Source: Sinorhizobium meliloti 4H41
Lineage (GTDB): Bacteria > Pseudomonadota > Alphaproteobacteria > Rhizobiales > Rhizobiaceae
Direction of reading: 5' to 3'
DNA length: 64,000 nucleotides
NCBI RefSeq assembly: GCF_000375585.1
Contig: NZ_AQWP01000010.1
Coordinates: 124,001-188,000, forward strand
The position numbers and the translations under genes are program-made. This document shows positions 1 through 64,000 of the stretch, in pieces. Under the pieces are notes generated by a model that saw only the letters and a program-made list of their open reading frames with translations, ran no database searches and was not told where the DNA came from. How positions within the stretch are numbered: position 1 is the stretch's first letter; every line of letters starts with the position of its first letter.

Positions 1-962
1 GGCGGGGCGATCGCGTGCCGTTGGGGCTCATTGCCCTCCATCGCTGCGATCAGCACGTCGATCGCCGCTTCCGCGACCTGATCCAGATGCAGGTTGACAG
101 CCGTCAATTGCGGCGTCGCGAGTTTTGCCCGCATTCCGTCGTATCGCGTCGCCAGTCGTAGACCATGCGGAACGGGACGGTCGAGCAACCGGGCGGCATC
201 GAGCACGCCCCTGGCGAAAGCGTCGACAGGCACGCATAACGCGTCGATATCCGGATTGCTTCGCAGGAGCCTTTCGGCAGCGGCGGCAGCCTCCGATTCC
301 CCGCCGCTTTCGTCGATGCGCACGGCAACCGGTGAAAACCCCCTCTCCGCGGCGTAAGCCGCATAGACGGCCTCGGTCTCGATGTAGGAATTGCGCCGCT
401 GCTCGCCGGTAATCAGGCCGACCCGGCGGCTGTTCGCGCCAAGGTGCTCCAGCATCAGCCGGGCCGTCGCAGTGCTCTGAATATCCACCGACGGAATGTC
501 CTCTCTCCCCGGCGCCCGCCCGATCGAGACAACGGGTACGCCGCGGGCAGAGAAGAAATCCAGTAACCGGTCTTCGACCATGGGTTCGACGATTATGGCG
601 CCGTCGACTTCCAGCGCGTCGAGGTTGGAGTCGGGCTCCAAAGGCGGCACCAGGCAGAGGGCGAGATGCCGCGAAAGAGCCGTAACGGCAGCGGCGGCAG
701 CGATCTCCATCAGGAAGCCCAGCCGCGCAGGGCCTGCAGCCACAGCAAAGGGCATTGACGATGCCAGGGCGATGATCCCCGCCCCGCCCGTTCTGAGCCT
801 GCGGGCCCGGGGATTGGCCCGGTAACCCATCTTGTCCGCCAGCGCCACGATCCTGGCTTTCGTCTCGGGGTCGACATAGCGCCGTCCGCTGAAAGCGTGG
901 GAAACCGTGGTCGGCGATACGCCCGCTGCCTTCGCCAATTCCACGATCGTCGATCTTGCCAT
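1..962 (-). CDS. LacI-family transcriptional regulator (3' end cut by window edge)
   Basis: Probable repressor of the divergent nucleobase-permease operon. The ATG at 960-962 (minus strand) opens a protein that starts MARSTIVELAKAAGVSPTTV, a typical LacI helix-turn-helix. The hinge follows, then a periplasmic-binding-protein-like ligand domain that is still open at base 1, so the C-terminus is missing (about 320 codons present). The start lies 56 bp from the first of two LacI-type palindromes in the intergenic region, which supports autoregulation and control of the permease. The family is clear from sequence. The inducer, perhaps a purine or pyrimidine derivative, is inferred only from the neighbours. 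Confidence 0.9.
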   Translation of the reverse strand, partial: MARSTIVELAKAAGVSPTTVSHAFSGRRYVDPETKARIVALADKMGYRANPRARRLRTGGAGIIALASSMPFAVAAGPARLGFLMEIAAAAAVTALSRHLALCLVPPLEPDSNLDALEVDGAIIVEPMVEDRLLDFFSARGVPVVSIGRAPGREDIPSVDIQSTATARLMLEHLGANSRRVGLITGEQRRNSYIETEAVYAAYAAERGFSPVAVRIDESGGESEAAAAAERLLRSNPDIDALCVPVDAFARGVLDAARLLDRPVPHGLRLATRYDGMRAKLATPQLTAVNLHLDQVAEAAIDVLIAAMEGNEPQRHAIAP

Positions 963-1017
963 CCGAACACCCCGTCCATGAACCGGCCCGGATGATGGCA
1001 TTGCGGCGCGGCTTTTA

Positions 1018-1029
1018 CAAATCGATTTG
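1018..1029. promoter_or_regulatory. LacI-type operator, upstream site
   Basis: CAAATCGATTTG is a perfect 12-bp palindrome with the central CG typical of LacI/GalR operators. It overlaps the candidate -35 element of the permease operon. Confidence 0.6.
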
Positions 1030-1054
1030 CCAGACCGCAAGAATGTGCTATCAC
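1027..1054 (+). promoter_or_regulatory. Candidate sigma-70 promoter of the permease operon
   Basis: TTGCCA at 1027-1032 and TATCAC at 1049-1054 are separated by 16 bp. The -35 overlaps the upstream operator and the start site would fall close to the downstream operator, an arrangement suited to repression. Predicted by eye only. Confidence 0.4.
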
Positions 1055-1060
1055 ACACCA

Positions 1061-1076
1061 TGCAAAACGATTTGCA
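1061..1076. promoter_or_regulatory. LacI-type operator, downstream site
   Basis: TGCAAAACGATTTGCA is a 16-bp palindrome with one mismatched pair. It shares the CAAA-NCG-TTTG core with the site at 1018. The centres of the two sites are 45 bp apart, so looping by a tetrameric or paired repressor is possible. Confidence 0.6.
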
Positions 1077-1114
1077 TAGCCAGCGGGAGAGAGGCTGGCG
1101 TGGGAGGAGATCAA

Positions 1115-2464
1115 ATGAGCGGGAACAAAATCGATTCTATCGACCCGACGGACCAAGTGCTGCCGCCGCGCAGCCTGCTTCTGTTCGGTCTTCAGCATGT
1201 GCTGGTGATGGCTGCTTCGCCGATCACCGCGGTGTTTCTTGTAAGCAAGGCGCTCGGCTTTTCCGATGCGCTGACCGTCTCGCTGATCAGCGCGACGTTT
1301 CTGATCTGCGGCCTGGGCACGATCCTGCAGAGTTTCGGACCGGCGGGCTTCGGCGCGCGGCTGCCGTTCATCATGGTGCCGGGTGGCGCGCCGATCGCGA
1401 TCTTTCTGGCCATCGCCCAGCAGACCGACGTGCAGACCGCCGTCGGCGCGGTGATCCTCACCGCAGTCTTCTATTTCCTTGCGCTGCCGGTATTCCGCCG
1501 GCTGCTCCGCTATTTTCCGCCCATCGTGGTCGGGACCATGCTCCTTCTCGTATCGGTGAACCTCGTGCGCATCTACGGCGGCACGATCACCGGCAAGCAG
1601 GGGAGCGAAGGCTTCGCCGATCCGATGAATGTCGGGCTTGCCCTTGCGACGATCGCGCTGACGATAATCTTCGCAAGAGTCTTCACGGGCACGCTTCAGC
1701 GCATCTCGGTGATGCTCGGCCTCATCGCGGGTTCGGCGATCGCCATGGGAGCCGGGTATATGGATCTTTCCGGCATCTTCGACGGCCCGGTGATTGCCGT
1801 GCCCCAGCTTCTTCCGTTCGGAATGCCGAAGTTCGACTTTTTCGCCGCCCTTCCGCTGATCGTGTTCTCGATCATATCGATGGCCGAAGCGACCGGGCAG
1901 ACCATTGCCACCGCCGAGATCGTCGGGCGTCGGGGCGACGCTCACGCGATCGTGCCCGCGACCATCCGCGGCGACGCCGTCGCCTCGCTCGTCGGCGGTC
2001 TGTTCGGAACCTCGCTTATCATCACCAGCGGTGAAAATGTGGGTATCGTCCGGGCAACCAACGTCAAATCCCGCTACGTCACCGCAACGGCCGGCGTAAT
2101 CCTCGTCCTCATCGCCCTGTTTGCGCCGATCGGTCGTCTGGCGAATGCCCTGCCCGGCCCCGTCGTCGGTGGAACGGCTGTGATCGTGTTCTCGATCATC
2201 GGCGTGATCGGGATCGATCTTCTGCGTCGCGTCGATCTGCGCGAGCACGGCCCGATGTTCACGCTCGCGGCGGCGCTTTCCATGGGGCTTCTGCCGATCC
2301 TGGTCCCGGGCGTCTACAGCCAGTTCCCGCAATGGAGCCAGATGATCCTCGCCAACGGACTTGCCGCCGGAACAATCACGGCGGTGATTGTGAACGCTTT
2401 TTTTCAACACCTGCCTCTGGAGCAATTCCAGGCAAAGTGCGCAGCCGTTTTCCGTCCGGAGTAG
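1115..2464 (+). CDS. NCS2-family nucleobase (xanthine/uracil-type) permease
   Basis: Predicted inner-membrane symporter of 449 residues for a purine, pyrimidine or related ring compound. The protein is almost wholly hydrophobic with about 12-14 membrane segments. It shows the NCS2 landmarks of a QHVLVM stretch near residue 29 and an EATGQTIATAE stretch in the second half. The ATG at 1115 is preceded by GGGAGGAGA and begins MSGNKI; the same frame is open further upstream but lacks family similarity. It is first in an apparent operon with the amidohydrolase and the TauE-like gene, under the LacI-type operators. The exact substrate cannot be read from the sequence. Confidence 0.88.
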   Translation: MSGNKIDSIDPTDQVLPPRSLLLFGLQHVLVMAASPITAVFLVSKALGFSDALTVSLISATFLICGLGTILQSFGPAGFGARLPFIMVPGGAPIAIFLAIAQQTDVQTAVGAVILTAVFYFLALPVFRRLLRYFPPIVVGTMLLLVSVNLVRIYGGTITGKQGSEGFADPMNVGLALATIALTIIFARVFTGTLQRISVMLGLIAGSAIAMGAGYMDLSGIFDGPVIAVPQLLPFGMPKFDFFAALPLIVFSIISMAEATGQTIATAEIVGRRGDAHAIVPATIRGDAVASLVGGLFGTSLIITSGENVGIVRATNVKSRYVTATAGVILVLIALFAPIGRLANALPGPVVGGTAVIVFSIIGVIGIDLLRRVDLREHGPMFTLAAALSMGLLPILVPGVYSQFPQWSQMILANGLAAGTITAVIVNAFFQHLPLEQFQAKCAAVFRPE

Positions 2465-2480
2465 CGGCAAAACAAGGATC

Positions 2481-2514
2481 AGAGCATTTCCGCGGTTCAA
2501 AGCGGGAATGCTCT
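2481..2514. repeat. Intergenic inverted repeat (hairpin) between permease and amidohydrolase
   Basis: AGAGCATTTCCGC and GCGGGAATGCTCT form 13 pairs (one T-G) around an 8-nt loop. There is no T-tract after it, so it is more like a dispersed palindromic element or an mRNA-stabilising hairpin than a terminator. GAGCATTTCC recurs at 8191-8200. Confidence 0.55.
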
Positions 2515-2572
2515 GGACGCCTAAAAGGCAGCAGCCAGCAGCGTCGAAGCTGAAATTCAAAGGAATACAAAA

Positions 2573-3973
2573 GTGACGGAATTGCGCAACAAGTTACAGG
2601 GCAGCGGTGAATTCCTGCTTCACCCCGGCAAGGTTCTCCTGCCGGACGGGCCTCGATCCGGAATGGGGGTAGTGGTCCGCGACGGGCGCTTCACGGACAT
2701 CGGGGCCGCAGGGCTTGTCGGCAGCCGGAACCCGGATCTGACACCGATCGAGCTGCCGCATCATCTGGTGATGCCCGGCTTCATCGATACACATACCCAT
2801 CTGACCCAGTCGCTCGGCAAATCGCTTGTCTTCGGCGAGCCTTCCGAGATCTTTCGCCGGATATGGGTGCCGCTCGAAGGCAGTCTCGACGAACGGATGG
2901 TCTATCTTTCCGCAAAGCTTGCGGCGCTCGAGTGCCTGCGCGGCGGCTTTACCGCCGCCGTCGATGCGGGCACGCGTTCAGCCGGCCATATCGATGCGCT
3001 GATACGGGCGGCGCGGCAAACCGGCCTGCGCAGCGTCATAGGCCTGATCTGCAACGACCTCGGCGGAGCCGCCATCGTCCCCGAACGCACGACGATCCTC
3101 AAGAATGCGGCCAGGCACCTGGCCGCATTCGAGGGCGACCCTCTCGTTCATGCCTCGCTCGCCATTTCCATTCCGGAGGCTGCCAGCGACCATATGCTGG
3201 CCGACGTTTCCCGAATGGCCCGTGAATCGGGAGCGATATTCCAGACCCATGTCAACGAACACCTCGTCGCCGTCGAGCGCTCGCTGGTCGCAAACGGCCG
3301 TCGTCCGCTGGAGCACCTCGCCCATCTGGGCGCCCTCGGCCAGCATGTGCTGATCGCCCATTCCACGCTGGTGACGCCTCACGAGCTGAACCTGTTGCGC
3401 GACAGCGGCACGGCCGTCGCCTACAATCCGGTCGCCAGCCTCTGGAAGGGCAATGCCATCGCGCCCGCCCTGCAGATGGCCGCCCTCGGCATTCGCTTCG
3501 GACTGGGAACGGACGGGACGCGCGCCGACGGCTTCCGTCTGATGGATGCCGCCGAAGGCCTGCAACGCGCCGGCTTCGGCCTTGCGACAGGCGACGCCTC
3601 CTGCGGCGGCGGCTGGCTCTGGGTCGAGCGGGCAACAGCTCAGGCTGCGGACGCCGCAGGTCTCGCCGGAGTGACCGGTGCGATCCGCGAGGGGCTTGCC
3701 GCCGATTTCCTTCTGGTCGACCTGGATCGTCCTGAATTCACCCCCTCCCACGATCTCACGTGGGAGCTCGTGCGCTACGGCAATCGCGACCAGATCGATG
3801 CAGTCTTCACCGCCGGGCAACTCCGTCTATGGCAGGGCTGGCCGGTTGGATGGGATGCACGCGCTCTTCTTGCCGAGGTGCGCGAGGTTACGGCCGAGGC
3901 CATCGCAAGGGCGCCGATCCAACGCGTCCACAAGCCGTCGTCCGAGCATCGGGCGCTGGGGCATTTCGCATGA
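2573..3973 (+). CDS. Amidohydrolase (TRZ/ATZ, cytosine-deaminase-like family)
   Basis: Metal-dependent hydrolase or deaminase of 466 residues, cytoplasmic. The metal site is visible: an HTHL motif near residue 74 after the MPGFIDTHTH strand, later histidines in QTHVNEH and IAHSTL, and an aspartate in LGTDGT. These are the usual ligands of the TRZ/ATZ subgroup, which deaminates or dechlorinates ring compounds. The start is GTG at 2573 behind AAAGGAAT. The stop overlaps the next gene's ATG. Beside a nucleobase permease it probably deaminates the imported ring. The substrate is unassigned; guanine-like, cytosine-like or triazine-like compounds are all possible. Confidence 0.85.
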   Translation: MTELRNKLQGSGEFLLHPGKVLLPDGPRSGMGVVVRDGRFTDIGAAGLVGSRNPDLTPIELPHHLVMPGFIDTHTHLTQSLGKSLVFGEPSEIFRRIWVPLEGSLDERMVYLSAKLAALECLRGGFTAAVDAGTRSAGHIDALIRAARQTGLRSVIGLICNDLGGAAIVPERTTILKNAARHLAAFEGDPLVHASLAISIPEAASDHMLADVSRMARESGAIFQTHVNEHLVAVERSLVANGRRPLEHLAHLGALGQHVLIAHSTLVTPHELNLLRDSGTAVAYNPVASLWKGNAIAPALQMAALGIRFGLGTDGTRADGFRLMDAAEGLQRAGFGLATGDASCGGGWLWVERATAQAADAAGLAGVTGAIREGLAADFLLVDLDRPEFTPSHDLTWELVRYGNRDQIDAVFTAGQLRLWQGWPVGWDARALLAEVREVTAEAIARAPIQRVHKPSSEHRALGHFA

Positions 3974-4677
3974 CCCTCGGCCTTTTTGCGATCCTGAGCG
4001 CCGTGACGCTCGTCTCGTCCTTCATCCAGGGTGCGCTCGGCATCGGCTTCGCACTGATCGTGGCGCCCGTCGTCGGCATCCTGAAGCCCGATCTCCTGCC
4101 GGTGACGCTGCTTCTTCTGATGCTGCCGCTCAATTTCCACGTCGCCTGGCGGGAACGGTCGGCGGTCGATTGGTCCGGCGCGAAATGGATCACGCTCGGC
4201 AGGTTCGCCGGCACCTTTGCCGGCGTGTGGCTGCTCGCCGCGCTCTCGACGCAGCAGCTGGATCTGGCCGTCGGCTGGTTCACGGTCATCGCCGCCGCCG
4301 CCGCGCTCTTCGCGCCACCCTTTGAACCGGGCCGCCCGAGCGCGCTTGGCGTCGGACTGTTCACCGGTGTGACCGAAACGGCGACCGGCATTGGCGGCCC
4401 GCCGCTCGCTCTCCTTTACCAGCACGCCCAGGGGCCGATACTCAGAGCAACCGTGGCGGTGTGCTTCTTCGTGGGCGAAATCATGTCGCTCGTGATACTC
4501 GCCTTTGCAGGGCGTCTCGGAGCGGACCAGCTACTGGCTGCGCTCTACCTCGCACCGGCGGTTCTCCTCGGAAGCGCTCTGTCGCGGCTGACGCACGACC
4601 ATATTCGCGGCCGCGGCCTGCGCTTGGGCGTGCTCACCTTCGCGCTGGCCAGCGGGGCTTTTCTGATCGTGAGATAG
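3970..4677 (+). CDS. TauE/SafE-family (DUF81) membrane transporter
   Basis: Predicted inner-membrane protein of 235 residues with about 7-8 hydrophobic segments. It carries the family's short conserved loops, FIQGALGIGFALIVAP near the N-terminus and TGIGGPPLALL in the second half. The family moves sulfonates, sulfite or other small organic anions, usually outward. The ATGA overlap with the amidohydrolase implies translational coupling, so it may export a product of that hydrolase. The family is clear but the substrate is not. Confidence 0.85.
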   Translation: MTLGLFAILSAVTLVSSFIQGALGIGFALIVAPVVGILKPDLLPVTLLLLMLPLNFHVAWRERSAVDWSGAKWITLGRFAGTFAGVWLLAALSTQQLDLAVGWFTVIAAAAALFAPPFEPGRPSALGVGLFTGVTETATGIGGPPLALLYQHAQGPILRATVAVCFFVGEIMSLVILAFAGRLGADQLLAALYLAPAVLLGSALSRLTHDHIRGRGLRLGVLTFALASGAFLIVR

Positions 4678-4696
4678 GCGCACGCCCTGCTTGCCG

Positions 4697-5776
4697 TCAG
4701 GCCGTGAAACCCTGGTCGCAAAGCTCTCTGAGAGCGGCGGGCGAGAAACGGTCGAGCGCAAGCTCCGGCAACAGGTCGTTATCGGCCGCGAGGTTGCGGT
4801 TCATGGCAGCGGAAAACAGGCTCGTTCCCGCTTCGTGCAGAACAGCGGGCTGGCCGGCGATCCTTCCAAGCAGACTGGTGGGGACGAGCCCGAAGGGCAC
4901 GTCCTCGTAGATGTACCGGCTGTCGGCTGTCGCCGGGCCGAAACCGCCCCGTCCTTCGGTGTGCATCTGCTGATTCATGTCCGAGACCGTGCCCATCGGC
5001 ACATGGAAAGACAGGGAGAAATGTTCGCGTACGGTTCTGACCGACAGACCGAAGGTTTCGGCGATCTTCAGCCGCTCCGCGTCGAGCGCTTCGATCAATT
5101 GTCCGACAGCCGGCGTCACATGCTCGCCCTGTCCCCATTTCTCGCCCTTCTCCATACGGGTCAGGTTGAGAAGCGCGATGCCCAGGTGGTTCTGCGGGTT
5201 GAGGTTGGAAAGCGAGATGGCCAGAAGTCCGTCGCGCTCGACGAAGCGGTCGCCGAAGAGTTCCGTGCACAGCGCCTTCCCCTCGGCTGCGGCAGCCTTC
5301 GGCAAAGTGGCGACGTCGATTTTCTGGCGGACGGTATTGACGGAAACGCTTGCGCCGTCCGGCTGCTGGCGGCCGGTCAGTAGGGTCGTGCCCCAGACGA
5401 TGATGGGCAGGGAAACGCCCCGTTCGGCCAGCCGCTTCGAAAGATAGAGCGCGCCGAAGGAGCTGTGCGAGCTGACGATCACGGGCTGGCCGGACTTCAG
5501 GTGCGGCAGCGCCGCATCGAACGCCACGCGATGACCATTGGCTGGCAGCGCAACGATGACCGCGTCGACGTCGGCGACCGCCTCGCTTGCGTCACGGGCA
5601 ACCGCCACCGGGCCGGAAAACTCGACGGCGCCTGTCGCCGTCAGCGGCTCCCCTTCCGACAGTTTGCGCGTGCGCGCACCCGAAGGAGACCACAGAACGG
5701 GGTAATGACCGGCTTTTGCCAGGAAAGCTGCCATGCCGAAGGCGATCGCCCCGGCGCCGAGAATACCAATACGCAT
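4697..5776 (-). CDS. NAD/NADP-octopine/nopaline dehydrogenase family protein
   Basis: Predicted cytoplasmic NAD(P)-dependent opine-type dehydrogenase of 359 residues. It opens with a Rossmann motif, GILGAGAIAFGMA (residues 4-16). The second half has the helical octopine-dehydrogenase domain with NPQNHLGIALLNLTRME and an H-containing VREHFSLSFHVPMG stretch. The chosen ATG at 5774-5776 has GGAAG upstream; an in-frame extension to 5923 lacks similarity. It is divergent from a LysR regulator and convergent with the TauE-like gene, 19 bp away. The family makes or breaks secondary amines between an amino acid and a keto acid. Here it may oxidise a compound imported by the PotABCD-like system. Confidence 0.8.
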   Translation of the reverse strand: MRIGILGAGAIAFGMAAFLAKAGHYPVLWSPSGARTRKLSEGEPLTATGAVEFSGPVAVARDASEAVADVDAVIVALPANGHRVAFDAALPHLKSGQPVIVSSHSSFGALYLSKRLAERGVSLPIIVWGTTLLTGRQQPDGASVSVNTVRQKIDVATLPKAAAAEGKALCTELFGDRFVERDGLLAISLSNLNPQNHLGIALLNLTRMEKGEKWGQGEHVTPAVGQLIEALDAERLKIAETFGLSVRTVREHFSLSFHVPMGTVSDMNQQMHTEGRGGFGPATADSRYIYEDVPFGLVPTSLLGRIAGQPAVLHEAGTSLFSAAMNRNLAADNDLLPELALDRFSPAALRELCDQGFTA

Positions 5777-5977
5777 CGTGGTTCTGTCTTCCTTTCTCAA
5801 ATGGCGACGTGCTTTGCCGCCTTGCAATCGAGGTCGCCCAACACCGCTCTTCGCGAAGCATCCAGCGGGAAACCGGAGATTTTTCACTGGATAGCACCGA
5901 AAAGAAAAATTGTCCTTTGTCACTGGCGCTTAAGATACGTTTTATGCAGTATGAGACAGCTATAATGCACTGGGCGC
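5777..5977. promoter_or_regulatory. Divergent regulatory region with a candidate LysR box
   Basis: ATAC-N10-GTAT at 5935-5952 is an inverted repeat that also satisfies the T-N11-A rule for LysR binding. TATAAT at 5961-5966 lies only 11 bp before the LysR ATG, so that transcript would be almost leaderless or a later start would be used. Both are visual predictions. Confidence 0.4.
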
Positions 5978-6955
5978 ATGATTGTGATGGAGATACGGGA
6001 ACTCGAGGCCTTTCTTGCGGTGATGTCCACCGGCAGCATCACCGCCGCCGCCCGGCTGCTCGATCGCTCCCAGTCCCAGGTCACGCGCCTCATCCAGGAC
6101 CTCGAAACCTCCGTCGGCTTCGCGCTCTTCGACCGCAACGGTCCGAAGATCGCACCGAGCGAAAAGGGGATCGCCTTCCACGCGGAAGCCGAGCGCTTCC
6201 TGAGCGGCATCGGCCATTTGCGGGAGCGGGCAAGGACGATAGCGGAAAAGGAGCCGCAGCCGATCGAGATCGTGGCGATCCCGGCCTTCGCCAGCGGCAT
6301 CATCCCCTTGGCGCTCGCGGCGTTGCCGGAAAGGCTGCTGCCGCGAAAAATCCATCTGCGCAGCCTGCCGGCAGAGGCGGCGGTGCAATCGGTTTTGGCC
6401 CGCACGGCAGATTTCTGCGTCACGTCTCTGCCGGCCGACCAGCCCGGACTGGAAGTGCACGGGGTGTTTCAGGGACCTTGCGTTGCCGCCGTGGCGGAAG
6501 GTGATCCCCTTGCCGCCTGCGAAGTGATTTCGATCGCAGATCTTGCCGGACGCAACATTATCACGATGGCCAATCCGTTCCGCCTGCGCCACCGCGTGGA
6601 CCTGGCGTTGGAGGCAGCGAATATCCGCCCGGCCAGGATCATCGCGACCAGCGTTTCGGTCAACGCGGTACAGATCGCATCGACGGGGCTCGGCGTGGCA
6701 ATCATCGAGCCTGCGACAGCCTACGGCTTGAAGCTGGCCAATGTCGCGGTCCGTCCGCTCGACGTCGACATTCCTTTCCCGTGGGCGATCTTTTCGGCCG
6801 CCGCGCGTCCGTTATCCGACAGCTCGCGCGAACTGATCCAGGCGATCATACAGATTGCTTCCGCCCACATCCCGGGATTTACCGCTCACGACCCGCGCAA
6901 CGTCAATCGCGTCGCCGATATGATCTTGGGAGGAGACCAGACCGACGCACGCTAG
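5978..6955 (+). CDS. LysR-family transcriptional regulator
   Basis: DNA-binding regulator of 325 residues. The N-terminal winged helix is typical: ELEAFLAVMSTGSITAAARL, then a LIQDLETSVGFALFDRNG turn. An effector-binding domain follows. The start may be ATG at 5978 or the ATG at 5987, which gives the more usual MEIRELEAFL beginning. It is divergent from the opine-dehydrogenase-like gene and immediately precedes the ABC operon, so it probably controls both. The effector is unknown. Confidence 0.9.
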   Translation: MIVMEIRELEAFLAVMSTGSITAAARLLDRSQSQVTRLIQDLETSVGFALFDRNGPKIAPSEKGIAFHAEAERFLSGIGHLRERARTIAEKEPQPIEIVAIPAFASGIIPLALAALPERLLPRKIHLRSLPAEAAVQSVLARTADFCVTSLPADQPGLEVHGVFQGPCVAAVAEGDPLAACEVISIADLAGRNIITMANPFRLRHRVDLALEAANIRPARIIATSVSVNAVQIASTGLGVAIIEPATAYGLKLANVAVRPLDVDIPFPWAIFSAAARPLSDSSRELIQAIIQIASAHIPGFTAHDPRNVNRVADMILGGDQTDAR

Positions 6956-7033
6956 CCCGCGCCCCCCCCTTCCAAATGCCAGGAAGTATCCAATGCATAA
7001 CAACGAAACTAAGAACCAAAAGAGGAGAATGAC

Positions 7034-8134
7034 ATGAAAGACTTCACCGCAACCCGCCGCTCCACGCTGAAGCTTCTGGCCGCCGGCACGGGCGTCCTCG
7101 CGGCACCGGCAATCATTCGCCCGGCATTTGCCCAGTCCAAGGTCGTGAACATCACCACCTATGACAAATTCGTTCCGCAATCCTTTATCGACCAGTTTCA
7201 GAAGGATACGGGCATTGAAGTGCGCATTCGCCTGACAGACGACCAGGGCAAGCAGTACAACGTGCTGTCGGCCGAAGGCGAGACGCCTACGACGGATATC
7301 GTCACGGTCACCGGCCATCGTCTGCCGCAATTCATCGGCTCCAAGCTGCTCACGCCGCTCGACACCGGCCGGCTGAAGAACTGGGACAAGCTCGCCTCCG
7401 CCTACAAGGGCGCACCGCAGCTTACCGTCGACGGTTCCGTCTACGGGGTGCCGCTTTTGGCCGGCTTCGAGGGCCTCGCCCGCAACACGGATTATACCAA
7501 GGCCTCCGACAGCTGGGCCATCATGTTCGATCAGGAATACAAGGGCCTGACGTCCTACATCATTTCCGACTTCCTCCAGATTACCATGCGCTATCAGGGC
7601 AATGACGGCGACTTCGTCGCCTATGAAGGCAAGCCGGAGGAGGCGCAGGCCGCAACCAACAAGGCGCGCGACTACCTGATTCAGAACAAGGACATGGTTC
7701 GCAAATACTACGACGCCGGCTCCGAAGTTCAGCAGATGTTCGTCAACGAGGACATCTATGTCGCCCATAGCTGGTCGGGCCCTGCGTCGAAGCTGATCAT
7801 GGACGGACATCCGATCGAAATATCGGTTCCGAAGGAGGGGACCTATGGTTTCCTCTACTCCTTCAACGTGGTGAAGAACGGCCCGAATACGGATGCGGCC
7901 TATACCTTCCTCGATGCCATCCTCTCGTCTCCGGAGATCGGCGCGGCGATGAGCCGGCAGTCGGGCTTCGCCTCCGCATTCGACGGCGTGGACAAGGTGC
8001 TGAACGACAAGGAGCGTGCTGCGATGACCCTGCCGCAGGAGCAGACCGAGCGCATCCAGTTCTTCAGCTCCGTCAACCGCGACATGAAAAACGAGATGGT
8101 CGACAAGGCGGTCGCCGAGATCAAGGCCGCCTGA
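7034..8134 (+). CDS. ABC transporter substrate-binding protein, PotD/polyamine-type
   Basis: Periplasmic binding protein of 366 residues. It begins with a Tat-type signal: twin arginines at residues 8-9 in TRRSTLKLLAAG, a hydrophobic stretch, and a likely cut after AFA near residue 34. The mature part resembles type 2 binding proteins of the spermidine/putrescine class (VNITTYDKFVP, then PSxxGTYGFLYSFNVVKNGPN-type C-terminal strands). AGAGGAGAATGAC gives the ribosome site. It leads an operon of two permeases and an ATPase. A strong hairpin follows the stop. The ligand could be a polyamine, an opine or another cationic amine. Confidence 0.87.
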   Translation: MKDFTATRRSTLKLLAAGTGVLAAPAIIRPAFAQSKVVNITTYDKFVPQSFIDQFQKDTGIEVRIRLTDDQGKQYNVLSAEGETPTTDIVTVTGHRLPQFIGSKLLTPLDTGRLKNWDKLASAYKGAPQLTVDGSVYGVPLLAGFEGLARNTDYTKASDSWAIMFDQEYKGLTSYIISDFLQITMRYQGNDGDFVAYEGKPEEAQAATNKARDYLIQNKDMVRKYYDAGSEVQQMFVNEDIYVAHSWSGPASKLIMDGHPIEISVPKEGTYGFLYSFNVVKNGPNTDAAYTFLDAILSSPEIGAAMSRQSGFASAFDGVDKVLNDKERAAMTLPQEQTERIQFFSSVNRDMKNEMVDKAVAEIKAA

Positions 8135-8156
8135 TCGATCGCCGAGGCCCATCCGA

Positions 8157-8185
8157 CGCGGCCGGTCCCCATGGGATCGGCCGCG
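8157..8185 (+). promoter_or_regulatory. Hairpin after the binding-protein gene
   Basis: CGCGGCCG and CGGCCGCG pair perfectly, and an inner CCC/GGG with two more pairs gives a stem of about 13 bp around a 3-nt loop. It sits 23 nt after the stop codon, without a T-tract. It could slow 3' decay or attenuate read-through into the permease genes. Confidence 0.6.
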
Positions 8186-8219
8186 AGTAAGAGCATTTCC
8201 TGAGCCTGGAACGACGACA

Positions 8220-9203
8220 ATGGTAGATACGACCACAATGCAAGCCCGATCCGCCGGTTCTCTACGGGTGCCCCGTTATGCCGGATGGATCGGCAAAGCC
8301 GTCGGTTCGGGCCTTTATCGCCACACCATCGGACGTCTTGCGGACAGCCGCCGTGCCCGCCTGGCGCTGCTTGCCGGCGTCCCTCTCTTCTGGATCGCGG
8401 CGCTGCACATCGGGCCTATCTTCCAGATGGGGCGGATCAGCTTCATGACGGATTACCCGCAAGCACCGGACGGAGGCCCCGCCTATACGCTGGCCAATTA
8501 CGAGCTGTTCTTCTCCGACCAGCTCTATTTCATGCCCTTCATCCGCAGCCTCATCTTCGCGGCCGTCGTCACGATCTCGACCCTGGTGATCGTTTATCCG
8601 GTCGCTTACTACGTCGCGAAGATCGTTCAGCCGAAGAACCGCATGCGCGCGTTGCTGCTCCTGCTCATCCCCTTTTGGGCTGGAGAACTGATCCGCACCT
8701 TTTCGGTCATCATGCTTCTCGCCAATCGCGGCGCGGTCAACGTAGCGCTACGCGAACTCGGCTTCATCGATCGGCCGATCCCGATGCTCTACACGTCGTT
8801 CTCGCTGAGCTTCGGCGTCATCTATCTGCTGGCGCTCTACATGTTGCTGCCGCTCTATTCGGCCATCGAGAAGATACCGACACCGCTCATTCATGCGGCG
8901 GCCGACCTCGGTGCCGGCCCGTTCCAACGCTTCCGCCGCGTGATCCTGCCCTTATCGAAGGACGGCATCGTCTCCGGCTGCAGCCTCGTCTATCTCACCT
9001 CCGTCGGGGTCTTCGCGGCACCGCTCCTGCTCGGCGGCCCGAATACGGTCATCTTCCCCGAGGTGATCGCGACGCTCTTCCACTCCTCGAACGACAAATG
9101 GCCCGAAGGCGCCGCCTTCGCCATGCTGCTGCTCGCGGTTTCGCTCTCGACGGTCGGCCTGTTCATGCGGGTGATCGGCGGCCGTTCGGTCCGGCTGATG
9201 TAA
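8220..9203 (+). CDS. ABC transporter permease, PotB-like
   Basis: Inner-membrane permease of 327 residues with six predicted membrane segments after a cytoplasmic N-terminus of about 45 residues. The EAA loop that docks with the ATPase is visible as HAAADLGAGPFQRFRRVILP near residues 222-241. It lies between the binding protein and a second permease, in the order usual for polyamine-type importers. The start is ATG at 8220 with no strong ribosome site, so its translation may depend on upstream ribosomes. Confidence 0.88.
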   Translation: MVDTTTMQARSAGSLRVPRYAGWIGKAVGSGLYRHTIGRLADSRRARLALLAGVPLFWIAALHIGPIFQMGRISFMTDYPQAPDGGPAYTLANYELFFSDQLYFMPFIRSLIFAAVVTISTLVIVYPVAYYVAKIVQPKNRMRALLLLLIPFWAGELIRTFSVIMLLANRGAVNVALRELGFIDRPIPMLYTSFSLSFGVIYLLALYMLLPLYSAIEKIPTPLIHAAADLGAGPFQRFRRVILPLSKDGIVSGCSLVYLTSVGVFAAPLLLGGPNTVIFPEVIATLFHSSNDKWPEGAAFAMLLLAVSLSTVGLFMRVIGGRSVRLM

Positions 9204-9213
9204 GGAGGCCACG

Positions 9214-10005
9214 ATGCGACCATACTTCGCCGATCTCCCGAAAACCGCCCTCGGTGCAGCCTACTGGCTGTTTGCGGTCTATCTCCTGCTGCCGCTGGCG
9301 CTGATGACGGCAATGAGCTTCAAGGATGCGAGCTTCGTCGCCTTTCCGATCACGGACTGGACGCTCAACTGGTATGCCCAGGTGCTGCAGGACAAGCAAT
9401 TCATCGAAGCCTCGCTCTATTCGGTCGGGATCGCGCTGGCGACCACCGCCGCGGCGACCGTCATCGGCGTGTGGATCGCTCTTCTGGTCTCGACCGAGGG
9501 CATCTGGGGCAAGGCCATCATCTTCGCACTCGCCTGCCTGCCGGCGGTCGTCCCGGGCCTCATCAACGCAATCTCCATGCGGATATTCATCCGCACCGTC
9601 GACATCCCGACCGGCACGGCGGCGATCATCCTGTCGCATGCAGTCCATGCCGTGCCCTTCGTGGTGATCATGGTGCTCACGCGCCTGCGTTCCATGCCGG
9701 CCAATCTGGTCGACGCGGCCCGCGATCTCGGCGCCGATCGGTTCGTGGCCTTCCTCAGAGTCACGATCCCGTACCTGATGCCGGCACTTCTCGGCGGCAT
9801 GATCTTCTGCGTGCTCACCAGTATCGACGACTTCGTCCGCACCTTCTTCCTCGGCGGCTACAAGCCCACGCTGCCGATGCTCATCTTCGCGAAGGTGCAG
9901 GGCGGCATGTCGCCGGAGATCAACGCCATGGCGACGATCGTGCTGGTCGCGACAGCCGCTGTCGGCGTTTACGCCGAGCACCTCACCCGCCGTTCAAGGA
10001 ACTGA
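9214..10005 (+). CDS. ABC transporter permease, PotC-like
   Basis: Second inner-membrane permease, 263 residues, six predicted membrane segments. The EAA loop reads VDAARDLGADRFVAFLRVTI. It has a good ribosome site (AAGGAGG) ten bases downstream of the previous gene. With the PotB-like protein it forms the heterodimeric channel of this importer. Confidence 0.88.
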   Translation: MRPYFADLPKTALGAAYWLFAVYLLLPLALMTAMSFKDASFVAFPITDWTLNWYAQVLQDKQFIEASLYSVGIALATTAAATVIGVWIALLVSTEGIWGKAIIFALACLPAVVPGLINAISMRIFIRTVDIPTGTAAIILSHAVHAVPFVVIMVLTRLRSMPANLVDAARDLGADRFVAFLRVTIPYLMPALLGGMIFCVLTSIDDFVRTFFLGGYKPTLPMLIFAKVQGGMSPEINAMATIVLVATAAVGVYAEHLTRRSRN

Positions 10006-10007
10006 CG

Positions 10008-11078
10008 ATGCAGCCTGTGGTCCACTTCAAAAACGTCAACAAATATTACGGCGGATTGCCTGCGGTCGATGGCCTGGACCTCGCCGTAGAGCCGGGACAA
10101 TTCGTGACGCTGCTCGGCCCCTCCGGTTGCGGCAAGTCTACGACGCTCAGGATGCTCGGCGGTTTCGAGCAACCCTCGTCGGGGGAGATCTATCTCGAAG
10201 GCGAGCCGATCTCGCATCTGCCGCCGAACAGACGCAACGTCAACATCGTCTTTCAGGACTATGCGCTCTTTCCGCACCTCAACGTCGGACGCAACATCGC
10301 CTTCGGACTGGAATTGAAAGGACTGGCTTCGGACGCGATCCACAAACGGACCATGGAGCTGCTGGCCCTCGTCAAGCTCCAGGATTTCGCCGACCGCATG
10401 CCCGACCAGCTTTCGGGCGGCCAGCGCCAGCGCGTCGCGCTGATGCGCGCGCTCGCCCCAGACCCGAACGTGCTCCTGCTCGACGAGCCCCTTTCGGCGC
10501 TCGATGCGAAGCTGCGCCAGCAGATGCAGATCGAGCTGAAAACCATCCAGCGGACCACCGGCAAGACCTTCATCTTCGTCACCCACGATCAGGAGGAGGC
10601 GCTGACCATGTCCGACGTGATCGTGGTGATGAACAAAGGCAGGATCGAGCAGATGGGCGGCCCGAACGAGCTCTATTCCCGGCCGCGCAGCCGCTTCGTC
10701 GCCAACTTCATCGGCCAGAGCAATTTCCTCGAAGGCAAGCTGCTTTCCGACGACGGCGCGACCGCGGCCATCGACTGGAACGGAAGCATCATCCACGCCG
10801 ACCTCAACGGGACGAAGCTGGCGGCCGGCAGCGGCGCGACCGTCGCGCTTCGTCCCGAGGCCCTCTACTGCGTGGCGGAACAGCCGAAGGACCGGTTCGC
10901 CCTGAAGGGGCGCATCGTTCAGCGCGTCTTCAAGGGCGCCCATACGTCCCTGACCGTGCAACTCGAAAATGGCGCGGAGCTGGCCTTGCAGCTCGATCCG
11001 GTAGCGCTTTCGCACATCGGGACGGACGAGGTGTGGCTCGGCTGGCGCGAGCGCGACGCGGTCGTTCTTGCCGACTGA
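10008..11078 (+). CDS. ABC transporter ATP-binding protein, PotA-like
   Basis: Cytoplasmic ATPase of 356 residues that drives the importer. Walker A is GPSGCGKST, the signature is LSGGQRQRVAL, Walker B is VLLLDEPLSALD and the switch histidine is in THDQEEAL. After about residue 240 a TOBE-type domain (VALRPEALYC) is present, as in PotA and MalK relatives. The ATG at 10008 lies two bases after the permease stop. The last three ABC genes are tightly spaced and surely cotranscribed. Confidence 0.92.
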   Translation: MQPVVHFKNVNKYYGGLPAVDGLDLAVEPGQFVTLLGPSGCGKSTTLRMLGGFEQPSSGEIYLEGEPISHLPPNRRNVNIVFQDYALFPHLNVGRNIAFGLELKGLASDAIHKRTMELLALVKLQDFADRMPDQLSGGQRQRVALMRALAPDPNVLLLDEPLSALDAKLRQQMQIELKTIQRTTGKTFIFVTHDQEEALTMSDVIVVMNKGRIEQMGGPNELYSRPRSRFVANFIGQSNFLEGKLLSDDGATAAIDWNGSIIHADLNGTKLAAGSGATVALRPEALYCVAEQPKDRFALKGRIVQRVFKGAHTSLTVQLENGAELALQLDPVALSHIGTDEVWLGWRERDAVVLAD

Positions 11079-11105
11079 CGCGCCTGTTTGGCGCAGACTT
11101 TTCAG

Positions 11106-11129
11106 GGGGCCGCCGGCAGCGGCGGTCCC
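11106..11129 (+). promoter_or_regulatory. Intergenic hairpin between ATPase and monooxygenase genes
   Basis: GGGGCCGCC and GGCGGTCCC form a 9-bp stem with one mismatch around a 6-nt loop, in an 80-bp gap. No T-tract follows, so it may modulate read-through rather than end transcription. Confidence 0.4.
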
Positions 11130-11158
11130 GAAAGCGGATTTCAGGAGCAAAGGCTATT

Positions 11159-12625
11159 ATGACGGATGAACAGCATGGGCGGCTCGCGGAACTGAATGCG
11201 AGGGTCAAACAGGACCTGGACTATCTCAATTACCCGCCTGCCAACTGGTCGAAGCCGGTCACGACGGCTGACGGACAGCCGGTGAGCGATGTCGTCATCA
11301 TCGGCGGCGGCATGTGCGGCATGGTCGCCTGGCTTGCCCTGACCCGGGCAGGCATCGCCAATCTGCGCATCCTCGACCGTGCCCCCGAGGGCCAGGAGGG
11401 TCCCTGGGTCACCTTTGCCCGCATGGAAACCCTGCGCTCGCCGAAGAACCTGCTGGGCCCGGCGCTCGGCATGGCCTCGCTCACCTTCCGCGCCTGGTAC
11501 ACCGCATGCTTCGGTGAAGCGGCGTGGGAAACGCTGTTCCGCATTCCCCGCCCGATGTGGATGGACTACCTGAAATGGTACCGCGGGGTTCTGTCCATTC
11601 CCGTCGAGAACGACACGCATGTCACTCGCGTCCGCCCTCGCGAGGACGGTCTCCTGGAGCTGGAGATTGCCGGCGGCGGCAAGCCTTCCATCGTCACGCG
11701 CAAGCTGGTTCTGGCCACGGGCCGCGAAGGCCTTGGCGAGCCGGTCGTTCCGGCTTTCGTCAAAGGCATGAAGCGCCACGCGTCCTGGGCTCACTCCGCC
11801 GACGACGTCGATTTCGAGGCACTCAAGGGAAAGCGCGTCGTCGTCATCGGTGTCGGCGCATCCGCTGTCGACAATGCGGCCGAGGCGCTGGAGTCCGGCG
11901 CGGGCGAGGTCCGCCTGCTCGCGCGCCGCAAGGAGATGCCGACCGTCAACAAGCTGATGGGCATCGGCTCCTACGGGGTAACGGCGGGGTTTGCCAAAAT
12001 CGATCCGGAGTGGCGCTGGCGGATCATGGACTATTCGGTCAAGCAGCAGACGCCGGCGCCGCACAATTCGACGCTGCGCGTCAGCCGCCATCCCAACGCC
12101 TTCTTCCACTTCGATTGCGCCATCGGCTCGATGCGGGAGGAAGGCGGCGAAGTGCTGATCACCACCACGAAGGGCCGCGTCTTCCGGACCGATTTCGTCA
12201 TCCTCGGAACCGGTTTCACGGTCGATCCGCTCAGCCGCGACGAGCTCGCGCCCTATCAGGACCGGATCGCCTGCTGGGAGGACCGCTACACGCCGCCGGC
12301 CGGAGAAGAGAATTCAGACCTTGGCCGTTTTCCATGGCTCGATGACGATTTCTCCTTCACCGAGAAGGAGCCCGGCACCGCGTCATGGCTCAAGGACATC
12401 CACTGCTTCAACTATGGTGCCTCGATAAGCATCGGCAAGGTGAGCGGCGACATTCCGGCAATCAGCGAGGGCGCGCTCTGGCTGGCACGCGGGATCGCCG
12501 CCTCGCTCTTCATCCGCGACATCGACTACCACTGGAAAGCCCTGCTCGCCTATGAGAAGCCCGAACTCGACGGCTCCGAATGGACGGACGCGGACGCGCC
12601 GCAGCCGGCACACAAAACTGCTTGA
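11159..12625 (+). CDS. FAD-dependent monooxygenase / flavoprotein oxidoreductase
   Basis: Predicted cytoplasmic NAD(P)H-dependent flavoprotein of 488 residues. The FAD Rossmann motif VVIIGGGMCG lies at residues 45-54 and a second nucleotide-binding motif, VVVIGVGASAVDNA, lies near residue 220. This two-fold layout is typical of flavin-containing and Baeyer-Villiger-like monooxygenases. The ATG at 11159 starts MTDEQHG. It follows the ABC genes on the same strand and precedes two CMD-fold genes, so it probably attacks the imported compound, for example by N- or C-hydroxylation. The reaction is not determined by the sequence. Confidence 0.8.
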   Translation: MTDEQHGRLAELNARVKQDLDYLNYPPANWSKPVTTADGQPVSDVVIIGGGMCGMVAWLALTRAGIANLRILDRAPEGQEGPWVTFARMETLRSPKNLLGPALGMASLTFRAWYTACFGEAAWETLFRIPRPMWMDYLKWYRGVLSIPVENDTHVTRVRPREDGLLELEIAGGGKPSIVTRKLVLATGREGLGEPVVPAFVKGMKRHASWAHSADDVDFEALKGKRVVVIGVGASAVDNAAEALESGAGEVRLLARRKEMPTVNKLMGIGSYGVTAGFAKIDPEWRWRIMDYSVKQQTPAPHNSTLRVSRHPNAFFHFDCAIGSMREEGGEVLITTTKGRVFRTDFVILGTGFTVDPLSRDELAPYQDRIACWEDRYTPPAGEENSDLGRFPWLDDDFSFTEKEPGTASWLKDIHCFNYGASISIGKVSGDIPAISEGALWLARGIAASLFIRDIDYHWKALLAYEKPELDGSEWTDADAPQPAHKTA

Positions 12626-12662
12626 ATTTCTCGATGACTATTGCCCAAGCTGAAGGATTACG

Positions 12663-13166
12663 ATGACCGTTTCCCCGAAAACAGATGTGATCGACGCCGT
12701 GCTCGGCCTGGATCCCTCCTCGCCCGTTCAGGCGCTGCGCGAACGGCGCGAAAAGCTCAAGCATTTCACGCAAACCAGTCATGACGCGGCGCTTCTCCCC
12801 GCCGAACCAGGTAATTTTTCCTACGCCATGAGGGCGGCTCTCGCGGCGCGCATCGCCGGCCTCTGGAAAGCGGCAGAGCTCCAGGCCCATTACAAGGCGC
12901 AGCTCGAGGAGAAGGGATCGACACCCGACCTTCGGTCAATTGCCGATCCGTCCTTCAGGCCCGAGGGCGACAAGCGGCTCGCAACGATGCTTGCGCATGT
13001 CGATCTGGTGACGCTCAAGCCGAAGGAAGCGACGCGCGCGAATATCGAAGCGCTCTACGCCGTCGGTCTCGACGACCGCGATATCGTAACCCTCGCGGGT
13101 CTCATCGCCTTCGTGAACTATCAGGTGCTGGTCGTGGCCGGCCTCAAGATGCTGAGGGACAACTAA
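12663..13166 (+). CDS. CMD-domain protein without catalytic cysteines (Avi_7170-like)
   Basis: Small cytoplasmic protein of 167 residues that resembles the carboxymuconolactone-decarboxylase/AhpD helical fold. It has no cysteine at all, so it cannot use the peroxidase CxxC chemistry of that superfamily. One base separates it from the next gene, which does have the active-site cysteines, so the two may form a mixed complex in which this is a structural or substrate-binding subunit. I recall a paired family description based on Agrobacterium vitis genes Avi_7170/Avi_7169. The match is from memory. Confidence 0.7.
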   Translation: MTVSPKTDVIDAVLGLDPSSPVQALRERREKLKHFTQTSHDAALLPAEPGNFSYAMRAALAARIAGLWKAAELQAHYKAQLEEKGSTPDLRSIADPSFRPEGDKRLATMLAHVDLVTLKPKEATRANIEALYAVGLDDRDIVTLAGLIAFVNYQVLVVAGLKMLRDN

Positions 13167-13167
13167 C

Positions 13168-13746
13168 ATGTCGGAAGCCGTACACGAATTCACCCTGGAG
13201 CCGCTCGACTGGCAGCCCTATGTCAAACCTGTGAAGCTCGACGAGGCGACGCCGGAGCAGCTCGACGCTCTGAAAGTGACGCCCTCCAACACCAAGGTTT
13301 CGAACTATGTCCTGGTTCTGGCCAACGACGCCGAGATGCTCGCCGAACGTACGCCGCTCTTCAACGACATCATGTACAGCGAAGGCGGGCTCTCGCGCGG
13401 CGGGCGCGAAATCGGCGCGCTGGCGGCTTCCTTCGTCAACCGCTGCATCTACTGCGCCTCGGTGCATGCCAACCGCTACATCCAGCTGGAAAAACGGCCG
13501 GAGGTGGTGGACGAAATCTACAGAAGCGGCCTCGACGCCGACCTGCCGGATTTCGAGCAGGCGCTCTTCAATTTCGGCGTGGATCTGACGGCGCACCCGG
13601 ACGATGTCGGCGTCTACCAGTTCTACCACCTGCGCGAGATCGGGCTCGACGATCTGGAGATCCTCGACCTGATCCATTCGATCGCAATCTTCGGCTGGGC
13701 GAACCGCCTGATGCATACGCTCGGCGAACCGCATCTGAAGGAGTGA
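13168..13746 (+). CDS. Alkylhydroperoxidase-domain (CMD/AhpD-like) protein, Avi_7169-like
   Basis: Cytoplasmic protein of 192 residues with an AhpD-type active site: Glu81 in GGREIGALAAS, then Cys93-x-x-Cys96 and His100 in CIYCASVHA. These are the residues used for thiol-based peroxide reduction in the family. It overlaps functionally with the cysteine-free partner one base upstream. Downstream of a flavin monooxygenase it may remove peroxide or an organic hydroperoxide formed by uncoupling, or act directly on the intermediate. Confidence 0.8.
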   Translation: MSEAVHEFTLEPLDWQPYVKPVKLDEATPEQLDALKVTPSNTKVSNYVLVLANDAEMLAERTPLFNDIMYSEGGLSRGGREIGALAASFVNRCIYCASVHANRYIQLEKRPEVVDEIYRSGLDADLPDFEQALFNFGVDLTAHPDDVGVYQFYHLREIGLDDLEILDLIHSIAIFGWANRLMHTLGEPHLKE

Positions 13747-13800
13747 GACGTTGGGCGTTGCGTAACGTAGAGGCCTTCAGCGCCGGCCTTCGTTCCGAAT

Positions 13801-14727
13801 TCAACCGGTTTCGATGCCCATTTCTCCGATCAGCCTCTCCCGCGCGGCAAGGGCAGCGATGGCGCGTTCGCCCAGTTCGCGAGCCACGAGATTGAGTAGC
13901 CCTTCGCAAAAGACGATATAGGCTCCCATGCTGTTGCTGAAGAAACTGCTGGCGTGCGGGATGAAGAAGGCGTGCCGGGCGGGGGGAACGAGCGGCGAAG
14001 AACGGCTGTCCGTTACCGCGATCACCTCCAGTCCGGCTTTTTCTGCCACCGCCGCCACTTCCGCCACGCTGCGGGTATAGGGCGCGCAGCTCGCGACCAG
14101 AACCAGGTCTCCGGGAGAAAGCTGCGACAGCGCCTCCGCCTCGCCGAGACGCGGTGCGTCCAGCAGAGCGACGTCGCTGCGCAGCATTCCGAGGCCGTAG
14201 ACCATAAAGCTCGCGAAAGCATGGAACTGGCGTACACCGTGCACGCGCACACGCGGCGCGGTCGCGAGCAACGCCGCCGCCCGCTTCAGCGTCTCGGCAT
14301 CCGTCTGACCCAGAAAGCCGTCGATATTCGCCTTCGTCTCCTGGCCGATGCGTTCGAGGACATGGACCTCTTCCCGCTCGCCGCGCGTGACCGACATCAG
14401 ACGGCCAGCCTGGCGGCTGTAGAAGTAGCGCTCGTCATCGGCGATCGCCTGGCGGAAGACGCTCTGGAAATCGCTGAAGCCGGCATAACCGAGCCGCTTG
14501 GCAAGCCTGGTAAGTGTCGAGGCGTTAACGCCCTGGCCGTCGGCGAGCTCTGATATGCTGCGCACCGCCGTCTGTTCGGGCGTATCGACCAGGCGTGCCA
14601 GCACGTCGAGCGCCTTGCTGCCGAGAGCCAGGTCGATTTCCTTGCGCCTGATCCTGAGCGTCAGGTCGCGCAGTTCCTCGATCGTGCCTGGCCGGGCGGA
14701 TGCAGGGGGATCTGTGGGCGGTGCCAT
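13801..14727 (-). CDS. RpiR/MurR-family transcriptional regulator (with SIS domain)
   Basis: Regulator of 308 residues. The N-terminal HTH_6 domain includes SISELADGQGVNASTLTRLAK; the C-terminal half is a SIS-type domain (VHGVRQFHAFASFMVYGL, LVLVASCAPYTRSVAEVA) that usually binds a phosphosugar or a related ligand. I chose ATG at 14725-14727 because GAGG lies six bases upstream; a TTG at 14739 is possible. It is last in the operon after the C45 hydrolase and probably controls it. An RpiR paralogue lies at 19638-20528. Confidence 0.87.
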   Translation of the reverse strand: MAPPTDPPASARPGTIEELRDLTLRIRRKEIDLALGSKALDVLARLVDTPEQTAVRSISELADGQGVNASTLTRLAKRLGYAGFSDFQSVFRQAIADDERYFYSRQAGRLMSVTRGEREEVHVLERIGQETKANIDGFLGQTDAETLKRAAALLATAPRVRVHGVRQFHAFASFMVYGLGMLRSDVALLDAPRLGEAEALSQLSPGDLVLVASCAPYTRSVAEVAAVAEKAGLEVIAVTDSRSSPLVPPARHAFFIPHASSFFSNSMGAYIVFCEGLLNLVARELGERAIAALAARERLIGEMGIETG

Positions 14728-14735
14728 CGTGAACC

Positions 14736-15782
14736 TCAATCGAGCAGCGACCGCCTTTCCTCGAAGCGAAAGAGCGGTGCGGCATGCGCCCTGTCGTAGA
14801 TTTCGCAGGCGATTCTGTCCATGTCGACGCGAAAGACCGCCGTCGCCAGCGTATTCTCGCTGTCCGGATCGTCAGGCTGTTCGCGATAGATCGGCAAGGC
14901 CGTCCGCTGCCGGTCCCAAAGGACCGCAAGAGGTTCGACGCCAGTCACGCCGCCGGCCAGAATTTCCTCTCCACGTTCCTGTCTGGAGCGGGAAGAGGCG
15001 GTGACGCGCTGGCGCTCCTCGCGCGTGCCGTCGTGAATCAGATGGTTGGCGTGCACTTCGGGCGCATCGACCTGCCGGACCGAACAGGCCGAATGGGTAA
15101 ACTCGACGCTGGCTATGCCCCGATTTCCGGGCTGCGCCAGAGAAATATGGAAGGCGGCGGCGCGCTGCGAACTGCGCAGCATGTCGAGTGCCTCGCGGAC
15201 CGTGCCGCAATCGAGCACGGCGCGGCAGAGGACCATGCGCGGCATTCCTGGTCCTGTCTGACGCGAGCGGATATTGTTGACGGCCATGGCGAGCCCGGCA
15301 TCGTTGAGCGCGAATGTATGCCCCGGAAGCGAACCGGGATAGACGAAGCCGAAGAAGGCGCGGCCCCCTGCGGAAGCGATACGGACAATGGCGCAGCCCG
15401 GACGAAGGCCCGGATCTCCGTCTTCGTTATGAGCCAGCGTGAGCCTCTGGCCGGGCAGCATGACGGTGGTGCATCCGTCGGGGGCGATCGCCCGGATATC
15501 GCCGCGGCAGTTCCAAGCAAAGACCTCGTCAAAGGGCAGTTCGAGGCCTTTTGCGAGACCGTGCAGTTCCTCGAAATAGCGGGGAAAGTGTGCTTCGACC
15601 AGTGCCCTCGCCGCGACTATGCGTTCATGGCCGGCGAAGGCGATGACACTTGCCCAGCCGTGCGTCCTGATCAGATGGCGGTGGACGATGTCTCGGCCAT
15701 GGCGGCCAAGCGCAACGCCGACCTCGAAGGGCGATCCGTTGATCTCGACCAGGGACAGGCTGCTTGGAACCTCAATGGACAT
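14736..15782 (-). CDS. C45-family peptidase / acyl-CoA:6-APA acyltransferase-like hydrolase
   Basis: N-terminal-nucleophile-type hydrolase of about 348 residues. The key motif DGCTT puts Cys104 where the isopenicillin N acyltransferase family has its self-cleaved nucleophile cysteine. Other family features are the NEDGDPG stretch and the NDAGLAMAVNN stretch. Maturation would cut just before Cys104. The family cleaves or forms amide bonds of acylated amino acids and peptides. Its gene overlaps the upstream ATPase gene of an amino-acid ABC importer, suggesting that imported N-acyl amino acids or small peptides are deacylated inside the cell. The start is ATG at 15780-15782; GTG at 15797 is an alternative. 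Confidence 0.78.
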   Translation of the reverse strand: MSIEVPSSLSLVEINGSPFEVGVALGRHGRDIVHRHLIRTHGWASVIAFAGHERIVAARALVEAHFPRYFEELHGLAKGLELPFDEVFAWNCRGDIRAIAPDGCTTVMLPGQRLTLAHNEDGDPGLRPGCAIVRIASAGGRAFFGFVYPGSLPGHTFALNDAGLAMAVNNIRSRQTGPGMPRMVLCRAVLDCGTVREALDMLRSSQRAAAFHISLAQPGNRGIASVEFTHSACSVRQVDAPEVHANHLIHDGTREERQRVTASSRSRQERGEEILAGGVTGVEPLAVLWDRQRTALPIYREQPDDPDSENTLATAVFRVDMDRIACEIYDRAHAAPLFRFEERRSLLD

Positions 15783-16500
15783 GCTGGAGAAACTCACGAA
15801 GACGCGGATTTTCGGGATTATCGAGAAGTTCGGTCGGATCGCCGTCGACGGAAATCTTGCCGCCCTCCATGAAGATCAGCCGGGAGCCTACCTGGCGTGC
15901 AAAGGCGATCTCATGCGTGACGACGATCATCGTCATGCCCTCCTCCGCAAGCGATTGCATCACCCGCAGAACCTCATGGCGCAGTTCGGGGTCGAGCGCG
16001 GAGGTCGGCTCGTCGAAGAGCATGAGTTTCGGCTTGACGGCCAGCGCGCGGGCGATGGCGACGCGCTGCTGCTGGCCCCCGGAGAGCTCGGAGGGATAGT
16101 GATGGCCGCGGTCGGCCAAACCTACTTTGGCAAGCAGCTCGCGGGCTTGCCCGATCGCCTCGGCCTTGCCGACGCCACGCACGCGCCGCGGCCCGAAAGC
16201 GACGTTCGCGAGCGCCGTCATCTGTGGGAAAAGGTTGAATTGCTGAAACACCATGCCGGCTTCCTGCCGGATGAGTCTCACCTTGGAGCGCCCTTCGCGC
16301 ACGCTGATGCCGTCGACCACGAGGTCGCCCCCATCGATCTCCTCGAGTGCATTGATGCAGCGCAGAAGGGTCGACTTGCCTGAGCCCGAAGGGCCGATGA
16401 GCACCACGACCTCACCGGCCTCGATGTTGAGGTCGACTTCCTTGAGCACGGTTACGTTGCCGAATGCCTTGGTGACGTTCCTGAATTCCACAATGCTCAT
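15772..16500 (-). CDS. Amino-acid ABC transporter ATP-binding protein (GlnQ/HisP type)
   Basis: Cytoplasmic ATPase of 242 residues, the usual length for polar amino acid importers. Walker A is GPSGSGKST, the signature [10 protein letters not shown], Walker [13 protein letters not shown], and the switch region VVTHEIAFA. Its ATG overlaps the permease stop by four bases. It is the third gene of the binding protein-permease-ATPase operon. Confidence 0.93.
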
Positions 16501-17153
16501 AGGATGCGCATCCTCTTTTCCGTCACGCGCAGGATCAGGGTCAGCGTGCTCGTCATGATGAGGTAGAGAACGGCGACGGCGGACCAGATCTCGACTGCGC
16601 GGAAATTCGCCGCCATGATTTCCTGGCCCTGGCGGGTCAGCTCGCCGACACCGATGACGATGAAGAGCGATGTGTCCTTGAGGCTGACGATGAACTGGTT
16701 GCCAAGCGGCGGGATCATTCGCCGGAAGGCGATCGGGCCGACAATGTAGGCGAGCACCTTCCAGACCGGTAAGCCGAGCGCCAGCCCCGCTTCCTTCAGT
16801 CCCTTGTTCACCGAGAGCAGCGAGCCGCGAACGATCTCGGCAATATAGGCGCCCGCATTGACAACGATCGCCGTCACCGCCGCGGTCATCGGATTGACAC
16901 GAAAATCCGCGAGCAGCGGCAGGGCGAAGTAGATGAACATCACCTGCACGACGATCGGCGTGCCCCTGATCACCTCGACATAGGTAAAGGCGACGGCGTT
17001 CAGGATAGCGTTGCCATAGGCACGCATGAAGCCGGCGACGACACCGACGACCAGGCCGCCGACGAGGCCCGCCAGTGCTATCAGAATGGTCAGCCGTGCA
17101 CCACCCAGGAGAGCGGGCATGGCCTCCACGACCACAGACCAATCGAATTCCAT
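16497..17153 (-). CDS. Amino-acid ABC transporter permease (HisM/GlnP type)
   Basis: Inner-membrane permease of 218 residues with about five membrane segments. It shows the polar-amino-acid permease hallmarks [13 protein letters not shown] and the EAA loop [20 protein letters not shown]. Only one permease gene is present, so the channel is presumably a homodimer. Confidence 0.92.
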
Positions 17154-17274
17154 TGAATTGCTCCGCTGCGTCGCGATCTGCCCCTGCGGCGATGGCGACG
17201 CTACCGATAGAGGTTATGGACGGCTGCAGTGGCAGCCGCCGCGGCTTTGTGGAAATGCTCTCGCCATTCCTGCG

Positions 17275-17300
17275 GGCGGGCTGGATCGATCCGGCCCGCC
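17275..17300 (-). promoter_or_regulatory. Hairpin after the binding-protein gene
   Basis: GGCGGGCTGG and CCGGCCCGCC give a 10-bp stem (one G-U) around the loop ATCGAT, 15 nt beyond the stop of the binding-protein gene and 120 bp before the permease. The rest of the 160-bp gap shows nothing I recognise. Confidence 0.6.
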
Positions 17301-17314
17301 TCGATGCAGGAAAC

Positions 17315-18061
17315 TCAGCTCTTCGGCTCGACGCCGAACCATTTCTTATAGATTTCAGCGTAACGGCCATCGGCCTTCAACTTGGCGAGCGCCTCATTGA
17401 CCTTGGCGACGAGTTCGCTGCCTTTCGGGAAGCCGATGCCGTATTGGTGCGCCATCATCTGTTCGCCCACCGCCTTGACCTTGCCGCCGCCGGCAGTCGC
17501 CACGTAATAGAGGACGTTCGGCGTGTCGTGCATCGCGGCGTCGACGCGGCCGGTCTGCAGTTCGAGATAGGCGTTGTCGATGTTCGGGAACTGGCGAAGC
17601 TCGGTCTCCGTGAAGTTCTCCTTCGCATAGTCGGTGGCCGACGTGCCGGTCTTCACGGCCAGCGTCTTACCCTTGAGGTCCGACGAACCGGCAATGGCGC
17701 TGTCGGCGGGCACCATCAGCATGAATCCGCTGTCATAATAGCCATCAGAGAAGTCGATCACCTTCTTGCGTTCGTCCTTGATGGTGATGCCGGCGAGGGC
17801 GGCATCGACCTGCTTCGTCTGCAGCGCCGGGATGATGCCGTTGAAGTCCATCGGCTGCAGCGTGTAGGTAACCCCGATCTCGCTCGCGATCGCGTCCCAG
17901 AGATCGATGTCGAAACCGACATATTTCTCGCCCTGCTTGAACTCGAAAGGCACGAAGGCCGTGTCGGTGGCGACGACCAGGTCTTCGGCAGCTGCCGGGC
18001 CGGAAAGCGAGAGTGCCGCGGCGAAAAAGCCCGCGGAGATGTGGCGAAGTCTGTTTCTCAT
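17315..18061 (-). CDS. Polar amino acid ABC transporter substrate-binding protein (GlnH-like)
   Basis: Periplasmic binding protein of 248 residues. A Sec signal peptide ([20 protein letters not shown]) ends near residue 25 after PAAA. The mature protein has the family signature [15 protein letters not shown] near residue 48, and later [13 protein letters not shown] chose the ATG at 18059-18061 because it gives a normal signal peptide; an earlier in-frame start does not. It is first in the operon with the permease, ATPase, C45 hydrolase and RpiR genes. The ligand may be an acylated or unusual amino acid, judged from the hydrolase. Confidence 0.9.
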
Positions 18062-18242
18062 GGTGGCGTTCCCCTGTTTTGCATTCGGGCATCCAGCGTT
18101 TGCAGCCGGGCCCAATGCGCAAATATAGAATGCTTTTTATGTTTTGTCGCCACGAAAATTTGCATTATCCGGATCTGTTTAGCGTCACGGCTGAAAAATG
18201 CAGCGAATAGTGGCCTGTTGCGAGGTCTGTGAAAGCAGATGC

Positions 18243-18266
18243 CCCTCTGGCCTGCCGACCAGAGGG
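18243..18266 (-). terminator. Hairpin after the aminotransferase gene
   Basis: CCCTCTGG and CCAGAGGG form a perfect 8-bp stem with an 8-nt loop, beginning 32 nt after the aminotransferase stop. The T-tract is poor. The 236-bp gap 18062-18297 also holds the promoter region of the binding-protein operon, in which I could not settle a -35/-10 pair. Confidence 0.45.
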
Positions 18267-18297
18267 CGCATTAATCTATAGCTCTGGTCCGCTTGCC

Positions 18298-19641
18298 CTA
18301 ACCGGCAGCTTCAGTGAGCGAGGCAATGGCCGCATCCACGGCATCGCCCAGGCGCTCCACGATCTGGTCGACATCTTCCCGTCCAAGGATGAAGGGGGGC
18401 GCCAGGAGGACATGATCGCCGCGTTGCCCGTCGATCGTGCCGCCCATCGGATAGACCATCAGGCCCCGTGCCATGGCTTCCTTCTTGATCCGGGCATTGA
18501 GCTTCAGGCCAGGATCGAAGGGGGACTTCGTCGTCCTGTCGGCGACAAGCTCGACGGCACGGAAGAGCCCGCGGCCGCGAATGTCGCCGACGTGATGGTG
18601 ATTGCCGAGCCGCTCGACCAGGCATCTTTCGAGATAGTCGCCCATCGATACGACGTTCTCGAGCAGCCCGTCGCGGCGGATGACGTCCTGCACGGCAAGG
18701 CCGGCCGCCGCGGCCATCGGATGGCCCATATAGGTATGGCCGTGCTGGAAGAAGCCCGACCCCTCGGCAAATGCCCGGAAGATTGCGGAGGACAGCAGAA
18801 CCGCGCCGACCGGCTGATAGCCGCCGCCGAGCCCCTTGGCGATGGTCATGAGATCCGGGATGACGCCGTCCTGTTCGCAGGCATGCAGAGTCCCGGTCCG
18901 GCCCATGCCGCACATCACTTCGTCGAGGATCAGCAGCACTCCGTATTTGTCGCAGATCGCCCGAACGCGCTTCAAATAGTCCGCGACGGGGGGCACCGCA
19001 CCGGCCGTGGCGCCCACCACCGTCTCGGCGACGAAGGCGATCACCTGATCGGAGCCCAGGTCGAGGATCTTGGCCTCGAGTTGGGCCGCGGCACGCGCGG
19101 CATAGTCCGCATCGCTCTCGCCCGCTTGCTGCAGCCGATAGGCGAAGCATGGATCGATGTGGTGGGTTTCGACGAGCAACGGCCGGAATTGAGCGCGCCG
19201 CCACTCGTTGCCCCCGGCCGCCAATGCGCCAAGCGTATTGCCGTGATAGCTTTGGCGCCGGGCGATGATGTGGCGGCGTTGCGGCTCGCCCTTCTCCACG
19301 AAGTACTGCCGAGCCATCTTCAGCGCCGCCTCGACGGCTTCCGATCCACCGCTCACCAGGTAGACGTGATCGAGCCCGTCAGGTGCATCGGCAACAAGCC
19401 GGTCGGCAAGCCGTTCCGCCGCCTCGGTGGTGAAGAAGCCGGTATGGGCATAGGCCATACGGTCGAGCTGCGCATGGAGGGCGGCGAGCACATCCGGATG
19501 AGCGTGACCGAGGCAGGAGACGGCGGCTCCCCCGGAGGCGTCGATATAGGCCTTGCCCTCGGCATCGAAGAGCCGGATGCCTTCGCCGCGGACGGCGACC
19601 GGCAGTTTCGCATGAATGGCGCGGTGGAGAAGATGGGTCAT
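18298..19641 (-). CDS. Class III PLP-dependent aminotransferase
   Basis: Cytoplasmic aminotransferase of 447 residues. Class III features are visible: VSGGSEAVEAALKMARQY near residue 97 (phosphate contact), LILDEVMCGMGRTG (PLP-stacking Asp) and TIAKGLGGGYQPVGA with the Schiff-base lysine near residue 270. The relatives transfer the omega-amino group of polyamines, beta-alanine, GABA and similar compounds to pyruvate or 2-oxoglutarate. Its ATG overlaps the stop of the RpiR gene, so the two are coupled. The divergent beta-keto acid cleavage enzyme suggests that the ketone product is then cleaved with acetyl-CoA. Confidence 0.9.
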   Translation of the reverse strand: MTHLLHRAIHAKLPVAVRGEGIRLFDAEGKAYIDASGGAAVSCLGHAHPDVLAALHAQLDRMAYAHTGFFTTEAAERLADRLVADAPDGLDHVYLVSGGSEAVEAALKMARQYFVEKGEPQRRHIIARRQSYHGNTLGALAAGGNEWRRAQFRPLLVETHHIDPCFAYRLQQAGESDADYAARAAAQLEAKILDLGSDQVIAFVAETVVGATAGAVPPVADYLKRVRAICDKYGVLLILDEVMCGMGRTGTLHACEQDGVIPDLMTIAKGLGGGYQPVGAVLLSSAIFRAFAEGSGFFQHGHTYMGHPMAAAAGLAVQDVIRRDGLLENVVSMGDYLERCLVERLGNHHHVGDIRGRGLFRAVELVADRTTKSPFDPGLKLNARIKKEAMARGLMVYPMGGTIDGQRGDHVLLAPPFILGREDVDQIVERLGDAVDAAIASLTEAAG

Positions 19642-20528
19642 GGCGCTCTCTTGGAGTTGCGGGATTGGAGATGGGTGTTCAGCGCCGCGAGCTGTCCGTC
19701 GAAGCGCTTCAGAGCCGCGAGCGTGGCTTCGCCGCCCCGGCCTGCGATAAGCGCGCCGAGCACTTCGGCGACGGCGAAGGCCGGCGACATGGCGTGCAGG
19801 AAGGAAGGACTTTCGGTCGGCACCACGATGATCGTCTCGGCGATCTGCGCAAGCGGCGCCACTTCGCTGTCGGTCACCGCGACGACCGGTACGCCGTTGT
19901 CCCGAGCATATTCGGCAAGTTCGATCGTCGCCCGTGTATAGGGAAGAACGCTGGCCACGAGCAGCACGTCTGCACTCGTGGCACGGGCGACGGCATCCGC
20001 GCCGGTGCCGCCGATGCCCTCCAGCATCACGGATTTTTCGCCGACCAGCGAGAGGATATAGTGGAACTGCCAGGCGACCGCGTGGCTCGAGCGCAGCCCG
20101 AGGCAATAGACCCGCCGGGCATCGGCAATCCGCGTTGCCGCTGCAACGATGCGATCAAGCACCGCCGGTTCTGCGAGCCGCGAAATCTGCGTCCCGATGG
20201 CGCTCAGCATATCGGCTGCGAGCGCATGGTCGCCCCTGAGCTTCTGGCTTCGGGCCTGCTCGCCGGCCTTTCCGGCAAATCCTGCATCACCCTCCCGCAG
20301 CGCCTCGGCATAGCGTTCGCGGATGGCATCGTAACCATCGAAACCGAGCTGCTTGGCAAGGCGGGTCATCGTCGCGGGCTGTACCCCCGCCTGGCGCGCC
20401 TGCTCGCGCATGGAGAGAAGAGCGACGTCGCGGGGATGGTCGACGATATAGCGGGCCGCCGTCCGCAATTGCGACGAAAGCCCGTCGAATGCAGTGATGA
20501 TCGCGTCGCTGAGCGGCCCCTTGTCCAT
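19638..20528 (-). CDS. RpiR/MurR-family transcriptional regulator
   Basis: Regulator of 296 residues. The N-terminal HTH_6 domain contains LSMREQARQAGVQPATMTRL; the C-terminal SIS domain contains VYCLGLRSSHAVAWQFHYIL and ADVLLVASVLPYTRATIELA. It resembles the regulator at 13801-14727 along its length, so the two may have arisen by duplication. It is divergent from the BKACE gene and overlaps the aminotransferase gene, the natural targets. Confidence 0.88.
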   Translation of the reverse strand: MDKGPLSDAIITAFDGLSSQLRTAARYIVDHPRDVALLSMREQARQAGVQPATMTRLAKQLGFDGYDAIRERYAEALREGDAGFAGKAGEQARSQKLRGDHALAADMLSAIGTQISRLAEPAVLDRIVAAATRIADARRVYCLGLRSSHAVAWQFHYILSLVGEKSVMLEGIGGTGADAVARATSADVLLVASVLPYTRATIELAEYARDNGVPVVAVTDSEVAPLAQIAETIIVVPTESPSFLHAMSPAFAVAEVLGALIAGRGGEATLAALKRFDGQLAALNTHLQSRNSKRAP

Positions 20529-20568
20529 GCTTCATTTAACAACGATCCCATGACCATTGCAACGAATG

Positions 20569-20598
20569 TTTCAGTGTGCAATTTTATGATTGCTGAAA
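20569..20598. promoter_or_regulatory. Imperfect inverted repeat, candidate RpiR operator
   Basis: TTTCAGTGTGCAAT faces ATTGCTGAAA in the 92-bp divergent gap: arms TTTCAG-(TGT)-GCAAT and ATTGC-TGAAA with a 3-nt bulge. The placement suits dual control of the flanking genes. No consensus was available to me for comparison. Confidence 0.3.
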
Positions 20599-20620
20599 AT
20601 CATAGCTCGATGGTGCCCAC

Positions 20621-21481
20621 ATGAACGCTGGCGATGCTTTGCAGGGGATTTCGATCGCGGTCGCGCCGAATGGCGGGCGCCGGACGAAGGCCGACCATCC
20701 CGCCATACCCCTGACCCCGGAAGAACTCGCGCTTACCGCACGCGACTGCCTCGATGCCGGCGCGGCGATGATCCACGTTCACGTGCGCAAGGAGGACGGA
20801 AGCCATCTTCTCGATGCCGACGCCTACCGCGCCGCGATCGCAGCGATCCGGGCTGCCGTGGGCGATCGCATGGTGATTCAGATCACCAGCGAGGCGCTGG
20901 GCATCTACTCGCCGGCCGAGCAGATCGCAGTCGTCAAGGCGGTCCGGCCCGAGGCCGTGTCTCTGGCGCTCAGAGAACTGGTCCCGGACGAAACGCACGA
21001 GGCTGCCTTTGCGGATCTTCTGTCGTGGGCTGCCCGGGAGAAGGTTTCGCCGCAGATCATCCTCTACGATCCGGAGGAGGCGGTGCGATTGGACGGCATG
21101 CGGCGACGAGGTCTGCTTTCCCGCGACGATATTCCCGTGCTTTACGTACTCGGTCGTTATACGCCGGCGCAAAGATCCCTCCCCCGTGATCTGCTGCCCT
21201 TTCTGGCGCCGGGCATGCCCGCCTACACCCATTGGAGCGTCTGCGCCTTCGGACGCCACGAGGCGGCCTGCGTCACAGCCGCAGCGCTCCTCGGCGGCCA
21301 TGTCCGCGTCGGCTTCGAAAACAATCTCTGGCTTCCGGAAGGAACGGCCGCCGGCTCCAACGCCGACCTCGTCCGCACGGTTGCAGCTGCGCTTCTGCCG
21401 CTGTCGGTCCCGTTGCTCCAGGGGCCGGCGCTCGCACAGATGCTTACCCGTATCGGTTCTGCGGGCCTGCCGAAAGGCTGA
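20621..21481 (+). CDS. Beta-keto acid cleavage enzyme (BKACE, DUF849)
   Basis: Predicted TIM-barrel enzyme of 286 residues. The family condenses a beta-keto acid with acetyl-CoA to give acetoacetate and a new CoA ester; Kce of lysine fermentation is the founding member. The metal-binding HVHVRKEDGSHLLD stretch (near residue 49) and the GHVRVGFENNLWLPEG stretch at the C-terminal side are typical. It is divergent from an RpiR-aminotransferase pair. The keto substrate is probably made by that aminotransferase, but I cannot name it. Confidence 0.88.
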   Translation: MNAGDALQGISIAVAPNGGRRTKADHPAIPLTPEELALTARDCLDAGAAMIHVHVRKEDGSHLLDADAYRAAIAAIRAAVGDRMVIQITSEALGIYSPAEQIAVVKAVRPEAVSLALRELVPDETHEAAFADLLSWAAREKVSPQIILYDPEEAVRLDGMRRRGLLSRDDIPVLYVLGRYTPAQRSLPRDLLPFLAPGMPAYTHWSVCAFGRHEAACVTAAALLGGHVRVGFENNLWLPEGTAAGSNADLVRTVAAALLPLSVPLLQGPALAQMLTRIGSAGLPKG

Positions 21482-21511
21482 CGCGCGCCCATTTTCCGTC
21501 GCCCGCCTTTT

Positions 21512-21536
21512 GGAACCGGTGAACGCCGGTTTCGTT
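21512..21536 (+). promoter_or_regulatory. Candidate RpoE2/EcfG (general stress) promoter
   Basis: GGAAC at 21512-21516, 18 bases, then TT at 21535-21536 within CGTT. This matches the S. meliloti RpoE2 consensus GGAAC-N18/19-TT. It drives toward the small gene at 21662. The same bases contain an AACCGG/CCGGTT hairpin that could instead help end BKACE transcription. The remaining 125 bases up to the gene hold nothing clear. Confidence 0.6.
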
Positions 21537-21661
21537 CTCCCATGATGACAGCGCCTCGCGCCTTGTCCGGCGCGCAAGGGCGCCTGTAACACTTGGAGTG
21601 CTGCTTGCTTTCATCCTGATCGCCGGATTTACGGAAGCATGCAGCCGTATGGGAGTGCACC

Positions 21662-21847
21662 ATGTTGACCCATGAAGATCGCAACATGCCCGAAAGGCGC
21701 GCCACAGCGGCATTTCCGATAGGCCTCATACTGCTCGCGATATGCGCCATCTTCGCCTATCTGGCGATCGGCGGCGCCATGTTGGAAGGTGAAACCGAAA
21801 CGGTCGTCTACACACCGCCGATCGCCGACGCGCCGGCACCTCAATGA
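21662..21847 (+). CDS. Small single-span membrane protein
   Basis: Protein of 61 residues with one hydrophobic segment at about residues 18-39 (AAFPIGLILLAICAIFAYLA) and an acidic, proline-containing C-terminus. GGGAG lies just before the ATG. Its composition and codon use are normal for the region. It follows a general-stress-type promoter and is first of three very small genes. I do not recognise a family. The membrane location is a prediction. Confidence 0.6.
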   Translation: MLTHEDRNMPERRATAAFPIGLILLAICAIFAYLAIGGAMLEGETETVVYTPPIADAPAPQ

Positions 21848-21861
21848 GAGGGAGACCTTCA

Positions 21862-22044
21862 ATGACGCCCGATCCTATCGGTCCCGGCCCCGGGCCGGGA
21901 ATAATTCCGCCGAACCCGGTTCCGCCACTCGGCATTCCCGATCCGCCGCCAAACGAGCCCGAGCCCGATAAGGGGCCCGAGGACGACACGCAGAATCCGC
22001 CCGACGAAAAGGAGCCGCCTCGGACCGACGTGCTTCCCCGGTGA
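21862..22044 (+). CDS. Small proline-rich hypothetical protein
   Basis: Protein of 60 residues, about one third proline, with many Gly, Asp and Glu. It starts PDPIGPGPGPG and continues with PPNPVPP and PDEKEPP blocks. No signal or membrane segment is seen and it is probably disordered. I chose the ATG at 21862, which has GGGAGA seven bases upstream; an upstream in-frame ATG at 21844 overlaps the previous gene. It could be an artefact of GC-rich sequence, but the ribosome site and position between two other small genes favour a real gene. Confidence 0.45.
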   Translation: MTPDPIGPGPGPGIIPPNPVPPLGIPDPPPNEPEPDKGPEDDTQNPPDEKEPPRTDVLPR

Positions 22045-22102
22045 GGCTTGACTTTCAGGAACGGCGATGAGAACATACCATGAACATTCTGGAGAGTCTC
22101 TC

Positions 22103-22288
22103 ATGACCCATGCAGAGGAAGTGATCGAGCGCGCTATGGCCGCCGTCGCCCAGGCAAGACGCCGGCGGGAGCGCGAACAGGAGTGGCGCAGAAAAACCTT
22201 CGGACGGATTCAGGTCGGTATACCGCTCCCGCCCCTCAAGCGCGGCGTGCAGCTTTCGCTGCAGCTTGACCGTCCCGGTACGCAGTGA
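22103..22288 (+). CDS. Small basic hypothetical protein
   Basis: Protein of 61 residues. Residues 1-40 look like one charged helix (HAEEVIERAMAAVAQARRRR), rich in Arg and Glu, followed by a short C-terminal part with alternating hydrophobic residues. GGAGAG precedes the ATG at 22103. It is third in the trio behind the stress-type promoter. I recognise no family. Confidence 0.5.
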   Translation: MTHAEEVIERAMAAVAQARRRREREQEWRRKTFGRIQVGIPLPPLKRGVQLSLQLDRPGTQ

Positions 22289-22360
22289 AGCCCGAAGCCG
22301 ATCGGCTCATTCCGACAGGGCGACGAGGAAAACCGTAGCACGATTTTCCTCGCGATCGCC

Positions 22361-23569
22361 TCAGGCGGCAGCCAGTTCCGGCCGTTCCCTGGGGAAGGGC
22401 TTGAAGGTCAGTGCGATCAGGAAAGCACCGATGCCGAGACCCCAGGCGCCGATATAGAGCCAGCCGTAGCTGGCAAAAACGTCGTAGATCACCCCCCCGG
22501 CAACCGGGCCGATCGCCATGCCGAGACTGCCGGCCATTGCCGTGCCGCCGATGACGGTGCCCATCATGCGCAGCGGGAAATTCTCGCGGGCGATCACGGC
22601 GTAAAGCGGCATGACGCCTGCATAGATGAAGCCGAACACTGCAGCCACCGCGTAGAAGGCGCCGAGGTCGCGCACGAAGAAATAGGCGAGCGCACCGAAG
22701 GCCTGCAGCAGCAGTCCCGATACCAGAATGCGCTTGGCGCCGTAGCGGTCTCCGAGGATGCCGAAGGCGACACGGCCGCCCATTCCCGCCAGACCCTCGA
22801 GGCTGTAGATGGAAACAGCGGCCATCATCGGGATCCCGCAGCTCACGGCGTAGCTCACGGTGTGAAAAATCGGGCCCGAATGAGTGGCGCAGCAAAAGAA
22901 GTTCGTCAGCAGCAATATGACGAATTGCGGCGACCTCAGCGCCTGTCCAAGGGACATGTCCGGCTGCCCGTCACTTGCAGAGACGGCATTCGGACCTTCG
23001 AGGACAGGCGGGCGGCGCAGGAGCAACGCAGCCGGAATCATCGTGACGGCGGCAAGGGCGGCTATGATCTGCAGCGATGTCCGCCAGTCGTAGATCGTAA
23101 CCAGCCACCCGGCCAGCGGCGACATGGTCATGGGCGCCATTCCCATGCCGGCCGATACAAGAGATACGGCAAGGCTGCGATGCGTATCGAACCAGCCTGT
23201 CACGCAAGCCATCATCGGCGCGAATATCGCCGCGCAGGCACCTCCGACGATCACCCCGAAGAGGAGTTGGAATGCGATCAGCGATGGCGCAAGGCTGGAA
23301 AGCGCAAGGCTCGCCGCAAGGAGCGCGGACCCGACCAGCACGACCGGGCGCGGCCCCCAGCGGTCCGAAGCGCTCCCCCAGACCATACTTGCCAGGGCCA
23401 TCGCGATGAAACCCACCGTCATGGCACTCGATATGCCGGTCACGGACCATCCGGTATCCCGCGAGATGGGCACAAGGAAAACCGGCAATGAAAACATGGC
23501 ACCGATTGCAATGCAGCCGAGCAGGCCGCCGGCAGCAACGATCACCCATCGATAATGCGCATCGATCAT
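22361..23569 (-). CDS. Major facilitator superfamily transporter
   Basis: Inner-membrane transporter of 402 residues with 12 predicted segments. The loop between segments 2 and 3 reads GSASDRWGPRPVVL, the MFS A-motif equivalent, and a second copy appears as GILGDRYGAKRILV. The layout resembles the oxalate/formate or monocarboxylate antiporter branch. I chose ATG at 23567-23569, which has GGAG nine bases upstream; an ATG at 23605 adds 12 unlikely residues. It stands alone, and the substrate is unknown. Confidence 0.85.
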   Translation of the reverse strand: MIDAHYRWVIVAAGGLLGCIAIGAMFSLPVFLVPISRDTGWSVTGISSAMTVGFIAMALASMVWGSASDRWGPRPVVLVGSALLAASLALSSLAPSLIAFQLLFGVIVGGACAAIFAPMMACVTGWFDTHRSLAVSLVSAGMGMAPMTMSPLAGWLVTIYDWRTSLQIIAALAAVTMIPAALLLRRPPVLEGPNAVSASDGQPDMSLGQALRSPQFVILLLTNFFCCATHSGPIFHTVSYAVSCGIPMMAAVSIYSLEGLAGMGGRVAFGILGDRYGAKRILVSGLLLQAFGALAYFFVRDLGAFYAVAAVFGFIYAGVMPLYAVIARENFPLRMMGTVIGGTAMAGSLGMAIGPVAGGVIYDVFASYGWLYIGAWGLGIGAFLIALTFKPFPRERPELAAA

Positions 23570-23788
23570 TCTCGTGTCTCCGCTCAGGGCAGTCCGGCGC
23601 GGCATTCATTGTCAGTCCACGCCCGGATTGCCGATCAAATCAAGGGCATTCTCCCGTTCGCGGCTGTGCCGCGCATACGATAGGACGAACGGCGCCTAAA
23701 GGCGCCGACATGGGGGTGGAAAATTTTCAGGCTGCATTGCGCTGGATGCGGTTGAACCATGTGGCCCTCAGCGGAATTCCCGAAGCCC

Positions 23789-23920
23789 CCTCTCCCCGCA
23801 GGCGGGGCGAAGGGACTCGCGGCAAGGTCCAGACCGAAGAGGATGCGAGGAGCGGCCCGCTTGTTCCGTCTCCCCGTTAAACGAAGAGGAGGTGCCGGCA
23901 GGCGGATGAGGGACGGAGGC
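23789..23920. repeat. Degenerate rhizobial intergenic repeat (RIME-like)
   Basis: The 325-bp gap between the MFS and OsmC genes has no gene. Its middle carries a CCCCGC-AG-GCGGGG hairpin (23794-23807) inside CCCCCTCTCCCC...GGCGAAGGG. Its end reads GAGGAGGTGCCGGCAGGCGG, then ATGAGGG. These blocks resemble the palindromic mosaic repeats scattered between genes in rhizobia. The identification is from memory of such sequences. Confidence 0.5.
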
Positions 23921-23926
23921 GCCCGA

Positions 23927-24358
23927 TCAGGCCACCGTGTTCGACGTGTCGACGACCTCGAAATCATGCGTGATGGTCGCCGTCTTTGCGAGCATCGCGG
24001 ATGCGGAGCAGTATTTCTCGATGGAGAGGGCCACCGCGCGCTCGACCTTCTTGGCGGCCAGACCACGGCCCTTGACGATGAAATGCATGTGGATGCGGGT
24101 GAATACGCGCGGGTCCTGATCCGCCCGATCGGCATCCATCTCGACTACGCAATCTTCGACGGCCTCGCGGCCCTTCTCGAGGATGTGGACGACATCGAAA
24201 GCCGAGCAGCCGCCGGTGCCGATAAGCACCATTTCCATGGGGCTCGGCCCCGGTGTCGGGCTATCCGGGCCGGCGGCCGTGCCGAGCACGACCTTGTGGC
24301 CGCTTCCGGATTCTCCGACGAAAGTCCTGCCTTCGACCCATTTGATGCGTGCCTTCAT
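23927..24358 (-). CDS. OsmC/Ohr-family protein (YhfA-like)
   Basis: Small cytoplasmic protein of 143 residues. The two family cysteines are present, in TGGCSAFDVV (about residue 50) and in EKYCSASAM (about residue 117). OsmC-type proteins use them to reduce organic hydroperoxides with a dithiol donor. The YhfA-like branch is less well characterised. A clear ribosome site (AAGGAGAATCGG) precedes the ATG. It lies 84 bp beyond hypY on the same strand and might be the end of that operon or an independent gene. Confidence 0.85.
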   Translation of the reverse strand: MKARIKWVEGRTFVGESGSGHKVVLGTAAGPDSPTPGPSPMEMVLIGTGGCSAFDVVHILEKGREAVEDCVVEMDADRADQDPRVFTRIHMHFIVKGRGLAAKKVERAVALSIEKYCSASAMLAKTATITHDFEVVDTSNTVA

Positions 24359-24442
24359 CCGATTCTCCTTCCTGTCGCGATGCGTTCATCTTCGTTCCAA
24401 TGACGCAAAACGCTCCCGATTTCCACCCACGCGCCAATCCGC

Positions 24443-25471
24443 TCAGCGCGCACCCCAGGTGTCGGTCAGCCGGTAGCCCTCGGGCCACGGGTCCGACGGG
24501 TCGAGCATGTGCTGATGGGTGCCGGTAATCCAGGCGCGGCCCGAGATTTCCGGCAGCACGGCCGGCCGGCCGCCGACTTCGGTGGTGCCAAGGATGCGGC
24601 CGGAGAAGGTGGAGCCGATCAGCGAAACCGCCGTCAGCCGGTCCGAGAGCCCCATCTGCCCTCGGGCATGCAGCACAGCCATGCGTGCCGAGAGCGCCGT
24701 GCCGGTCGGAGAGCGGTCGACCTTGCCCGGCTGGATCGCGACCGCAGCACCCGCCCGCAGGCCTTCCGCGGTACGTTCCACGGGGCCGGCAAAGAGGCAG
24801 AAGGAGAAATGCCGCCAGTCGGGGTTTTCCGGATGATGGAAACCGAACTGGGCATTTGCCGCGTTGGTGATCCTGACGCCAAGCCGGGCGATGTCGTGCG
24901 CCTCGTCCGGCTTCAGGGCGAAGCCCATTGCGGCAGCATCCACGATTACGAAGCTATCGCCGCCATAGGCGGTGTCGACTGTGAGGGTCCCGAGCCCCTC
25001 GAGCTCCAGCTTCGCGTCCAGCCGCTCGGCAAAGCTCGGCAGGTTCTCGACGAAGATGCGTTCGGCCTTGCCGTCACGGCACTCCGCGCGCACGCGAACG
25101 AGACCGCCGGGCGCCTCGAGCGTGATCTCCGTCACCGGCTCCTTCATCGGCAGGATGCCGCTGTCGAGCAGCACGGTGGAGACGCAGATCGAGTTGGAGC
25201 CGGACATGGGCGGCGTATCTTCCGGCTCCATGATGACGAAGGCGGCATCCGCGTCCGGATGCTTCGGCGGCACCAGGAGATTGACATGGCGGAAGACGCC
25301 GCCGCGCGGCTCGTTCAGGACGAAGTTGCGCAGGGTCTGATCGCGGGCGATCCAGCGGCTCTGTTCCCAGATCGTGTCGCCCGGCGGAGGTGCGACACCG
25401 CCGACGATCACGTCGCCCACTTCGCCCTCGGCATGGGCGGAAATGACATGAATGGTCTTGGTGCTGCGCAT
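24443..25471 (-). CDS. hypY: Proline racemase superfamily protein, Ser/Thr variant (hydroxyproline dehydratase-like)
   Basis: Cytoplasmic protein of 342 residues, in the position of hypY in the S. meliloti hyp operon. The superfamily uses two residues facing the substrate: Cys/Cys in racemases and epimerases, Cys/Thr in trans-3-hydroxy-L-proline dehydratases. Here the first motif is MSGSNS with Ser90 and the second is DRSPTGT with Thr256, so neither thiol is present. Dehydration of a 3-hydroxyproline is the most likely activity; the pyrroline-2-carboxylate formed could be reduced by HypS. GAGGAG precedes the ATG. The symbol rests on gene order. Confidence 0.78.
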
Positions 25472-25522
25472 CGCGAACTCCTCGTTTCAAAAGCCAGCGC
25501 GGTTACGAACGTCCGCCGCGCT

Positions 25523-27214
25523 TCAGGGAAGCCAGCCCGGCATCCGGGCCGGGACGCGCCCCGTCAAGGCCGCGGCGACGCAATCGGCAAGGCTGCCGAA
25601 GCGCACTGCGCGCCCGGAAAGACCGGGACCGTAATGGGCGTATTTGCCGGAGTTGGTCATGACCGCCCGGGTACGCGTCGGGAACACGGGCTCGGAGATT
25701 GAGCACCAACAGAGGTCCGGCAGCACCTGGACGCCGCTCTCCTGAAGCCGCGCGAGAATTCCCTCGCGGCGCGCCGCCGCAATGACCTCATGTCCGGCCG
25801 TGACGATCACCGCCACGTCCGGATGCCGCTTGCGGCCGTCGAGCGCCTCGGCCAGCGCCCGGCACTCGGCAAGGGACGCGTGCGGGCTGCCGATCGCCAC
25901 GAGTTCGATTTCATCCGGACCCTCGTTCAGGGCGGACCACGCAGCCGTCAATTCGTCGCGGGTGATGGTCGCATGATCCGCGTCCTCAACCGCAGCACCG
26001 CCGGCCTCCGGCGTCACGCCCTCCACATGCAGCATCGGCGCGGCCGAGGTGGTGCCGAAGGCGGCACAAAGCGCCTTCAAGTCGTCGCGCGAAGGCTCCG
26101 CCGGAGCAAGCCCGCGGATGAGCGGAATGCGATCTGGCGCCGCCCGCCCGGCGAGGTAGCCGATCAGCGGCCAGAAAGCGTCGTCGGCGCCCGCGGGCAG
26201 TTCGACGTCTATGATCCGCCGTGCCTTGCGGTGTTTGTCGAGATAGACGCCGGAGAGCGGCGCCCGTCCGGTAAGCGCGATGCAAAGGTCGAGGAAATCC
26301 GGGTGCTTCGCCGTCCGCGCACCGAGGACGCTGTTGGCGAAGATCACGGCATTGGACTCCGCCCAGGCGACGGCTTCGCCCGTTCCAGGCGCGCTGTCGA
26401 GCAGATAGGGCGAACAGGTGAAGGTCGGCCGGCAGCCCATGCGGACATAGGCATCGGCGAGCCGAGCCGCAGGGTCGCCGAAGGATGGCGGCACGCCTTG
26501 CCTCTGCCAGTTGGCGCGGTCCACGGAAATGGCATTCATCGTCGCCGGGATCCGCACCTTCGCGCCCATCTCCGCCATCTTCTCGGCAAAGATCAGGTTC
26601 GCGGGACTGGCATAGATGCAGCCGTCGATATGCGCCTGCGTCACATCCACGAGGCCCTGTGCCCCCTGCTGCGCCGCCATGGCCGAAATGATGCGCATGG
26701 CCTGCGCAACCGCGACGCCTTCCTCTCCGTCGAGCATGGCGCGGTCGCCATCGGTCAGGTCGAGCGCGGCCGTAGCGGGCGGAACGACGGGGATCGTCAG
26801 CCCCTCGGCTTCAATCGTCCTGTCACCGATCCGCGCCGTCTTCGCGCGAGCGAGCGCCGCAAAGGCTTCGGGAGCAAGACGCAGCACCGGCAGCGGGCTG
26901 GCGAACATCTCGGAAGCGATCAGCGCGCCGAGGGTCAGCACATCTTCCGGTTCGGAAAATATGAGTGCGGCCGGGCCGCGACCGGTCAGCACGAGGTCGA
27001 GCAGCACACCCGAGCCCGTGCAGGACCCGCGGCTCGACGGCATCATCAGGATGGAGCCGGTGAGCGGGACGCCATGCAGCGGGTGGTGCACGTCGATCAC
27101 GCAGCCCGTCGCGGGATCGACCCCGCCCCAGAAACTCAGCGCCTCCCCGGTCGCGATGACCGGGCCCTCGGCCGCCCCCTGAAGGATGCTGCGGGCGGGA
27201 TCGAGGCCGCTCAT
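25523..27214 (-). CDS. hypX: AcnX-type aconitase (cis-3-hydroxy-L-proline dehydratase-like), small and large domains fused
   Basis: Predicted iron-sulphur dehydratase of 563 residues. Residues 1-135 are the small AcnX domain (DUF126, with [13 protein letters not shown]) and about 150-560 the large domain (DUF521, with [16 protein letters not shown] and [13 protein letters not shown] stretches supplying cysteines). In related systems AcnX dehydrates cis-3-hydroxy-L-proline to pyrroline-2-carboxylate. The ATGA overlap with hypRE shows coupling. With HypY it would extend the pathway to 3-hydroxyproline isomers. The symbol is assigned by gene order. Confidence 0.8.
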
Positions 27215-28212
27215 TTCACGACGAAGCCGTGGGCGAAGGGATCGCGGTCATCGATGAAGATGGTGTTGATGCCGGTCATCCGCGCCCAGCCGGCGATCGA
27301 CGGGATGATCGCATCGCGGTCGGCGACCTTCGCGGCCGCTTCGACGCGACCCTTGAAAAGCGAGCCGATGATCGACTCGTGGACGAACTCGTCGCCGACA
27401 TTCAGCTTGCCCTTGGCGGCAAGCTGCGCGATCCGGGCCGAGGTGCCGGTGCCGCAGGGCGAGCGGTCGATGGCCTTCTCGCCATAGAACACCGCGTTGC
27501 GGGCATGGGCCTCCGGCTGCGTCGGCTTGCCCGTCCACTGGATGTGGCTCAAGCCCCGGATCTCCGGGTGTTCGGGATGGACGAACTCATATTTGGCATT
27601 CAGTGCGGCCCTGAGCTTGGGGCTCCAGCCGACCAGTTCTCCCGCCGTATGGTCGGCCATGTCGCGGAAGTTCTTCTGCGGCTCGACGATGGCGTAGAAA
27701 TTGCCGCCATAGGCGACGTCGACCACGATCTCGCCCAGCCCTTCGACCTGCGCCGTCAGGCCTTCCGCATAAAGGAAGCTCGGCACGTTGGTAAGGCGCA
27801 CCTCCTCGACGAAGCGGCCCTCCTGGCGGTAGGTGATGTCCACCTTGCCCGCGGGGGCATCAATCGACAGCTTTCCCGGCTCGCGCGGGGTGATCAGGCC
27901 GTTCTCGATGCCCATGGTGATGGTGCCGATGGTGCCGTGACCGCACATCGGCAGACAGCCGGAGGTCTCGATGAAGAGCACCGCCACGTCGCAGTCGGGC
28001 CGGGTCGGCGGGTAGAGGATCGAACCCGACATCATGTCGTGGCCGCGCGGCTCGAACATGAGGCCCGTTCGGATCCAGTCGAATTCCTTCAGGAAATGCG
28101 CGCGCTTTTCCAGCATGTTCGCGCCTTCGAGACGCGGGCCCCCGCCCGAAACGAGGCGGACGGGATTTCCGCAGGTGTGGCCGTCGATGCAGGAGAAGGT
28201 GTGGGTGGCCAT
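27211..28212 (-). CDS. hypRE: 4-hydroxyproline 2-epimerase
   Basis: Cytoplasmic cofactor-free epimerase of 333 residues that converts trans-4-hydroxy-L-proline to cis-4-hydroxy-D-proline. Both catalytic cysteines are visible: Cys90 in PMCGHGT and Cys253 in DRSPCGTG. Length and motifs fit the 4-hydroxyproline epimerase branch. I chose ATG at 28210-28212 ([11 protein letters not shown]), the normal family start. It lies 14 bp after hypO and overlaps hypX by four bases. Confidence 0.92.
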
Positions 28213-28226
28213 GGTCGAAACCTCTG

Positions 28227-29468
28227 TCAGAATCTTTGCGGCGAAAAGGGTGCAATGTCGATGGCCGGAGTCCGGCCCGTCAAGAGATCGGCGACGATCC
28301 TGGCCGTCCCCGCCGATTGGGTGAGCCCGAGATGGCCGTGACCGAAGGCGAAGATCACCCGCGGCGTCGCGCGGGCGCGGCCGATGGCCGGCAGGCTGTC
28401 GGGCAGCGACGGCCGGAAGCCCATCCACTGCACCCCGCCTTCCGGTTTCAAGCCGGGCAGGAAGGCCTGCGCCTTCTTCAGCATCGCTTCCGAGCGGCGG
28501 TAGTTCGGCGGCAGGTCGAGCCCGCCGAGCTCGACCGCACCGCCGACCCGGATACCGGTCGACAGCCGTGTCACGACGAAGCCATGGCCGCCGAAGGTGA
28601 TCTGCGTGCGCAGGTCGAACGCGTCGGCGGGAAGCGTCGTATTGTAGCCGCGCTCGGTTTCGAGCGGAATGCTTTCGCCGAGCGTGCGCGCAACCCGGTG
28701 CGAGAATGCGCCTGCCGAGAGAACCACCTGTGCCGCCCGCCGGGCCCTGCCGTCGGCGCTCAGGACTTCAACCGCCCCGTCGACCGGCTTCAGCGCAATG
28801 ACCTCCGCGCGCTCGATCACCCCGCCGATCGTGCGGAAATGGTCGGCAAGGGCAAGCGTATAGAGCTTCGGATCGGCGATCGAGTACCAGCCGGGCGTGA
28901 AGGTGGCGTGGGTGAAGCGCGCCGCCAGGCCCGGCTGGATCTCGGCAACGCCTGCGGCATCGAGATGGCGGAACTCGATCCCATGATCCGCGCGCGCCTT
29001 CCAGCCGGCAAGCGACGCCTTGAATTCCGCCTCTCCCTCATAGACCTGGAGGTTGCCTTCCTTGCGCAGCATGGGCGCCGTGCCGGTTGCTCCGAGGAAC
29101 GGCTCGAGTTCCGCTTTCGACAGGTCCATCAGCGCGGTCTGGGCCGCGGTCGAATGCGCCACGCGGGCCGGCTGACAAGCACGCCAGAAGCGGAACATCC
29201 ATGGCGCGATCTTCAGCGCATAGGCGGGCGGCACGGTAAGCGGTCCGAGCGGATCCAGGAGCCATTTCGGCGCCTTTTTCAGGATGCCGGGCGAGGCAAG
29301 CGGAAGGATATCGGTGAAGGCGAATGCCCCGGCATTGCCGGCGGAAGCGCCGGCCGCCGGCCCCTCGCGGTCCAGAACGGTGACCGACAGGCCGCTGGCC
29401 ACGGCGGCAATCGCAGCCGATAGGCCGACGACCCCCGCGCCGATCACGATGACGTCCGATTCGGCCAT
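28227..29468 (-). CDS. hypO: D-hydroxyproline dehydrogenase (FAD, DAO family)
   Basis: Flavoprotein of 413 residues. The FAD motif VIGAGVVGLSAA lies at residues 8-19 and the DAO fold continues to the C-terminal GFRPSLPDSLPAIGRA stretch. In S. meliloti, HypO oxidises cis-4-hydroxy-D-proline to pyrroline-4-hydroxy-2-carboxylate and also acts on D-proline. Its ATG follows the hypQ stop with no gap (TAAATG). A DAO-family relative lies at 59254-60384. Confidence 0.9.
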   Translation of the reverse strand: MAESDVIVIGAGVVGLSAAIAAVASGLSVTVLDREGPAAGASAGNAGAFAFTDILPLASPGILKKAPKWLLDPLGPLTVPPAYALKIAPWMFRFWRACQPARVAHSTAAQTALMDLSKAELEPFLGATGTAPMLRKEGNLQVYEGEAEFKASLAGWKARADHGIEFRHLDAAGVAEIQPGLAARFTHATFTPGWYSIADPKLYTLALADHFRTIGGVIERAEVIALKPVDGAVEVLSADGRARRAAQVVLSAGAFSHRVARTLGESIPLETERGYNTTLPADAFDLRTQITFGGHGFVVTRLSTGIRVGGAVELGGLDLPPNYRRSEAMLKKAQAFLPGLKPEGGVQWMGFRPSLPDSLPAIGRARATPRVIFAFGHGHLGLTQSAGTARIVADLLTGRTPAIDIAPFSPQRF

Positions 29469-30191
29469 TTATCGTACGCTCGCCAGGAACTTCTGCGTCT
29501 CGGGGTTCTGCGGCGAGGCGAAAATCTGATCGGGCGAGCCGATCTCGGCCATGATCCCCTGATGGAAGAAGGCCACGCGATCCGACACGTCGCGGGCAAA
29601 GGTCATTTCGTGGGTAACGCAGATCATCGTCATTCCCTCTTCCGCCAGCATCTTCAGCGTGTCGAGCACCTCGCCGACCAGCATCGGATCGAGCGCCGAA
29701 GTCACCTCGTCGAACAGCATATATTCCGGCGACATGGCAAGCGCCCGGGCGATCGCCATGCGCTGCTGCTGGCCGCCCGACATGCGGTTCGGATAGACCT
29801 TGAGCTTCTCGCCGAGACCGACGTGGGTCAACTGCTTCACCGCAATCTCCTCGGCCTTGTCCTTCGAGAGGCCGAGCACCTTGCGCGGGGCGAGCATGAC
29901 GTTTTCCAGCACGGTCAGATGCGGGAAGGCGTTCCATTGCTGGAACACGATCCCGACCTTGCGGCGCAGCCTGTTGAGATCGGTGCCCTTGGCATGGACA
30001 TCGGTCCCGTCGATCACGATCCGGCCGGAGTCGATCGGCTCGAGCCCGTTGATGCAGGTGAGCAGCGTCGACTTGCCGGAGCCGGAGCCGCCGATGATGG
30101 TGACCACCTCGCCCTTTTCGACGGTCAGGTCGATGCCCTTGAGAACCTCCAGCGAGCTGAAGGATTTGCGGACGTTTTCGATCTCAATCAT
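29469..30191 (-). CDS. hypQ: Hydroxyproline ABC transporter ATP-binding protein
   Basis: ATPase of 240 residues of the polar-amino-acid type. Walker A is IGGSGSGKST, the signature MSGGQQQRMA, Walker [13 protein letters not shown], switch VTHEMTFA. The ATG at 30189-30191 gives the usual MIEIENVRKSF start and overlaps the hypP stop by eight bases. It powers the HypMNPQ importer for trans-4-hydroxy-L-proline. Confidence 0.92.
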   Translation of the reverse strand: MIEIENVRKSFSSLEVLKGIDLTVEKGEVVTIIGGSGSGKSTLLTCINGLEPIDSGRIVIDGTDVHAKGTDLNRLRRKVGIVFQQWNAFPHLTVLENVMLAPRKVLGLSKDKAEEIAVKQLTHVGLGEKLKVYPNRMSGGQQQRMAIARALAMSPEYMLFDEVTSALDPMLVGEVLDTLKMLAEEGMTMICVTHEMTFARDVSDRVAFFHQGIMAEIGSPDQIFASPQNPETQKFLASVR

Positions 30192-30837
30192 TGGGGGACC
30201 ACCGTTTTTCGAGATACCCGCCAAGCCGGGCGACGGGGAAGCTGAGGAGGAAGTAGATGGCGCCGCAGATCAGCAGAATGAAGAGCGGCTCCTGCAGACG
30301 CGTGACCAGTATCTGCGAGGCACGCAAGAGCTCGACCAGGCCGAGCCAGAGCACCAGTGCGGAGTCCTTCATCACGCCGAGCGTCAGGCCTATCCACGAC
30401 GGAAGCGAGACCCGGGTGGCAAGCGGCGCCACGATGTAGCGCATGTCCTGCCACCAGGTCATGCCGAGGGAGCGCGCCGCACGGCGGGTCGTCACCGGCA
30501 CCGACGAAATTCCGCCGCGCACGATCTCCGCGCAGAACGCCGCCGTGTAGAGCGAAAGCACCACGCCGGAGGTGGTGAATGGGCCCCAGCCGAGCTTGGC
30601 GATCGACTGGAAGGCATTGCCGAGCACGAGCTGGATCAGGAGCGGTACCGAGCGGAACACGTCGAGCAGCAAGGTCATCGGTGCCGACCAATAGGGTCCG
30701 ATCTGGAACCGGATCACTCCGAAGAGGATGCCGAGAACGGTGCCGGCGGTGACGGCGACGGCGGTGACCGCCAGCGTCATTCCGGCGCCTTGCGCAAGAA
30801 AGGCGAGATCGTTCCAGGTGAGGGCAGTATCAAACAT
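30184..30837 (-). CDS. hypP: Hydroxyproline ABC transporter permease
   Basis: Inner-membrane permease of 217 residues, about five membrane segments, with RSVPLLIQLVLGN and the EAA loop RRAARSLGMTWWQDMRYIVAP. It is the second of two permeases, 12 bp after hypN. The pair should form a heterodimeric channel. Confidence 0.9.
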   Translation of the reverse strand: MFDTALTWNDLAFLAQGAGMTLAVTAVAVTAGTVLGILFGVIRFQIGPYWSAPMTLLLDVFRSVPLLIQLVLGNAFQSIAKLGWGPFTTSGVVLSLYTAAFCAEIVRGGISSVPVTTRRAARSLGMTWWQDMRYIVAPLATRVSLPSWIGLTLGVMKDSALVLWLGLVELLRASQILVTRLQEPLFILLICGAIYFLLSFPVARLGGYLEKRWSPND

Positions 30838-30849
30838 CTCTCACCCCTC

Positions 30850-31515
30850 TCAGTAGCGGAACATGCGCCAGGCGAAAGCCCGGGCTGCAAGCGTGACCGC
30901 TTTGGCGATCAGGTAGTAGATCACCGCAGCGAGCGCGAAGAATTCGAATGTGCGGAAGGAGCGGGCATTCAGCTCCTGCGTGATGCCGGCCAGGTCGGTG
31001 TTCATGCCGACGGTGACGCCCAGCGACGTCATCAGGATGGCCCAGACCATCTGGTTGGTCGCGGGCAGGAAGGCCACGCGCAGCATCTGCGGCAGAACGA
31101 TCAGCCGGAACGCCTGCAGCGAGGTCATGCCGAGCGACCGGCCCGCCCGGGCCTGCGTATCCGGAATGGCCTTGAGCGCGCCGCGGAAGTTCTCGGCAAG
31201 ATAGCCCGCATTGTTGAAGGCGATCCCGACCAGAAGCGCCGTATAGGGGCTCAGGTGGATCCCGAAATTGCCGAGGCCGAAATGGGCCATGTAGATCTGG
31301 AACAGCGCCGGCGTGTTTCGCGCGACCTCGACCCAGGTCGTGGCGATGCCGCCAAGGATACGGCTGCCGGACAGGCGGAACACGGTGAGCGCGATCGCGC
31401 AGGCGACGCCGATGACCATCGACAGCACCGCGACCTGCAGCGTGACCACCGCGCCATCCAGCATCTGCGGCAGCGCCCTTAGCGCCTGATTCCAGTGGAA
31501 GGTGTAGTTGAACAT
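30850..31515 (-). CDS. hypN: Hydroxyproline ABC transporter permease
   Basis: Inner-membrane permease of 221 residues. It has the polar-amino-acid hallmark WVEVARNTPALFQIY and the EAA loop AGRSLGMTSLQAFRLIVLP. I chose ATG at 31513-31515 (MFNYTFHWNQ), which matches the length of HypP; an upstream ATG adds a charged, unlikely N-terminus. Confidence 0.9.
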   Translation of the reverse strand: MFNYTFHWNQALRALPQMLDGAVVTLQVAVLSMVIGVACAIALTVFRLSGSRILGGIATTWVEVARNTPALFQIYMAHFGLGNFGIHLSPYTALLVGIAFNNAGYLAENFRGALKAIPDTQARAGRSLGMTSLQAFRLIVLPQMLRVAFLPATNQMVWAILMTSLGVTVGMNTDLAGITQELNARSFRTFEFFALAAVIYYLIAKAVTLAARAFAWRMFRY

Positions 31516-31541
31516 TCCCGTCTCACCCCTCGGAATGCAGC

Positions 31542-31567
31542 GACGGCGCGGGTTGCCCCGCACCGTC
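31542..31567 (-). promoter_or_regulatory. Hairpin after hypM
   Basis: GACGG-C-GCGGG and CCCGC-A-CCGTC form a 10-bp stem with one internal mismatch around a 4-nt loop, 15 nt after the hypM stop and before hypN. It is likely to protect the binding-protein mRNA or reduce read-through. Confidence 0.6.
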
Positions 31568-31581
31568 AGACGATCCCCGGA

Positions 31582-32388
31582 TCAGCGGTAAACGCCGTTC
31601 ACCGACAGGGACGGAGCCTCGCCACCGACCCACTTCTCGTAGAGTTCGGCATAGCGGCCGGTGCGGACCTGCTGATTGACGAACAGGTTGAGGTAGTTGA
31701 GGAAGCCGTATTCCTCGCGGTTGGTGAAGAGGGCCACGTAGTCGATGTCGAAGGGCGCCTTGTCGACCACGGAGATGCCGGGGAACTTGCCGCCCTTGAC
31801 GTTGGACTGCGCGACCGTCGAGGTAGAGACGGTGGCGTCGAGCTGGCCCTGGCTCAGCGCCAGGAAGACGTCGGCCTGCGTCTGGTAGGGGCGGAACTCG
31901 CCCTCGCCCCAGGCCTTGACCTGGTTTTCGAGTGCGATTGCCTCATAGGTGCCGGCGGTGGCGCCCACCACCTTGCCCTTCATGTCTTCGAAGGACTTGA
32001 TGCCGGACTTCTCGTTGGCGGTTACCGCCATTTCGAAGGCAAAGTAGGGCACCGTCATCCCGACGGTCTTGGCGCGCTCGAGCGTATCGGAGGTGGAGGC
32101 GACACCCACATCGACACGGCCGGACATCAGCGCCGGGATGCGCTCGGGAAACGGCGTCTCGACGATCTCGGCGGTGACGCCGAGCGCCTTGGCCAGATCG
32201 TTGCAGTAATCCACGTCGAAGCCGATCGGTTCGTTGTTCTCGTCGCGCGAGCCCATCGGCGGGAAGTCGAGCACCACGGCGCAGCGCAGCGTTCCCGAAG
32301 CGATGATGTCGTCCAGCTTGTCGGCATGGGCGGGGCTCGTCAGAGCGGTGGCGGCAACGAGGCCGAAGGCGAGGACCGAGGTCTTCAT
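31582..32388 (-). CDS. hypM: Hydroxyproline ABC transporter substrate-binding protein
   Basis: Periplasmic binding protein of 268 residues. A Sec signal peptide (MKTSVLAFGLVAATALT) is probably cut after AHA near residue 23. The signature GFDVDYCNDLAKALGV near residue 59 is typical of polar-amino-acid binding proteins. GGGAGAG precedes the chosen ATG at 32386-32388. It is first in the hypMNPQO(RE)XY operon; candidate HypR sites lie about 90 bp upstream. Confidence 0.92.
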   Translation of the reverse strand: MKTSVLAFGLVAATALTSPAHADKLDDIIASGTLRCAVVLDFPPMGSRDENNEPIGFDVDYCNDLAKALGVTAEIVETPFPERIPALMSGRVDVGVASTSDTLERAKTVGMTVPYFAFEMAVTANEKSGIKSFEDMKGKVVGATAGTYEAIALENQVKAWGEGEFRPYQTQADVFLALSQGQLDATVSTSTVAQSNVKGGKFPGISVVDKAPFDIDYVALFTNREEYGFLNYLNLFVNQQVRTGRYAELYEKWVGGEAPSLSVNGVYR

Positions 32389-32479
32389 TCTTGTTCTCTC
32401 CCTTGAGTTGGCCGATCGGTGTGACGGCGCGCGCACTATTCCGCGTTGGAGAGCACAAATCAATTTAAAAATACAATTA

Positions 32480-32496
32480 GTATACAAAACGTATAT
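32480..32496. promoter_or_regulatory. Candidate HypR operator upstream of hypM
   Basis: GTATAC-N5-GTATAT: two half-elements whose starts are exactly 11 bp apart. The same spacing and sequence (GTATAC-N5-GTATGC) occurs upstream of hypS at 34269-34285. The flanks give AGTATACAAA, related to the TTGTNNACAA palindromes before hypD and hypR. Confidence 0.5.
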
Positions 32497-32512
32497 AACA
32501 GGACGCCTTTTC

Positions 32513-32557
32513 GCAATGAAAAGGGGCTTTCCCTTGTGGAAAAGCCCCTTTCATTGC
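32513..32557 (-). terminator. Intrinsic terminator after hypH
   Basis: Two long arms, GCAATGAAAAGGGGCTTT and AAAGCCCCTTTCATTGC, pair almost perfectly (one extra A) around a 10-nt loop. On the minus strand the inner stem ends in CCCCTTTT, a normal intrinsic terminator for hypH. It isolates hypH from the hypM promoter. Confidence 0.75.
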
Positions 32558-32574
32558 GCGGTCGACGGACTGGA

Positions 32575-34092
32575 TCAGCCGAGGAAGTCCTCGGGCAGCA
32601 GCTCTTCCGGCATGTTCTGGTAAGCCACGGGACGCAGGAAACGTCGAATCGACATGGTGCCGACGCTGGTTGCGCCGAAATTGGTCGAGGCCGGATAGGG
32701 GCCGCCATGCACCATCGAATCGACGACTTCAACCCCGGTCGGGAAGCCGTTGACCAGCACACGGCCCGCCTTGCGCTCGAGCACCGGACGCAGACGGCGC
32801 GCCGTCTCCAGGTCGCCCGCATCCATATGGATGGTTGCGGTCAGCTGGCCCTGGAAGCCGCGCGCGAGCTCTTCCATTTCGGCCGCCGATCCCACTCGAA
32901 CCACGAGTCCAAGCGGACCGAATACCTCTTCGCCGAGCGCATGGTCGGCCAGGAATTGCGCGCCCGTCGTTTCGAAGAGATTGGGCGATGCGTCACGGCC
33001 GGATGACTCGGTCGCAAGCAGCGGTTTCACGGCGTTGCGCGTCGCAAAGCGCGCCTGACCGTCGCGGTAGGCCTTGGCGATACCGTCCGTCAGCATGGTT
33101 TGCGGTGCCACCTTGGCAAGCGCCTCGACGGCGGCGGTGGTGAAGCGGTCGGCATCCGCACCTTCGGTGACGACGGCGATGCCGGGATTGGTGCAGAACT
33201 GCCCGGCGCCCATGGTGAGCGAACCGGCCCATCCCTGCCCAAGCGTTTCCGCCCGTGCCTTCAACGCTTCCGGCAGCAGGAACATCGGGTTGACCGAGCC
33301 GAGCTCGCCGAAGAACGGGATCGGTTCGGGGCGCGCTGCGCAAAGATCGAACAGGGCACGTCCGCCGGCAAGCGACCCGGTGAAGCCGACGGCTTTGATG
33401 TTGGGATGCTGCACCAGCGCATGACCAACGTCGCGGCTACCGCCCTGGATCAGCGAGAATACGCCGGGATGAACACCCGTCTTGCGGATCGCTGCGTCGA
33501 CGGCCTCGGCGACGATCTCGCCGGTGCCGGGATGCGCCGAATGGCCCTTTACCACTACGGGGCAGCCCGCCGCGAGCGCCGCGGCCGTATCGCCGCCGGC
33601 GGTCGAAAAGGCGAGCGGGAAATTCGAGGCGCCGAAGACGGCGACCGGACCGACGGGGCGCTGGACCAGCCGTATCTCCTGACGGGGCGCCGGCTGACGC
33701 TCGGGCAGCGCCGCATCGACGCGCCGGTCGAGATAATCACCCTTTTCGATATGATCGGCAAAGAGCCTGAGCTGGCCGGTCGTGCGGCCGCGTTCGCCGT
33801 TGAGCCGCGCCTCGGGCAGGCCGGTTTCCTGGCTGCCGATCTCGGTAATCGCCTCCGCCCGGGCCTCGATCTCGTCGGCGATGGCGCGCAGGAAGGCGGC
33901 GCGCTCCTTGCGCGAGGAATAGCCATAGGTCCAGAAGGCTTCCTCGGCCGCCTCGCAGGCCCGGTTCACCAGCTCTACGGTGCCGACGGCAAAATCATGC
34001 GCCGGGCCATGCGCCGGAGCCGAGGCGAAGGTGCCTGCCCCATCGAGCCATTCGCCCGCGACGAGGTGTTTTCCTTTGGGGGTGAAAATCAT
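32575..34092 (-). CDS. hypH: 2-oxoglutarate semialdehyde dehydrogenase
   Basis: NAD(P)-dependent aldehyde dehydrogenase of 505 residues, cytoplasmic. It performs the last step of hydroxyproline breakdown, 2-oxoglutarate semialdehyde to 2-oxoglutarate. Family features: FGASNFPLAFSTAGGDTA, GFTGSLAGGRAL (coenzyme), the catalytic Glu in FFGELGSVNP and the catalytic Cys in GAGQFCTNPG. I chose ATG at 34090-34092 (MIFTPKG) with GGAAAG upstream. It is transcribed alone, toward a strong terminator. The symbol follows S. meliloti usage, where HypH has this activity. Confidence 0.9.
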   Translation of the reverse strand: MIFTPKGKHLVAGEWLDGAGTFASAPAHGPAHDFAVGTVELVNRACEAAEEAFWTYGYSSRKERAAFLRAIADEIEARAEAITEIGSQETGLPEARLNGERGRTTGQLRLFADHIEKGDYLDRRVDAALPERQPAPRQEIRLVQRPVGPVAVFGASNFPLAFSTAGGDTAAALAAGCPVVVKGHSAHPGTGEIVAEAVDAAIRKTGVHPGVFSLIQGGSRDVGHALVQHPNIKAVGFTGSLAGGRALFDLCAARPEPIPFFGELGSVNPMFLLPEALKARAETLGQGWAGSLTMGAGQFCTNPGIAVVTEGADADRFTTAAVEALAKVAPQTMLTDGIAKAYRDGQARFATRNAVKPLLATESSGRDASPNLFETTGAQFLADHALGEEVFGPLGLVVRVGSAAEMEELARGFQGQLTATIHMDAGDLETARRLRPVLERKAGRVLVNGFPTGVEVVDSMVHGGPYPASTNFGATSVGTMSIRRFLRPVAYQNMPEELLPEDFLG

Positions 34093-34268
34093 CTGACTTT
34101 CCTTTCTCTGGATCACAATGACCCTGGTCGATTCGGCACAAGATCATAAAACGCGTCAATTCCCGTAACGAAACGGGGATTGCCGGCGGAAATTCGCATA
34201 CACTCTCCTCGCCCGTTGCGGAACCGTTACCTTCCGGCGAACAGACGAATTGCACTTGCCGGGGGTTT

Positions 34269-34285
34269 GTATACTCTATGTATGC
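34269..34285. promoter_or_regulatory. Candidate HypR operator upstream of hypS
   Basis: GTATAC-N5-GTATGC in the 243-bp divergent gap between hypH and hypS, 51 bp before the hypS ATG. It repeats the 11-bp-spaced pattern seen upstream of hypM. The rest of the gap contains no gene. Confidence 0.5.
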
Positions 34286-34335
34286 AGAACATCAACCGCC
34301 TGCCCCTGAATCAGGCCTAGCACGAGAGAGACGAC

Positions 34336-35373
34336 ATGAGCGAGACAACCACCCTGACGACCACCGCGCTTCAGGAGCGCGTCGAGGCGATCTTCCGCAA
34401 GGGCGGCCTTAACGTGGTCCAGGCGGGCGCTCTCGCCCGGGTGATCGTCGCCGGCGAACGCGATGCCTGCAAGTCGCACGGCATCTACAGGATCGAGGGC
34501 GCGCTGCGCACGGTCAAAGCCGGCAAGGTCAAGCCCGACGCCGAGCCGGAAATCGTCGCGCAGGAAGCCTCGGCGATCGTCAAGGTGAATGCCAGGGGCG
34601 GTTTCGCCAATCCCGCCTTCGAACTCGGTCTGCCGGTGCTTGCCGAGCGTGCCCGCAAGCACGGCATCGCCGCACTGGCCATCAACGACTGCACGCATTT
34701 TTCGGCGCTCTGGCCGGAGGCGGAGGCGCTCACGGGAGAAGGGCTTGCCGGGCTCGTCATGTGCCCGAGCTATGCCACGGTCGCACCGACCGGCGGCAAC
34801 AAGCCGTTGCTCGGCACCAACCCCTTCGCCTTCGGCTGGCCGCGCGCGGGCAAGCCGCCCTACGTCTTCGACTTCGCGACTTCGGTCGCGGCCCGGGGCG
34901 AGATCGAGTTGCACCGCAGGGCGGGTAAAGCGCTGCCCGAAGGCTGGGCCATCGATGCGCAAGGCAATCCGACGACCGACCCGGAGGCTGCGCTCGCGGG
35001 CGCCATGCTGCCCTTCGGCGGACACAAGGGCTCGGCCATCGGCACGATGATCGAACTGCTGGCGGGCATCATGATCGGCGACCTGACCAGCCCCGAAGTG
35101 CTCGACTATCTCGGCACCACGACGCTCGCACCCTTCCATGGCGAACTCATCGTCGCCTTCTCCCCGGAGGCTTTCGCCGCCGGCCGTCCAGGCGACCCCT
35201 TCGCCCGGGCCGAGCTGCTGTTCGAAGCGATCGTCGGCCAGGGCGCCCGCCTGCCTTCGCAGCGCCGCTTTGCCGCCCGAGCGAAGTCGGAGGCCGAGGG
35301 CATCACGCTGAGCGCGGCCGAGATCGAGCAGCTCGACCGGCTGCTTGCGCTCGGACTCGACGCCGTGGCGTGA
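34336..35373 (+). CDS. hypS: Pyrroline-2-carboxylate reductase (malate/L-lactate dehydrogenase family)
   Basis: Predicted NADPH-dependent reductase of 345 residues, of the LDH2/MDH2 family that is unrelated to classical lactate dehydrogenases. Markers are SHGIYRIEGAL near residue 47, NDCTHFSALWPEAE near residue 116, LLGTNPFAFGWPR and the late GGHKGSAIGTMIELL. In S. meliloti HypS reduces delta-1-pyrroline-2-carboxylate to L-proline, which also explains use of D-proline. Pyrroline-2-carboxylate would also be the product of HypX and HypY, so this enzyme may join those branches to proline catabolism. It is divergent from hypH. Confidence 0.85.
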   Translation: MSETTTLTTTALQERVEAIFRKGGLNVVQAGALARVIVAGERDACKSHGIYRIEGALRTVKAGKVKPDAEPEIVAQEASAIVKVNARGGFANPAFELGLPVLAERARKHGIAALAINDCTHFSALWPEAEALTGEGLAGLVMCPSYATVAPTGGNKPLLGTNPFAFGWPRAGKPPYVFDFATSVAARGEIELHRRAGKALPEGWAIDAQGNPTTDPEAALAGAMLPFGGHKGSAIGTMIELLAGIMIGDLTSPEVLDYLGTTTLAPFHGELIVAFSPEAFAAGRPGDPFARAELLFEAIVGQGARLPSQRRFAARAKSEAEGITLSAAEIEQLDRLLALGLDAVA

Positions 35374-35412
35374 TCCTCGGCGGGCACTCTTCCACCCTCC
35401 TGTGGCAAGCAT

Positions 35413-35443
35413 AGGAGGGATTCGGGCACAGGAGGGATTCGGG
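35413..35443 (+). repeat. Tandem 17-bp direct repeat in the leader of the DUF1232 gene
   Basis: AGGAGGGATTCGGG occurs at 35413-35426 and again at 35430-35443. Each copy contains a strong Shine-Dalgarno sequence; only the second lies near the ATG at 35454. It looks like a recent slippage duplication. Confidence 0.6.
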
Positions 35444-35453
35444 GAATTCAGAC

Positions 35454-35846
35454 ATGAAGCGGCTGGAACGGGTACGCCGATGGGCAAGGGGCATCAAGCG
35501 AGACGTCGTCGTCCTGTGCCTCGCGGCGCGTGACCGCCGCGTGCCCTGGTATGCGAAGCTGGCGGCAGGCGCGGTCGCGGCCTATGCATTGTCGCCGATC
35601 GACCTGATACCCGACTTCATCCCGGTCCTCGGCTTTCTCGACGACCTGATCATCGTTCCCGTCGGCATCATCGTCGTGCTGAAGCTCATCCCTGTCGATG
35701 TCCTTGCGGACCTGCGCGCCACAGCAATGAAACACACCGGGCAGCCGGTGAGCCGGGCCGGGCTGGTGGCCGTCGTTTCGATATGGGTTCTGCTGGCAGT
35801 TCTGCTCTTCTGGGCGGTGCTCGGCCCCCCTGCCGCCGTGCGGTAA
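35454..35846 (+). CDS. DUF1232 (YkvA-like) membrane protein
   Basis: Membrane protein of 130 residues. The DUF1232 core is plain: YALSPIDLIPDFIPVLGFLD at about residues 44-63, between hydrophobic helices. A third hydrophobic helix ends the protein. The family is widespread and its function is unknown. It sits inside the hyp locus between hypS and hypD, on the strand of hypS. It may be one of the uncharacterised hyp genes or an unrelated insertion. Confidence 0.8.
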   Translation: MKRLERVRRWARGIKRDVVVLCLAARDRRVPWYAKLAAGAVAAYALSPIDLIPDFIPVLGFLDDLIIVPVGIIVVLKLIPVDVLADLRATAMKHTGQPVSRAGLVAVVSIWVLLAVLLFWAVLGPPAAVR

Positions 35847-35852
35847 AAGAAA

Positions 35853-35876
35853 GAGGCCCTCCTGGTGGAGAGCCTC
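35853..35876. terminator. Bidirectional hairpin between converging genes
   Basis: GAGGCCCTCC and GGAGAGCCTC give a 10-bp stem with one mismatch around TGGT. It lies 6 bp after the DUF1232 stop and 17 bp from the hypD stop on the other strand. Confidence 0.6.
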
Positions 35877-35893
35877 CTCCGTCTCCGGCCCGA

Positions 35894-36856
35894 TCAGGCC
35901 TTGTACTTTTCGACGGCGCCCGGGAGCTTGCTCCACTCGGCATACCAGGTGTTGAAGAGCTTGAACTGCGCCTCGACATAGCCGCGCTGGCTTTCGGTCA
36001 GCGCGTCGGTCTCGTTGAAGTGGAGCGTGTATTCCTTGTCTCCCTTCAGCACCATCATGTGCTTGAAATAGAGGACGAGGTCCGGCCCTTCATCGAAGGA
36101 GGAAAGCACCGCAAGCGCCTGCTCCAGTTCCTGTGCACGCTGGCGTGCATCGACGTCGCCGGCAGCAGCGGCCTGGGACAGGTTGCAGAGGTGGATCACT
36201 TCCTTCGGCAGCACGTTGCCGATACCGGTGATGGCGCCGGTCGCGCCGCAGTTCACGAAGCCGTGGAAGACGGCCGTATCGACGCCGATCATCAGCGAGA
36301 CGCCGTCGTCACGGCTGGTGATGTGCTCGGCCGCGTAGCGCATATCGGCATTGCCGCCGAATTCCTTGAAGCCGACGAGGTTCGGATGCTCCGCGCGCAG
36401 CGCGAAGAAGAGGTCGGCGCGGGTGGCGAACCCGTAATAGGGGCTGTTGTAGATCACGGACGGCAGGTCCGGGGCGGCAGCCAGGATCGCCTTGAAATGC
36501 GCCTTCTGCGCCACGATCGAGGGACCGCGCGACAGCACCCGCGGGATTACCATCAGGCCCTGCGCTCCCACCTTCTGGGCATGCGCCGCATGCGCGACGG
36601 CCGAGGCGGTGTTGACGGCACCGGTGCCGACGATCACGGGGACGCCCGCCTTGACCAGGCGCTCCACGCCTTCCATGCGCTGCGCATCGGTCAGAAGCGG
36701 CCAGTCGCCCATCGAACCGCAATAGACGACCGCCGACATGCCGTCGGCAATCAATGCCTTGCCCTTGCGGACGAGGGCATCGAAATCGGGCGTGCGGTCT
36801 TCCCTGCAAGGGGTCATCAGGGCGGGGATCACGCCCGAAAAAATCTTGGCCTTCAT
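35894..36856 (-). CDS. hypD: Pyrroline-4-hydroxy-2-carboxylate deaminase (DHDPS/NAL family)
   Basis: Cytoplasmic TIM-barrel enzyme of 320 residues that deaminates pyrroline-4-hydroxy-2-carboxylate to 2-oxoglutarate semialdehyde. The Schiff-base lysine is Lys164 in LVGFKEFGG and the conserved tyrosine is Tyr136 in IYNSPYYG. Both positions fit the N-acetylneuraminate lyase superfamily, in which S. meliloti HypD has been structurally placed. It is transcribed in the same direction as hypR, with a separate operator-bearing gap of 116 bp. Confidence 0.92.
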   Translation of the reverse strand: MKAKIFSGVIPALMTPCREDRTPDFDALVRKGKALIADGMSAVVYCGSMGDWPLLTDAQRMEGVERLVKAGVPVIVGTGAVNTASAVAHAAHAQKVGAQGLMVIPRVLSRGPSIVAQKAHFKAILAAAPDLPSVIYNSPYYGFATRADLFFALRAEHPNLVGFKEFGGNADMRYAAEHITSRDDGVSLMIGVDTAVFHGFVNCGATGAITGIGNVLPKEVIHLCNLSQAAAAGDVDARQRAQELEQALAVLSSFDEGPDLVLYFKHMMVLKGDKEYTLHFNETDALTESQRGYVEAQFKLFNTWYAEWSKLPGAVEKYKA

Positions 36857-36947
36857 TTCAAACTCCTATTGGCCTGACGGATGGCAGAACAGGACGCCAT
36901 CGCGGCGATTGCCTGTGCTTCGATATGAAAATACCATTTGTATTTTA

Positions 36948-36959
36948 TTTGTCGACAAA
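36948..36959. promoter_or_regulatory. Candidate HypR operator upstream of hypD
   Basis: TTTGTCGACAAA is a perfect 12-bp palindrome in the hypR-hypD gap. TTGTCGACAA recurs at 37696-37705 in front of hypR. FadR-type GntR regulators bind short palindromes of this style. Confidence 0.55.
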
Positions 36960-36972
36960 AATCGTGCTCAGC

Positions 36973-37683
36973 TCACAGGGCAATTTCAAGCCGGTCGTTG
37001 CGGGCGAAAAGCTTTTGAATTTGCTGGACGATCTGCTCGGCATGTGTGCGGGCCAGCCGATCGGCCGCCTCGACATCACGTGCGGCGATAACGGCGATCA
37101 TGTCCTCGTGCTCGTCGACGAAGCGCTGCGGCAGCCGGTCGTCATAGGACTGATAATAGAGCCGGAGGATCCGCCGGCCTTCGTCGAGAAGCCGGTTGAA
37201 CAGACCGATGAAATAGGGATTGCGGCCTGCCTCGGCGATGGCCGAATGGAAGGCGGCATTGGTGGCGATCATCGCCAGCGCATCCTGCGCCTGGACCGCT
37301 GCGGCGAATTCCGCCTGACGGGCGCGGATCACCTCGAGATCCTCCGGACGGTGATGTTCGGCCGCCAGGCGCGTCGTGACGCGATACATCAGCACCAGCG
37401 CGTCGAAGAAAGTGTGCAGGTTCAGGAAATCGATATTCGATACCATCGTCGATCTGTTGGGCAGCGTAGCGATCAGCCCCTCTCCCGCCAGCCGCACCAG
37501 CGCTTCACGGATCGGCGTGCGCGACATCTTGAACCGTTCGGCAAGCTGCACCTCGTCGATCGGACAGCCCGGCGGCAGAACCAGATCGAGGATTTCGTCC
37601 CGCAAGAGGTCATAGACCATCTTCACGCCGGAACCGCGCTTGCGTTCGGGAGCTGAATTGGTGTCCGTATCCTTGTTGGTCAT
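36973..37683 (-). CDS. hypR: GntR-family (FadR subfamily) regulator of hydroxyproline catabolism
   Basis: Regulator of 236 residues. The N-terminal winged helix contains VQLAERFKMSRTPIREALVRL-type sequence near residues 46-66, the GntR signature. The C-terminal FCD domain has the Asp/His pattern of metal- or acid-binding FadR relatives (FHSAIAEAGRN, later a HAEQIV helix). GGAG precedes the ATG, and a candidate operator overlaps that leader, suggesting autoregulation. In S. meliloti HypR controls the hyp genes. Confidence 0.9.
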   Translation of the reverse strand: MTNKDTDTNSAPERKRGSGVKMVYDLLRDEILDLVLPPGCPIDEVQLAERFKMSRTPIREALVRLAGEGLIATLPNRSTMVSNIDFLNLHTFFDALVLMYRVTTRLAAEHHRPEDLEVIRARQAEFAAAVQAQDALAMIATNAAFHSAIAEAGRNPYFIGLFNRLLDEGRRILRLYYQSYDDRLPQRFVDEHEDMIAVIAARDVEAADRLARTHAEQIVQQIQKLFARNDRLEIAL

Positions 37684-37695
37684 GCGGTCTCCTTC

Positions 37696-37705
37696 TTGTC
37701 GACAA
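37696..37705. promoter_or_regulatory. Candidate HypR operator upstream of hypR
   Basis: TTGTCGACAA is a perfect palindrome 12 bp upstream of the hypR ATG and next to its ribosome site. It shares its core with the hypD site. The rest of the 104-bp gap up to the cyclase stop shows nothing else. Confidence 0.55.
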
Positions 37706-37787
37706 AAGAAATACTTCTCCGCGACGATGGGATCAACGGGCTTGCCCGCATGTTTCGCGGTTTTCAGGCCCTTTTACCGATAATCTT

Positions 37788-38846
37788 TCAGGTCTCCGGC
37801 AGGGTAAAGACGGCGCAGGGCGCCGCGATGCCGCGCAGCGCGTGTTCGCCCAGCGGCACCAGCGGGGTTCGCGTCTCGGCTGCAAGTGCGCCGGAAATCA
37901 GCACGGATCGCCCGAGCGGCCGGCACAGGCCCTCCAGCCGGCTCACCAGATTGACGGCCGGGCCGATGGCCGTGAAGTCCAGCCGGTCGATCGATCCGAC
38001 ATTGCCCCACAGTATCTCGCCAAGATGCAGCGCCGCGCCGAAGCGCAACGGCGGCAGTTCCTGTTCGTGGCGCAGAGCCTCGAGATGCGCCATTCCCGCG
38101 CGGGCGGCAACGACTGCGCGTAGGGCTCGGTCGCAAGCCTCCGCCGGCAAATCGTTGACCGGGAAGATTGCCAGCACACCGTCGCCGATGAACTTGAGCA
38201 CCTCGCCGCCGAAGGCGTGTATCGCTCCTGCAAGCCGGTCGAACCAGTCGTTGAGCGCCGCGATCACGCGGGCGGGCTCATGTTCCTCGGAAAGGCCGGT
38301 GAAGTTGCGCAAGTCGGCATAAAGCAGCGCCGCCCGGATGCTCTCTCCGGTGCCGCGGCTCAGCGCCCCGGCCTGCACACGGGCAGCACTGCGGCGACCC
38401 AGATAGGCTTCGAGCAGCGCCGCGCGGGTCGCCCGCTCCGCCAGGACGGCCAAGGGCGCCGCTGCGAAGCGGGCGGTCTGACGCAACCGCGCGACCTCGG
38501 CCGGATCGAACTGCCTCGTCCCGGCCCAGCCCAGCACCACCTTCTCTTCCGTCTGGCCGACCACGTCCTCCTGCACCGGACCGAACCCCGCCAGCCAGTC
38601 GCGACCGGCGTGGTCGACCGGCCCTTCGGCAAAGCCAAGCGCCTCGATGACCGCGCCGTCCTCCGCCCGCCAAAGCCAGGTGCGCCGCGCGATGATCGGA
38701 TGCGGCACCGCCAGCGTCAGGGCACCGCCGGCCAGCGGAAGGCCGTCTGCGCGGAGCCGGTTTCCGAGCTCTGCCAGGAACGGGTCGGGGCCGGACGAGG
38801 TACCGGCCTCATCCAGAAGCCATGCGAGGGGTGCGGGCAGGTCCAT
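37788..38846 (-). CDS. Class III adenylate/guanylate cyclase with N-terminal domain of unknown function
   Basis: Predicted cytoplasmic cyclase of 352 residues. The catalytic domain occupies about residues 180-350. Metal-binding aspartates are in YADLRNFTGLSE and FIGDGVLAIFP, and the substrate/transition-state region is DFTAIGPAVNLVSRLEGLC. The first 165 residues contain no membrane segment and resemble the N-terminal part of several rhizobial cyclases, perhaps a sensor. I chose ATG at 38844-38846; earlier starts add an arginine-rich, improbable tail. cAMP is the likely product. Confidence 0.85.
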   Translation of the reverse strand: MDLPAPLAWLLDEAGTSSGPDPFLAELGNRLRADGLPLAGGALTLAVPHPIIARRTWLWRAEDGAVIEALGFAEGPVDHAGRDWLAGFGPVQEDVVGQTEEKVVLGWAGTRQFDPAEVARLRQTARFAAAPLAVLAERATRAALLEAYLGRRSAARVQAGALSRGTGESIRAALLYADLRNFTGLSEEHEPARVIAALNDWFDRLAGAIHAFGGEVLKFIGDGVLAIFPVNDLPAEACDRALRAVVAARAGMAHLEALRHEQELPPLRFGAALHLGEILWGNVGSIDRLDFTAIGPAVNLVSRLEGLCRPLGRSVLISGALAAETRTPLVPLGEHALRGIAAPCAVFTLPET

Positions 38847-39033
38847 GCGTTGATCATAGAGCAGTTGCAGGAAATGTGTGAACCGATCTGGCCTCGCGGC
38901 ACCGATCCGAAAATCGCCCCGGCTCCGCAGGCAGTGGCGCGGGCGCTCCCCTCGGGATATGATCGTTCCCGTCCGGATCCGGCGCGCGGCCTTCTTTCTC
39001 GCCGGCGCTCGACGGCAACCGAAGGGGAGTCCG

Positions 39034-39483
39034 ATGCAAGAAGCTCTCGTCGTCCGCCGCGAAACGCATGTCTCGGCACCGCCAGCGGCAGTGTTCGCCC
39101 TACTCACCGACCCGGAGAAGATCCTGCGCTGGATGGGAACGGAGGCCGATGTCGAGCCGAAGCCCGAGGGGCTTTATCTCGTCAATGTTACCGGGGCCCG
39201 CTTCGCCCGCGGCTCCTTCCGCGAGGTGGTGCCGGTGCACCGCCTGGCTTACACCTTCGGCTGGGACGACAGCGATGTCGTGCCGCCGGGCTCGAGTCTG
39301 GTCGAGATCGATCTGATCGAGCAGCCGGATGGAACGCTGGTGCGACTGACCCATTCGGGCCTGCCCAATGCCGAGCAATGTGCCGGCCATGCCGAAGGTT
39401 GGGCGCACTATCTCGATCGGCTTTCGGAAGTTGCCGCGGGACGCGACCCGGGTCCCGACCCGTGGCACGGCCGTACCGGGTGA
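39034..39483 (+). CDS. SRPBCC / AHSA1-domain protein
   Basis: Protein of 149 residues with the START-like hydrophobic-cavity fold: RRETHVSAPPAAVFALLTDP at the start, a WMGTEAD strand, and an AEGWAHYLDRLSEVAAG C-terminal helix. Such proteins bind a hydrophobic ligand; the reaction, if any, is unknown. GAAGGGGAG precedes the ATG at 39034. It is divergent from the cyclase; the 187-bp gap between them has no clear promoter. Confidence 0.82.
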   Translation: MQEALVVRRETHVSAPPAAVFALLTDPEKILRWMGTEADVEPKPEGLYLVNVTGARFARGSFREVVPVHRLAYTFGWDDSDVVPPGSSLVEIDLIEQPDGTLVRLTHSGLPNAEQCAGHAEGWAHYLDRLSEVAAGRDPGPDPWHGRTG

Positions 39484-39534
39484 GCCCGGGCCCCGGCCGC
39501 TGACCTGGGAGCTTCCGCCTCGTCCTTCTCGCGC

Positions 39535-39559
39535 GGAACTTTGCGGAGCCTGACGTGTT
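39535..39559 (+). promoter_or_regulatory. Candidate RpoE2/EcfG promoter of the DUF1003 gene
   Basis: GGAAC at 39535-39539, 18 bases, TT at 39558-39559 (GTGTT). The start codon at 39611 lies 51 bases downstream. Confidence 0.65.
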
Positions 39560-39610
39560 TGCCGTAGCCGCCGGCAACAAGGCGGCCCACAAGGTGTCGC
39601 GAGTGTTCGA

Positions 39611-40162
39611 ATGGAATCGAGAAGGAACAGAACCGAGGAAAGATCGTCCGCCGCTCGAACCATGCCGAGGCTCGAGCGCAACATAAACGCCATCCTGAAG
39701 CGGCGCGAGGAAGACGAACGCGGGCGGAGGGCTCACGACAGGGTCGCCCAGGCGATCACGAACTTCGCAGGCTCCATGACTTTCGTCGGCTTGCACGTCC
39801 TGGCGTTCGGCGCCTGGATCGCTCTGAACCTCGGTCTGGTTCCCGGCATACCGGTGTTCGACCCGACCTTCGCCGTCCTCGCCATGGTTGCTTCGGTGGA
39901 GGCGATCTTCATTTCCACTTTCGTTCTGATCAGCCAGAACCGGATGGCCGAGAAGGACGACGAGCGCTCCGACCTCAATCTGCAGATTTCGCTCCTTGCC
40001 GAGCAGGAGGCGACGCAACTGCTCGCGCTTCTTCGTGAGATAGCCGGCCGGCTGGGCGTGAAGGTGGACGGTGAAGAGGACATCCGTGAACTCACCAAGG
40101 AGATCACGCCGGAAGAGGTCCTCAATCGGCTCGAGGACCAGAAGGTCCGGTCGGGCGATTAG
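39611..40162 (+). CDS. DUF1003 membrane protein
   Basis: Membrane protein of 183 residues with two helices at about residues 50-105 (FVGLHVLAFGAWIALNLGL and VASVEAIFISTFVLIS) followed by QNRMAEKDDERSDLNLQISL, the recognisable DUF1003 core. A charged C-terminal region of 60 residues faces the cytoplasm. The family's function is unknown. The ATG at 39611 is preceded only by a weak AAGGTG; ATG at 39662 is an alternative. The upstream promoter suggests stress induction. Confidence 0.82.
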   Translation: MESRRNRTEERSSAARTMPRLERNINAILKRREEDERGRRAHDRVAQAITNFAGSMTFVGLHVLAFGAWIALNLGLVPGIPVFDPTFAVLAMVASVEAIFISTFVLISQNRMAEKDDERSDLNLQISLLAEQEATQLLALLREIAGRLGVKVDGEEDIRELTKEITPEEVLNRLEDQKVRSGD

Positions 40163-40182
40163 AACCACGCCCGTTTGCCGCA

Positions 40183-40207
40183 GGAACAATCGGCCGGGCC
40201 CGTCATT
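40183..40207 (+). promoter_or_regulatory. Candidate RpoE2/EcfG promoter of the pyruvyltransferase operon
   Basis: GGAAC at 40183-40187, 18 bases, TT at 40206-40207. It is 28 bases before the ATG of the small gene at 40236, which is followed on the same strand by the pyruvyltransferase and FrhB-like genes. Confidence 0.65.
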
Positions 40208-40235
40208 TGACGACTGACAGCAAAAGGAGTCCGAG

Positions 40236-40511
40236 ATGGAGGAGTCACAAGCTATTTCCCGTCCGCAACGCGCTTCCGACTATTCCGGTCGCCGGATGGA
40301 CTGCATCGCCGCTCTGCGGCCGGCCGTGTCGGACCTGGCGGCGACATCACAGGAAAGCATCGTGGCGGCGATGGGCGGGGAGTTGACCGACGATCTGCTG
40401 GCGCTCGCCCATCGGGCCGAGGCGGCCGGTTGGACGTTCGAGGAGGCATCGGCGGCGATCGAGGAGCTTGCGCGCGAATATGAGGGCGCCAAAGGAACCA
40501 TCTTCGATTGA
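40236..40511 (+). CDS. Small hypothetical protein
   Basis: Protein of 91 residues, acidic and mostly helical by composition (HRAEAAGWTFEEASAAIEEL). No signal peptide, membrane segment or cysteine pair beyond a single Cys. AAAAGGAG precedes the ATG. It lies between a stress-type promoter and the pyruvyltransferase gene, 49 bp upstream of it. I do not recognise a family. Confidence 0.65.
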   Translation: MEESQAISRPQRASDYSGRRMDCIAALRPAVSDLAATSQESIVAAMGGELTDDLLALAHRAEAAGWTFEEASAAIEELAREYEGAKGTIFD

Positions 40512-40560
40512 AACCGGTTGAACCCGGCGATCTGCTTCCACGATAAGGAGATAGAGGCCG

Positions 40561-41625
40561 TTGGCGAAACTCGGCGTTTTGACCTTCCACCGCTGCATAA
40601 ACTATGGATCGTTCTGGCAGGCGCGATCTCTTGTCCACGGTCTTCGTTCGCTCGGCAGCGACCCCATTGTCCTCGATCATCATTCCGCCCGCGTCACCCG
40701 GGCCGAGTGGCGTTGCGCGATGCAGCCGCTTCTGCCGGAGAGGACCCCGCGCGCCGACATTCCGCTCTACGCTTCCAAGATCAGAAAATTTCAGAGCGCC
40801 CTGGCTTCGGTGCCGATGAGTGCCCCCTTCGCACTGGACGACCCGGCCGGCGCCGAAGAATGCGACATCGTCGTCGTGGGCAGCGACGAGGTTTGGAACT
40901 TGCGGCACCCCTGGTACGGCGGTTGCTCGCTTTTCTACGGGGAAGGTCTCTCCGCCAAGAGAACCGTTTCCTACGCGGCGACGTTCGGAAACCACCCCGC
41001 GGCCGATGGCCTCGAACCATACTGGGCTGAAAGGCTGCGCAAATTCGATGGAATTTCCGTCCGCGACGACAATTCGAGGGCGATCATCGAAAAGGATGTG
41101 GGACGCGAGGCGACGCTCGTTCTCGACCCATGCCTGCAGTTCCCAGAGACGATTTCCTTCGGCCCCAATGCTCTGGCTTCACGCCCCTACATAGCCGTCT
41201 ACGGACATTCGTTCCCGTCATGGTTTCAGCACACGATCCGCCATTGGGCGACGACGCGCTCGCTGCCTCTCGTCAGCATAGGCTATCGCAACGAATGGGC
41301 GGACGAGCAGTGGCTCGATGCCGGGCCGTACGAGTTCGCCGCCTGCATGGCGGGTGCCGAGGCCGTCGCGACGAATTTCTTTCACGGCTGCGTCTTCTCC
41401 CTCCTCAACGCCAAGCCATTCGTCACGGTCCTTTCCGACTATCGTTCCAACAAGATCGCCGATCTCGCGCGCACCGCCGGCGCGGAACGGCACGTGGTAT
41501 CGCAGGAGACGCCGCAAGCCGATTACGAGACACTTCTCGCGCAATCCCCGAGCCCGGCTGTCGCGCGAAGGCTCGCCGAACTCCGCCGGCAATCACGGAT
41601 CTATCTGACAGATGTCCTCGCCTGA
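40561..41625 (+). CDS. Polysaccharide pyruvyltransferase family protein
   Basis: Predicted transferase of 354 residues that would add a ketal-linked pyruvate (from phosphoenolpyruvate) to a sugar. Family landmarks are GVLTFHRCINYGSFWQARSL at the start, DIVVVGSDEVWN near residue 100 and AEAVATNFFHGCVFSLL near residue 262. The start codon is TTG at 40561 with AAGGAG ten bases upstream. The stop overlaps the FrhB-like gene by 14 bp. These two families often sit together in surface-polysaccharide clusters. Confidence 0.87.
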   Translation: MAKLGVLTFHRCINYGSFWQARSLVHGLRSLGSDPIVLDHHSARVTRAEWRCAMQPLLPERTPRADIPLYASKIRKFQSALASVPMSAPFALDDPAGAEECDIVVVGSDEVWNLRHPWYGGCSLFYGEGLSAKRTVSYAATFGNHPAADGLEPYWAERLRKFDGISVRDDNSRAIIEKDVGREATLVLDPCLQFPETISFGPNALASRPYIAVYGHSFPSWFQHTIRHWATTRSLPLVSIGYRNEWADEQWLDAGPYEFAACMAGAEAVATNFFHGCVFSLLNAKPFVTVLSDYRSNKIADLARTAGAERHVVSQETPQADYETLLAQSPSPAVARRLAELRRQSRIYLTDVLA

Positions 41626-43036
41626 GCGACCCGCACCCGCCTTGGCCAGCGCCTTGCTCTCGCCGGGGCAGATGGCGAAATCCGGGCTCTGCATCGGTTG
41701 CGGCACGTGCATGGCGCAATCGAGCGGCAGCGCCGCGATGCGTCTCGACCGCTACGGCCAGCTCAAACCGGCCGCTGCACATCGCCCCGACGGTTTCGCC
41801 GAGCTTTGCCCCTTTTCGCCCCACGCCCGAAGCGAAGACCAGATCGCCGAGGCGCGCTTCGGATCGGCGCGATTTTACGACCCGCGGATCGGCCGCTTCG
41901 AGGCAGCCTATGTCGGCCATGTCAGCGAGGGCAGCTTTCGAGCCGAGGGCAGTTCCGGCGGCATGGCCAGTTGGACCGCCGCGGAGCTTCTGAAGAGGAA
42001 CCTGGTCGACGCGGTTGCGCATGTGGTTCCCTGTTCAGGCCCCGGCGAACGCCTGTTCCGGTATCAGGTCTCGCGGACCGCGGATGACCTGCGCAAGGGC
42101 GCCAAGTCGCGCTATTATCCGGTGGAGCTCTCCGGCGTCATCGCCGAAATGAAGCGGCATCCCGGCCGCTACGCAGTCGTCGGAATTCCCTGCTTCATCA
42201 AGGCGATCCATCTCCTCTGCCTCAACGACCCGGTGCTTGAGGAGCGCCTTGCCTTCACCCTCGGCCTGTTCTGCGGACACATGAAGAGCACCCGCTTCGT
42301 GGAAAGTTTCGCCTGGCAGATGGACACGGAAATGAACGCCGTCGCGGGCGTGGACTACCGCCTGAAGGATTCCGCTAGACCGGCAAACTGGTACACGGCC
42401 CATCTGCGGCTCAGGGACGGAAGCACGAGAAGCAAGGATTGGTGGCATCTGGTCGACGGCGACTGGGGAGCCGGGTTCTTCCAGAATTCCGCCTGCAATT
42501 TCTGCGATGACGTGGTTGCCGAAACGGCCGACATCTCCTTCGGCGACGCCTGGGTCGAACCCTATTCGTCCGACGGCCGCGGAACGAATGTGGTCGTCGT
42601 GCGCTCGCCCCTGCTGCAGACGCTCGTGGCCGAGGCGATCGACGCGGGAAAGCTCGACCTGAGCGCGGTCGACAGTGCCTTCGTCGTGGAGACGCAGGCT
42701 GCCGGTTTCAGGCAAAGACGGGAGGGGCTGGCCTTCCGGCTGGCCTGGCCGCGTTCCGGCATTCGACCGAGGAAACGCGTTGCGCCGAAGTGGAGGGGCT
42801 TGCCTGCACGGCGGATGCTGGTTTACTGGCTGCGCAGCGCGATCAGCGCAAACAGTCACCGTGTCTTCTGGCTTGCCAGAGCCCTGAACATGCCGGCCGC
42901 CTATCTGCGCTGGGCGTCGGCGATGCTCGCTCTCTACCAGGGCGTGACCTATTCACGCGGCTGGATCGGCAAGCTCGCCGATGCCATCGCGACGCCTTGG
43001 CGCAAGGGCTCGAAGGACGACGGGGCGGGCGCATAG
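41612..43036 (+). CDS. Coenzyme F420 hydrogenase/dehydrogenase beta-subunit-like (FrhB family) protein
   Basis: Iron-sulphur flavoprotein-like protein of 474 residues. The N-terminal cluster motif is Cys27-x-x-Cys30-Gly-x-Cys33 (LCIGCGTC). The FrhB signature ACNFCDDVVAE-TADISFGDAW lies near residue 293. In polysaccharide clusters such proteins accompany pyruvyltransferases and are thought to reduce or oxidise a sugar nucleotide or lipid-linked sugar; F420 itself is not expected here. The last 88 bases overlap the 3' end of the convergent hydrolase gene. Confidence 0.82.
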   Translation: MSSPERPAPALASALLSPGQMAKSGLCIGCGTCMAQSSGSAAMRLDRYGQLKPAAAHRPDGFAELCPFSPHARSEDQIAEARFGSARFYDPRIGRFEAAYVGHVSEGSFRAEGSSGGMASWTAAELLKRNLVDAVAHVVPCSGPGERLFRYQVSRTADDLRKGAKSRYYPVELSGVIAEMKRHPGRYAVVGIPCFIKAIHLLCLNDPVLEERLAFTLGLFCGHMKSTRFVESFAWQMDTEMNAVAGVDYRLKDSARPANWYTAHLRLRDGSTRSKDWWHLVDGDWGAGFFQNSACNFCDDVVAETADISFGDAWVEPYSSDGRGTNVVVVRSPLLQTLVAEAIDAGKLDLSAVDSAFVVETQAAGFRQRREGLAFRLAWPRSGIRPRKRVAPKWRGLPARRMLVYWLRSAISANSHRVFWLARALNMPAAYLRWASAMLALYQGVTYSRGWIGKLADAIATPWRKGSKDDGAGA

Positions 43037-43911
43037 CGCGCCGTCATTTCGGCACAGAATTCGGCAAATTCCTCCGGTACGAGGGGCGCGCTCGTGTGGT
43101 GCGGAGCGAGCCCCCGGTGCTCGGGCGTGAAGCAGTAGGTAACGGTGACGTCGAAATCCTCGAGCGCCTCCATCTGGCGATCGAACCAGTCGAGCGCATT
43201 CGGCCGGAAGCGGTCGGCCCAGGAGAGGCCGGTGCGCAGATATGTGACGCCTAGGCGCTTCATCCAGGCGACCGCATCGTCGAGGCGCGGGTCCTCGAAA
43301 TGGAACCATTGTACGAGCCCGATCTCCGGCGTGTGCCGGGCAAACTCCTCGAGCGCCAGTTTCGGCGTTCCGTCCTCGCGCAGAAGACCCATGTAGAAAT
43401 GCCGGTAATAGGAAGAACCTTCGGCCTCGCGATGCCGCGTCGTCGCCGGCCAGGCCCGCGGCAGGTCGTAAAGGCTGTACCATTGGATCCGATCCGCCCG
43501 GCCCTTCAGGAGTTCGGCGGTTCGCTTCAGTCCCCAAAGCTGCACTTCCTCGGCGCCGAAGGTGGAGACGCCGACCTCGCTTACCCAGACCGGCAGTTCG
43601 GTGACGCTCTTCAGTTCATCGAGCTTCTGCGGCCATTCATGGATCTGCCAGAGGTTCCAGTCGAGCGGGAAACCATGGGCCGCGACAGCGTCGACATGGT
43701 CGAGCACGCCCTCCGATTTCATCAGAGCGAGGAAGTTCGGATCGATCGGCGAAATTCCCCCGAGCACGCGCGTGAGCCCGGGATTGACCTCCCGGATCGC
43801 AGCCGCGGCCAGCTTCGCCATATGGGCAAAGCGGCTCCAGTCCGGATCGATCTCCGGATCCCAATGCGACTTGTTGTTCGGCTCGTTCCAGATCATGGCG
43901 GCTTCGATCAT
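42949..43911 (-). CDS. Glycoside hydrolase (beta-xylosidase-like, clan A barrel), apparently circularly permuted
   Basis: Protein of 320 residues. It starts almost at once with the acid/base motif WNEPNNKSHWD (Glu near residue 10). The nucleophile motif PVWVSEVGVSTFG follows about 100 residues later, and the end of a barrel (GLLREDGTPKLALEEF) falls near residue 190. The remaining 130 residues look like the usual beginning of such barrels: AWMKRLGVTYLRTGLSWAD, then a helix and VTYCFTPEH...SAPLVPEEFAEF. The normal N-terminal third therefore sits at the C-terminus. GGAGGT four bases before the ATG makes this start firm. No signal peptide is seen, so it would act in the cytoplasm. Confidence 0.75.
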   Translation of the reverse strand: MIEAAMIWNEPNNKSHWDPEIDPDWSRFAHMAKLAAAAIREVNPGLTRVLGGISPIDPNFLALMKSEGVLDHVDAVAAHGFPLDWNLWQIHEWPQKLDELKSVTELPVWVSEVGVSTFGAEEVQLWGLKRTAELLKGRADRIQWYSLYDLPRAWPATTRHREAEGSSYYRHFYMGLLREDGTPKLALEEFARHTPEIGLVQWFHFEDPRLDDAVAWMKRLGVTYLRTGLSWADRFRPNALDWFDRQMEALEDFDVTVTYCFTPEHRGLAPHHTSAPLVPEEFAEFCAEMTARYAPAPSSFEPLRQGVAMASASLPIQPRE

Positions 43912-43983
43912 GAGTACCTCCGAATTGCCGGAAACGCCGGCCGGCCCCCCGCATTTGCGGCACCGGCGGACGCGGCCGGCCGG

Positions 43984-44583
43984 CTACGACACGTTTTCGT
44001 TCAACGTCAGGATTTTCGCGCCCCAATCGCCCATCACCAGTACCGAAATGGAGGCAGGGGCGATTTCGAAGCGCGGCCAGGCGTCGGCGGAAAGGCCTAG
44101 AATATGACAGACCAGCGTTTTGATGACGTCCGCGTGGCTGACCAGGGCGACCTTCTCCTGGCCGTGGCGCTGCGCAAGCGCCGCCACAAGTCCCACCGCC
44201 CGGCATTGCACGTCCAGCATCGTCTCCCCGCCCGGGGCACGCACGAGGCTTCGCATCGCGTTCCATCGCCGCCAGAGCGGGTCGGTATCGAGGACGTCGA
44301 AAGTCTTGCCCGACCAGTCGCCGAAATCCACCTCGTCGAGAGCTTCCGTGGTCACGACCTCCGCGACTTCCGACGCCGCGGCGATCGCCGCGGCCGTTTC
44401 CTGCGTGCGCTTGCGCGGGCTCGCATAGATCGAGCCTATGCCTTCGCCGGCCAGACGCGCCGCGAGCCGCTGGGCCTGCTCGCGGCCCGCGGTGCCGAGC
44501 GGCACGTCGCCGGTCCGCCCGGCAAGAAAGCAGCCGACCCTGTCATGGGCGGCATGCCGCACCAGAAGGAAAGTGGTCGTCAC
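43984..44583 (-). CDS. Histidine phosphatase (phosphoglycerate-mutase-like) family protein
   Basis: Protein of 199 residues. The catalytic histidine is in LLVRHAAHD at residues 6-14 (RHA instead of the common RHG) and the second histidine is in [22 protein letters not shown] supplies the usual phosphate-binding arginines. The start is GTG at 44581-44583, overlapping the inositol-phosphate synthase stop. This coupling suggests that it dephosphorylates inositol phosphate or a later sugar phosphate of the same pathway. The inositol role is an inference; textbook inositol monophosphatases belong to another fold. Confidence 0.82.
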
Positions 44584-45683
44584 TCGGCGGCCCCCAGGAG
44601 TGCGTCGGTATCGCCGGCGATGAATTCCTCGAGGCGTCTGCGCGCTTCGGCATCGGTGAACTGCCGCGGCGGCGACTTCATGAAGTAGCTCGAAGGGGCA
44701 ATCAGCGGACCGGCGATGCCGCGGTCGATTGCGAGTTTGGCGCAGCGAACCGCATCGATGACGACTCCTGCGGAATTCGGCGAGTCCCAGACTTCGAGCT
44801 TCAGTTCCACGTTGAGGGGGACGTTGCCGAATGTCGTGCCCTCGACGCGAATATAGGCGAACTTGCGGTCGGCAAGCCAAGGGACGTGATCGCTCGGGCC
44901 CACGTGGATGTCGCCGGCCGCGAGCGGAATATCCATCTGGCTGACGACCGATTGGGTCTTGGAAATCTTCTTCGATTCGAGCCGTTCCCGCTCGAGCATG
45001 TTGAGAAAGTCGGTATTGCCGCCGAAATTGAGCTGGTAGGTCCGATCTATGCGCACCCCCCGGTCGCGAAAGAGGTTGGCAAGCAACCGATGCACGATGG
45101 TCGCGCCGACCTGGCTCTTTATGTCGTCGCCGATGAGCGGCAGGCCGCGCTCGGCGAATTTGCGCTGCCACGACTTGTCCGAGGCGATGAAAACGGGAAT
45201 GCAGTTGACGAAACCGCAGCCGGCGGCAAGCGCCTGCTCCGCATACCAGCGCGTGGCGACTTCGGAACCGACCGGAAGATAGGAGACGAGCACGTCCGTC
45301 TCGGTCCGCCGCAGGACCTCCGCGACGTCGGCGGCGGGCGCATCGGATTCCTCGATCTCCTCGCGCAGATAGCGGCCGATGCCGTCGAGCGTTCTGCCGC
45401 GCTCGACGAGCACGCCGGTGGCGGGAACTTCCGCAAAGCGGAACGTGTTGTTGGGAGCGGCGTAGATGGCCTCCGCGACATCGCGCCCGACCTTCGAAGC
45501 GGCGACGTCGAAGGCCGCTGAGAGCTCGATATCACCGACGTGGTATCCGCCGAGACTGGTATGCATCAGCCCCGGAACCGGCTCGTCCTCCTTCGCGTCG
45601 CGATAGAATGTCAGCCCTTGGACGAGGGAGGACGCGCAATTGCCGACACCGACCAGCCCGACCCGAATGGAGTTCGATCGCAT
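44580..45683 (-). CDS. Inositol-3-phosphate synthase (short, actinobacterial-type Ino1)
   Basis: NAD-dependent synthase of 367 residues that turns glucose 6-phosphate into myo-inositol phosphate. It opens with [17 protein letters not shown] (Rossmann). [34 protein letters not shown] and the [11 protein letters not shown] stretch are classical for the short Ino1 type of actinobacteria and archaea; eukaryotic enzymes are much longer. It is first in a three-gene operon with the phosphatase and the permuted hydrolase, behind a stress-type promoter. AGGAG precedes the ATG. Confidence 0.92.
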
Positions 45684-45722
45684 CTCACCACTACTCCTGC
45701 GCAGTATCTACAATGCTTGCCA

Positions 45723-45747
45723 AACCCGCGCGCAACCGATTGGTTCC
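45723..45747 (-). promoter_or_regulatory. Candidate RpoE2/EcfG promoter of the inositol-phosphate synthase operon
   Basis: On the minus strand GGAAC (45747-45743), 18 bases, TT (45724-45723), about 40 bp before the start codon. The -35 is part of the 14-mer AAAGAAGAAGGAAC, which also occurs before the epimerase operon. The 151-bp gap also serves the divergent gene at 45835, for which I see no promoter. Confidence 0.68.
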
Positions 45748-45834
45748 TTCTTCTTTCTCCCGTTTCTCGCGCATCGCGGATCGAATTCAGCCGCAGCGCG
45801 TTGACTGGGCGGACAGGAAAGTGAGCGAGACTTC

Positions 45835-47580
45835 ATGCTCGTATACGGTGACGCAAAGCGCCTGGAGCGCGCCGACACGCTATGCGCAGAGATCGCCTCG
45901 CGCCTGCATACGGCCCAACACCAGCCGGCGGGCATCGCGCGCCACACCGAGCTCGTCGCCATCCTGCTCAGGGCCGGGGAACTGGTGCAGGGGCTTGCCG
46001 ACCTGGAACTGGCGCGGATGGGAGCCGACGACATCTCCGCATCGCGCCAGACCGGCGAGTGCCTCCTCCTCGACCTTGCCGGGCTCGTCGCCCGGTCCTG
46101 GCGCCAGGGCTTCGCCGGCCCGGTGGTCGTGCCGGCCCGTGTCGCAAGGTCGCTGGCGGACAGCCAGGCACCGCTTTCCCTCAGCATTCGCGAGCCGGAA
46201 GGCTATGCCTTCTATGCTCTTTACCCGGAGAGCTATCTCGAGGCCGCGGCAGGTTCCGGGCTTGCTGCCCACACGGTGGTGATCGGCCTGCGCAGCATCG
46301 GGACCACGCTCTCGGCGATTGTCGCGGCTTCCATCGGTGCGGCGCCTCCCATCACACTGCGGCCGGTCGGCGATCCGTTCCGAAGGCGGCTTGCAGTCGC
46401 GCCGCAACTTGCGGAACGGCTGCTGCGCGACCGGGCGGCGGATTTCGCGATCGTGGACGAAGGACCCGGCCTTTCCGGCAGCTCGTTCGGATGCGTCGCG
46501 GATTGGCTGGAGGATCACGGCGTCAGCGCCAACCGCATTCACTTCTTCCCCGGCCACAAGGGCGGACTTGGGCCGCAATCCTGCGGCCGTCATCGCGAGC
46601 GCTGGGCGGAAAGGCCGCGCCATGTCATCGACGTCGACGATCTCCTGATCAAGCCGTCGCACTCTGCCCGCCACCTCGCCGATTGGGTCGCCCATCTCGT
46701 CGGCCCGCTCGAGAAGCCGCTCGAAGACGTCTCAGCCGGCCTATGGCGCAAGAAGCTTCCCGGCGATCGCTGGCCTCCCGCAGACGGCAGGTTCGAACGC
46801 CGGAAATTCCTGGCGCACACCGCCGACGGCCCGTGGCTCGTCAAGTTTGCGGGACTCGGCGAAGCCGGGCAGCGCAAGCTCGTCAAGGCGCGTCTTCTTG
46901 CCGAGGCAGGCTTCACGCCACCGGTCGCCGGATTGTGCCATGGCTTTCTGGTTCAGAAATGGGTTTCGGCGAAGCCGATGGCGCCGCCGGAATTCCGCCG
47001 GCCGGCCTTCATCGCCCATCTCGGCCGCTACCTGTCCTTCCGGGCGCACAGCCTGCCGCCGCCTGCGGCGCAAGGGGCATCCATGGCCAAACTTTGCGAG
47101 ATGGCAGTGATCAACACCGAAGAGGCATTGGGCAGAGCGGCAGCGTCGCGGCTGAAGAGCCGCCTCGGCGATGCGGAACGATACAATTCGACGATCGTGC
47201 CGGTCGATACGGACAACCGGCTTCACCGGTGGGAATGGCTGGTCGAAGGAGAGCGACACATTCTCAAGACCGATGCGCTCGACCACAGCAGCGCCCATGA
47301 CCTCATCGGCTGTCAGGACATCGGCTGGGACATTGCGGGCGCGAGCATAGAATTCGACCTCACGCGGGAGGAGCGGGCGGCGCTGCGCGCGGCCGTATCC
47401 GAAGGCTGCTCGCGCATTCCGGATGCCGGGCTGCTGGAGCTCTTCGAACTCTCCTATCTCGCCTCCCAGCTGGGCCTCTGGATGTCGGCAAAGTCCGTGG
47501 CCGCCCCCGAGGAAGTCCCCCGGCTGGAGGCCGCAGCCGCGCGCTATGCGAGGTTCCTTCGGCGCCGGATCGAGGATTAG
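45835..47580 (+). CDS. Fusion of a phosphoribosyltransferase-like domain and a kinase-like domain
   Basis: Cytoplasmic protein of 581 residues with two parts. In the first, GLRSIGTTLSAIVAA (151-165) and DFAIVDEGPGLSGSSFG (203-219) resemble the PPi loop and the PRPP-binding motif of type I phosphoribosyltransferases. In the second, WLVKFAGLGE (about 335) and a later SSAHDLIGCQDIGWDIAGASIEF-like region (about 475-500; Asp-Ile-Gly-Trp-Asp-Ile-Ala) resemble an aminoglycoside-phosphotransferase-type kinase. Either a nucleotide-type intermediate is made and phosphorylated, or the first domain binds a phosphosugar as a regulator. I know no characterised protein with this arrangement. It is divergent from the inositol operon. 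Confidence 0.65.
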   Translation: MLVYGDAKRLERADTLCAEIASRLHTAQHQPAGIARHTELVAILLRAGELVQGLADLELARMGADDISASRQTGECLLLDLAGLVARSWRQGFAGPVVVPARVARSLADSQAPLSLSIREPEGYAFYALYPESYLEAAAGSGLAAHTVVIGLRSIGTTLSAIVAASIGAAPPITLRPVGDPFRRRLAVAPQLAERLLRDRAADFAIVDEGPGLSGSSFGCVADWLEDHGVSANRIHFFPGHKGGLGPQSCGRHRERWAERPRHVIDVDDLLIKPSHSARHLADWVAHLVGPLEKPLEDVSAGLWRKKLPGDRWPPADGRFERRKFLAHTADGPWLVKFAGLGEAGQRKLVKARLLAEAGFTPPVAGLCHGFLVQKWVSAKPMAPPEFRRPAFIAHLGRYLSFRAHSLPPPAAQGASMAKLCEMAVINTEEALGRAAASRLKSRLGDAERYNSTIVPVDTDNRLHRWEWLVEGERHILKTDALDHSSAHDLIGCQDIGWDIAGASIEFDLTREERAALRAAVSEGCSRIPDAGLLELFELSYLASQLGLWMSAKSVAAPEEVPRLEAAAARYARFLRRRIED

Positions 47581-47610
47581 GATAGGAGCCGCTGTGGACG
47601 GCACGCCGCC

Positions 47611-48636
47611 CTACCGCCCATAAATCCTGTCCAGCACATCCGCCACTGTGACCAGATATTCGTTGTCGGGATCGAAGCGCGCGCCTGCGGCCAGCCTCTC
47701 GGCCCAGCCGGCCGCCGCGCGTCCGCCCCAGGCGTCGGGGGGAACCGCAAGCACCTCGCGCTGCGTGCCGCGATACCGTTCGGCCGTGAAGTCCAGATAA
47801 GACCCGTTGACGTTTCTGAGGCTGGCGCCGCCTTCGGTGCCATAGAAGTCGGCGCTGATCACCGCATCGCATCCGGCCTGCAAATGCCATGAGCATGCGA
47901 TCCTGGCGAGAGCGCCGTTCGCCAGTTCGACCGTAGCGACGGCGTAATCCTCGACCTCGTCGCCGTCGCGGCGGATGGGCAGACCTTTGGCGAAGAGCCT
48001 GCTTTCCACGCGGGCGACGTCCGGGAACCCGAGGACCCAGAGAAGGAGGTCGACCAGGTGCACGCCGAGATCTATGACGCAGCCGCCGCCGGAAAGCGCC
48101 TTGTCGTAGAACCACGGCTTGCTCGGCCCGTAGGCATTGTGGAAGGTGAGGTCCACGGCGAACACGGTGCCGAGTTCGCCCGACGCGATCAGGTCGCGAA
48201 TCTGCCGCATGCCGTCGGTGTAGCGATAGGAGAGATCGACGCTCAAAAGCCTGTCAACATGCCGGGCGGTTTCGACCACCGCCGCGGTCTCGTCGCGCGT
48301 GCGGCCGAGCGGCTTCTGGCAGAAAACTGCCACGCCCTGCTCCAGTGCCACGATCGATTGGGCGGCGTGGAGCGCGCTCGGCGAGGCGATCACGATCCCG
48401 TCGAGCTCCTGGTCGAGCAGTGCCTCGAGCGAGTTCACGACGGAGGCCTCGGGGGTCAGCTCGCGGGCCGCCGCCGCCATTTCCGGCGAAGGATCGAAGA
48501 TCGCGACGGTTTCGACGGATCCGGTTTCGACCACCGCCTTCATCCGGTGTAAGCCGATTCTTCCGACGCCGAGAAAGCCGACGCGGGGGCGAATGACGGC
48601 CTTCGGGCTCGTTGAAAGCTGCATTGCGTCACTCAT
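47611..48636 (-). CDS. Gfo/Idh/MocA-family NAD(P)-dependent oxidoreductase
   Basis: Cytoplasmic sugar or inositol dehydrogenase of 341 residues. The Rossmann motif GFLGVGRIGLHRM lies near residue 19 and the catalytic lysine is in VFCQKPLGRT (the EKP-type motif, here QKP). The family oxidises or epimerises sugars, sugar nucleotides and inositols. Its ATG overlaps the stop of the alcohol dehydrogenase gene upstream by eight bases. It could oxidise myo-inositol or a sugar nucleotide made by the neighbouring enzymes. Confidence 0.88.
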   Translation of the reverse strand: MSDAMQLSTSPKAVIRPRVGFLGVGRIGLHRMKAVVETGSVETVAIFDPSPEMAAAARELTPEASVVNSLEALLDQELDGIVIASPSALHAAQSIVALEQGVAVFCQKPLGRTRDETAAVVETARHVDRLLSVDLSYRYTDGMRQIRDLIASGELGTVFAVDLTFHNAYGPSKPWFYDKALSGGGCVIDLGVHLVDLLLWVLGFPDVARVESRLFAKGLPIRRDGDEVEDYAVATVELANGALARIACSWHLQAGCDAVISADFYGTEGGASLRNVNGSYLDFTAERYRGTQREVLAVPPDAWGGRAAAGWAERLAAGARFDPDNEYLVTVADVLDRIYGR

Positions 48637-49621
48637 GGCAGATCACCAGCGCTTTGATGAAACCTTCAGGCCGGTCGCGCGTCATGTCGAGCGCGGCGCC
48701 GAGTTCTTCGAGCGGAAACCGATGGGTGTAGAGCCGCGAGGGAGAAAAACTACCCGCTGCCGTCGCTTCGATCGCCTCGTTCATGCCGCGCATATAAACG
48801 GCGGGATCGCGTTCATGCGCGTTGATCACGTCCAGGCCGCGCCAGTTCCACAGCTGCATGTTCACCTGTCGGGGGCCGTCCTGGTGGTAGCCCGCGACGA
48901 CGAGCCTGCCGCGCTCCTTCGTCAGTTCGCCGGCAAGATCGAGCGGCCATTGCTTGCCGACCGCCTCGATGACGCAATCGCAGAAACGCCCGTCGGTCAG
49001 TTGCTTTACCTCTTCGATGATCCGCCAGTGATCGTCCATGGGAATCACTTCGCTCGCACCGGCCTGCTTGGCCGCGGCGAGCGAAGACGGCCTGCGCGAT
49101 ATCGCTATCACCCGCGCGCCGGCAGCGCTTGCGAGCTCGGTCAGAAGAATCCCGAGAAAGCCGATACCGACGATCGCCACAGTCTCTCCCGGACTGATCG
49201 CGCTGCGCCGGAAGATGTTGAAGGCACAGCCGAGCGGTTCGCCGGGAAAGGGCTGATCTGCAAGAGACGCCGGCAAGGGCGCGATCGCGCTCTGATCGGC
49301 GATGTCGTGCGTGGCATAGGCATGGTAGGAAAGTGCCGCCACGCGATCGCCCGGTGCGAAACCCTGCACGTCCTCGCCGACCGCGTCGACAATGCCCCAG
49401 CCCTCGTGTCCCAGCGCGCCGGGTTCCGTCGGAAACTGCATCCATTCCGGACCCGCCCACGGAACGAGATTTGAGGCGCAGACGCCGCAGCCTTCGAGCC
49501 TGATCCGCACCTGGCCGCGACCCGGTTGCGGCAACGGCAACGTCTCTATGCGCACCGCGCCCGGCCCGGTGACGATAGCGGCGGACATCGTGTCCGTCCG
49601 CTGAGATATGCTGATGTTCAT
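48629..49621 (-). CDS. Medium-chain (zinc-type) alcohol dehydrogenase-like protein
   Basis: Protein of 330 residues of the MDR superfamily. EGCGVCASN and GALGHEGWGIVD occupy the catalytic zinc positions and TVAIVGIGFLGILLT is the coenzyme motif near residue 163. The four-cysteine structural zinc loop is missing, as in several sugar-acting relatives. I chose ATG at 49619-49621 behind AAGGAG. It is first of a two-gene operon with the Gfo/Idh gene. A polyol, inositol or sugar alcohol is a reasonable substrate. Confidence 0.86.
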   Translation of the reverse strand: MNISISQRTDTMSAAIVTGPGAVRIETLPLPQPGRGQVRIRLEGCGVCASNLVPWAGPEWMQFPTEPGALGHEGWGIVDAVGEDVQGFAPGDRVAALSYHAYATHDIADQSAIAPLPASLADQPFPGEPLGCAFNIFRRSAISPGETVAIVGIGFLGILLTELASAAGARVIAISRRPSSLAAAKQAGASEVIPMDDHWRIIEEVKQLTDGRFCDCVIEAVGKQWPLDLAGELTKERGRLVVAGYHQDGPRQVNMQLWNWRGLDVINAHERDPAVYMRGMNEAIEATAAGSFSPSRLYTHRFPLEELGAALDMTRDRPEGFIKALVICHE

Positions 49622-49744
49622 GTCAGCTCCTTCCCTCGGTGGCGACCTGTCCGGCAGCCCGAAAGGGTGTCGCGAGGTCCGCCGAACCCGCCCCTGCCCC
49701 GGCCAAAGAAAGCTCTGAGCAATGTTCAAGAGCCTCCCGCCCTT

Positions 49745-49769
49745 AACTTGATGTTGCAGCTTTTGTTCC
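49745..49769 (-). promoter_or_regulatory. Candidate RpoE2/EcfG promoter of the dehydrogenase operon
   Basis: On the minus strand GGAAC (49769-49765), 18 bases, TT (49746-49745). The alcohol dehydrogenase ATG is about 120 bp downstream. It lies back to back with the promoter at 49886-49910 in the 332-bp divergent gap. Confidence 0.6.
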
Positions 49770-49885
49770 TGATGCCCGCAGTTCGCGTGGAACACTCCCG
49801 CGAAAGAGAGGTTTGTACCTTGGCACGGGGCGACGCCCCCGGGGGATCAAAGAAGAACATGAAAGAAGAAGAAGTCAAAGAAGAA

Positions 49886-49910
49886 GGAACATTTGCGACG
49901 CACGTTTGTT
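49886..49910 (+). promoter_or_regulatory. Candidate RpoE2/EcfG promoter of the epimerase-glycosyltransferase operon
   Basis: GGAAC at 49886-49890, 18 bases, TT at 49909-49910, 43 bp before the ATG at 49954. Upstream is a purine run (49850-49890) of GAA/AAG units ending in the 14-mer AAAGAAGAAGGAAC. Nearby GGGGCGACGCCCC at 49827-49839 is a short hairpin of unknown role. Confidence 0.68.
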
Positions 49911-49953
49911 GGAGGTTTGTCTCTATCTCTGATTGGTCATCATCAGGTGCATT

Positions 49954-51060
49954 ATGGCAAAAGTACTTGTTACCGGCGGCTGCGGCTTCATAGGGCGGCA
50001 TGTTGTCGAAGAGCTTCTTTCAAGGAACTACGACCTGCGCGTCCTCGATGCGTTGAACGATCAGGTCCATGCGGATGCGCAGGTCACGCTGCCACCGGAA
50101 GTAGACATGCGGCGCGCCGACATATGCGACGCAGACGCGGTGAAAAGCGCGCTGAAGGACGTCGATCACGTCATTCATCTCGCCGCGGAAGTCGGCGTCG
50201 GCCAATCGATGTACGAGATTTCCCGCTATGTCGGCGTTAACGACCTGGGCACCGCCGTCCTGCTCGAGGCGATGATCGGCATGCCGATCCGGCGGATCGT
50301 CGTCGCCTCTTCCATGAGTGTTTACGGCGAAGGCTTGTACGAGACGACGGCCCGCGAGCGTCGTGCGCATATCCGGCGATCCCCCGCCGAGATCAAAGCC
50401 GGCGCCTGGAACCCGTCCGGTCCTGACGGCGAACGCCTGAGGCCGATCGCCACCGACGAGAACAAGCCGGTCGACCTCGCTTCCATCTACGCGCTCACCA
50501 AATATGCACAGGAGCGTCAGGTCCTTATATTCGGGGAAGCCTATGGGACGGACGCGGTGGCGCTGCGGCTCTTCAACGTCTACGGCGCCGGCCAGGCGCT
50601 TTCCAACCCTTATACGGGCGTGCTTGCCAACTTCGCCTCCCGCCTTGCCAACGGGCAATCGCCGATGGTCTTCGAGGACGGCCGTCAGAAACGCGACTTC
50701 GTGCATGTCCGCGATGTAGCGCGTGCCTTCCGGCTGGCGCTCGAACAGCCGCACGCCGCCGGCCACGTCATCAATATAGGCAGCGGCAACGCCTACGCCA
50801 TTGCGGACATCGCCTCGCTGCTTGCCGAAGCGATGGGTGTACCGGAGATTGAGCCGGAGATCATGAACAAGGCCCGCTCAGGCGATATCCGCAATTGCTT
50901 CGCCGATATCGCCAAGGCACGCGACCTTCTCGGCTTCGAACCGGCCCACCGGCTCGAGGATTCTCTTGCGGACTTCGCCCAATGGGTCCGCAGCGCCGGC
51001 GCGATCGACCGCGGCGCCGAGATGAAACGCCATCTGGAAGCACGGGGGCTGGTCCTATGA
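49954..51060 (+). CDS. NAD-dependent sugar epimerase (dTDP-L-rhamnose 4-epimerase-like)
   Basis: Extended short-chain dehydrogenase of 368 residues. The coenzyme motif GGCGFIGRH lies at residues 9-17, and the catalytic YALTK (Tyr-x-x-x-Lys) follows residue 170. VGVGQSMYEISRYV and LYETTARERR segments resemble dTDP-rhamnose 4-epimerases. The ATG at 49954 follows CAGGTG. It heads a run of seven further genes with overlapping ends up to 58500, so one transcript is likely. Confidence 0.83.
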   Translation: MAKVLVTGGCGFIGRHVVEELLSRNYDLRVLDALNDQVHADAQVTLPPEVDMRRADICDADAVKSALKDVDHVIHLAAEVGVGQSMYEISRYVGVNDLGTAVLLEAMIGMPIRRIVVASSMSVYGEGLYETTARERRAHIRRSPAEIKAGAWNPSGPDGERLRPIATDENKPVDLASIYALTKYAQERQVLIFGEAYGTDAVALRLFNVYGAGQALSNPYTGVLANFASRLANGQSPMVFEDGRQKRDFVHVRDVARAFRLALEQPHAAGHVINIGSGNAYAIADIASLLAEAMGVPEIEPEIMNKARSGDIRNCFADIAKARDLLGFEPAHRLEDSLADFAQWVRSAGAIDRGAEMKRHLEARGLVL

Positions 51061-52178
51061 GCGGCCGGACGGTCGGTACGGACCGGCATCTGGCGGCGCC
51101 CGCTCTTTCCGGAAAGACGGCGCCGATCCTGGTCGTTGGCGGCAGCGGCTTTCTCGGCAGCAATCTGGCCGACAGCTTTCTGCGCGACGGCGAGCACGTG
51201 ATCGTTCTCGACAATCTCAGCCGTCCCGGCGTCGAGCGAAACCTCGAATGGCTGGTGGACGGCCACGGCCGTGCCGTCGAGGCATTGATCGCAGATATCC
51301 GCGACCCCGGCGCGATCGAACCCGCCTTCAGAGAAGCCAAGGCAGTGTTTCACTTTGCGGCCCAGACGGCGGTTACCACCAGCCTCGAGCAGCCGACGGA
51401 CGATTTCGAGACGAATGCCCGCGGCACGCTCAACGTGCTCGAAGCCGCACGCCAGGCCGGGCGCCGTGCGCCCGTCATTTTCGCCAGCACAAACAAGGTC
51501 TATGGCGCCCTCGGGCACATGGCGATGCAGGAGATGCGGGGCCGTTACATGCCGGCCGACGAGGCGACACGCGAGCATGGCGTCGGCGAGGCCCAACCGC
51601 TGGATTTCTGTACGCCCTACGGCTGCTCGAAGGGCGTCGCCGACCAGTATGTGCTGGATTATGCCCGCTCCTTTGGCTTGCCGACGGCCGTGCTCCGGAT
51701 GAGCTGCGTCTATGGGCCGAGGCAGTTCGGCACCGAAGACCAGGGCTGGGTCGCCCATTTCCTCATTCGCGCACTCGCCGGCGAGCCTGTTTCGATCTAT
51801 GGCGACGGCAAGCAGGTCCGCGACATTCTTCATGTCACCGATGCGGTCGCGGCCTATAGAGCGCTCCTGAATTCGATCGACCGCCTGAAGGGGCGCGCTT
51901 TCAATCTTGGAGGCGGACCCGCCAATGCCGTCAGCATTATGGACGTGCTGAGCGAGATCGAGCTTTTGACCGGCCGCACGCTCTCGAAGGCAAAAAGCGA
52001 TTGGCGCGCAGGCGACCAATTGTACTTCGTCGCCGATACGCGCGCGATCGCCGATGCGCTTGGCTGGAGGGCCGCAATGCCCTGGCGCGAGGGCTTGCGC
52101 GACCTCTACGCCTGGCTTCACGACGATCGGAGCGCGGTCAGCAGGCTCCGGCGCCAACCGCGGAGGGTGACCGCATGA
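51057..52178 (+). CDS. NAD-dependent sugar epimerase (CDP-paratose 2-epimerase-like)
   Basis: Extended short-chain dehydrogenase of 373 residues with about 22 extra residues at the N-terminus. GGSGFLGSN is the coenzyme motif; DNLSRPGVERNLEWL near residue 53 is very characteristic of CDP-paratose/tyvelose epimerases; YGCSK is the catalytic Tyr-Lys pair. Substrate specificity may differ from the namesake, because no CDP-sugar synthesis genes are in the window. The ATG overlaps the preceding stop (ATGA). Confidence 0.82.
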   Translation: MSGRTVGTDRHLAAPALSGKTAPILVVGGSGFLGSNLADSFLRDGEHVIVLDNLSRPGVERNLEWLVDGHGRAVEALIADIRDPGAIEPAFREAKAVFHFAAQTAVTTSLEQPTDDFETNARGTLNVLEAARQAGRRAPVIFASTNKVYGALGHMAMQEMRGRYMPADEATREHGVGEAQPLDFCTPYGCSKGVADQYVLDYARSFGLPTAVLRMSCVYGPRQFGTEDQGWVAHFLIRALAGEPVSIYGDGKQVRDILHVTDAVAAYRALLNSIDRLKGRAFNLGGGPANAVSIMDVLSEIELLTGRTLSKAKSDWRAGDQLYFVADTRAIADALGWRAAMPWREGLRDLYAWLHDDRSAVSRLRRQPRRVTA

Positions 52179-53326
52179 GCCTTCCCGCCGTTTCCGCCGC
52201 TCGATTTGACGGCCGCCGCAAGGCCCCGGGCCCACTGCCGCAGCGGGTGTTGATGACCGTCGATGCCGTCGGCGGCGTCTGGCGCTATGCGATGGATCTC
52301 GCTGCGGCCATGCGCGATTGCGGCGTGGAGACGCTGATCGTCGGCCTCGGCCCGCAACCTTCCGCGGAGCAACGGCGCGAGGCGAACAGCATCGGCCGGC
52401 TCGAATGGCCGGCTGAGCCGCTGGACTGGATGGTCGAAGACGAGAGCGAGCTCGACCGCGTGCCGCACCTCCTGTCCGAACTCGCGCTCAGGCATTCCGT
52501 CGATCTCCTCCATCTCAACCTGCCGTCCCAGGCGGCGCGAATAACGGCGGAACTACCGCTCGTCACCATGTCGCATTCCTGCGTCGTCTCCTGGTTCGTT
52601 GCGGTGCGCGGGTCCGGTTTGCCGGAAGCCTGGGCGTGGCAGAAGCGATTGAACCGGTTGGGATTCGACCGCGCCGATCTGGTGCTTGCGCCGAGCCGAA
52701 GCCATGCCGCGACCCTGACGCGCACTTACGGTGCAATCCCCGATCTCGCAGTCGTCTACAATGCAAGCCGGAATGCATGCTCCGTCAGCACCAAGGAAAA
52801 CTTCGTCTTTGCCGCCGGTCGCTGGTGGGACGAAGGCAAGAACGGCGCCGTGCTCGACAGGGCCGCCGCCGACATAGACTGGCCGGTCGTGATGGCAGGT
52901 GCCTGCGAAGGCCCGAACGGGCAGCACCTGGCGATCATGCATGCCGATCACGAAGGCGAACTCAGCCACGACCGGACGATGAGGCTGATGTCGAAGGCCG
53001 CGATCGTCGTCTCTCCATCGGTCTATGAACCCTTCGGGCTGGTGGCGCTGGAAGCCGCGCGTGCAGGCGCTGCACTGGTTCTCGCCGACATCGAGACCTA
53101 TCGCGAGCTCTGGGAGGGCGCCGCCCTTTTCGCCGACCCCGGTGATCCCGCCGCCTTTGCCGAAGCCGTCAACCGGCTGACGGAGGATGAAAGGCTCAGG
53201 GCCGACCTTGGCCGGCGGGCGCAGCTGCGCTCAGCCGATTTCACGGTCGAGGCTCAGCGCGACGCGGTGCTCGCCGCCTACCGGCGGGTGATGAGCGGGT
53301 CCGATCAATTGACGGCAGCGGAGTGA
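52175..53326 (+). CDS. GT4-family glycosyltransferase
   Basis: Predicted retaining glycosyltransferase of 383 residues with the GT-B fold. The donor-binding EX7E motif is visible as YEPFGLVALEA near residue 290. GGVWRYAMDLAAAM near residue 33 is the N-terminal glycine-rich acceptor/donor loop. No membrane segment, so it is cytoplasmic or peripheral. It is coupled by ATGA overlap to the epimerase before it. Confidence 0.86.
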   Translation: MSLPAVSAARFDGRRKAPGPLPQRVLMTVDAVGGVWRYAMDLAAAMRDCGVETLIVGLGPQPSAEQRREANSIGRLEWPAEPLDWMVEDESELDRVPHLLSELALRHSVDLLHLNLPSQAARITAELPLVTMSHSCVVSWFVAVRGSGLPEAWAWQKRLNRLGFDRADLVLAPSRSHAATLTRTYGAIPDLAVVYNASRNACSVSTKENFVFAAGRWWDEGKNGAVLDRAAADIDWPVVMAGACEGPNGQHLAIMHADHEGELSHDRTMRLMSKAAIVVSPSVYEPFGLVALEAARAGAALVLADIETYRELWEGAALFADPGDPAAFAEAVNRLTEDERLRADLGRRAQLRSADFTVEAQRDAVLAAYRRVMSGSDQLTAAE

Positions 53327-53330
53327 GCGG

Positions 53331-54461
53331 ATGCGATTTCTCTTCTACACCCACTCATTGGTGTCCGACTGGAACCACGGCAATGCGCATTTTCTGCGCG
53401 GCGTCATGCGCGAACTCATCCGGCGCGGCCACGAGGCAGTAGCGCTCGAGCCCGGCGATTCCTGGAGCCGGCGCAATCTCGTCGCAGATCAGGGTAACGG
53501 AGCGATCGCTGCCTTCCGCAAGACCTTCCCCGATTTGAGGGTCGGGATCTACGGGACCGATTTCGAGCATGAAGCGGCGGCCCGCGAGGCCGATATGGTT
53601 ATCGTGCATGAGTGGACCGATCCCGCTCTCGTGGCCGAGCTCGGCCGTATTCGCCTGAAGGGCGGCCGCTTCACGCTCGCTTTCCACGATACCCATCACC
53701 GCGCCGTCAGCGCCGAGCGGGACATCGCCCGGCTCGACCTTTCCGGATACGACTTCGTTCTGGCCTTCGGTGAGGCGCTGCGGGAGCGTTATCTGCAGGC
53801 GGGCTGGGGAAGGCATGTCCATACCTGGCACGAGGCTGCGGATACCTCGCTGTTCCACCCGATGCCGGACGTGGAAAAGCGAGGCGAACTCATCTGGATC
53901 GGCAATTGGGGCGACGACGAGCGCAGCAGCGAGATCATTTCCTTCCTGGTCGAACCGGCGAAAAAGCTGAAGCTCAGGACCACCGTCCGCGGCGTGCGAT
54001 ATCCCGAGACCGCGCTCAGGGCTTTACGGTCCGCGAAAATCGACTATGGCGGCTGGCTCTCCAATGCCGTCGTTCCGCGGGCTTTCGCCGAGCATCGGGT
54101 CACCGTGCACATTCCGCGCCGGCCTTATGTCAAGGCCCTGCCGGGCATACCGACGATCCGCGTCTTCGAGGCGCTTGCCTGCGGCATTCCGCTGATTTCG
54201 GCGCCTTGGACCGATGCCGAAGGACTTTTCCGGCCGGGCAGGGATTTTTGCATTGCCAAGGACGGCAAGGAGATGACGCGCCTTCTGCGCCAGTTGCTCG
54301 CCGAACCGGACTTCGCCGCGGAGATGACCGCCTCCGGGCTGGAGACGATCCGGGCGCGCCACACATGCAGCCATCGCGTCGACGAGCTGCTCGCCATCGT
54401 GGCCTCCTACAGGCCGCGCTCCGGCGCGCGACAGATCATTTCGGAGGAGGTCGAGGTATGA
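53331..54461 (+). CDS. Glycosyltransferase, CgeB-like (first of three)
   Basis: Predicted GT-B glycosyltransferase of 376 residues. The N-terminal strand RFLFYTHSLVSDWNHGNAHF and the C-terminal IPTIRVFEALACGIPLIS with PWTDAEGLF are the landmarks of the CgeB-like group, named for a Bacillus spore-surface glycosylation protein. It shares this plan with the next two genes. No membrane segment or signal is seen. The donor and acceptor are unknown. Confidence 0.8.
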   Translation: MRFLFYTHSLVSDWNHGNAHFLRGVMRELIRRGHEAVALEPGDSWSRRNLVADQGNGAIAAFRKTFPDLRVGIYGTDFEHEAAAREADMVIVHEWTDPALVAELGRIRLKGGRFTLAFHDTHHRAVSAERDIARLDLSGYDFVLAFGEALRERYLQAGWGRHVHTWHEAADTSLFHPMPDVEKRGELIWIGNWGDDERSSEIISFLVEPAKKLKLRTTVRGVRYPETALRALRSAKIDYGGWLSNAVVPRAFAEHRVTVHIPRRPYVKALPGIPTIRVFEALACGIPLISAPWTDAEGLFRPGRDFCIAKDGKEMTRLLRQLLAEPDFAAEMTASGLETIRARHTCSHRVDELLAIVASYRPRSGARQIISEEVEV

Positions 54462-55543
54462 GGCTGGCATTTTACGGATCGAGTCTCGTTTCGGCCTACT
54501 GGAACGGCGCGGCCACCTACTATCGCGGCCTGCTCCGGGCGCTTGCCGAACGGGGATATCAAATCACCTTCTACGAGCCCGATGTCTACGATCGGCAAAA
54601 GCACCGCGATATCGATCCGCCCTCTTGGTGCAGGGTCGTCGTCTATGACGGGACCGTCGAGGCGTTGAAGCGAGTGGCGCGGGAAGCAGCCAAAGCGGAC
54701 ATCGTCGTCAAGGCAAGCGGCGTCGGCTTCGAGGACGACCTGCTGCTCGCCGAGGTGATGGCCGCGGCGGACCCGGCGGCGCTGAAAATCTTCTGGGATG
54801 TCGATGCACCCGCCACTCTGGCCGATCTCAGGGCCGCGCCCGACCACCCGCTTCGCCGCGCGCTTTCCTCCCTGGATCTCGTGCTGACCTATGGCGGCGG
54901 CGATCCCCTGGTCGAAGCCTATCGCGCGCTGGGCGCCCGCGATTGCGTTCCGATCTACAATGCCGTCGATCCCGAGACACACCACCCGGTGCCGCCGGAT
55001 CCGCGCTTTGCCGCCGATCTCGCCTTTCTCGGCAACCGCCTGCCGGACCGGGAGGAGCGCGTGGAGGCCTTCTTTTTCGAGCCGGCGCAAAAGCTCTGGC
55101 AACGGCGTTTCCTGCTCGGCGGATCCGGATGGCACGATAAGTCTCTGTCCCCGAATGTCGCCTATATCGGGCACGTACCGACCGCCGACCACAATGCCTT
55201 CAACACGACGCCGAATGCCGTCCTGAATATTTCACGCGCCAGCATGGCCGAAAACGGCTTCTCGCCGGCAACCCGCGTCTTCGAGGCCGCGGGCGCCGGC
55301 GCCTGCCTGATCACCGACTACTGGGAGGGCATCGAGCTCTTCCTGAAACCCGGAGAAGAAGTGCTGGTCGCCAGAGACGGCCGCGACGTCGCCGAACTGA
55401 TGCAGCAGCTGACGGCGGCCGGCGCCCGTGAGATCGGCGAGCGGGCGCTCCGCCGCGTTCTCGCCGAGCATACCTATGCGCATCGTGCCGAGGAGGTGGA
55501 CCGCGTCCTGCGGCAGGCGCGCCGAATGGAGGCTGCCGAATGA
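54458..55543 (+). CDS. Glycosyltransferase, CgeB-like (second of three)
   Basis: Predicted GT-B glycosyltransferase of 361 residues. It starts LAFYGSSLVSAYWNGAATYY and has the C-terminal landmark FSPATRVFEAAGAGACLITD followed by YWEGIELFL. The order of elements matches both neighbours, so the three probably arose by duplication. ATGA overlaps at both ends indicate coupled translation. Confidence 0.82.
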   Translation: MRLAFYGSSLVSAYWNGAATYYRGLLRALAERGYQITFYEPDVYDRQKHRDIDPPSWCRVVVYDGTVEALKRVAREAAKADIVVKASGVGFEDDLLLAEVMAAADPAALKIFWDVDAPATLADLRAAPDHPLRRALSSLDLVLTYGGGDPLVEAYRALGARDCVPIYNAVDPETHHPVPPDPRFAADLAFLGNRLPDREERVEAFFFEPAQKLWQRRFLLGGSGWHDKSLSPNVAYIGHVPTADHNAFNTTPNAVLNISRASMAENGFSPATRVFEAAGAGACLITDYWEGIELFLKPGEEVLVARDGRDVAELMQQLTAAGAREIGERALRRVLAEHTYAHRAEEVDRVLRQARRMEAAE

Positions 55544-56658
55544 AGCGACCGCTCGACATCGTCATTCTCGGTCTCTCGCTGTCCTCCTCGTGGGGCAACG
55601 GTCATGCGACGACCTATCGCGCTTTGCTTCGCGCGCTCGACGCTGCCGGGCACAAGGTGACGTTCCTGGAACGGGACGTGCCCTGGTATGCGAGCAACCG
55701 CGATCTGGCCGCGCCGGATTTCTGCGACCTCGTGTTCTACTCGAACCCGGACGAACTCGTCTCCAGGCATGCGCACCGGCTGGCCGGCGCGGATGCCGTC
55801 GTCATCGGCTCCTACGTGCCTGATGGCGTGGAGGTCATCGACGCGGTTGCGGATCTAGCACCGAAACGTCTGTTCTTCTACGACATCGACACGCCTGTGA
55901 CGCTCGCCAAGCTCGAGCGCGGCGACGAGGAGTTTCTGGCGCGAAGACAGGTTGCGGCCTTCGACATTTATTTTTCCTTCTCCGGCGGCAGAACGCTCGA
56001 CCGGCTGCGGGACGAGTTCGCGGCGCGGCGGCCGGTGCCCCTCTATTGCGCCGTCGACCTCGACGCCTATCGCGATACCGGTGCGGCCACCGAGTGGGAC
56101 CTCGGCTATCTCGGCACCTTCAGCCACGACAGGCAACCCGCGCTCGAACGCCTGTTGATCGAGCCGGCGCGGCGCTTGCCGCACATGCGCTTCGTCGTGG
56201 CCGGGCCGAGCTATCCTGAGGACATCGACTGGCCGGAAAACGTCGCGCGCATCGAACATCTGCCGCCCGGCCAACATGCCGAATTCTACAGCCGCCAGCG
56301 ATTCACCCTGAACGTAACGCGGGCCGACATGGTGGCCGCCGGCTGGTCCCCGAGCGTTCGCCTCTTCGAGGCCGCCGCGTGCCGCACGCCACTCATCAGC
56401 GACTGGTGGGAGGGGATCGAAAGCTTCTTCCCGGCCGGCGAGGCCGTGATCATCGCGCGAAACAGCAGCGATGTCGTCACGGCATTGACGCGGCTCGACG
56501 AAGAACAACGCAAAGCACTTGCCGATTGCGCCTATCGACGCGTCGCCGCCGCGCACAGTTCCGCGGCGCGCGCACGGACCTTTGTCGAGGCAATCGAAAG
56601 CGTCGCCGCCAGGGCCGGTCTCGCCACAAGGCGTTCCGAGCGGCGGCTTCCGGTTTAA
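55540..56658 (+). CDS. Glycosyltransferase, CgeB-like (third of three)
   Basis: Predicted GT-B glycosyltransferase of 372 residues. It begins IVILGLSLSSSWGNGHATTY and carries GWSPSVRLFEAAACRTPLIS followed by DWWEGIESFF. It is closer to the second copy than to the first in these segments. It is followed 19 bp later by UDP-xylose synthase, so xylose is one possible donor sugar for the set. Confidence 0.82.
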   Translation: MKRPLDIVILGLSLSSSWGNGHATTYRALLRALDAAGHKVTFLERDVPWYASNRDLAAPDFCDLVFYSNPDELVSRHAHRLAGADAVVIGSYVPDGVEVIDAVADLAPKRLFFYDIDTPVTLAKLERGDEEFLARRQVAAFDIYFSFSGGRTLDRLRDEFAARRPVPLYCAVDLDAYRDTGAATEWDLGYLGTFSHDRQPALERLLIEPARRLPHMRFVVAGPSYPEDIDWPENVARIEHLPPGQHAEFYSRQRFTLNVTRADMVAAGWSPSVRLFEAAACRTPLISDWWEGIESFFPAGEAVIIARNSSDVVTALTRLDEEQRKALADCAYRRVAAAHSSAARARTFVEAIESVAARAGLATRRSERRLPV

Positions 56659-56677
56659 CCCGAAAGGAGAACGGCCG

Positions 56678-57718
56678 ATGGCTAAAAGAAACAAAGCAAG
56701 CCGAGGAAAGATCATCCTGGTTGCCGGCGGCGCCGGCTTTGTCGGGTCGCACCTTTGTACAGCACTTCTAGGCTCCGGCAACCGGGTGATCTGCCTCGAC
56801 AGCTATCTCACCGGCTCCCCTGCCAATCTCGTCGGCCTGCAGGACGACCCCTATTTCGCAATGGTGGAACAGGACGTCTGCGAGGAAATCGACATAGATG
56901 AACCGATCGACCAGATCTACAATCTGGCCTGCCCCGCCTCGCCGCCCTCCTACCAGGCCGATCCCATCCACACGATGATGACAAGCGTGACCGGGACGGG
57001 AAACCTCCTCCGGCTTGCCGAAAGGCACGGGGCCACGCTGCTGCAGGCCTCCACGAGCGAGATCTACGGCGATCCCGAGGAGCATCCGCAGCAGGAGAAC
57101 TACTGGGGCCACGTCAATTGCACCGGGCCGCGGGCCTGCTACGACGAAGGCAAACGCGCGGCCGAAGCCCTGTGCTTCGACAGTCTGAGGGCGGGAAGCG
57201 TCGACACGCGGGTCGCCCGCATCTTCAATACCTACGGTCCGCATATGCGCCCCAATGACGGCCGGATCGTATCGAACTTCATCGTCCAGGCGCTGAGGAA
57301 CGAGCCGCTCACCGTTTACGGCAGTGGCGAGCAGACGCGCTCCTTCTGCTACGTGTCCGATCTCGTGGACGGACTGATCCGGCTGATGAACCGCGAGGAG
57401 AATCCTGCCGTGCCGGTGAACCTCGGCAATCCCGGAGAATTCACCGTCATCGAACTGGCGGAACTGGTCCTCTCCAGGATCGAGACGGCCTCGACGATCG
57501 TCCATGAGCCACTGCCGGCGGACGATCCGCAGCGTCGCCGTCCCGATATCGCGCGCGCCAGGAAGCTTCTCGGCTGGGAGCCGAAAGTTCCTCTGGAGGA
57601 CGGGTTGACCCATACGATCGCCTGGTTCCAGAGCGCACTTGCCGAAAGCCGCGCTGAACGCCGGTCCGGCCGCACCCGGCGCCAGCCGCAACTTTCCGTC
57701 GTCACTCAGGATCTGTGA
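56678..57718 (+). CDS. UDP-glucuronate decarboxylase (UDP-xylose synthase)
   Basis: NAD-dependent enzyme of 346 residues that converts UDP-glucuronate to UDP-xylose and CO2. GGAGFVGSH is the coenzyme motif at residues 17-25. NLACPASPPSYQADPIHTMM is almost diagnostic of UXS, and YDEGKRAAE supplies the catalytic Tyr and Lys. RIFNTYGPHMRPNDGRIVSN is also typical. GAAAGGAG precedes the ATG at 56678. It provides a likely donor for the glycosyltransferases, and xylose would fit the beta-xylosidase-like hydrolase. Confidence 0.93.
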   Translation: MAKRNKASRGKIILVAGGAGFVGSHLCTALLGSGNRVICLDSYLTGSPANLVGLQDDPYFAMVEQDVCEEIDIDEPIDQIYNLACPASPPSYQADPIHTMMTSVTGTGNLLRLAERHGATLLQASTSEIYGDPEEHPQQENYWGHVNCTGPRACYDEGKRAAEALCFDSLRAGSVDTRVARIFNTYGPHMRPNDGRIVSNFIVQALRNEPLTVYGSGEQTRSFCYVSDLVDGLIRLMNREENPAVPVNLGNPGEFTVIELAELVLSRIETASTIVHEPLPADDPQRRRPDIARARKLLGWEPKVPLEDGLTHTIAWFQSALAESRAERRSGRTRRQPQLSVVTQDL

Positions 57719-57720
57719 TC

Positions 57721-58500
57721 ATGGTTCAGCAGACGAAAGACCGAACGGTCATCGCGCAAGAGATTGCGGCGCTCGGTCCCTGGTTCCACAACATGCGGAT
57801 CGGAGGCATCGAGACGGCACCCGGTCACTTCCTCGGCGACTATCCCGCGGTGAAATGGAAGGCCTTCAGGCATGTGGTGCCGGAGGACCTCGAAGGAAGG
57901 AGCGTCCTCGACATCGGCTGCAATGCAGGGTTCTACGCGCAGGAGATGAAACGCCGCAATGCCGGACGCGTACTCGGCATCGACTCGGACCCGCACTATC
58001 TGCGGCAGGCGAAGTTTGCCGCGGAGCAAGCGGGGGTCGACATCGAGTACAGGCTGATGTCGGTCTACGACGCAGCACGGCTGCGCGAGAGATTCGATCT
58101 GGTCATCTTCATGGGCGTTCTCTATCACCTGCGCCATCCGCTGCTGGCACTCGACCTCCTCTACGAGCATGTCGTCGGCGACCAGATGCTCTTCCAGTGT
58201 ATGCAGCGCGGGTCGGAATCCGTGGCAACTCTCAAGGGTGATTACGATTTCCGGGAGTGGGAGATCTTCGACCGGCCCGACTATCCGAAGCTGTTCTTCG
58301 TGGAACACCGCTTCGCGGATGACCCCACCAACTGGTTCATCCCCAACCGCGCCGGCGTCGAAGCGATGCTGCGAAGCGCCGGCTTCGTCATCGAAGCCAA
58401 TCCCGAGCGGGAAGTCTATCTCCTGCGGCGCGGCGAGCGTCCGTATCTGGACGAGCCGACCTTGAGGATCCTCGGAAATTCAGCAGATATCGGGAACTAG
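57721..58500 (+). CDS. SAM-dependent methyltransferase, CmoB/DUF1698-like (TIGR04290-like)
   Basis: Protein of 259 residues. The SAM motif SVLDIGCNAGFYAQEM lies near residue 61, and VIFMGVLYHLRHPL near residue 126 is typical of the CmoB/DUF1698 group. It is too short and in the wrong context for tRNA modification, so sugar O-methylation is more likely. I recall a described family (TIGR04290) of this kind next to glycosyltransferases, but could not check it. A GTG at 57715 is an alternative start. It is the last gene of the operon. Confidence 0.8.
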   Translation: MVQQTKDRTVIAQEIAALGPWFHNMRIGGIETAPGHFLGDYPAVKWKAFRHVVPEDLEGRSVLDIGCNAGFYAQEMKRRNAGRVLGIDSDPHYLRQAKFAAEQAGVDIEYRLMSVYDAARLRERFDLVIFMGVLYHLRHPLLALDLLYEHVVGDQMLFQCMQRGSESVATLKGDYDFREWEIFDRPDYPKLFFVEHRFADDPTNWFIPNRAGVEAMLRSAGFVIEANPEREVYLLRRGERPYLDEPTLRILGNSADIGN

Positions 58501-58513
58501 TGGCTGCGGCGAA

Positions 58514-58535
58514 CCTCCGGCCTGCAGGCCAGAGG
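58514..58535 (+). terminator. Hairpin after the methyltransferase gene
   Basis: GGCCTGCAGGCC (58519-58530) is a perfect 12-bp palindrome flanked by CCTC and GAGG, 14 bp after the stop. There is no T-tract, so termination efficiency is uncertain. Confidence 0.4.
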
Positions 58536-58582
58536 GGCAATTCACCGTCGCCTTGGCGTTGACGGTCCGTCGCTCACGGACC

Positions 58583-58774
58583 TCATCCGAAGCGGCGCAG
58601 CTGCGCAGCTTCCTTCTCGAGCAGGTCGGCGACTTCCTGAAGCGTCATGTGCGTCACGCAGAGATGAATCGCACATTCGAGAAAGCGCGTCGACGAGCGC
58701 CGCAAATACATGGCTTCTTCGCGAGCGGCGAGTTCCGATAGAGGATCTTTCGATGGGCGTCGGCGGTCAGGCAT
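58583..58774 (-). CDS. Small hypothetical protein
   Basis: Protein of 63 residues, charged, with a C-terminal helix (TLQEVADLLEKEAAQLRRFG) and two cysteines. GGAG lies six bases before the ATG. It is 39 bp after the next small gene upstream and shares its stress-type promoter. Proteins of this sort are common in rhizobial genomes. I recognise no family. Confidence 0.65.
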   Translation of the reverse strand: MPDRRRPSKDPLSELAAREEAMYLRRSSTRFLECAIHLCVTHMTLQEVADLLEKEAAQLRRFG

Positions 58775-58813
58775 TTGGAGACTCCTTCGATTCGCTTGTT
58801 TGAAGAACCGCTT

Positions 58814-59158
58814 TCACGGCGAGAGAAGCCCGCCGGCGTAGATCAAGGCGCCTATCACGACGGCCATGGCTATGATGGCCAGGCTCAGCCCCAGCCGTTG
58901 CCTGTTCGGTGCGGCGGTCTCCGCCGCTGCAAGCGGCCGCATCGCGTCGTTGTACTCGGTAGAGGTATCGGCCGGCCTCCCCGCGGCCTGCCCGGCCCTG
59001 GCGTTTCGAACCGCTTCACTGCCGGGCGGCATACCGCCTGCTTCGTCGTCGGTCTCGAGCGGCGCCGCCGCGGGGTCGAAGCCGCGCCTCTTGTCGCCCG
59101 TCCTTCCATGCTGGATGTCGCCGCGCACCTGCGCAGAATTGCTTGCCGGCTTGGACAT
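58814..59158 (-). CDS. Small C-terminally anchored membrane protein
   Basis: Protein of 114 residues: a long polar, probably disordered region (1-85) and one hydrophobic segment at about 89-112 (GLSLAIIAMAVVIGALIYAG). This suggests a tail-anchored inner-membrane protein. AAAGGAG precedes the ATG. A stress-type promoter lies just upstream. I recognise no family. Confidence 0.68.
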   Translation of the reverse strand: MSKPASNSAQVRGDIQHGRTGDKRRGFDPAAAPLETDDEAGGMPPGSEAVRNARAGQAAGRPADTSTEYNDAMRPLAAAETAAPNRQRLGLSLAIIAMAVVIGALIYAGGLLSP

Positions 59159-59184
59159 GGTCGCTCCTTTCCGCTTCGCGACTC

Positions 59185-59209
59185 AACCGGCTTTCAGGAT
59201 ATTTGTTCC
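59185..59209 (-). promoter_or_regulatory. Candidate RpoE2/EcfG promoter of the two small genes
   Basis: On the minus strand GGAAC (59209-59205), 18 bases, TT (59186-59185), 26 bp before the ATG at 59158. Confidence 0.65.
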
Positions 59210-59253
59210 CTGCTCCTCCGCGGCGTCGGGGCTGACGTGATCGTCGCCTTCCG

Positions 59254-60384
59254 CTACGGCGATGCGAAGCGTTCCGGACGAAATGTGGCGAGCATCGGAT
59301 GCTCAGCACCGGTTGCGATCTCATAAGCCAGAAGCTCACCAACGATAAGGCCAAGCGTCGCACCGCTGTGGCTGAAGGCGACGTAGTAGCCGGGAATGGC
59401 CTTGAGCGCTCCCAGCACCGGTTCGCCGTCGCCTGGGATGGGTTTGCCGCCAACGCCGATGGAGGCGATCTCGAGCTTCGGATTCCCCTCCATCACCTTT
59501 GACGCCTCGGCCAGGAGGGCATCTACGACCGCCGCATCGATGTCGCGACAACCGTCCTCGTGCATCTTCACGCCTTCATCCGCCGCCCAATCGGCATCCA
59601 GCGAGAAGGTGCCGCCCGGCGCGGGGCGGACGGCGACACGCGGCGTGTTCAAGACGGCGCGCAAAGGATGGGCAAGCGGCTTCGTTCGCACCAGAAGCGC
59701 GACCGGCGTTGCATCGTCGATGGTCTCGCCGGCTTGCTCCACCATCTTCGGCACGGCTGAGCCGGTGGCCAGCAGAACGGCATCCCCCAGGAAGCGATTG
59801 CCCGCGGCCGTTTCGGTGCCGACCGCCCTACCGCCTTCGACAACAACCCTTGCCGCACCCTCATCGGTCACGAGCGTGCCGCCGAGCTTGGCAAACTCTT
59901 CGATAAGCAGGTTGATCAGGATCGGCAGATCGACCCACCCTTCACCCGGATTGAAGATCGCGCCCTGAGGCGTGATCGCGCGCGCGTCGAGACCTGGCGT
60001 CACTGCCGCGACTTCGCCCGGCGCGAGGCGCTTTGCATCATAGCCGAGCGAGACTTCATGGCGATAGGCTGCGTCGATGCCGTTGCTCGAGTCATCGGCA
60101 TCCCAGGTCAGGCCACCGTCGAAGCGAAGCCAGTCCGCATCGGGGAAGCGAGCCGAGAGCGTGCGGTAGCGATCGATGCCCGCCATGCGCAGCCGGTGAT
60201 AGGGTTCGGAGCGAATACGCGACGAGTTCAACCAGGAGAGCGACCGGCCGGAAGCGCCGCCGGCCGGCGGGCCATCGTTCAGGATGGTCACGCGAATGCC
60301 CCGCCGGGCAAGCTGCACGCCCGTTGAGACGCCGAAAATGCCGGCCCCGATGATGATCGCCGAAGTGATGATGTTATCCGTCAT
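59254..60384 (-). CDS. FAD-dependent oxidoreductase (DAO / D-amino-acid-dehydrogenase-like)
   Basis: Flavoprotein of 376 residues. The FAD motif AIIIGAGIFGVSTGVQLA lies at residues 9-26 and the C-terminal GGKPIPGDGEPVLGAL region is typical of the DAO fold. It is the third gene after the binding protein and the fused permease-ATPase, so it probably oxidises the imported amino acid or amine. It is related to HypO but lies in an independent operon under a LacI regulator. The substrate is unknown. Confidence 0.86.
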   Translation of the reverse strand: MTDNIITSAIIIGAGIFGVSTGVQLARRGIRVTILNDGPPAGGASGRSLSWLNSSRIRSEPYHRLRMAGIDRYRTLSARFPDADWLRFDGGLTWDADDSSNGIDAAYRHEVSLGYDAKRLAPGEVAAVTPGLDARAITPQGAIFNPGEGWVDLPILINLLIEEFAKLGGTLVTDEGAARVVVEGGRAVGTETAAGNRFLGDAVLLATGSAVPKMVEQAGETIDDATPVALLVRTKPLAHPLRAVLNTPRVAVRPAPGGTFSLDADWAADEGVKMHEDGCRDIDAAVVDALLAEASKVMEGNPKLEIASIGVGGKPIPGDGEPVLGALKAIPGYYVAFSHSGATLGLIVGELLAYEIATGAEHPMLATFRPERFASP

Positions 60385-60462
60385 GGTTAATTGTCTTTCG
60401 ATCCGTTGGACAGGTCAGGTGATGCGAGGATGGGCCCTCATCGTCGTCTTCTCCCCTTGCCT

Positions 60463-61971
60463 TCAGAGCACTTCGGCAAGGAAACGCTGAAGGCGTGGGC
60501 TCTGCGGATAGTCGAAGATCGCCTCGGGCGTGCCTGCCTCGACGATGCGCCCCTCGTCCATGAAAACGACCTGGTCGGCGACACGTCGGGCAAAGCCCAT
60601 CTCGTGCGTGACGACGACCATGGTCATGCCGCCTTTACCGAGATCGGCCATGAGGTTGAGCACACCCTTAACGAGCTCGGGGTCCAGCGCACTCGTCACC
60701 TCGTCGAATAGGATGACTTCGGGTTCCATGGCCAGCGCCCGGGCTATCGCGACGCGCTGCTGCTGTCCGCCGGAGAGACCACCGGGGCGATGATGCTGGC
60801 GGCTGGCGAGACCGACATCGGCAAGCCGCACCTTGGCGATGCGTTCCGCTTCGGCCCTCGGCAGACCCTTTATCTTCGTCAGCGACAGCATGACGTTTTC
60901 GAGAGCCGTGTGATCCGGAAAGAGATTGAAGTGCTGGAAGACCATACCCACCCGGCGGCGGAGCCGCTCCGGCTTCATTGTGAGAATGCTGTCGCCGTCG
61001 AGCAGGATGTCGCTGCACTTCGGCTCCACCAGACGGTTGAGGCAGCGCAGAAGCGTCGACTTGCCCGAACCGGAAGGGCCGATGATGCAGGTGACGCTGC
61101 CGGACCTCACCGAGAGGTCGACGCCCTTCAGCACGTCGAGCTCGCCATAGGCCATGCCGAGATCGCGGACTTCCAAACTGCCGCCCTTGAAGGCGATCTG
61201 CGAGGCGTGATCGGCGCGATCGAGTTCGCTAACCTCCTCCAGCCCGCTCGTAATGGCCGCCGATTGCTGCTTGCCAAGCCTGAGACGGCTGTCGATGGCG
61301 TTGACGAAATGCGTGAGCGGCACCGTGACGAAGAGATAGAAGACGCCCGCGAGAAGGAGCGGCGAGAGATTGCCGGTCACCACGGCCTGATCCTGGCCAA
61401 CGCGGAAAATCTCGCGTTCGGAAGCCAGCAGGCCGAGGAAATAGACGAGGCTCGAATCTTTCACGTTGCCGATGAATTGGTTTACCAGTGCTGGGAGGAC
61501 CCGACGCACGCCCTGCGGCACGACGATAAGGCGCATGCCCTGGCCGTAGCTCATACTGAGCGCCCGGCACGCCTCCATCTGGCCGCGTTCGACGCTCTGG
61601 ATGCCTGAACGGAAGATCTCGCCGATATAGGCGCCCGCTATGAGGCTGAGCGCGAGAACGCCGAGAGGATAAGGCGACGGGCCGAACAGTTCGCGGCCGA
61701 TGCGCGCAAAGCCCTGTCCGATCAGCAGGATGGTGACGATGGCCGGCAGACCGCGGAAGATGTCCGTATAGATGCGGGCCGGGATACGCAGCCAGGGCGA
61801 CCGCGAAATGCCCATGATGGCGAGCACCATGCCGATGACGATGCCCAGTACCGTCGAGGCGGCCGCCAGGATCAACGTGTTTTTCAGCCCGACCGTGATC
61901 ATGGTCGGCAGGACTTCGGCCATCGCGCCCCAATCGAGGAAGCTGCGGCGAAGGTTTTCAAGCCAGTTCAT
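60463..61971 (-). CDS. Amino-acid ABC transporter, permease fused to ATP-binding protein
   Basis: Single protein of 502 residues joining two normally separate subunits. Residues 1-230 form a polar-amino-acid permease (about five membrane segments, [19 protein letters not shown] loop [20 protein letters not shown]). After a linker of about 30 residues, 265-502 form a complete ATPase (Walker [10 protein letters not shown], signature [10 protein letters not shown], Walker [13 protein letters not shown], switch VTHEMGFA). The importer would be a homodimer of this chain. It follows the binding-protein gene after a strong hairpin. Confidence 0.92.
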
Positions 61972-61994
61972 CAGGCGGCCCCCTGAAGGAAAGG

Positions 61995-62022
61995 CCGGTC
62001 CGACCGACGACGATCGGACCGG
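61995..62022 (-). promoter_or_regulatory. Hairpin after the binding-protein gene
   Basis: CCGGTCCG and CGGACCGG form a perfect 8-bp stem around a 12-nt loop, 10 nt after the stop of the binding-protein gene and 24 bp before the permease-ATPase start. Confidence 0.6.
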
Positions 62023-62031
62023 AAAGCGGGA

Positions 62032-62868
62032 TTAGGGCTTCGGGAGATAATCGGCTGGCATCGGCGTGCCGGGGAACCATTTTTCGTGCAGGGTCTTCCA
62101 GGTTCCATCCTGCATCGCGGCCTGCAAAGCCTTGTTCAGTGCCTCCCGCAGGGCATCGTTGCCCTTGCGGATGACGAAACCGGCCGGCGCGTCGAAGCTT
62201 GGTATATTCACCGCCACTTTCAGGTTCTCATACCGGCCGGCATAGTCTTTTGCCGCCTCGTAATCGAGGAAATGCGCATCGATCGTGCCGTTGTTCAGTC
62301 CGGATACGGCAGAGTTATTGTCTGGGAATTTGACAAGATCGGTGCCCGTGAAGTTCTTCTGTGCATAGATCTCCTGGAGCGTGCCTTGCACGACCCCAAG
62401 CCGCTTGCCCTTTAGGCCTTCGGCGCCGGTGATATCCGCGTCCGCGGTGAGCACGGAAAGGTAGCCTGCCAGATAGCCGTCGGAAAAGTCGACCGTTTCC
62501 TTTCGCTTCTCTGTCGTTCCGATCGCGGCCGCCGCCACGTCGAATCGGCCGTTGGCGACCGAGGGCATGAGGGCCGAGAAATCCTGTCCGGTGAAGATCA
62601 CCTGTTCCCTCTCGAAGCCGATCCGCTTGGCCACGTCGAGCAGGAGTTCGATGTCGAAGCCGGTGAAATTGCCGTCAGCAGTTGAGAACGCGTATGGCTT
62701 GGCATCACCCATCGTACCGACGCTGATGGTTGTCGGGTCGATCAGACCAAAGGGATTGTCCTGAGCGGCGGCCGGTGCCAGGGCACCTGCCGCAAGGCCA
62801 AAGACTATCGCAGCGATGGCCGCGCCCAATCTGGCGAGCGGCACATACAAGACTTGGAATGAGTTCAT
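62032..62868 (-). CDS. Polar amino acid ABC transporter substrate-binding protein
   Basis: Periplasmic binding protein of 278 residues with a Sec signal peptide ending near residue 35 (GALAPAAAQ). The signature [16 protein letters not shown] occurs near residue 73, and [17 protein letters not shown] later. I chose ATG at 62866-62868 with GGAG ten bases upstream. It is first in the operon, divergent from a LacI regulator; two matching operators lie in between. Confidence 0.9.
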
Positions 62869-62992
62869 CGGTTTTTCTCCTCTGGTGGTGTTTTTGCAAT
62901 GTTGAAAGGACAAGGCCCTCCCCGCACGGCCGGATCACCCGCGCGTTCGGTAGCTGCCATCGCATGCCCCTATTAGGAGCTTTTTGTTCTTG

Positions 62993-63004
62993 GAGACCGG
63001 TCTC
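62993..63004. promoter_or_regulatory. LacI-type operator, first copy
   Basis: GAGACCGGTCTC is a perfect 12-bp palindrome. It is repeated exactly within the site at 63013-63026; the centres are 21 bp apart, two helical turns, so both face the same side of the DNA. Confidence 0.7.
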
Positions 63005-63012
63005 ACTGCCGC

Positions 63013-63026
63013 TGAGACCGGTCTCA
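63013..63026. promoter_or_regulatory. LacI-type operator, second copy
   Basis: TGAGACCGGTCTCA is a perfect 14-bp palindrome with the same core as the first copy. It lies 66 bp upstream of the LacI-family gene and about 145 bp upstream of the binding-protein gene, in the 224-bp divergent gap. Confidence 0.7.
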
Positions 63027-63092
63027 TTTCTTGTTGCAAATTGTTATCTTCGTGTTTGCCAGTCGTCAATATGTCTTGTAAGGCTAGCGATT

Positions 63093-64000
63093 ATGGACCA
63101 GAATCCGTCCCGACCCACCTCCGTCACCGTTGCCGACGTCGCGCGTCGAGCCGGCGTCTCAAAGGCGACGGCAGCACGCGTTCTGGGCGGCTACGGAACG
63201 GTCAGCGATCGGGTGCGCGAAGCCGTGACCGCCGCCGCCCGTTCGCTCGATTACCGGCCGAACGAGCTTGCCCGAAGCATGACGACGGGCCGATCGGGCA
63301 CGATCGGCGTCGTGGTCGGCGACATCGAAAACCCGTTCTTCAGCCTGGCCGTGCGGGGCATCGCCGACGTCGCCCGGCAAGCGGGCTTTACCGTCATCCT
63401 AATAAACTCGGGCGAGGACGTCGCCGCGGAGAAGGCGGCGATCCGTACCCTGCTTGCCAAACGGGTGGATGGCCTGATCGTGTCACCCGCCAAGGAAGGT
63501 GAACTTGACCACCTGCAGGAAGTGGCGCGCTCGGGCCGCCCGCTGGCACTGCTCGACCGCGGCAGCGAGACACTCGACGTCGATACCGTTATCGCCGACG
63601 ACAGAGACGCTGCCGAGGGCGTCACGCGTAGGCTTCTTGCGCTCGGCCACCGACGGATCGCCTATCTCACCGCCTGCGACACGCCCGATCATCTATTCCG
63701 CACGCCGGCCGATATCAATACTGGCTCGGTAAGGCGGCGTATCGAAGCATTTCTCGCTGTTTGCCGAGAGGCGAGCCTGGGCGAGATGGAAAGGTGGGTG
63801 CATGTCGGCGCATCCTCGCCGGAGCATACGCGCCGTATCGCCACCGACATGTTGGGGGCGAGCGTGCGTCCGACGGCGATCATAGCCTCCGATAGCTTGA
63901 TCGGACTCGAGGTCTTCAAGGCAAGCCGCGCGATCGGCCTTGATATTCCCAGCGACCTGTCGCTCGTCTCGTTTCATGACGCTGACTGGACGTCCGTGAC
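63093..64000 (+). CDS. LacI-family transcriptional regulator (3' end cut by window edge)
   Basis: At least 302 residues are present. The N-terminal HTH reads TVADVARRAGVSKATAARVL, followed by the hinge YRPNELARSM, and then the ligand domain (IGVVVGDIENPFFSLAVRGI). The frame is open to base 64000, so only the last residues are missing. The ATG at 63093 has no strong ribosome site. It presumably represses the divergent ABC-oxidoreductase operon and itself through the two GAGACCGGTCTC operators. The ligand is probably the transported compound or its product. Confidence 0.9.
   Translation, partial: MDQNPSRPTSVTVADVARRAGVSKATAARVLGGYGTVSDRVREAVTAAARSLDYRPNELARSMTTGRSGTIGVVVGDIENPFFSLAVRGIADVARQAGFTVILINSGEDVAAEKAAIRTLLAKRVDGLIVSPAKEGELDHLQEVARSGRPLALLDRGSETLDVDTVIADDRDAAEGVTRRLLALGHRRIAYLTACDTPDHLFRTPADINTGSVRRRIEAFLAVCREASLGEMERWVHVGASSPEHTRRIATDMLGASVRPTAIIASDSLIGLEVFKASRAIGLDIPSDLSLVSFHDADWTSV

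Follow-up and report, generated by a model that had tools for sequence, protein, structure and literature searches.

The sugar/inositol island described here lies in a window of 64,000 nucleotides of Sinorhizobium meliloti 4H41, and the part of the window from 40000 to 50500 has a 95.5% match on pSymB of strain 1021, where the island corresponds to about 241-262 kb of NC_003078. The island opens on the + strand with a DUF1003 gene (39611..40162, PF06210; its start may be 39662), followed on the same strand by a gene for a 91-aa protein without a family (40236..40511, called C below), a polysaccharide pyruvyl transferase gene (40561..41625, PF04230, called D) and a gene for an FrhB/FdhB-type protein (41612..43036, PF04432 and PF04422, called E). 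On the − strand are found genes for a circularly permuted glycoside-hydrolase-like (GH-like) protein (42949..43911; a single-sequence structure prediction had a mean pLDDT of 42, too low for use), a histidine phosphatase (43984..44583, PF00300) and inositol-3-phosphate synthase, ino1 (44580..45683, PF01658; 1gr0_A at E 1.6e-147). The next + strand gene (45835..47580) encodes a 581-aa protein for which no family was found: its best Pfam value was 0.77 in a search admitting E up to 1, and NCBIfam and PDB sequences gave no match. Two − strand genes follow, for a Gfo/Idh/MocA oxidoreductase (47611..48636, PF01408 and PF22725) and a zinc alcohol dehydrogenase-like protein (48629..49621, PF00107 and PF08240).

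The largest group of genes, all on the + strand, encodes two NAD-dependent sugar epimerases/dehydratases (49954..51060 and 51057..52178, both PF01370), a GT4 glycosyltransferase (52175..53326, PF00534 and PF13439), three glycosyltransferases of the Glyco_trans_1_2 type (53331..54461, 54458..55543 and 55540..56658, all PF13524), an NAD-dependent sugar epimerase/decarboxylase-like protein (56675..57718, PF01370) and a TIGR04290 family methyltransferase (57721..58500, TIGR04290 at 380 bits for a cut-off of 300); for the genes at 51057, 52175, 54458 and 56675, a longer open frame was scanned. Two small − strand genes close the island, coding for a 63-aa protein with no family over the cut-off (58583..58774) and a 114-aa protein with a C-terminal hydrophobic stretch and no family (58814..59158).

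Rhizobial sugar and exopolysaccharide gene clusters contain epimerases, glycosyltransferases and a pyruvyltransferase. The island likewise has all three, and it adds inositol-3-phosphate synthase and, weakly, inositol-dehydrogenase-like genes; its product would be an inositol-linked or surface glycan. Among those island proteins that were scanned, several of them without a family, neither a flippase nor a polymerase was recognised.

Promoter motifs ahead of the transcription units

Nearly every transcription unit of the island is preceded by a general-stress-type promoter motif, a −35 GGAAC and a −10 TT separated by 18 or 19 bases. The first-pass annotation had reported six GGAAC-N18-TT sites, giving those on the − strand by the 5' end of the motif; all six are where it placed them, intergenic and directed at gene starts. 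They lie at 39535..39559 (+, ahead of the DUF1003 gene, to which motif and position assign it), 40183..40207 (+, ahead of C and presumably serving the whole C-D-E unit), 45723..45747 (−, ino1, histidine phosphatase and GH-like gene), 49745..49769 (−, alcohol dehydrogenase and Gfo/Idh unit), 49886..49910 (+, epimerase/glycosyltransferase operon) and 59185..59209 (−, the two small genes). The count of six was, however, too low, as two further sites that lie ahead of a transcription unit and point towards it had been overlooked: an exact match at 49789..49813 (+), a second, distal site of the epimerase/glycosyltransferase operon, for which 49886 is the proximal one, and an N19 site at 40494..40519 (+) ahead of D, which overlaps the 3' end of C (69% of the site is coding) and fits N19 only. 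Four of the seven N18 sites are also compatible with N19.

With the gene calls made in this analysis, the window's 15 exact matches divide into 7 coding and 8 intergenic ones, against a mean of 5.1 matches in shuffled sequence (sd 2.5, largest 13; 100 shuffles). Seven of the eight intergenic matches belong to the island, and each of these points at a gene start on its own strand 27-141 bp away; the eighth lies outside the island at 21512. In the island's 1,072 bp of intergenic DNA, 0.05 sites would be expected by chance and 7 are observed.

Over the whole genome and ignoring position, the motif gives no excess (810 matches, as compared with 890 for the reversed motif); the signal is visible only when position relative to genes is considered. 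A 1.82-Mb replicon from the same species has 69 gene-upstream GGAAC-N18-TT sites, whereas 29 permuted versions of GGAAC average 10.7 (sd 4.2). This gene-upstream excess peaks at N18 and N19. When a G before the TT is included, 56 sites are found at N18-TT, 17 at N19-TT and 1-8 at eight other spacings, while eleven other gaps give a mean of 4.5 and a maximum of 8. One-base variants of the −35 element were considered as a general class and rejected, as none comes near GGAAC (56 vs 4.5 at N18-TT); small excesses are seen on the replicon for GTAAC (4 vs 0.8), TGAAC (5 vs 1.7), AGAAC (5 vs 1.5) and GGATC-N16-CGTT (2 vs 0.2).

Conservation of the sites among relatives

We compared the island across three sets of genomes. 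Of 33 genomes searched for ino1, 26 gave a match and 7 none; the genus set holds 22 of the 26, the window's own genome, a same-species relative used as the replicon control (G014) and two genomes with short contigs (G018 and G030) being excluded; the family set holds 26 of 32 other-genus genomes matching at E <=1e-80 (199 searched), and the class set 12 genomes besides the window's own matching at E <=1e-110 (385 searched). One has to keep in mind that near-identical loci (L015 and L016) are among the 22 of the genus set, which are not independent of one another.

Column invariance was measured at four of the eight GGAAC sites (45723, 49745, 49789 and 49886) and at a GGATC variant at 45778. 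At all five, none of the 23 Sinorhizobium sequences departs from the −35 and −10 bases, while the spacers vary (0.68-0.87). Among the counted patterns made of a 5-mer, a gap of 12-24 and a 2-mer, GGAAC-N18-TT and its shifted reading GGAAC-N17-GT were conserved at the largest number of units (5 of 8), and no pattern lacking GGAAC was conserved at more than one of the eight. The GGAAC sites thus behave as elements under selection, with those before C and before D each lost in some genomes.

The main glycan operon carries a site in 22/22 genus, 20/26 family and 5/12 class loci, as compared with at most 2 for permuted motifs; neither an N18 nor an N19 site was found within 200 bp in 6/26 family and 6/12 class loci. 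The ino1 unit has one in 22/22 genus, 2/3 family and 1/3 class loci, and the dehydrogenase unit in 22/22 genus loci (19 N18 and 3 N19) and, outside the genus, in 8/14 family and 0/1 class loci. For the pyruvyltransferase unit, the location shifts: among genus loci, an N18 or N19 site precedes C in 11 of 16 and D in 14 of 22, the latter with all 6 in which C was not detected, so that a site before C and/or D is kept in all 22. The DUF1003 site is present in the 5 genus loci where the gene was detected, and that of the small-gene pair at 59 kb in 13 of 16, or 13 of 14 when 100 bp or more of upstream sequence is required.

For comparison, we looked at eleven operon-internal gene starts, and the site is absent from each of them (0/22 genus loci). 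Outside the genus, a few genes that are internal here do have a site, the gene at 56675 in 5/26 family and 2/12 class loci and the 63-aa gene in 5/5 family loci, perhaps because gene order differs. Single permuted motifs reach up to 11/22 at the operon-internal starts, where the upstream DNA is coding and the permutation controls are therefore noisy; no permuted count exceeds 3 at those unit starts where the motif is present. Immediately upstream of the proximal operon site, we also observed a conserved AGAAGAAGTCA block, so a further regulator may act at the main operon.

The gene at 45835 had been singled out as the exception without a site. It indeed has no GGAAC; it does have a conserved variant, GGATC-N18-TT with CG before the TT, at 45778..45802 (+), which has the spacing and the CGTT of an EcfG/RpoE2 promoter but not its −35 and begins 50-59 bp before the start of the gene. 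We tentatively suggest treating 45835 as a unit whose −35 is a variant rather than as an exception, and this is the weakest step of our reading. That the gene is not an EcfG target, GGATC...CGTT serving a different sigma factor or regulator, is a real possibility falling somewhat short of evens: across the replicon, gene-upstream DNA shows no clear enrichment of GGATC at the EcfG spacing (GGATC-N17-GTT, 2 vs a background of 1.6), whereas both halves are present in 23 of 23 aligned sequences, with a spacer of 18 or 19, at a distance from the start like that of the neighbouring sites.

The EcfG reading and its alternatives

The EcfG promoter class is well known, and the likeness to the published S. 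meliloti RpoE2 consensus pointed out in the first-pass annotation holds: in their −35 and −10 elements and 18-19 spacing, the island sites agree with the promoters that PMC6180224 lists in its Table 1, and so resemble the RpoE2 regulon of S. meliloti 1021 (PMC3616915, PMC6180224). That regulon was established by start-site mapping and overexpression, whereas the island sites are known from sequence alone. Our scan retrieves four of the five published RpoE2-type pSymB promoters located on the replicon; the fifth has N19 spacing. The window's genome encodes PhyR, NepR and EcfG together (locus L042: NepR, PF18557; sigma factor, PF04542/PF08281; PhyR, PF22029/PF22233/PF00072), and the DNA between NepR and PhyR carries sites pointing both ways; this complete module, with sites of its own, showed no difference from the EcfG general stress response system of Alphaproteobacteria. 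Spacing, orientation, distance to the start, invariance of the motif, recovery of published promoters and presence of the module all speak for the RpoE2/EcfG promoter reading. We therefore hold it highly probable that the sites are EcfG-type promoters (ECF15; RpoE2 in S. meliloti) that would place the island under the general stress response. Such control may carry little weight, as an rpoE2 deletion in Ensifer aridi is reported to have caused no phenotypic alteration (PMC8877191). From these features, we infer the use of the sites by RpoE2, stress induction and operon membership.

That the sites might be chance matches of a short motif agrees with the raw genome count, which does not exceed its reversed control, and with the 7 of 15 window matches sitting in coding DNA; yet chance, which the first-pass annotation already found hard to accept, is next to negligible given the 7 intergenic sites for 0.05 expected and the gene-upstream excess on the replicon, and invariance in 23 of 23 sequences refutes it for the five aligned sites. 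The sites could also be genuine ECF promoters read, some or all of them, by RpoE5 or RpoE6, in which case the island would not simply be a general-stress unit. According to PMC6180224, RpoE5 belongs to ECF15 and RpoE6 targets overlap those of RpoE2 (27 of 40), but the same paper gives a single putative RpoE5 target and a weaker response to RpoE6 for 21 of the 27 shared targets. Site conservation moreover extends into other genera, which may or may not have RpoE5 or RpoE6. We find this explanation improbable. Still less credit goes to the idea that the GGAAC...TT elements are parts of the binding site of another regulator that needs an 18-19 bp spacing: the AGAAGAAGTCA block beside the proximal operon site would suit it, but published RpoE2-type promoters on the same replicon share both elements and spacing, and the seven intergenic sites are all aimed at a nearby start.

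Under EcfG control, stress would act through PhyR to free EcfG from NepR, and EcfG-RNA polymerase would read the −35 GGAAC and the −10 (G)TT, 18-19 bases apart, ahead of each unit: DUF1003; the small gene with pyruvyltransferase and FrhB; ino1-phosphatase-GH; ADH-Gfo; the epimerase/glycosyltransferase/methyltransferase operon with its two sites in tandem; and the pair of small genes at 59 kb. The gene at 45835 would be transcribed from the variant −35 (GGATC). As relatives have kept the promoters while the surrounding DNA changed, stress would very probably induce the island as a single unit, as the first-pass annotation had supposed. A more far-reaching proposal, which we consider close to an even bet, is that of a glycan/inositol pathway dedicated to general stress, in which long-term selection has acted on the EcfG control itself, with promoters kept at units, shifted between neighbouring genes (before C or D, 22/22), doubled at the main operon and weaker or different at 45835 through a fixed GGATC −35; control of the core operon would then be older than the split of the Rhizobiaceae genera. 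Such a conserved, uncharacterised sugar/inositol pathway would be linked to the rhizobial stress response by specific candidate promoters, and the turnover between adjacent genes would offer a clean natural case of selection retaining regulation while its location shifts.

Published S. meliloti tables may already list the island sites. The island genes presumably fall in the SMb2022-SMb2025 locus-tag ranges; a literature search with these assumed tags, also combined with RpoE2, returned nothing on the island, the sole tag match being an ABC transporter gene.

The true density of sites on the 1.82-Mb replicon is 0.69 per 20 kb, for which 7 sites correspond to a Poisson p of about 1e-5, uncorrected for the choice of the stretch. 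The island as a unique cluster was rejected: the 20 kb from 521102 of the replicon hold 9 sites and further 20-kb stretches 5-8, so that denser groupings than the island exist on the replicon.

EcfG-type sites in the island and on the replicon

All six of the GGAAC-N18-TT sites that the first-pass annotation had placed in the sugar/inositol island (about 39535-59209) were found in the window, but the island had been undercounted: a second exact site of the main operon (gene start 49954), at 49789 (+), and a GGAAC-N19-TT site ahead of the pyruvyltransferase gene, at 40494 (+), had been overlooked. The exact motif occurs 15 times in the 64-kb window, 7 times in coding and 8 times in intergenic DNA; seven of the eight intergenic matches lie within the island, each facing a same-strand start 27-141 bp away, which bears out the placement and orientation first described. 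The eighth intergenic match, outside the island at 21512-21536 (+), is set within an imperfect inverted repeat. The genome carrying the window measures 6.79 Mb; positions 40000-50500 give a 95.5% match to the minus strand of S. meliloti 1021 pSymB (NC_003078, 250418-260921), and matches to further Sinorhizobium records reach 98%.

Counted genome-wide regardless of position, GGAAC-N18-TT shows no excess (810 vs 890 for the reversed motif). As such a position-blind count is uninformative, we counted sites upstream of genes on a replicon of a same-species relative (G014:C2; 1,820,000 of 1,820,429 bases used), retaining intergenic sites at most 250 bp from a same-strand start; its 1,616 genes were called by a simple codon-usage method, which miscalls the FrhB gene in the window. 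This gave 69 sites, against a mean of 10.7 (sd 4.2) for the 29 other permutations of GGAAC. The N19 spacing yielded 53 and gaps 14-17 and 20-23 between 10 and 30, and requiring a G before the TT sharpened the peak (56 at N18 and 17 at N19, vs 1-8 at the same outer gaps). For a positive control we turned to Table 1 of PMC6180224, in which six pSymB rows carry an RpoE2-type motif: five were located on the replicon, four in our N18 list and the fifth as N19, while the sixth, the SMb20522 promoter, had no good match there.

Chance is a very unlikely source of the island sites, as had been argued: at the permuted-motif rate, its 1,072 intergenic bp would be expected to hold 0.05 sites, and 7 were observed. 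The island is rich in sites, with 7 where the background density is 0.69 per 20 kb, yet it is not unique, the 20 kb from 521102 on the same-species replicon holding 9. Dense clusters on that replicon, at 520-540 kb (L070) and 934-966 kb (L090-L092), include the published promoters of SMb20074, rpoE5 (SMb21484) and SMb21442.

Conservation and turnover of the sites

Sites ahead of the inositol-3-phosphate synthase gene ino1, the alcohol dehydrogenase-like gene (48629-49621; N18 in 19, N19 in 3) and the main operon are each present in 22/22 Sinorhizobium genomes. The DUF1003 gene has one in 5/5 loci and the 114-aa gene in 13/16, or 13/14 when only loci offering 100 bp or more upstream are counted. 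None of eleven starts inside operons has an N18 or N19 site in any of the 22 genus loci. We aligned the two divergent regions (23 sequences). The five -35 and three -10 positions scored at each of the five aligned sites, the variant GGATC site of the 581-aa gene among them, were all invariant (23/23), with mean conservation of 0.68-0.87 in spacers and 0.53-0.79 in flanks. In a count of every 5-mer/gap 12-24/2-mer combination over eight units, GGAAC-N18-TT (with its shifted reading GGAAC-N17-GT) came top, conserved at five units; five other patterns, all starting with GGAAC, were conserved at two or three, and every remaining one at a single unit.

Outside the genus, the main operon retains its N18 site in 20/26 Rhizobiaceae genomes and in 5/12 genomes of other families (6/12 including N19), the largest permuted count being 2. 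The dehydrogenase has a site in 8/14 family and 0/1 class loci, ino1 (N18 or N19) in 2/3 and 1/3, and the gene at 56675 in 5/26 and 2/12; two other genes have an N19 site in 1/12 and 1/3. For the 63-aa gene, a site was found in 1/15 genus loci and 5/5 family loci.

The 91-aa gene C (40236-40511), the pyruvyltransferase gene D (40561-41625) and FrhB form a unit in which C or D is preceded by a site in 22/22 genus loci. C was not detected in six of these, all with a site directly ahead of D; the remaining 16 have it before C only (8), D only (5) or both (3). The unit's sole site lies 112-115 bp ahead of C in two loci (L003 and L023), and in another (L014) the match is 184 bp ahead of C and may be non-homologous.

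The 581-aa gene at 45835 had been singled out as lacking a site. This holds for GGAAC, absent within 200 bp in 22/22 genus loci, yet a GGATC followed after 18 or 19 bases by TT, with CG before it, is strictly conserved in 23/23 sequences, beginning 50-59 bp before the start. Our reading, held with reserve, is of an EcfG-like promoter whose -35 is a variant, because GGATC at EcfG spacing shows no clear excess on the control replicon.

Two other blocks stand out: AGAAGAAGTCA at 49867-49877, directly upstream of the main operon's proximal -35 (10/11 positions invariant, 23 sequences), is possibly a second regulator site, and ATCTACAATGCT at 45706-45717 (+ strand), directly downstream of the ino1 -10 element, hardly varies across the genus.

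Regulators and prior knowledge

The EcfG/RpoE2 promoter class is already well known; the RpoE2 regulon was reportedly first described in a 2007 paper. NepR is encoded twice in the window's genome. One gene (L042) stands together with an ECF sigma gene and a divergent PhyR gene, with EcfG sites facing both ways between NepR and PhyR (N18 towards PhyR, N19 towards NepR); the other (L043) has a divergent gene that looks PhyR-like by eye, with GGAAC-N18/19-TT sites nearby. RpoE5 and RpoE6 might also read these promoters; PMC6180224 reports that the targets of RpoE6 and RpoE2 overlap. According to PMC3616915, 346 sigma-E2 promoters were predicted and 202 genes are raised by rpoE2 overexpression; the island sites may already be among those promoters. 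A search of a literature library for the island genes, by presumed locus-tag ranges, found no text on them.

Predicted functions of the island genes

Judged by protein family, the island genes would serve to make inositol phosphate and to modify sugar nucleotides, and they include predicted genes for four glycosyltransferases, one pyruvyltransferase and one methyltransferase of family TIGR04290; we infer an inositol-linked or surface glycan made under stress. For the inositol-3-phosphate synthase (44580-45683, -), the nearest matches are the INO1 model of mycothiol type (552 bits vs a cut-off of 638) and 1gr0, and the Gfo/Idh and ADH-like proteins fall closest to, and far below the cut-offs of, the inositol 2-dehydrogenase and scyllo-inosose dehydrogenase models, respectively.

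The glycoside hydrolase-like protein (42949-43911, -) is circularly permuted: its residues 7-185 and 198-294 match, with their order exchanged, the hydrolase domain encoded at a locus of another genus (L024), as also seen with L028, L038 and L135. Once rearranged, it gave one continuous alignment to the L024 protein (E 1e-34, vs 6e-25 and 5e-10 for the pieces separately) and hardly any gain against Pfam and PDB. At these four loci the homologous domain, in the usual order, sits between two epimerase genes within an extended open frame of 681-835 aa, measured from stop to stop, and is probably fused to the second epimerase; in the Sinorhizobium loci the permuted protein is free-standing.
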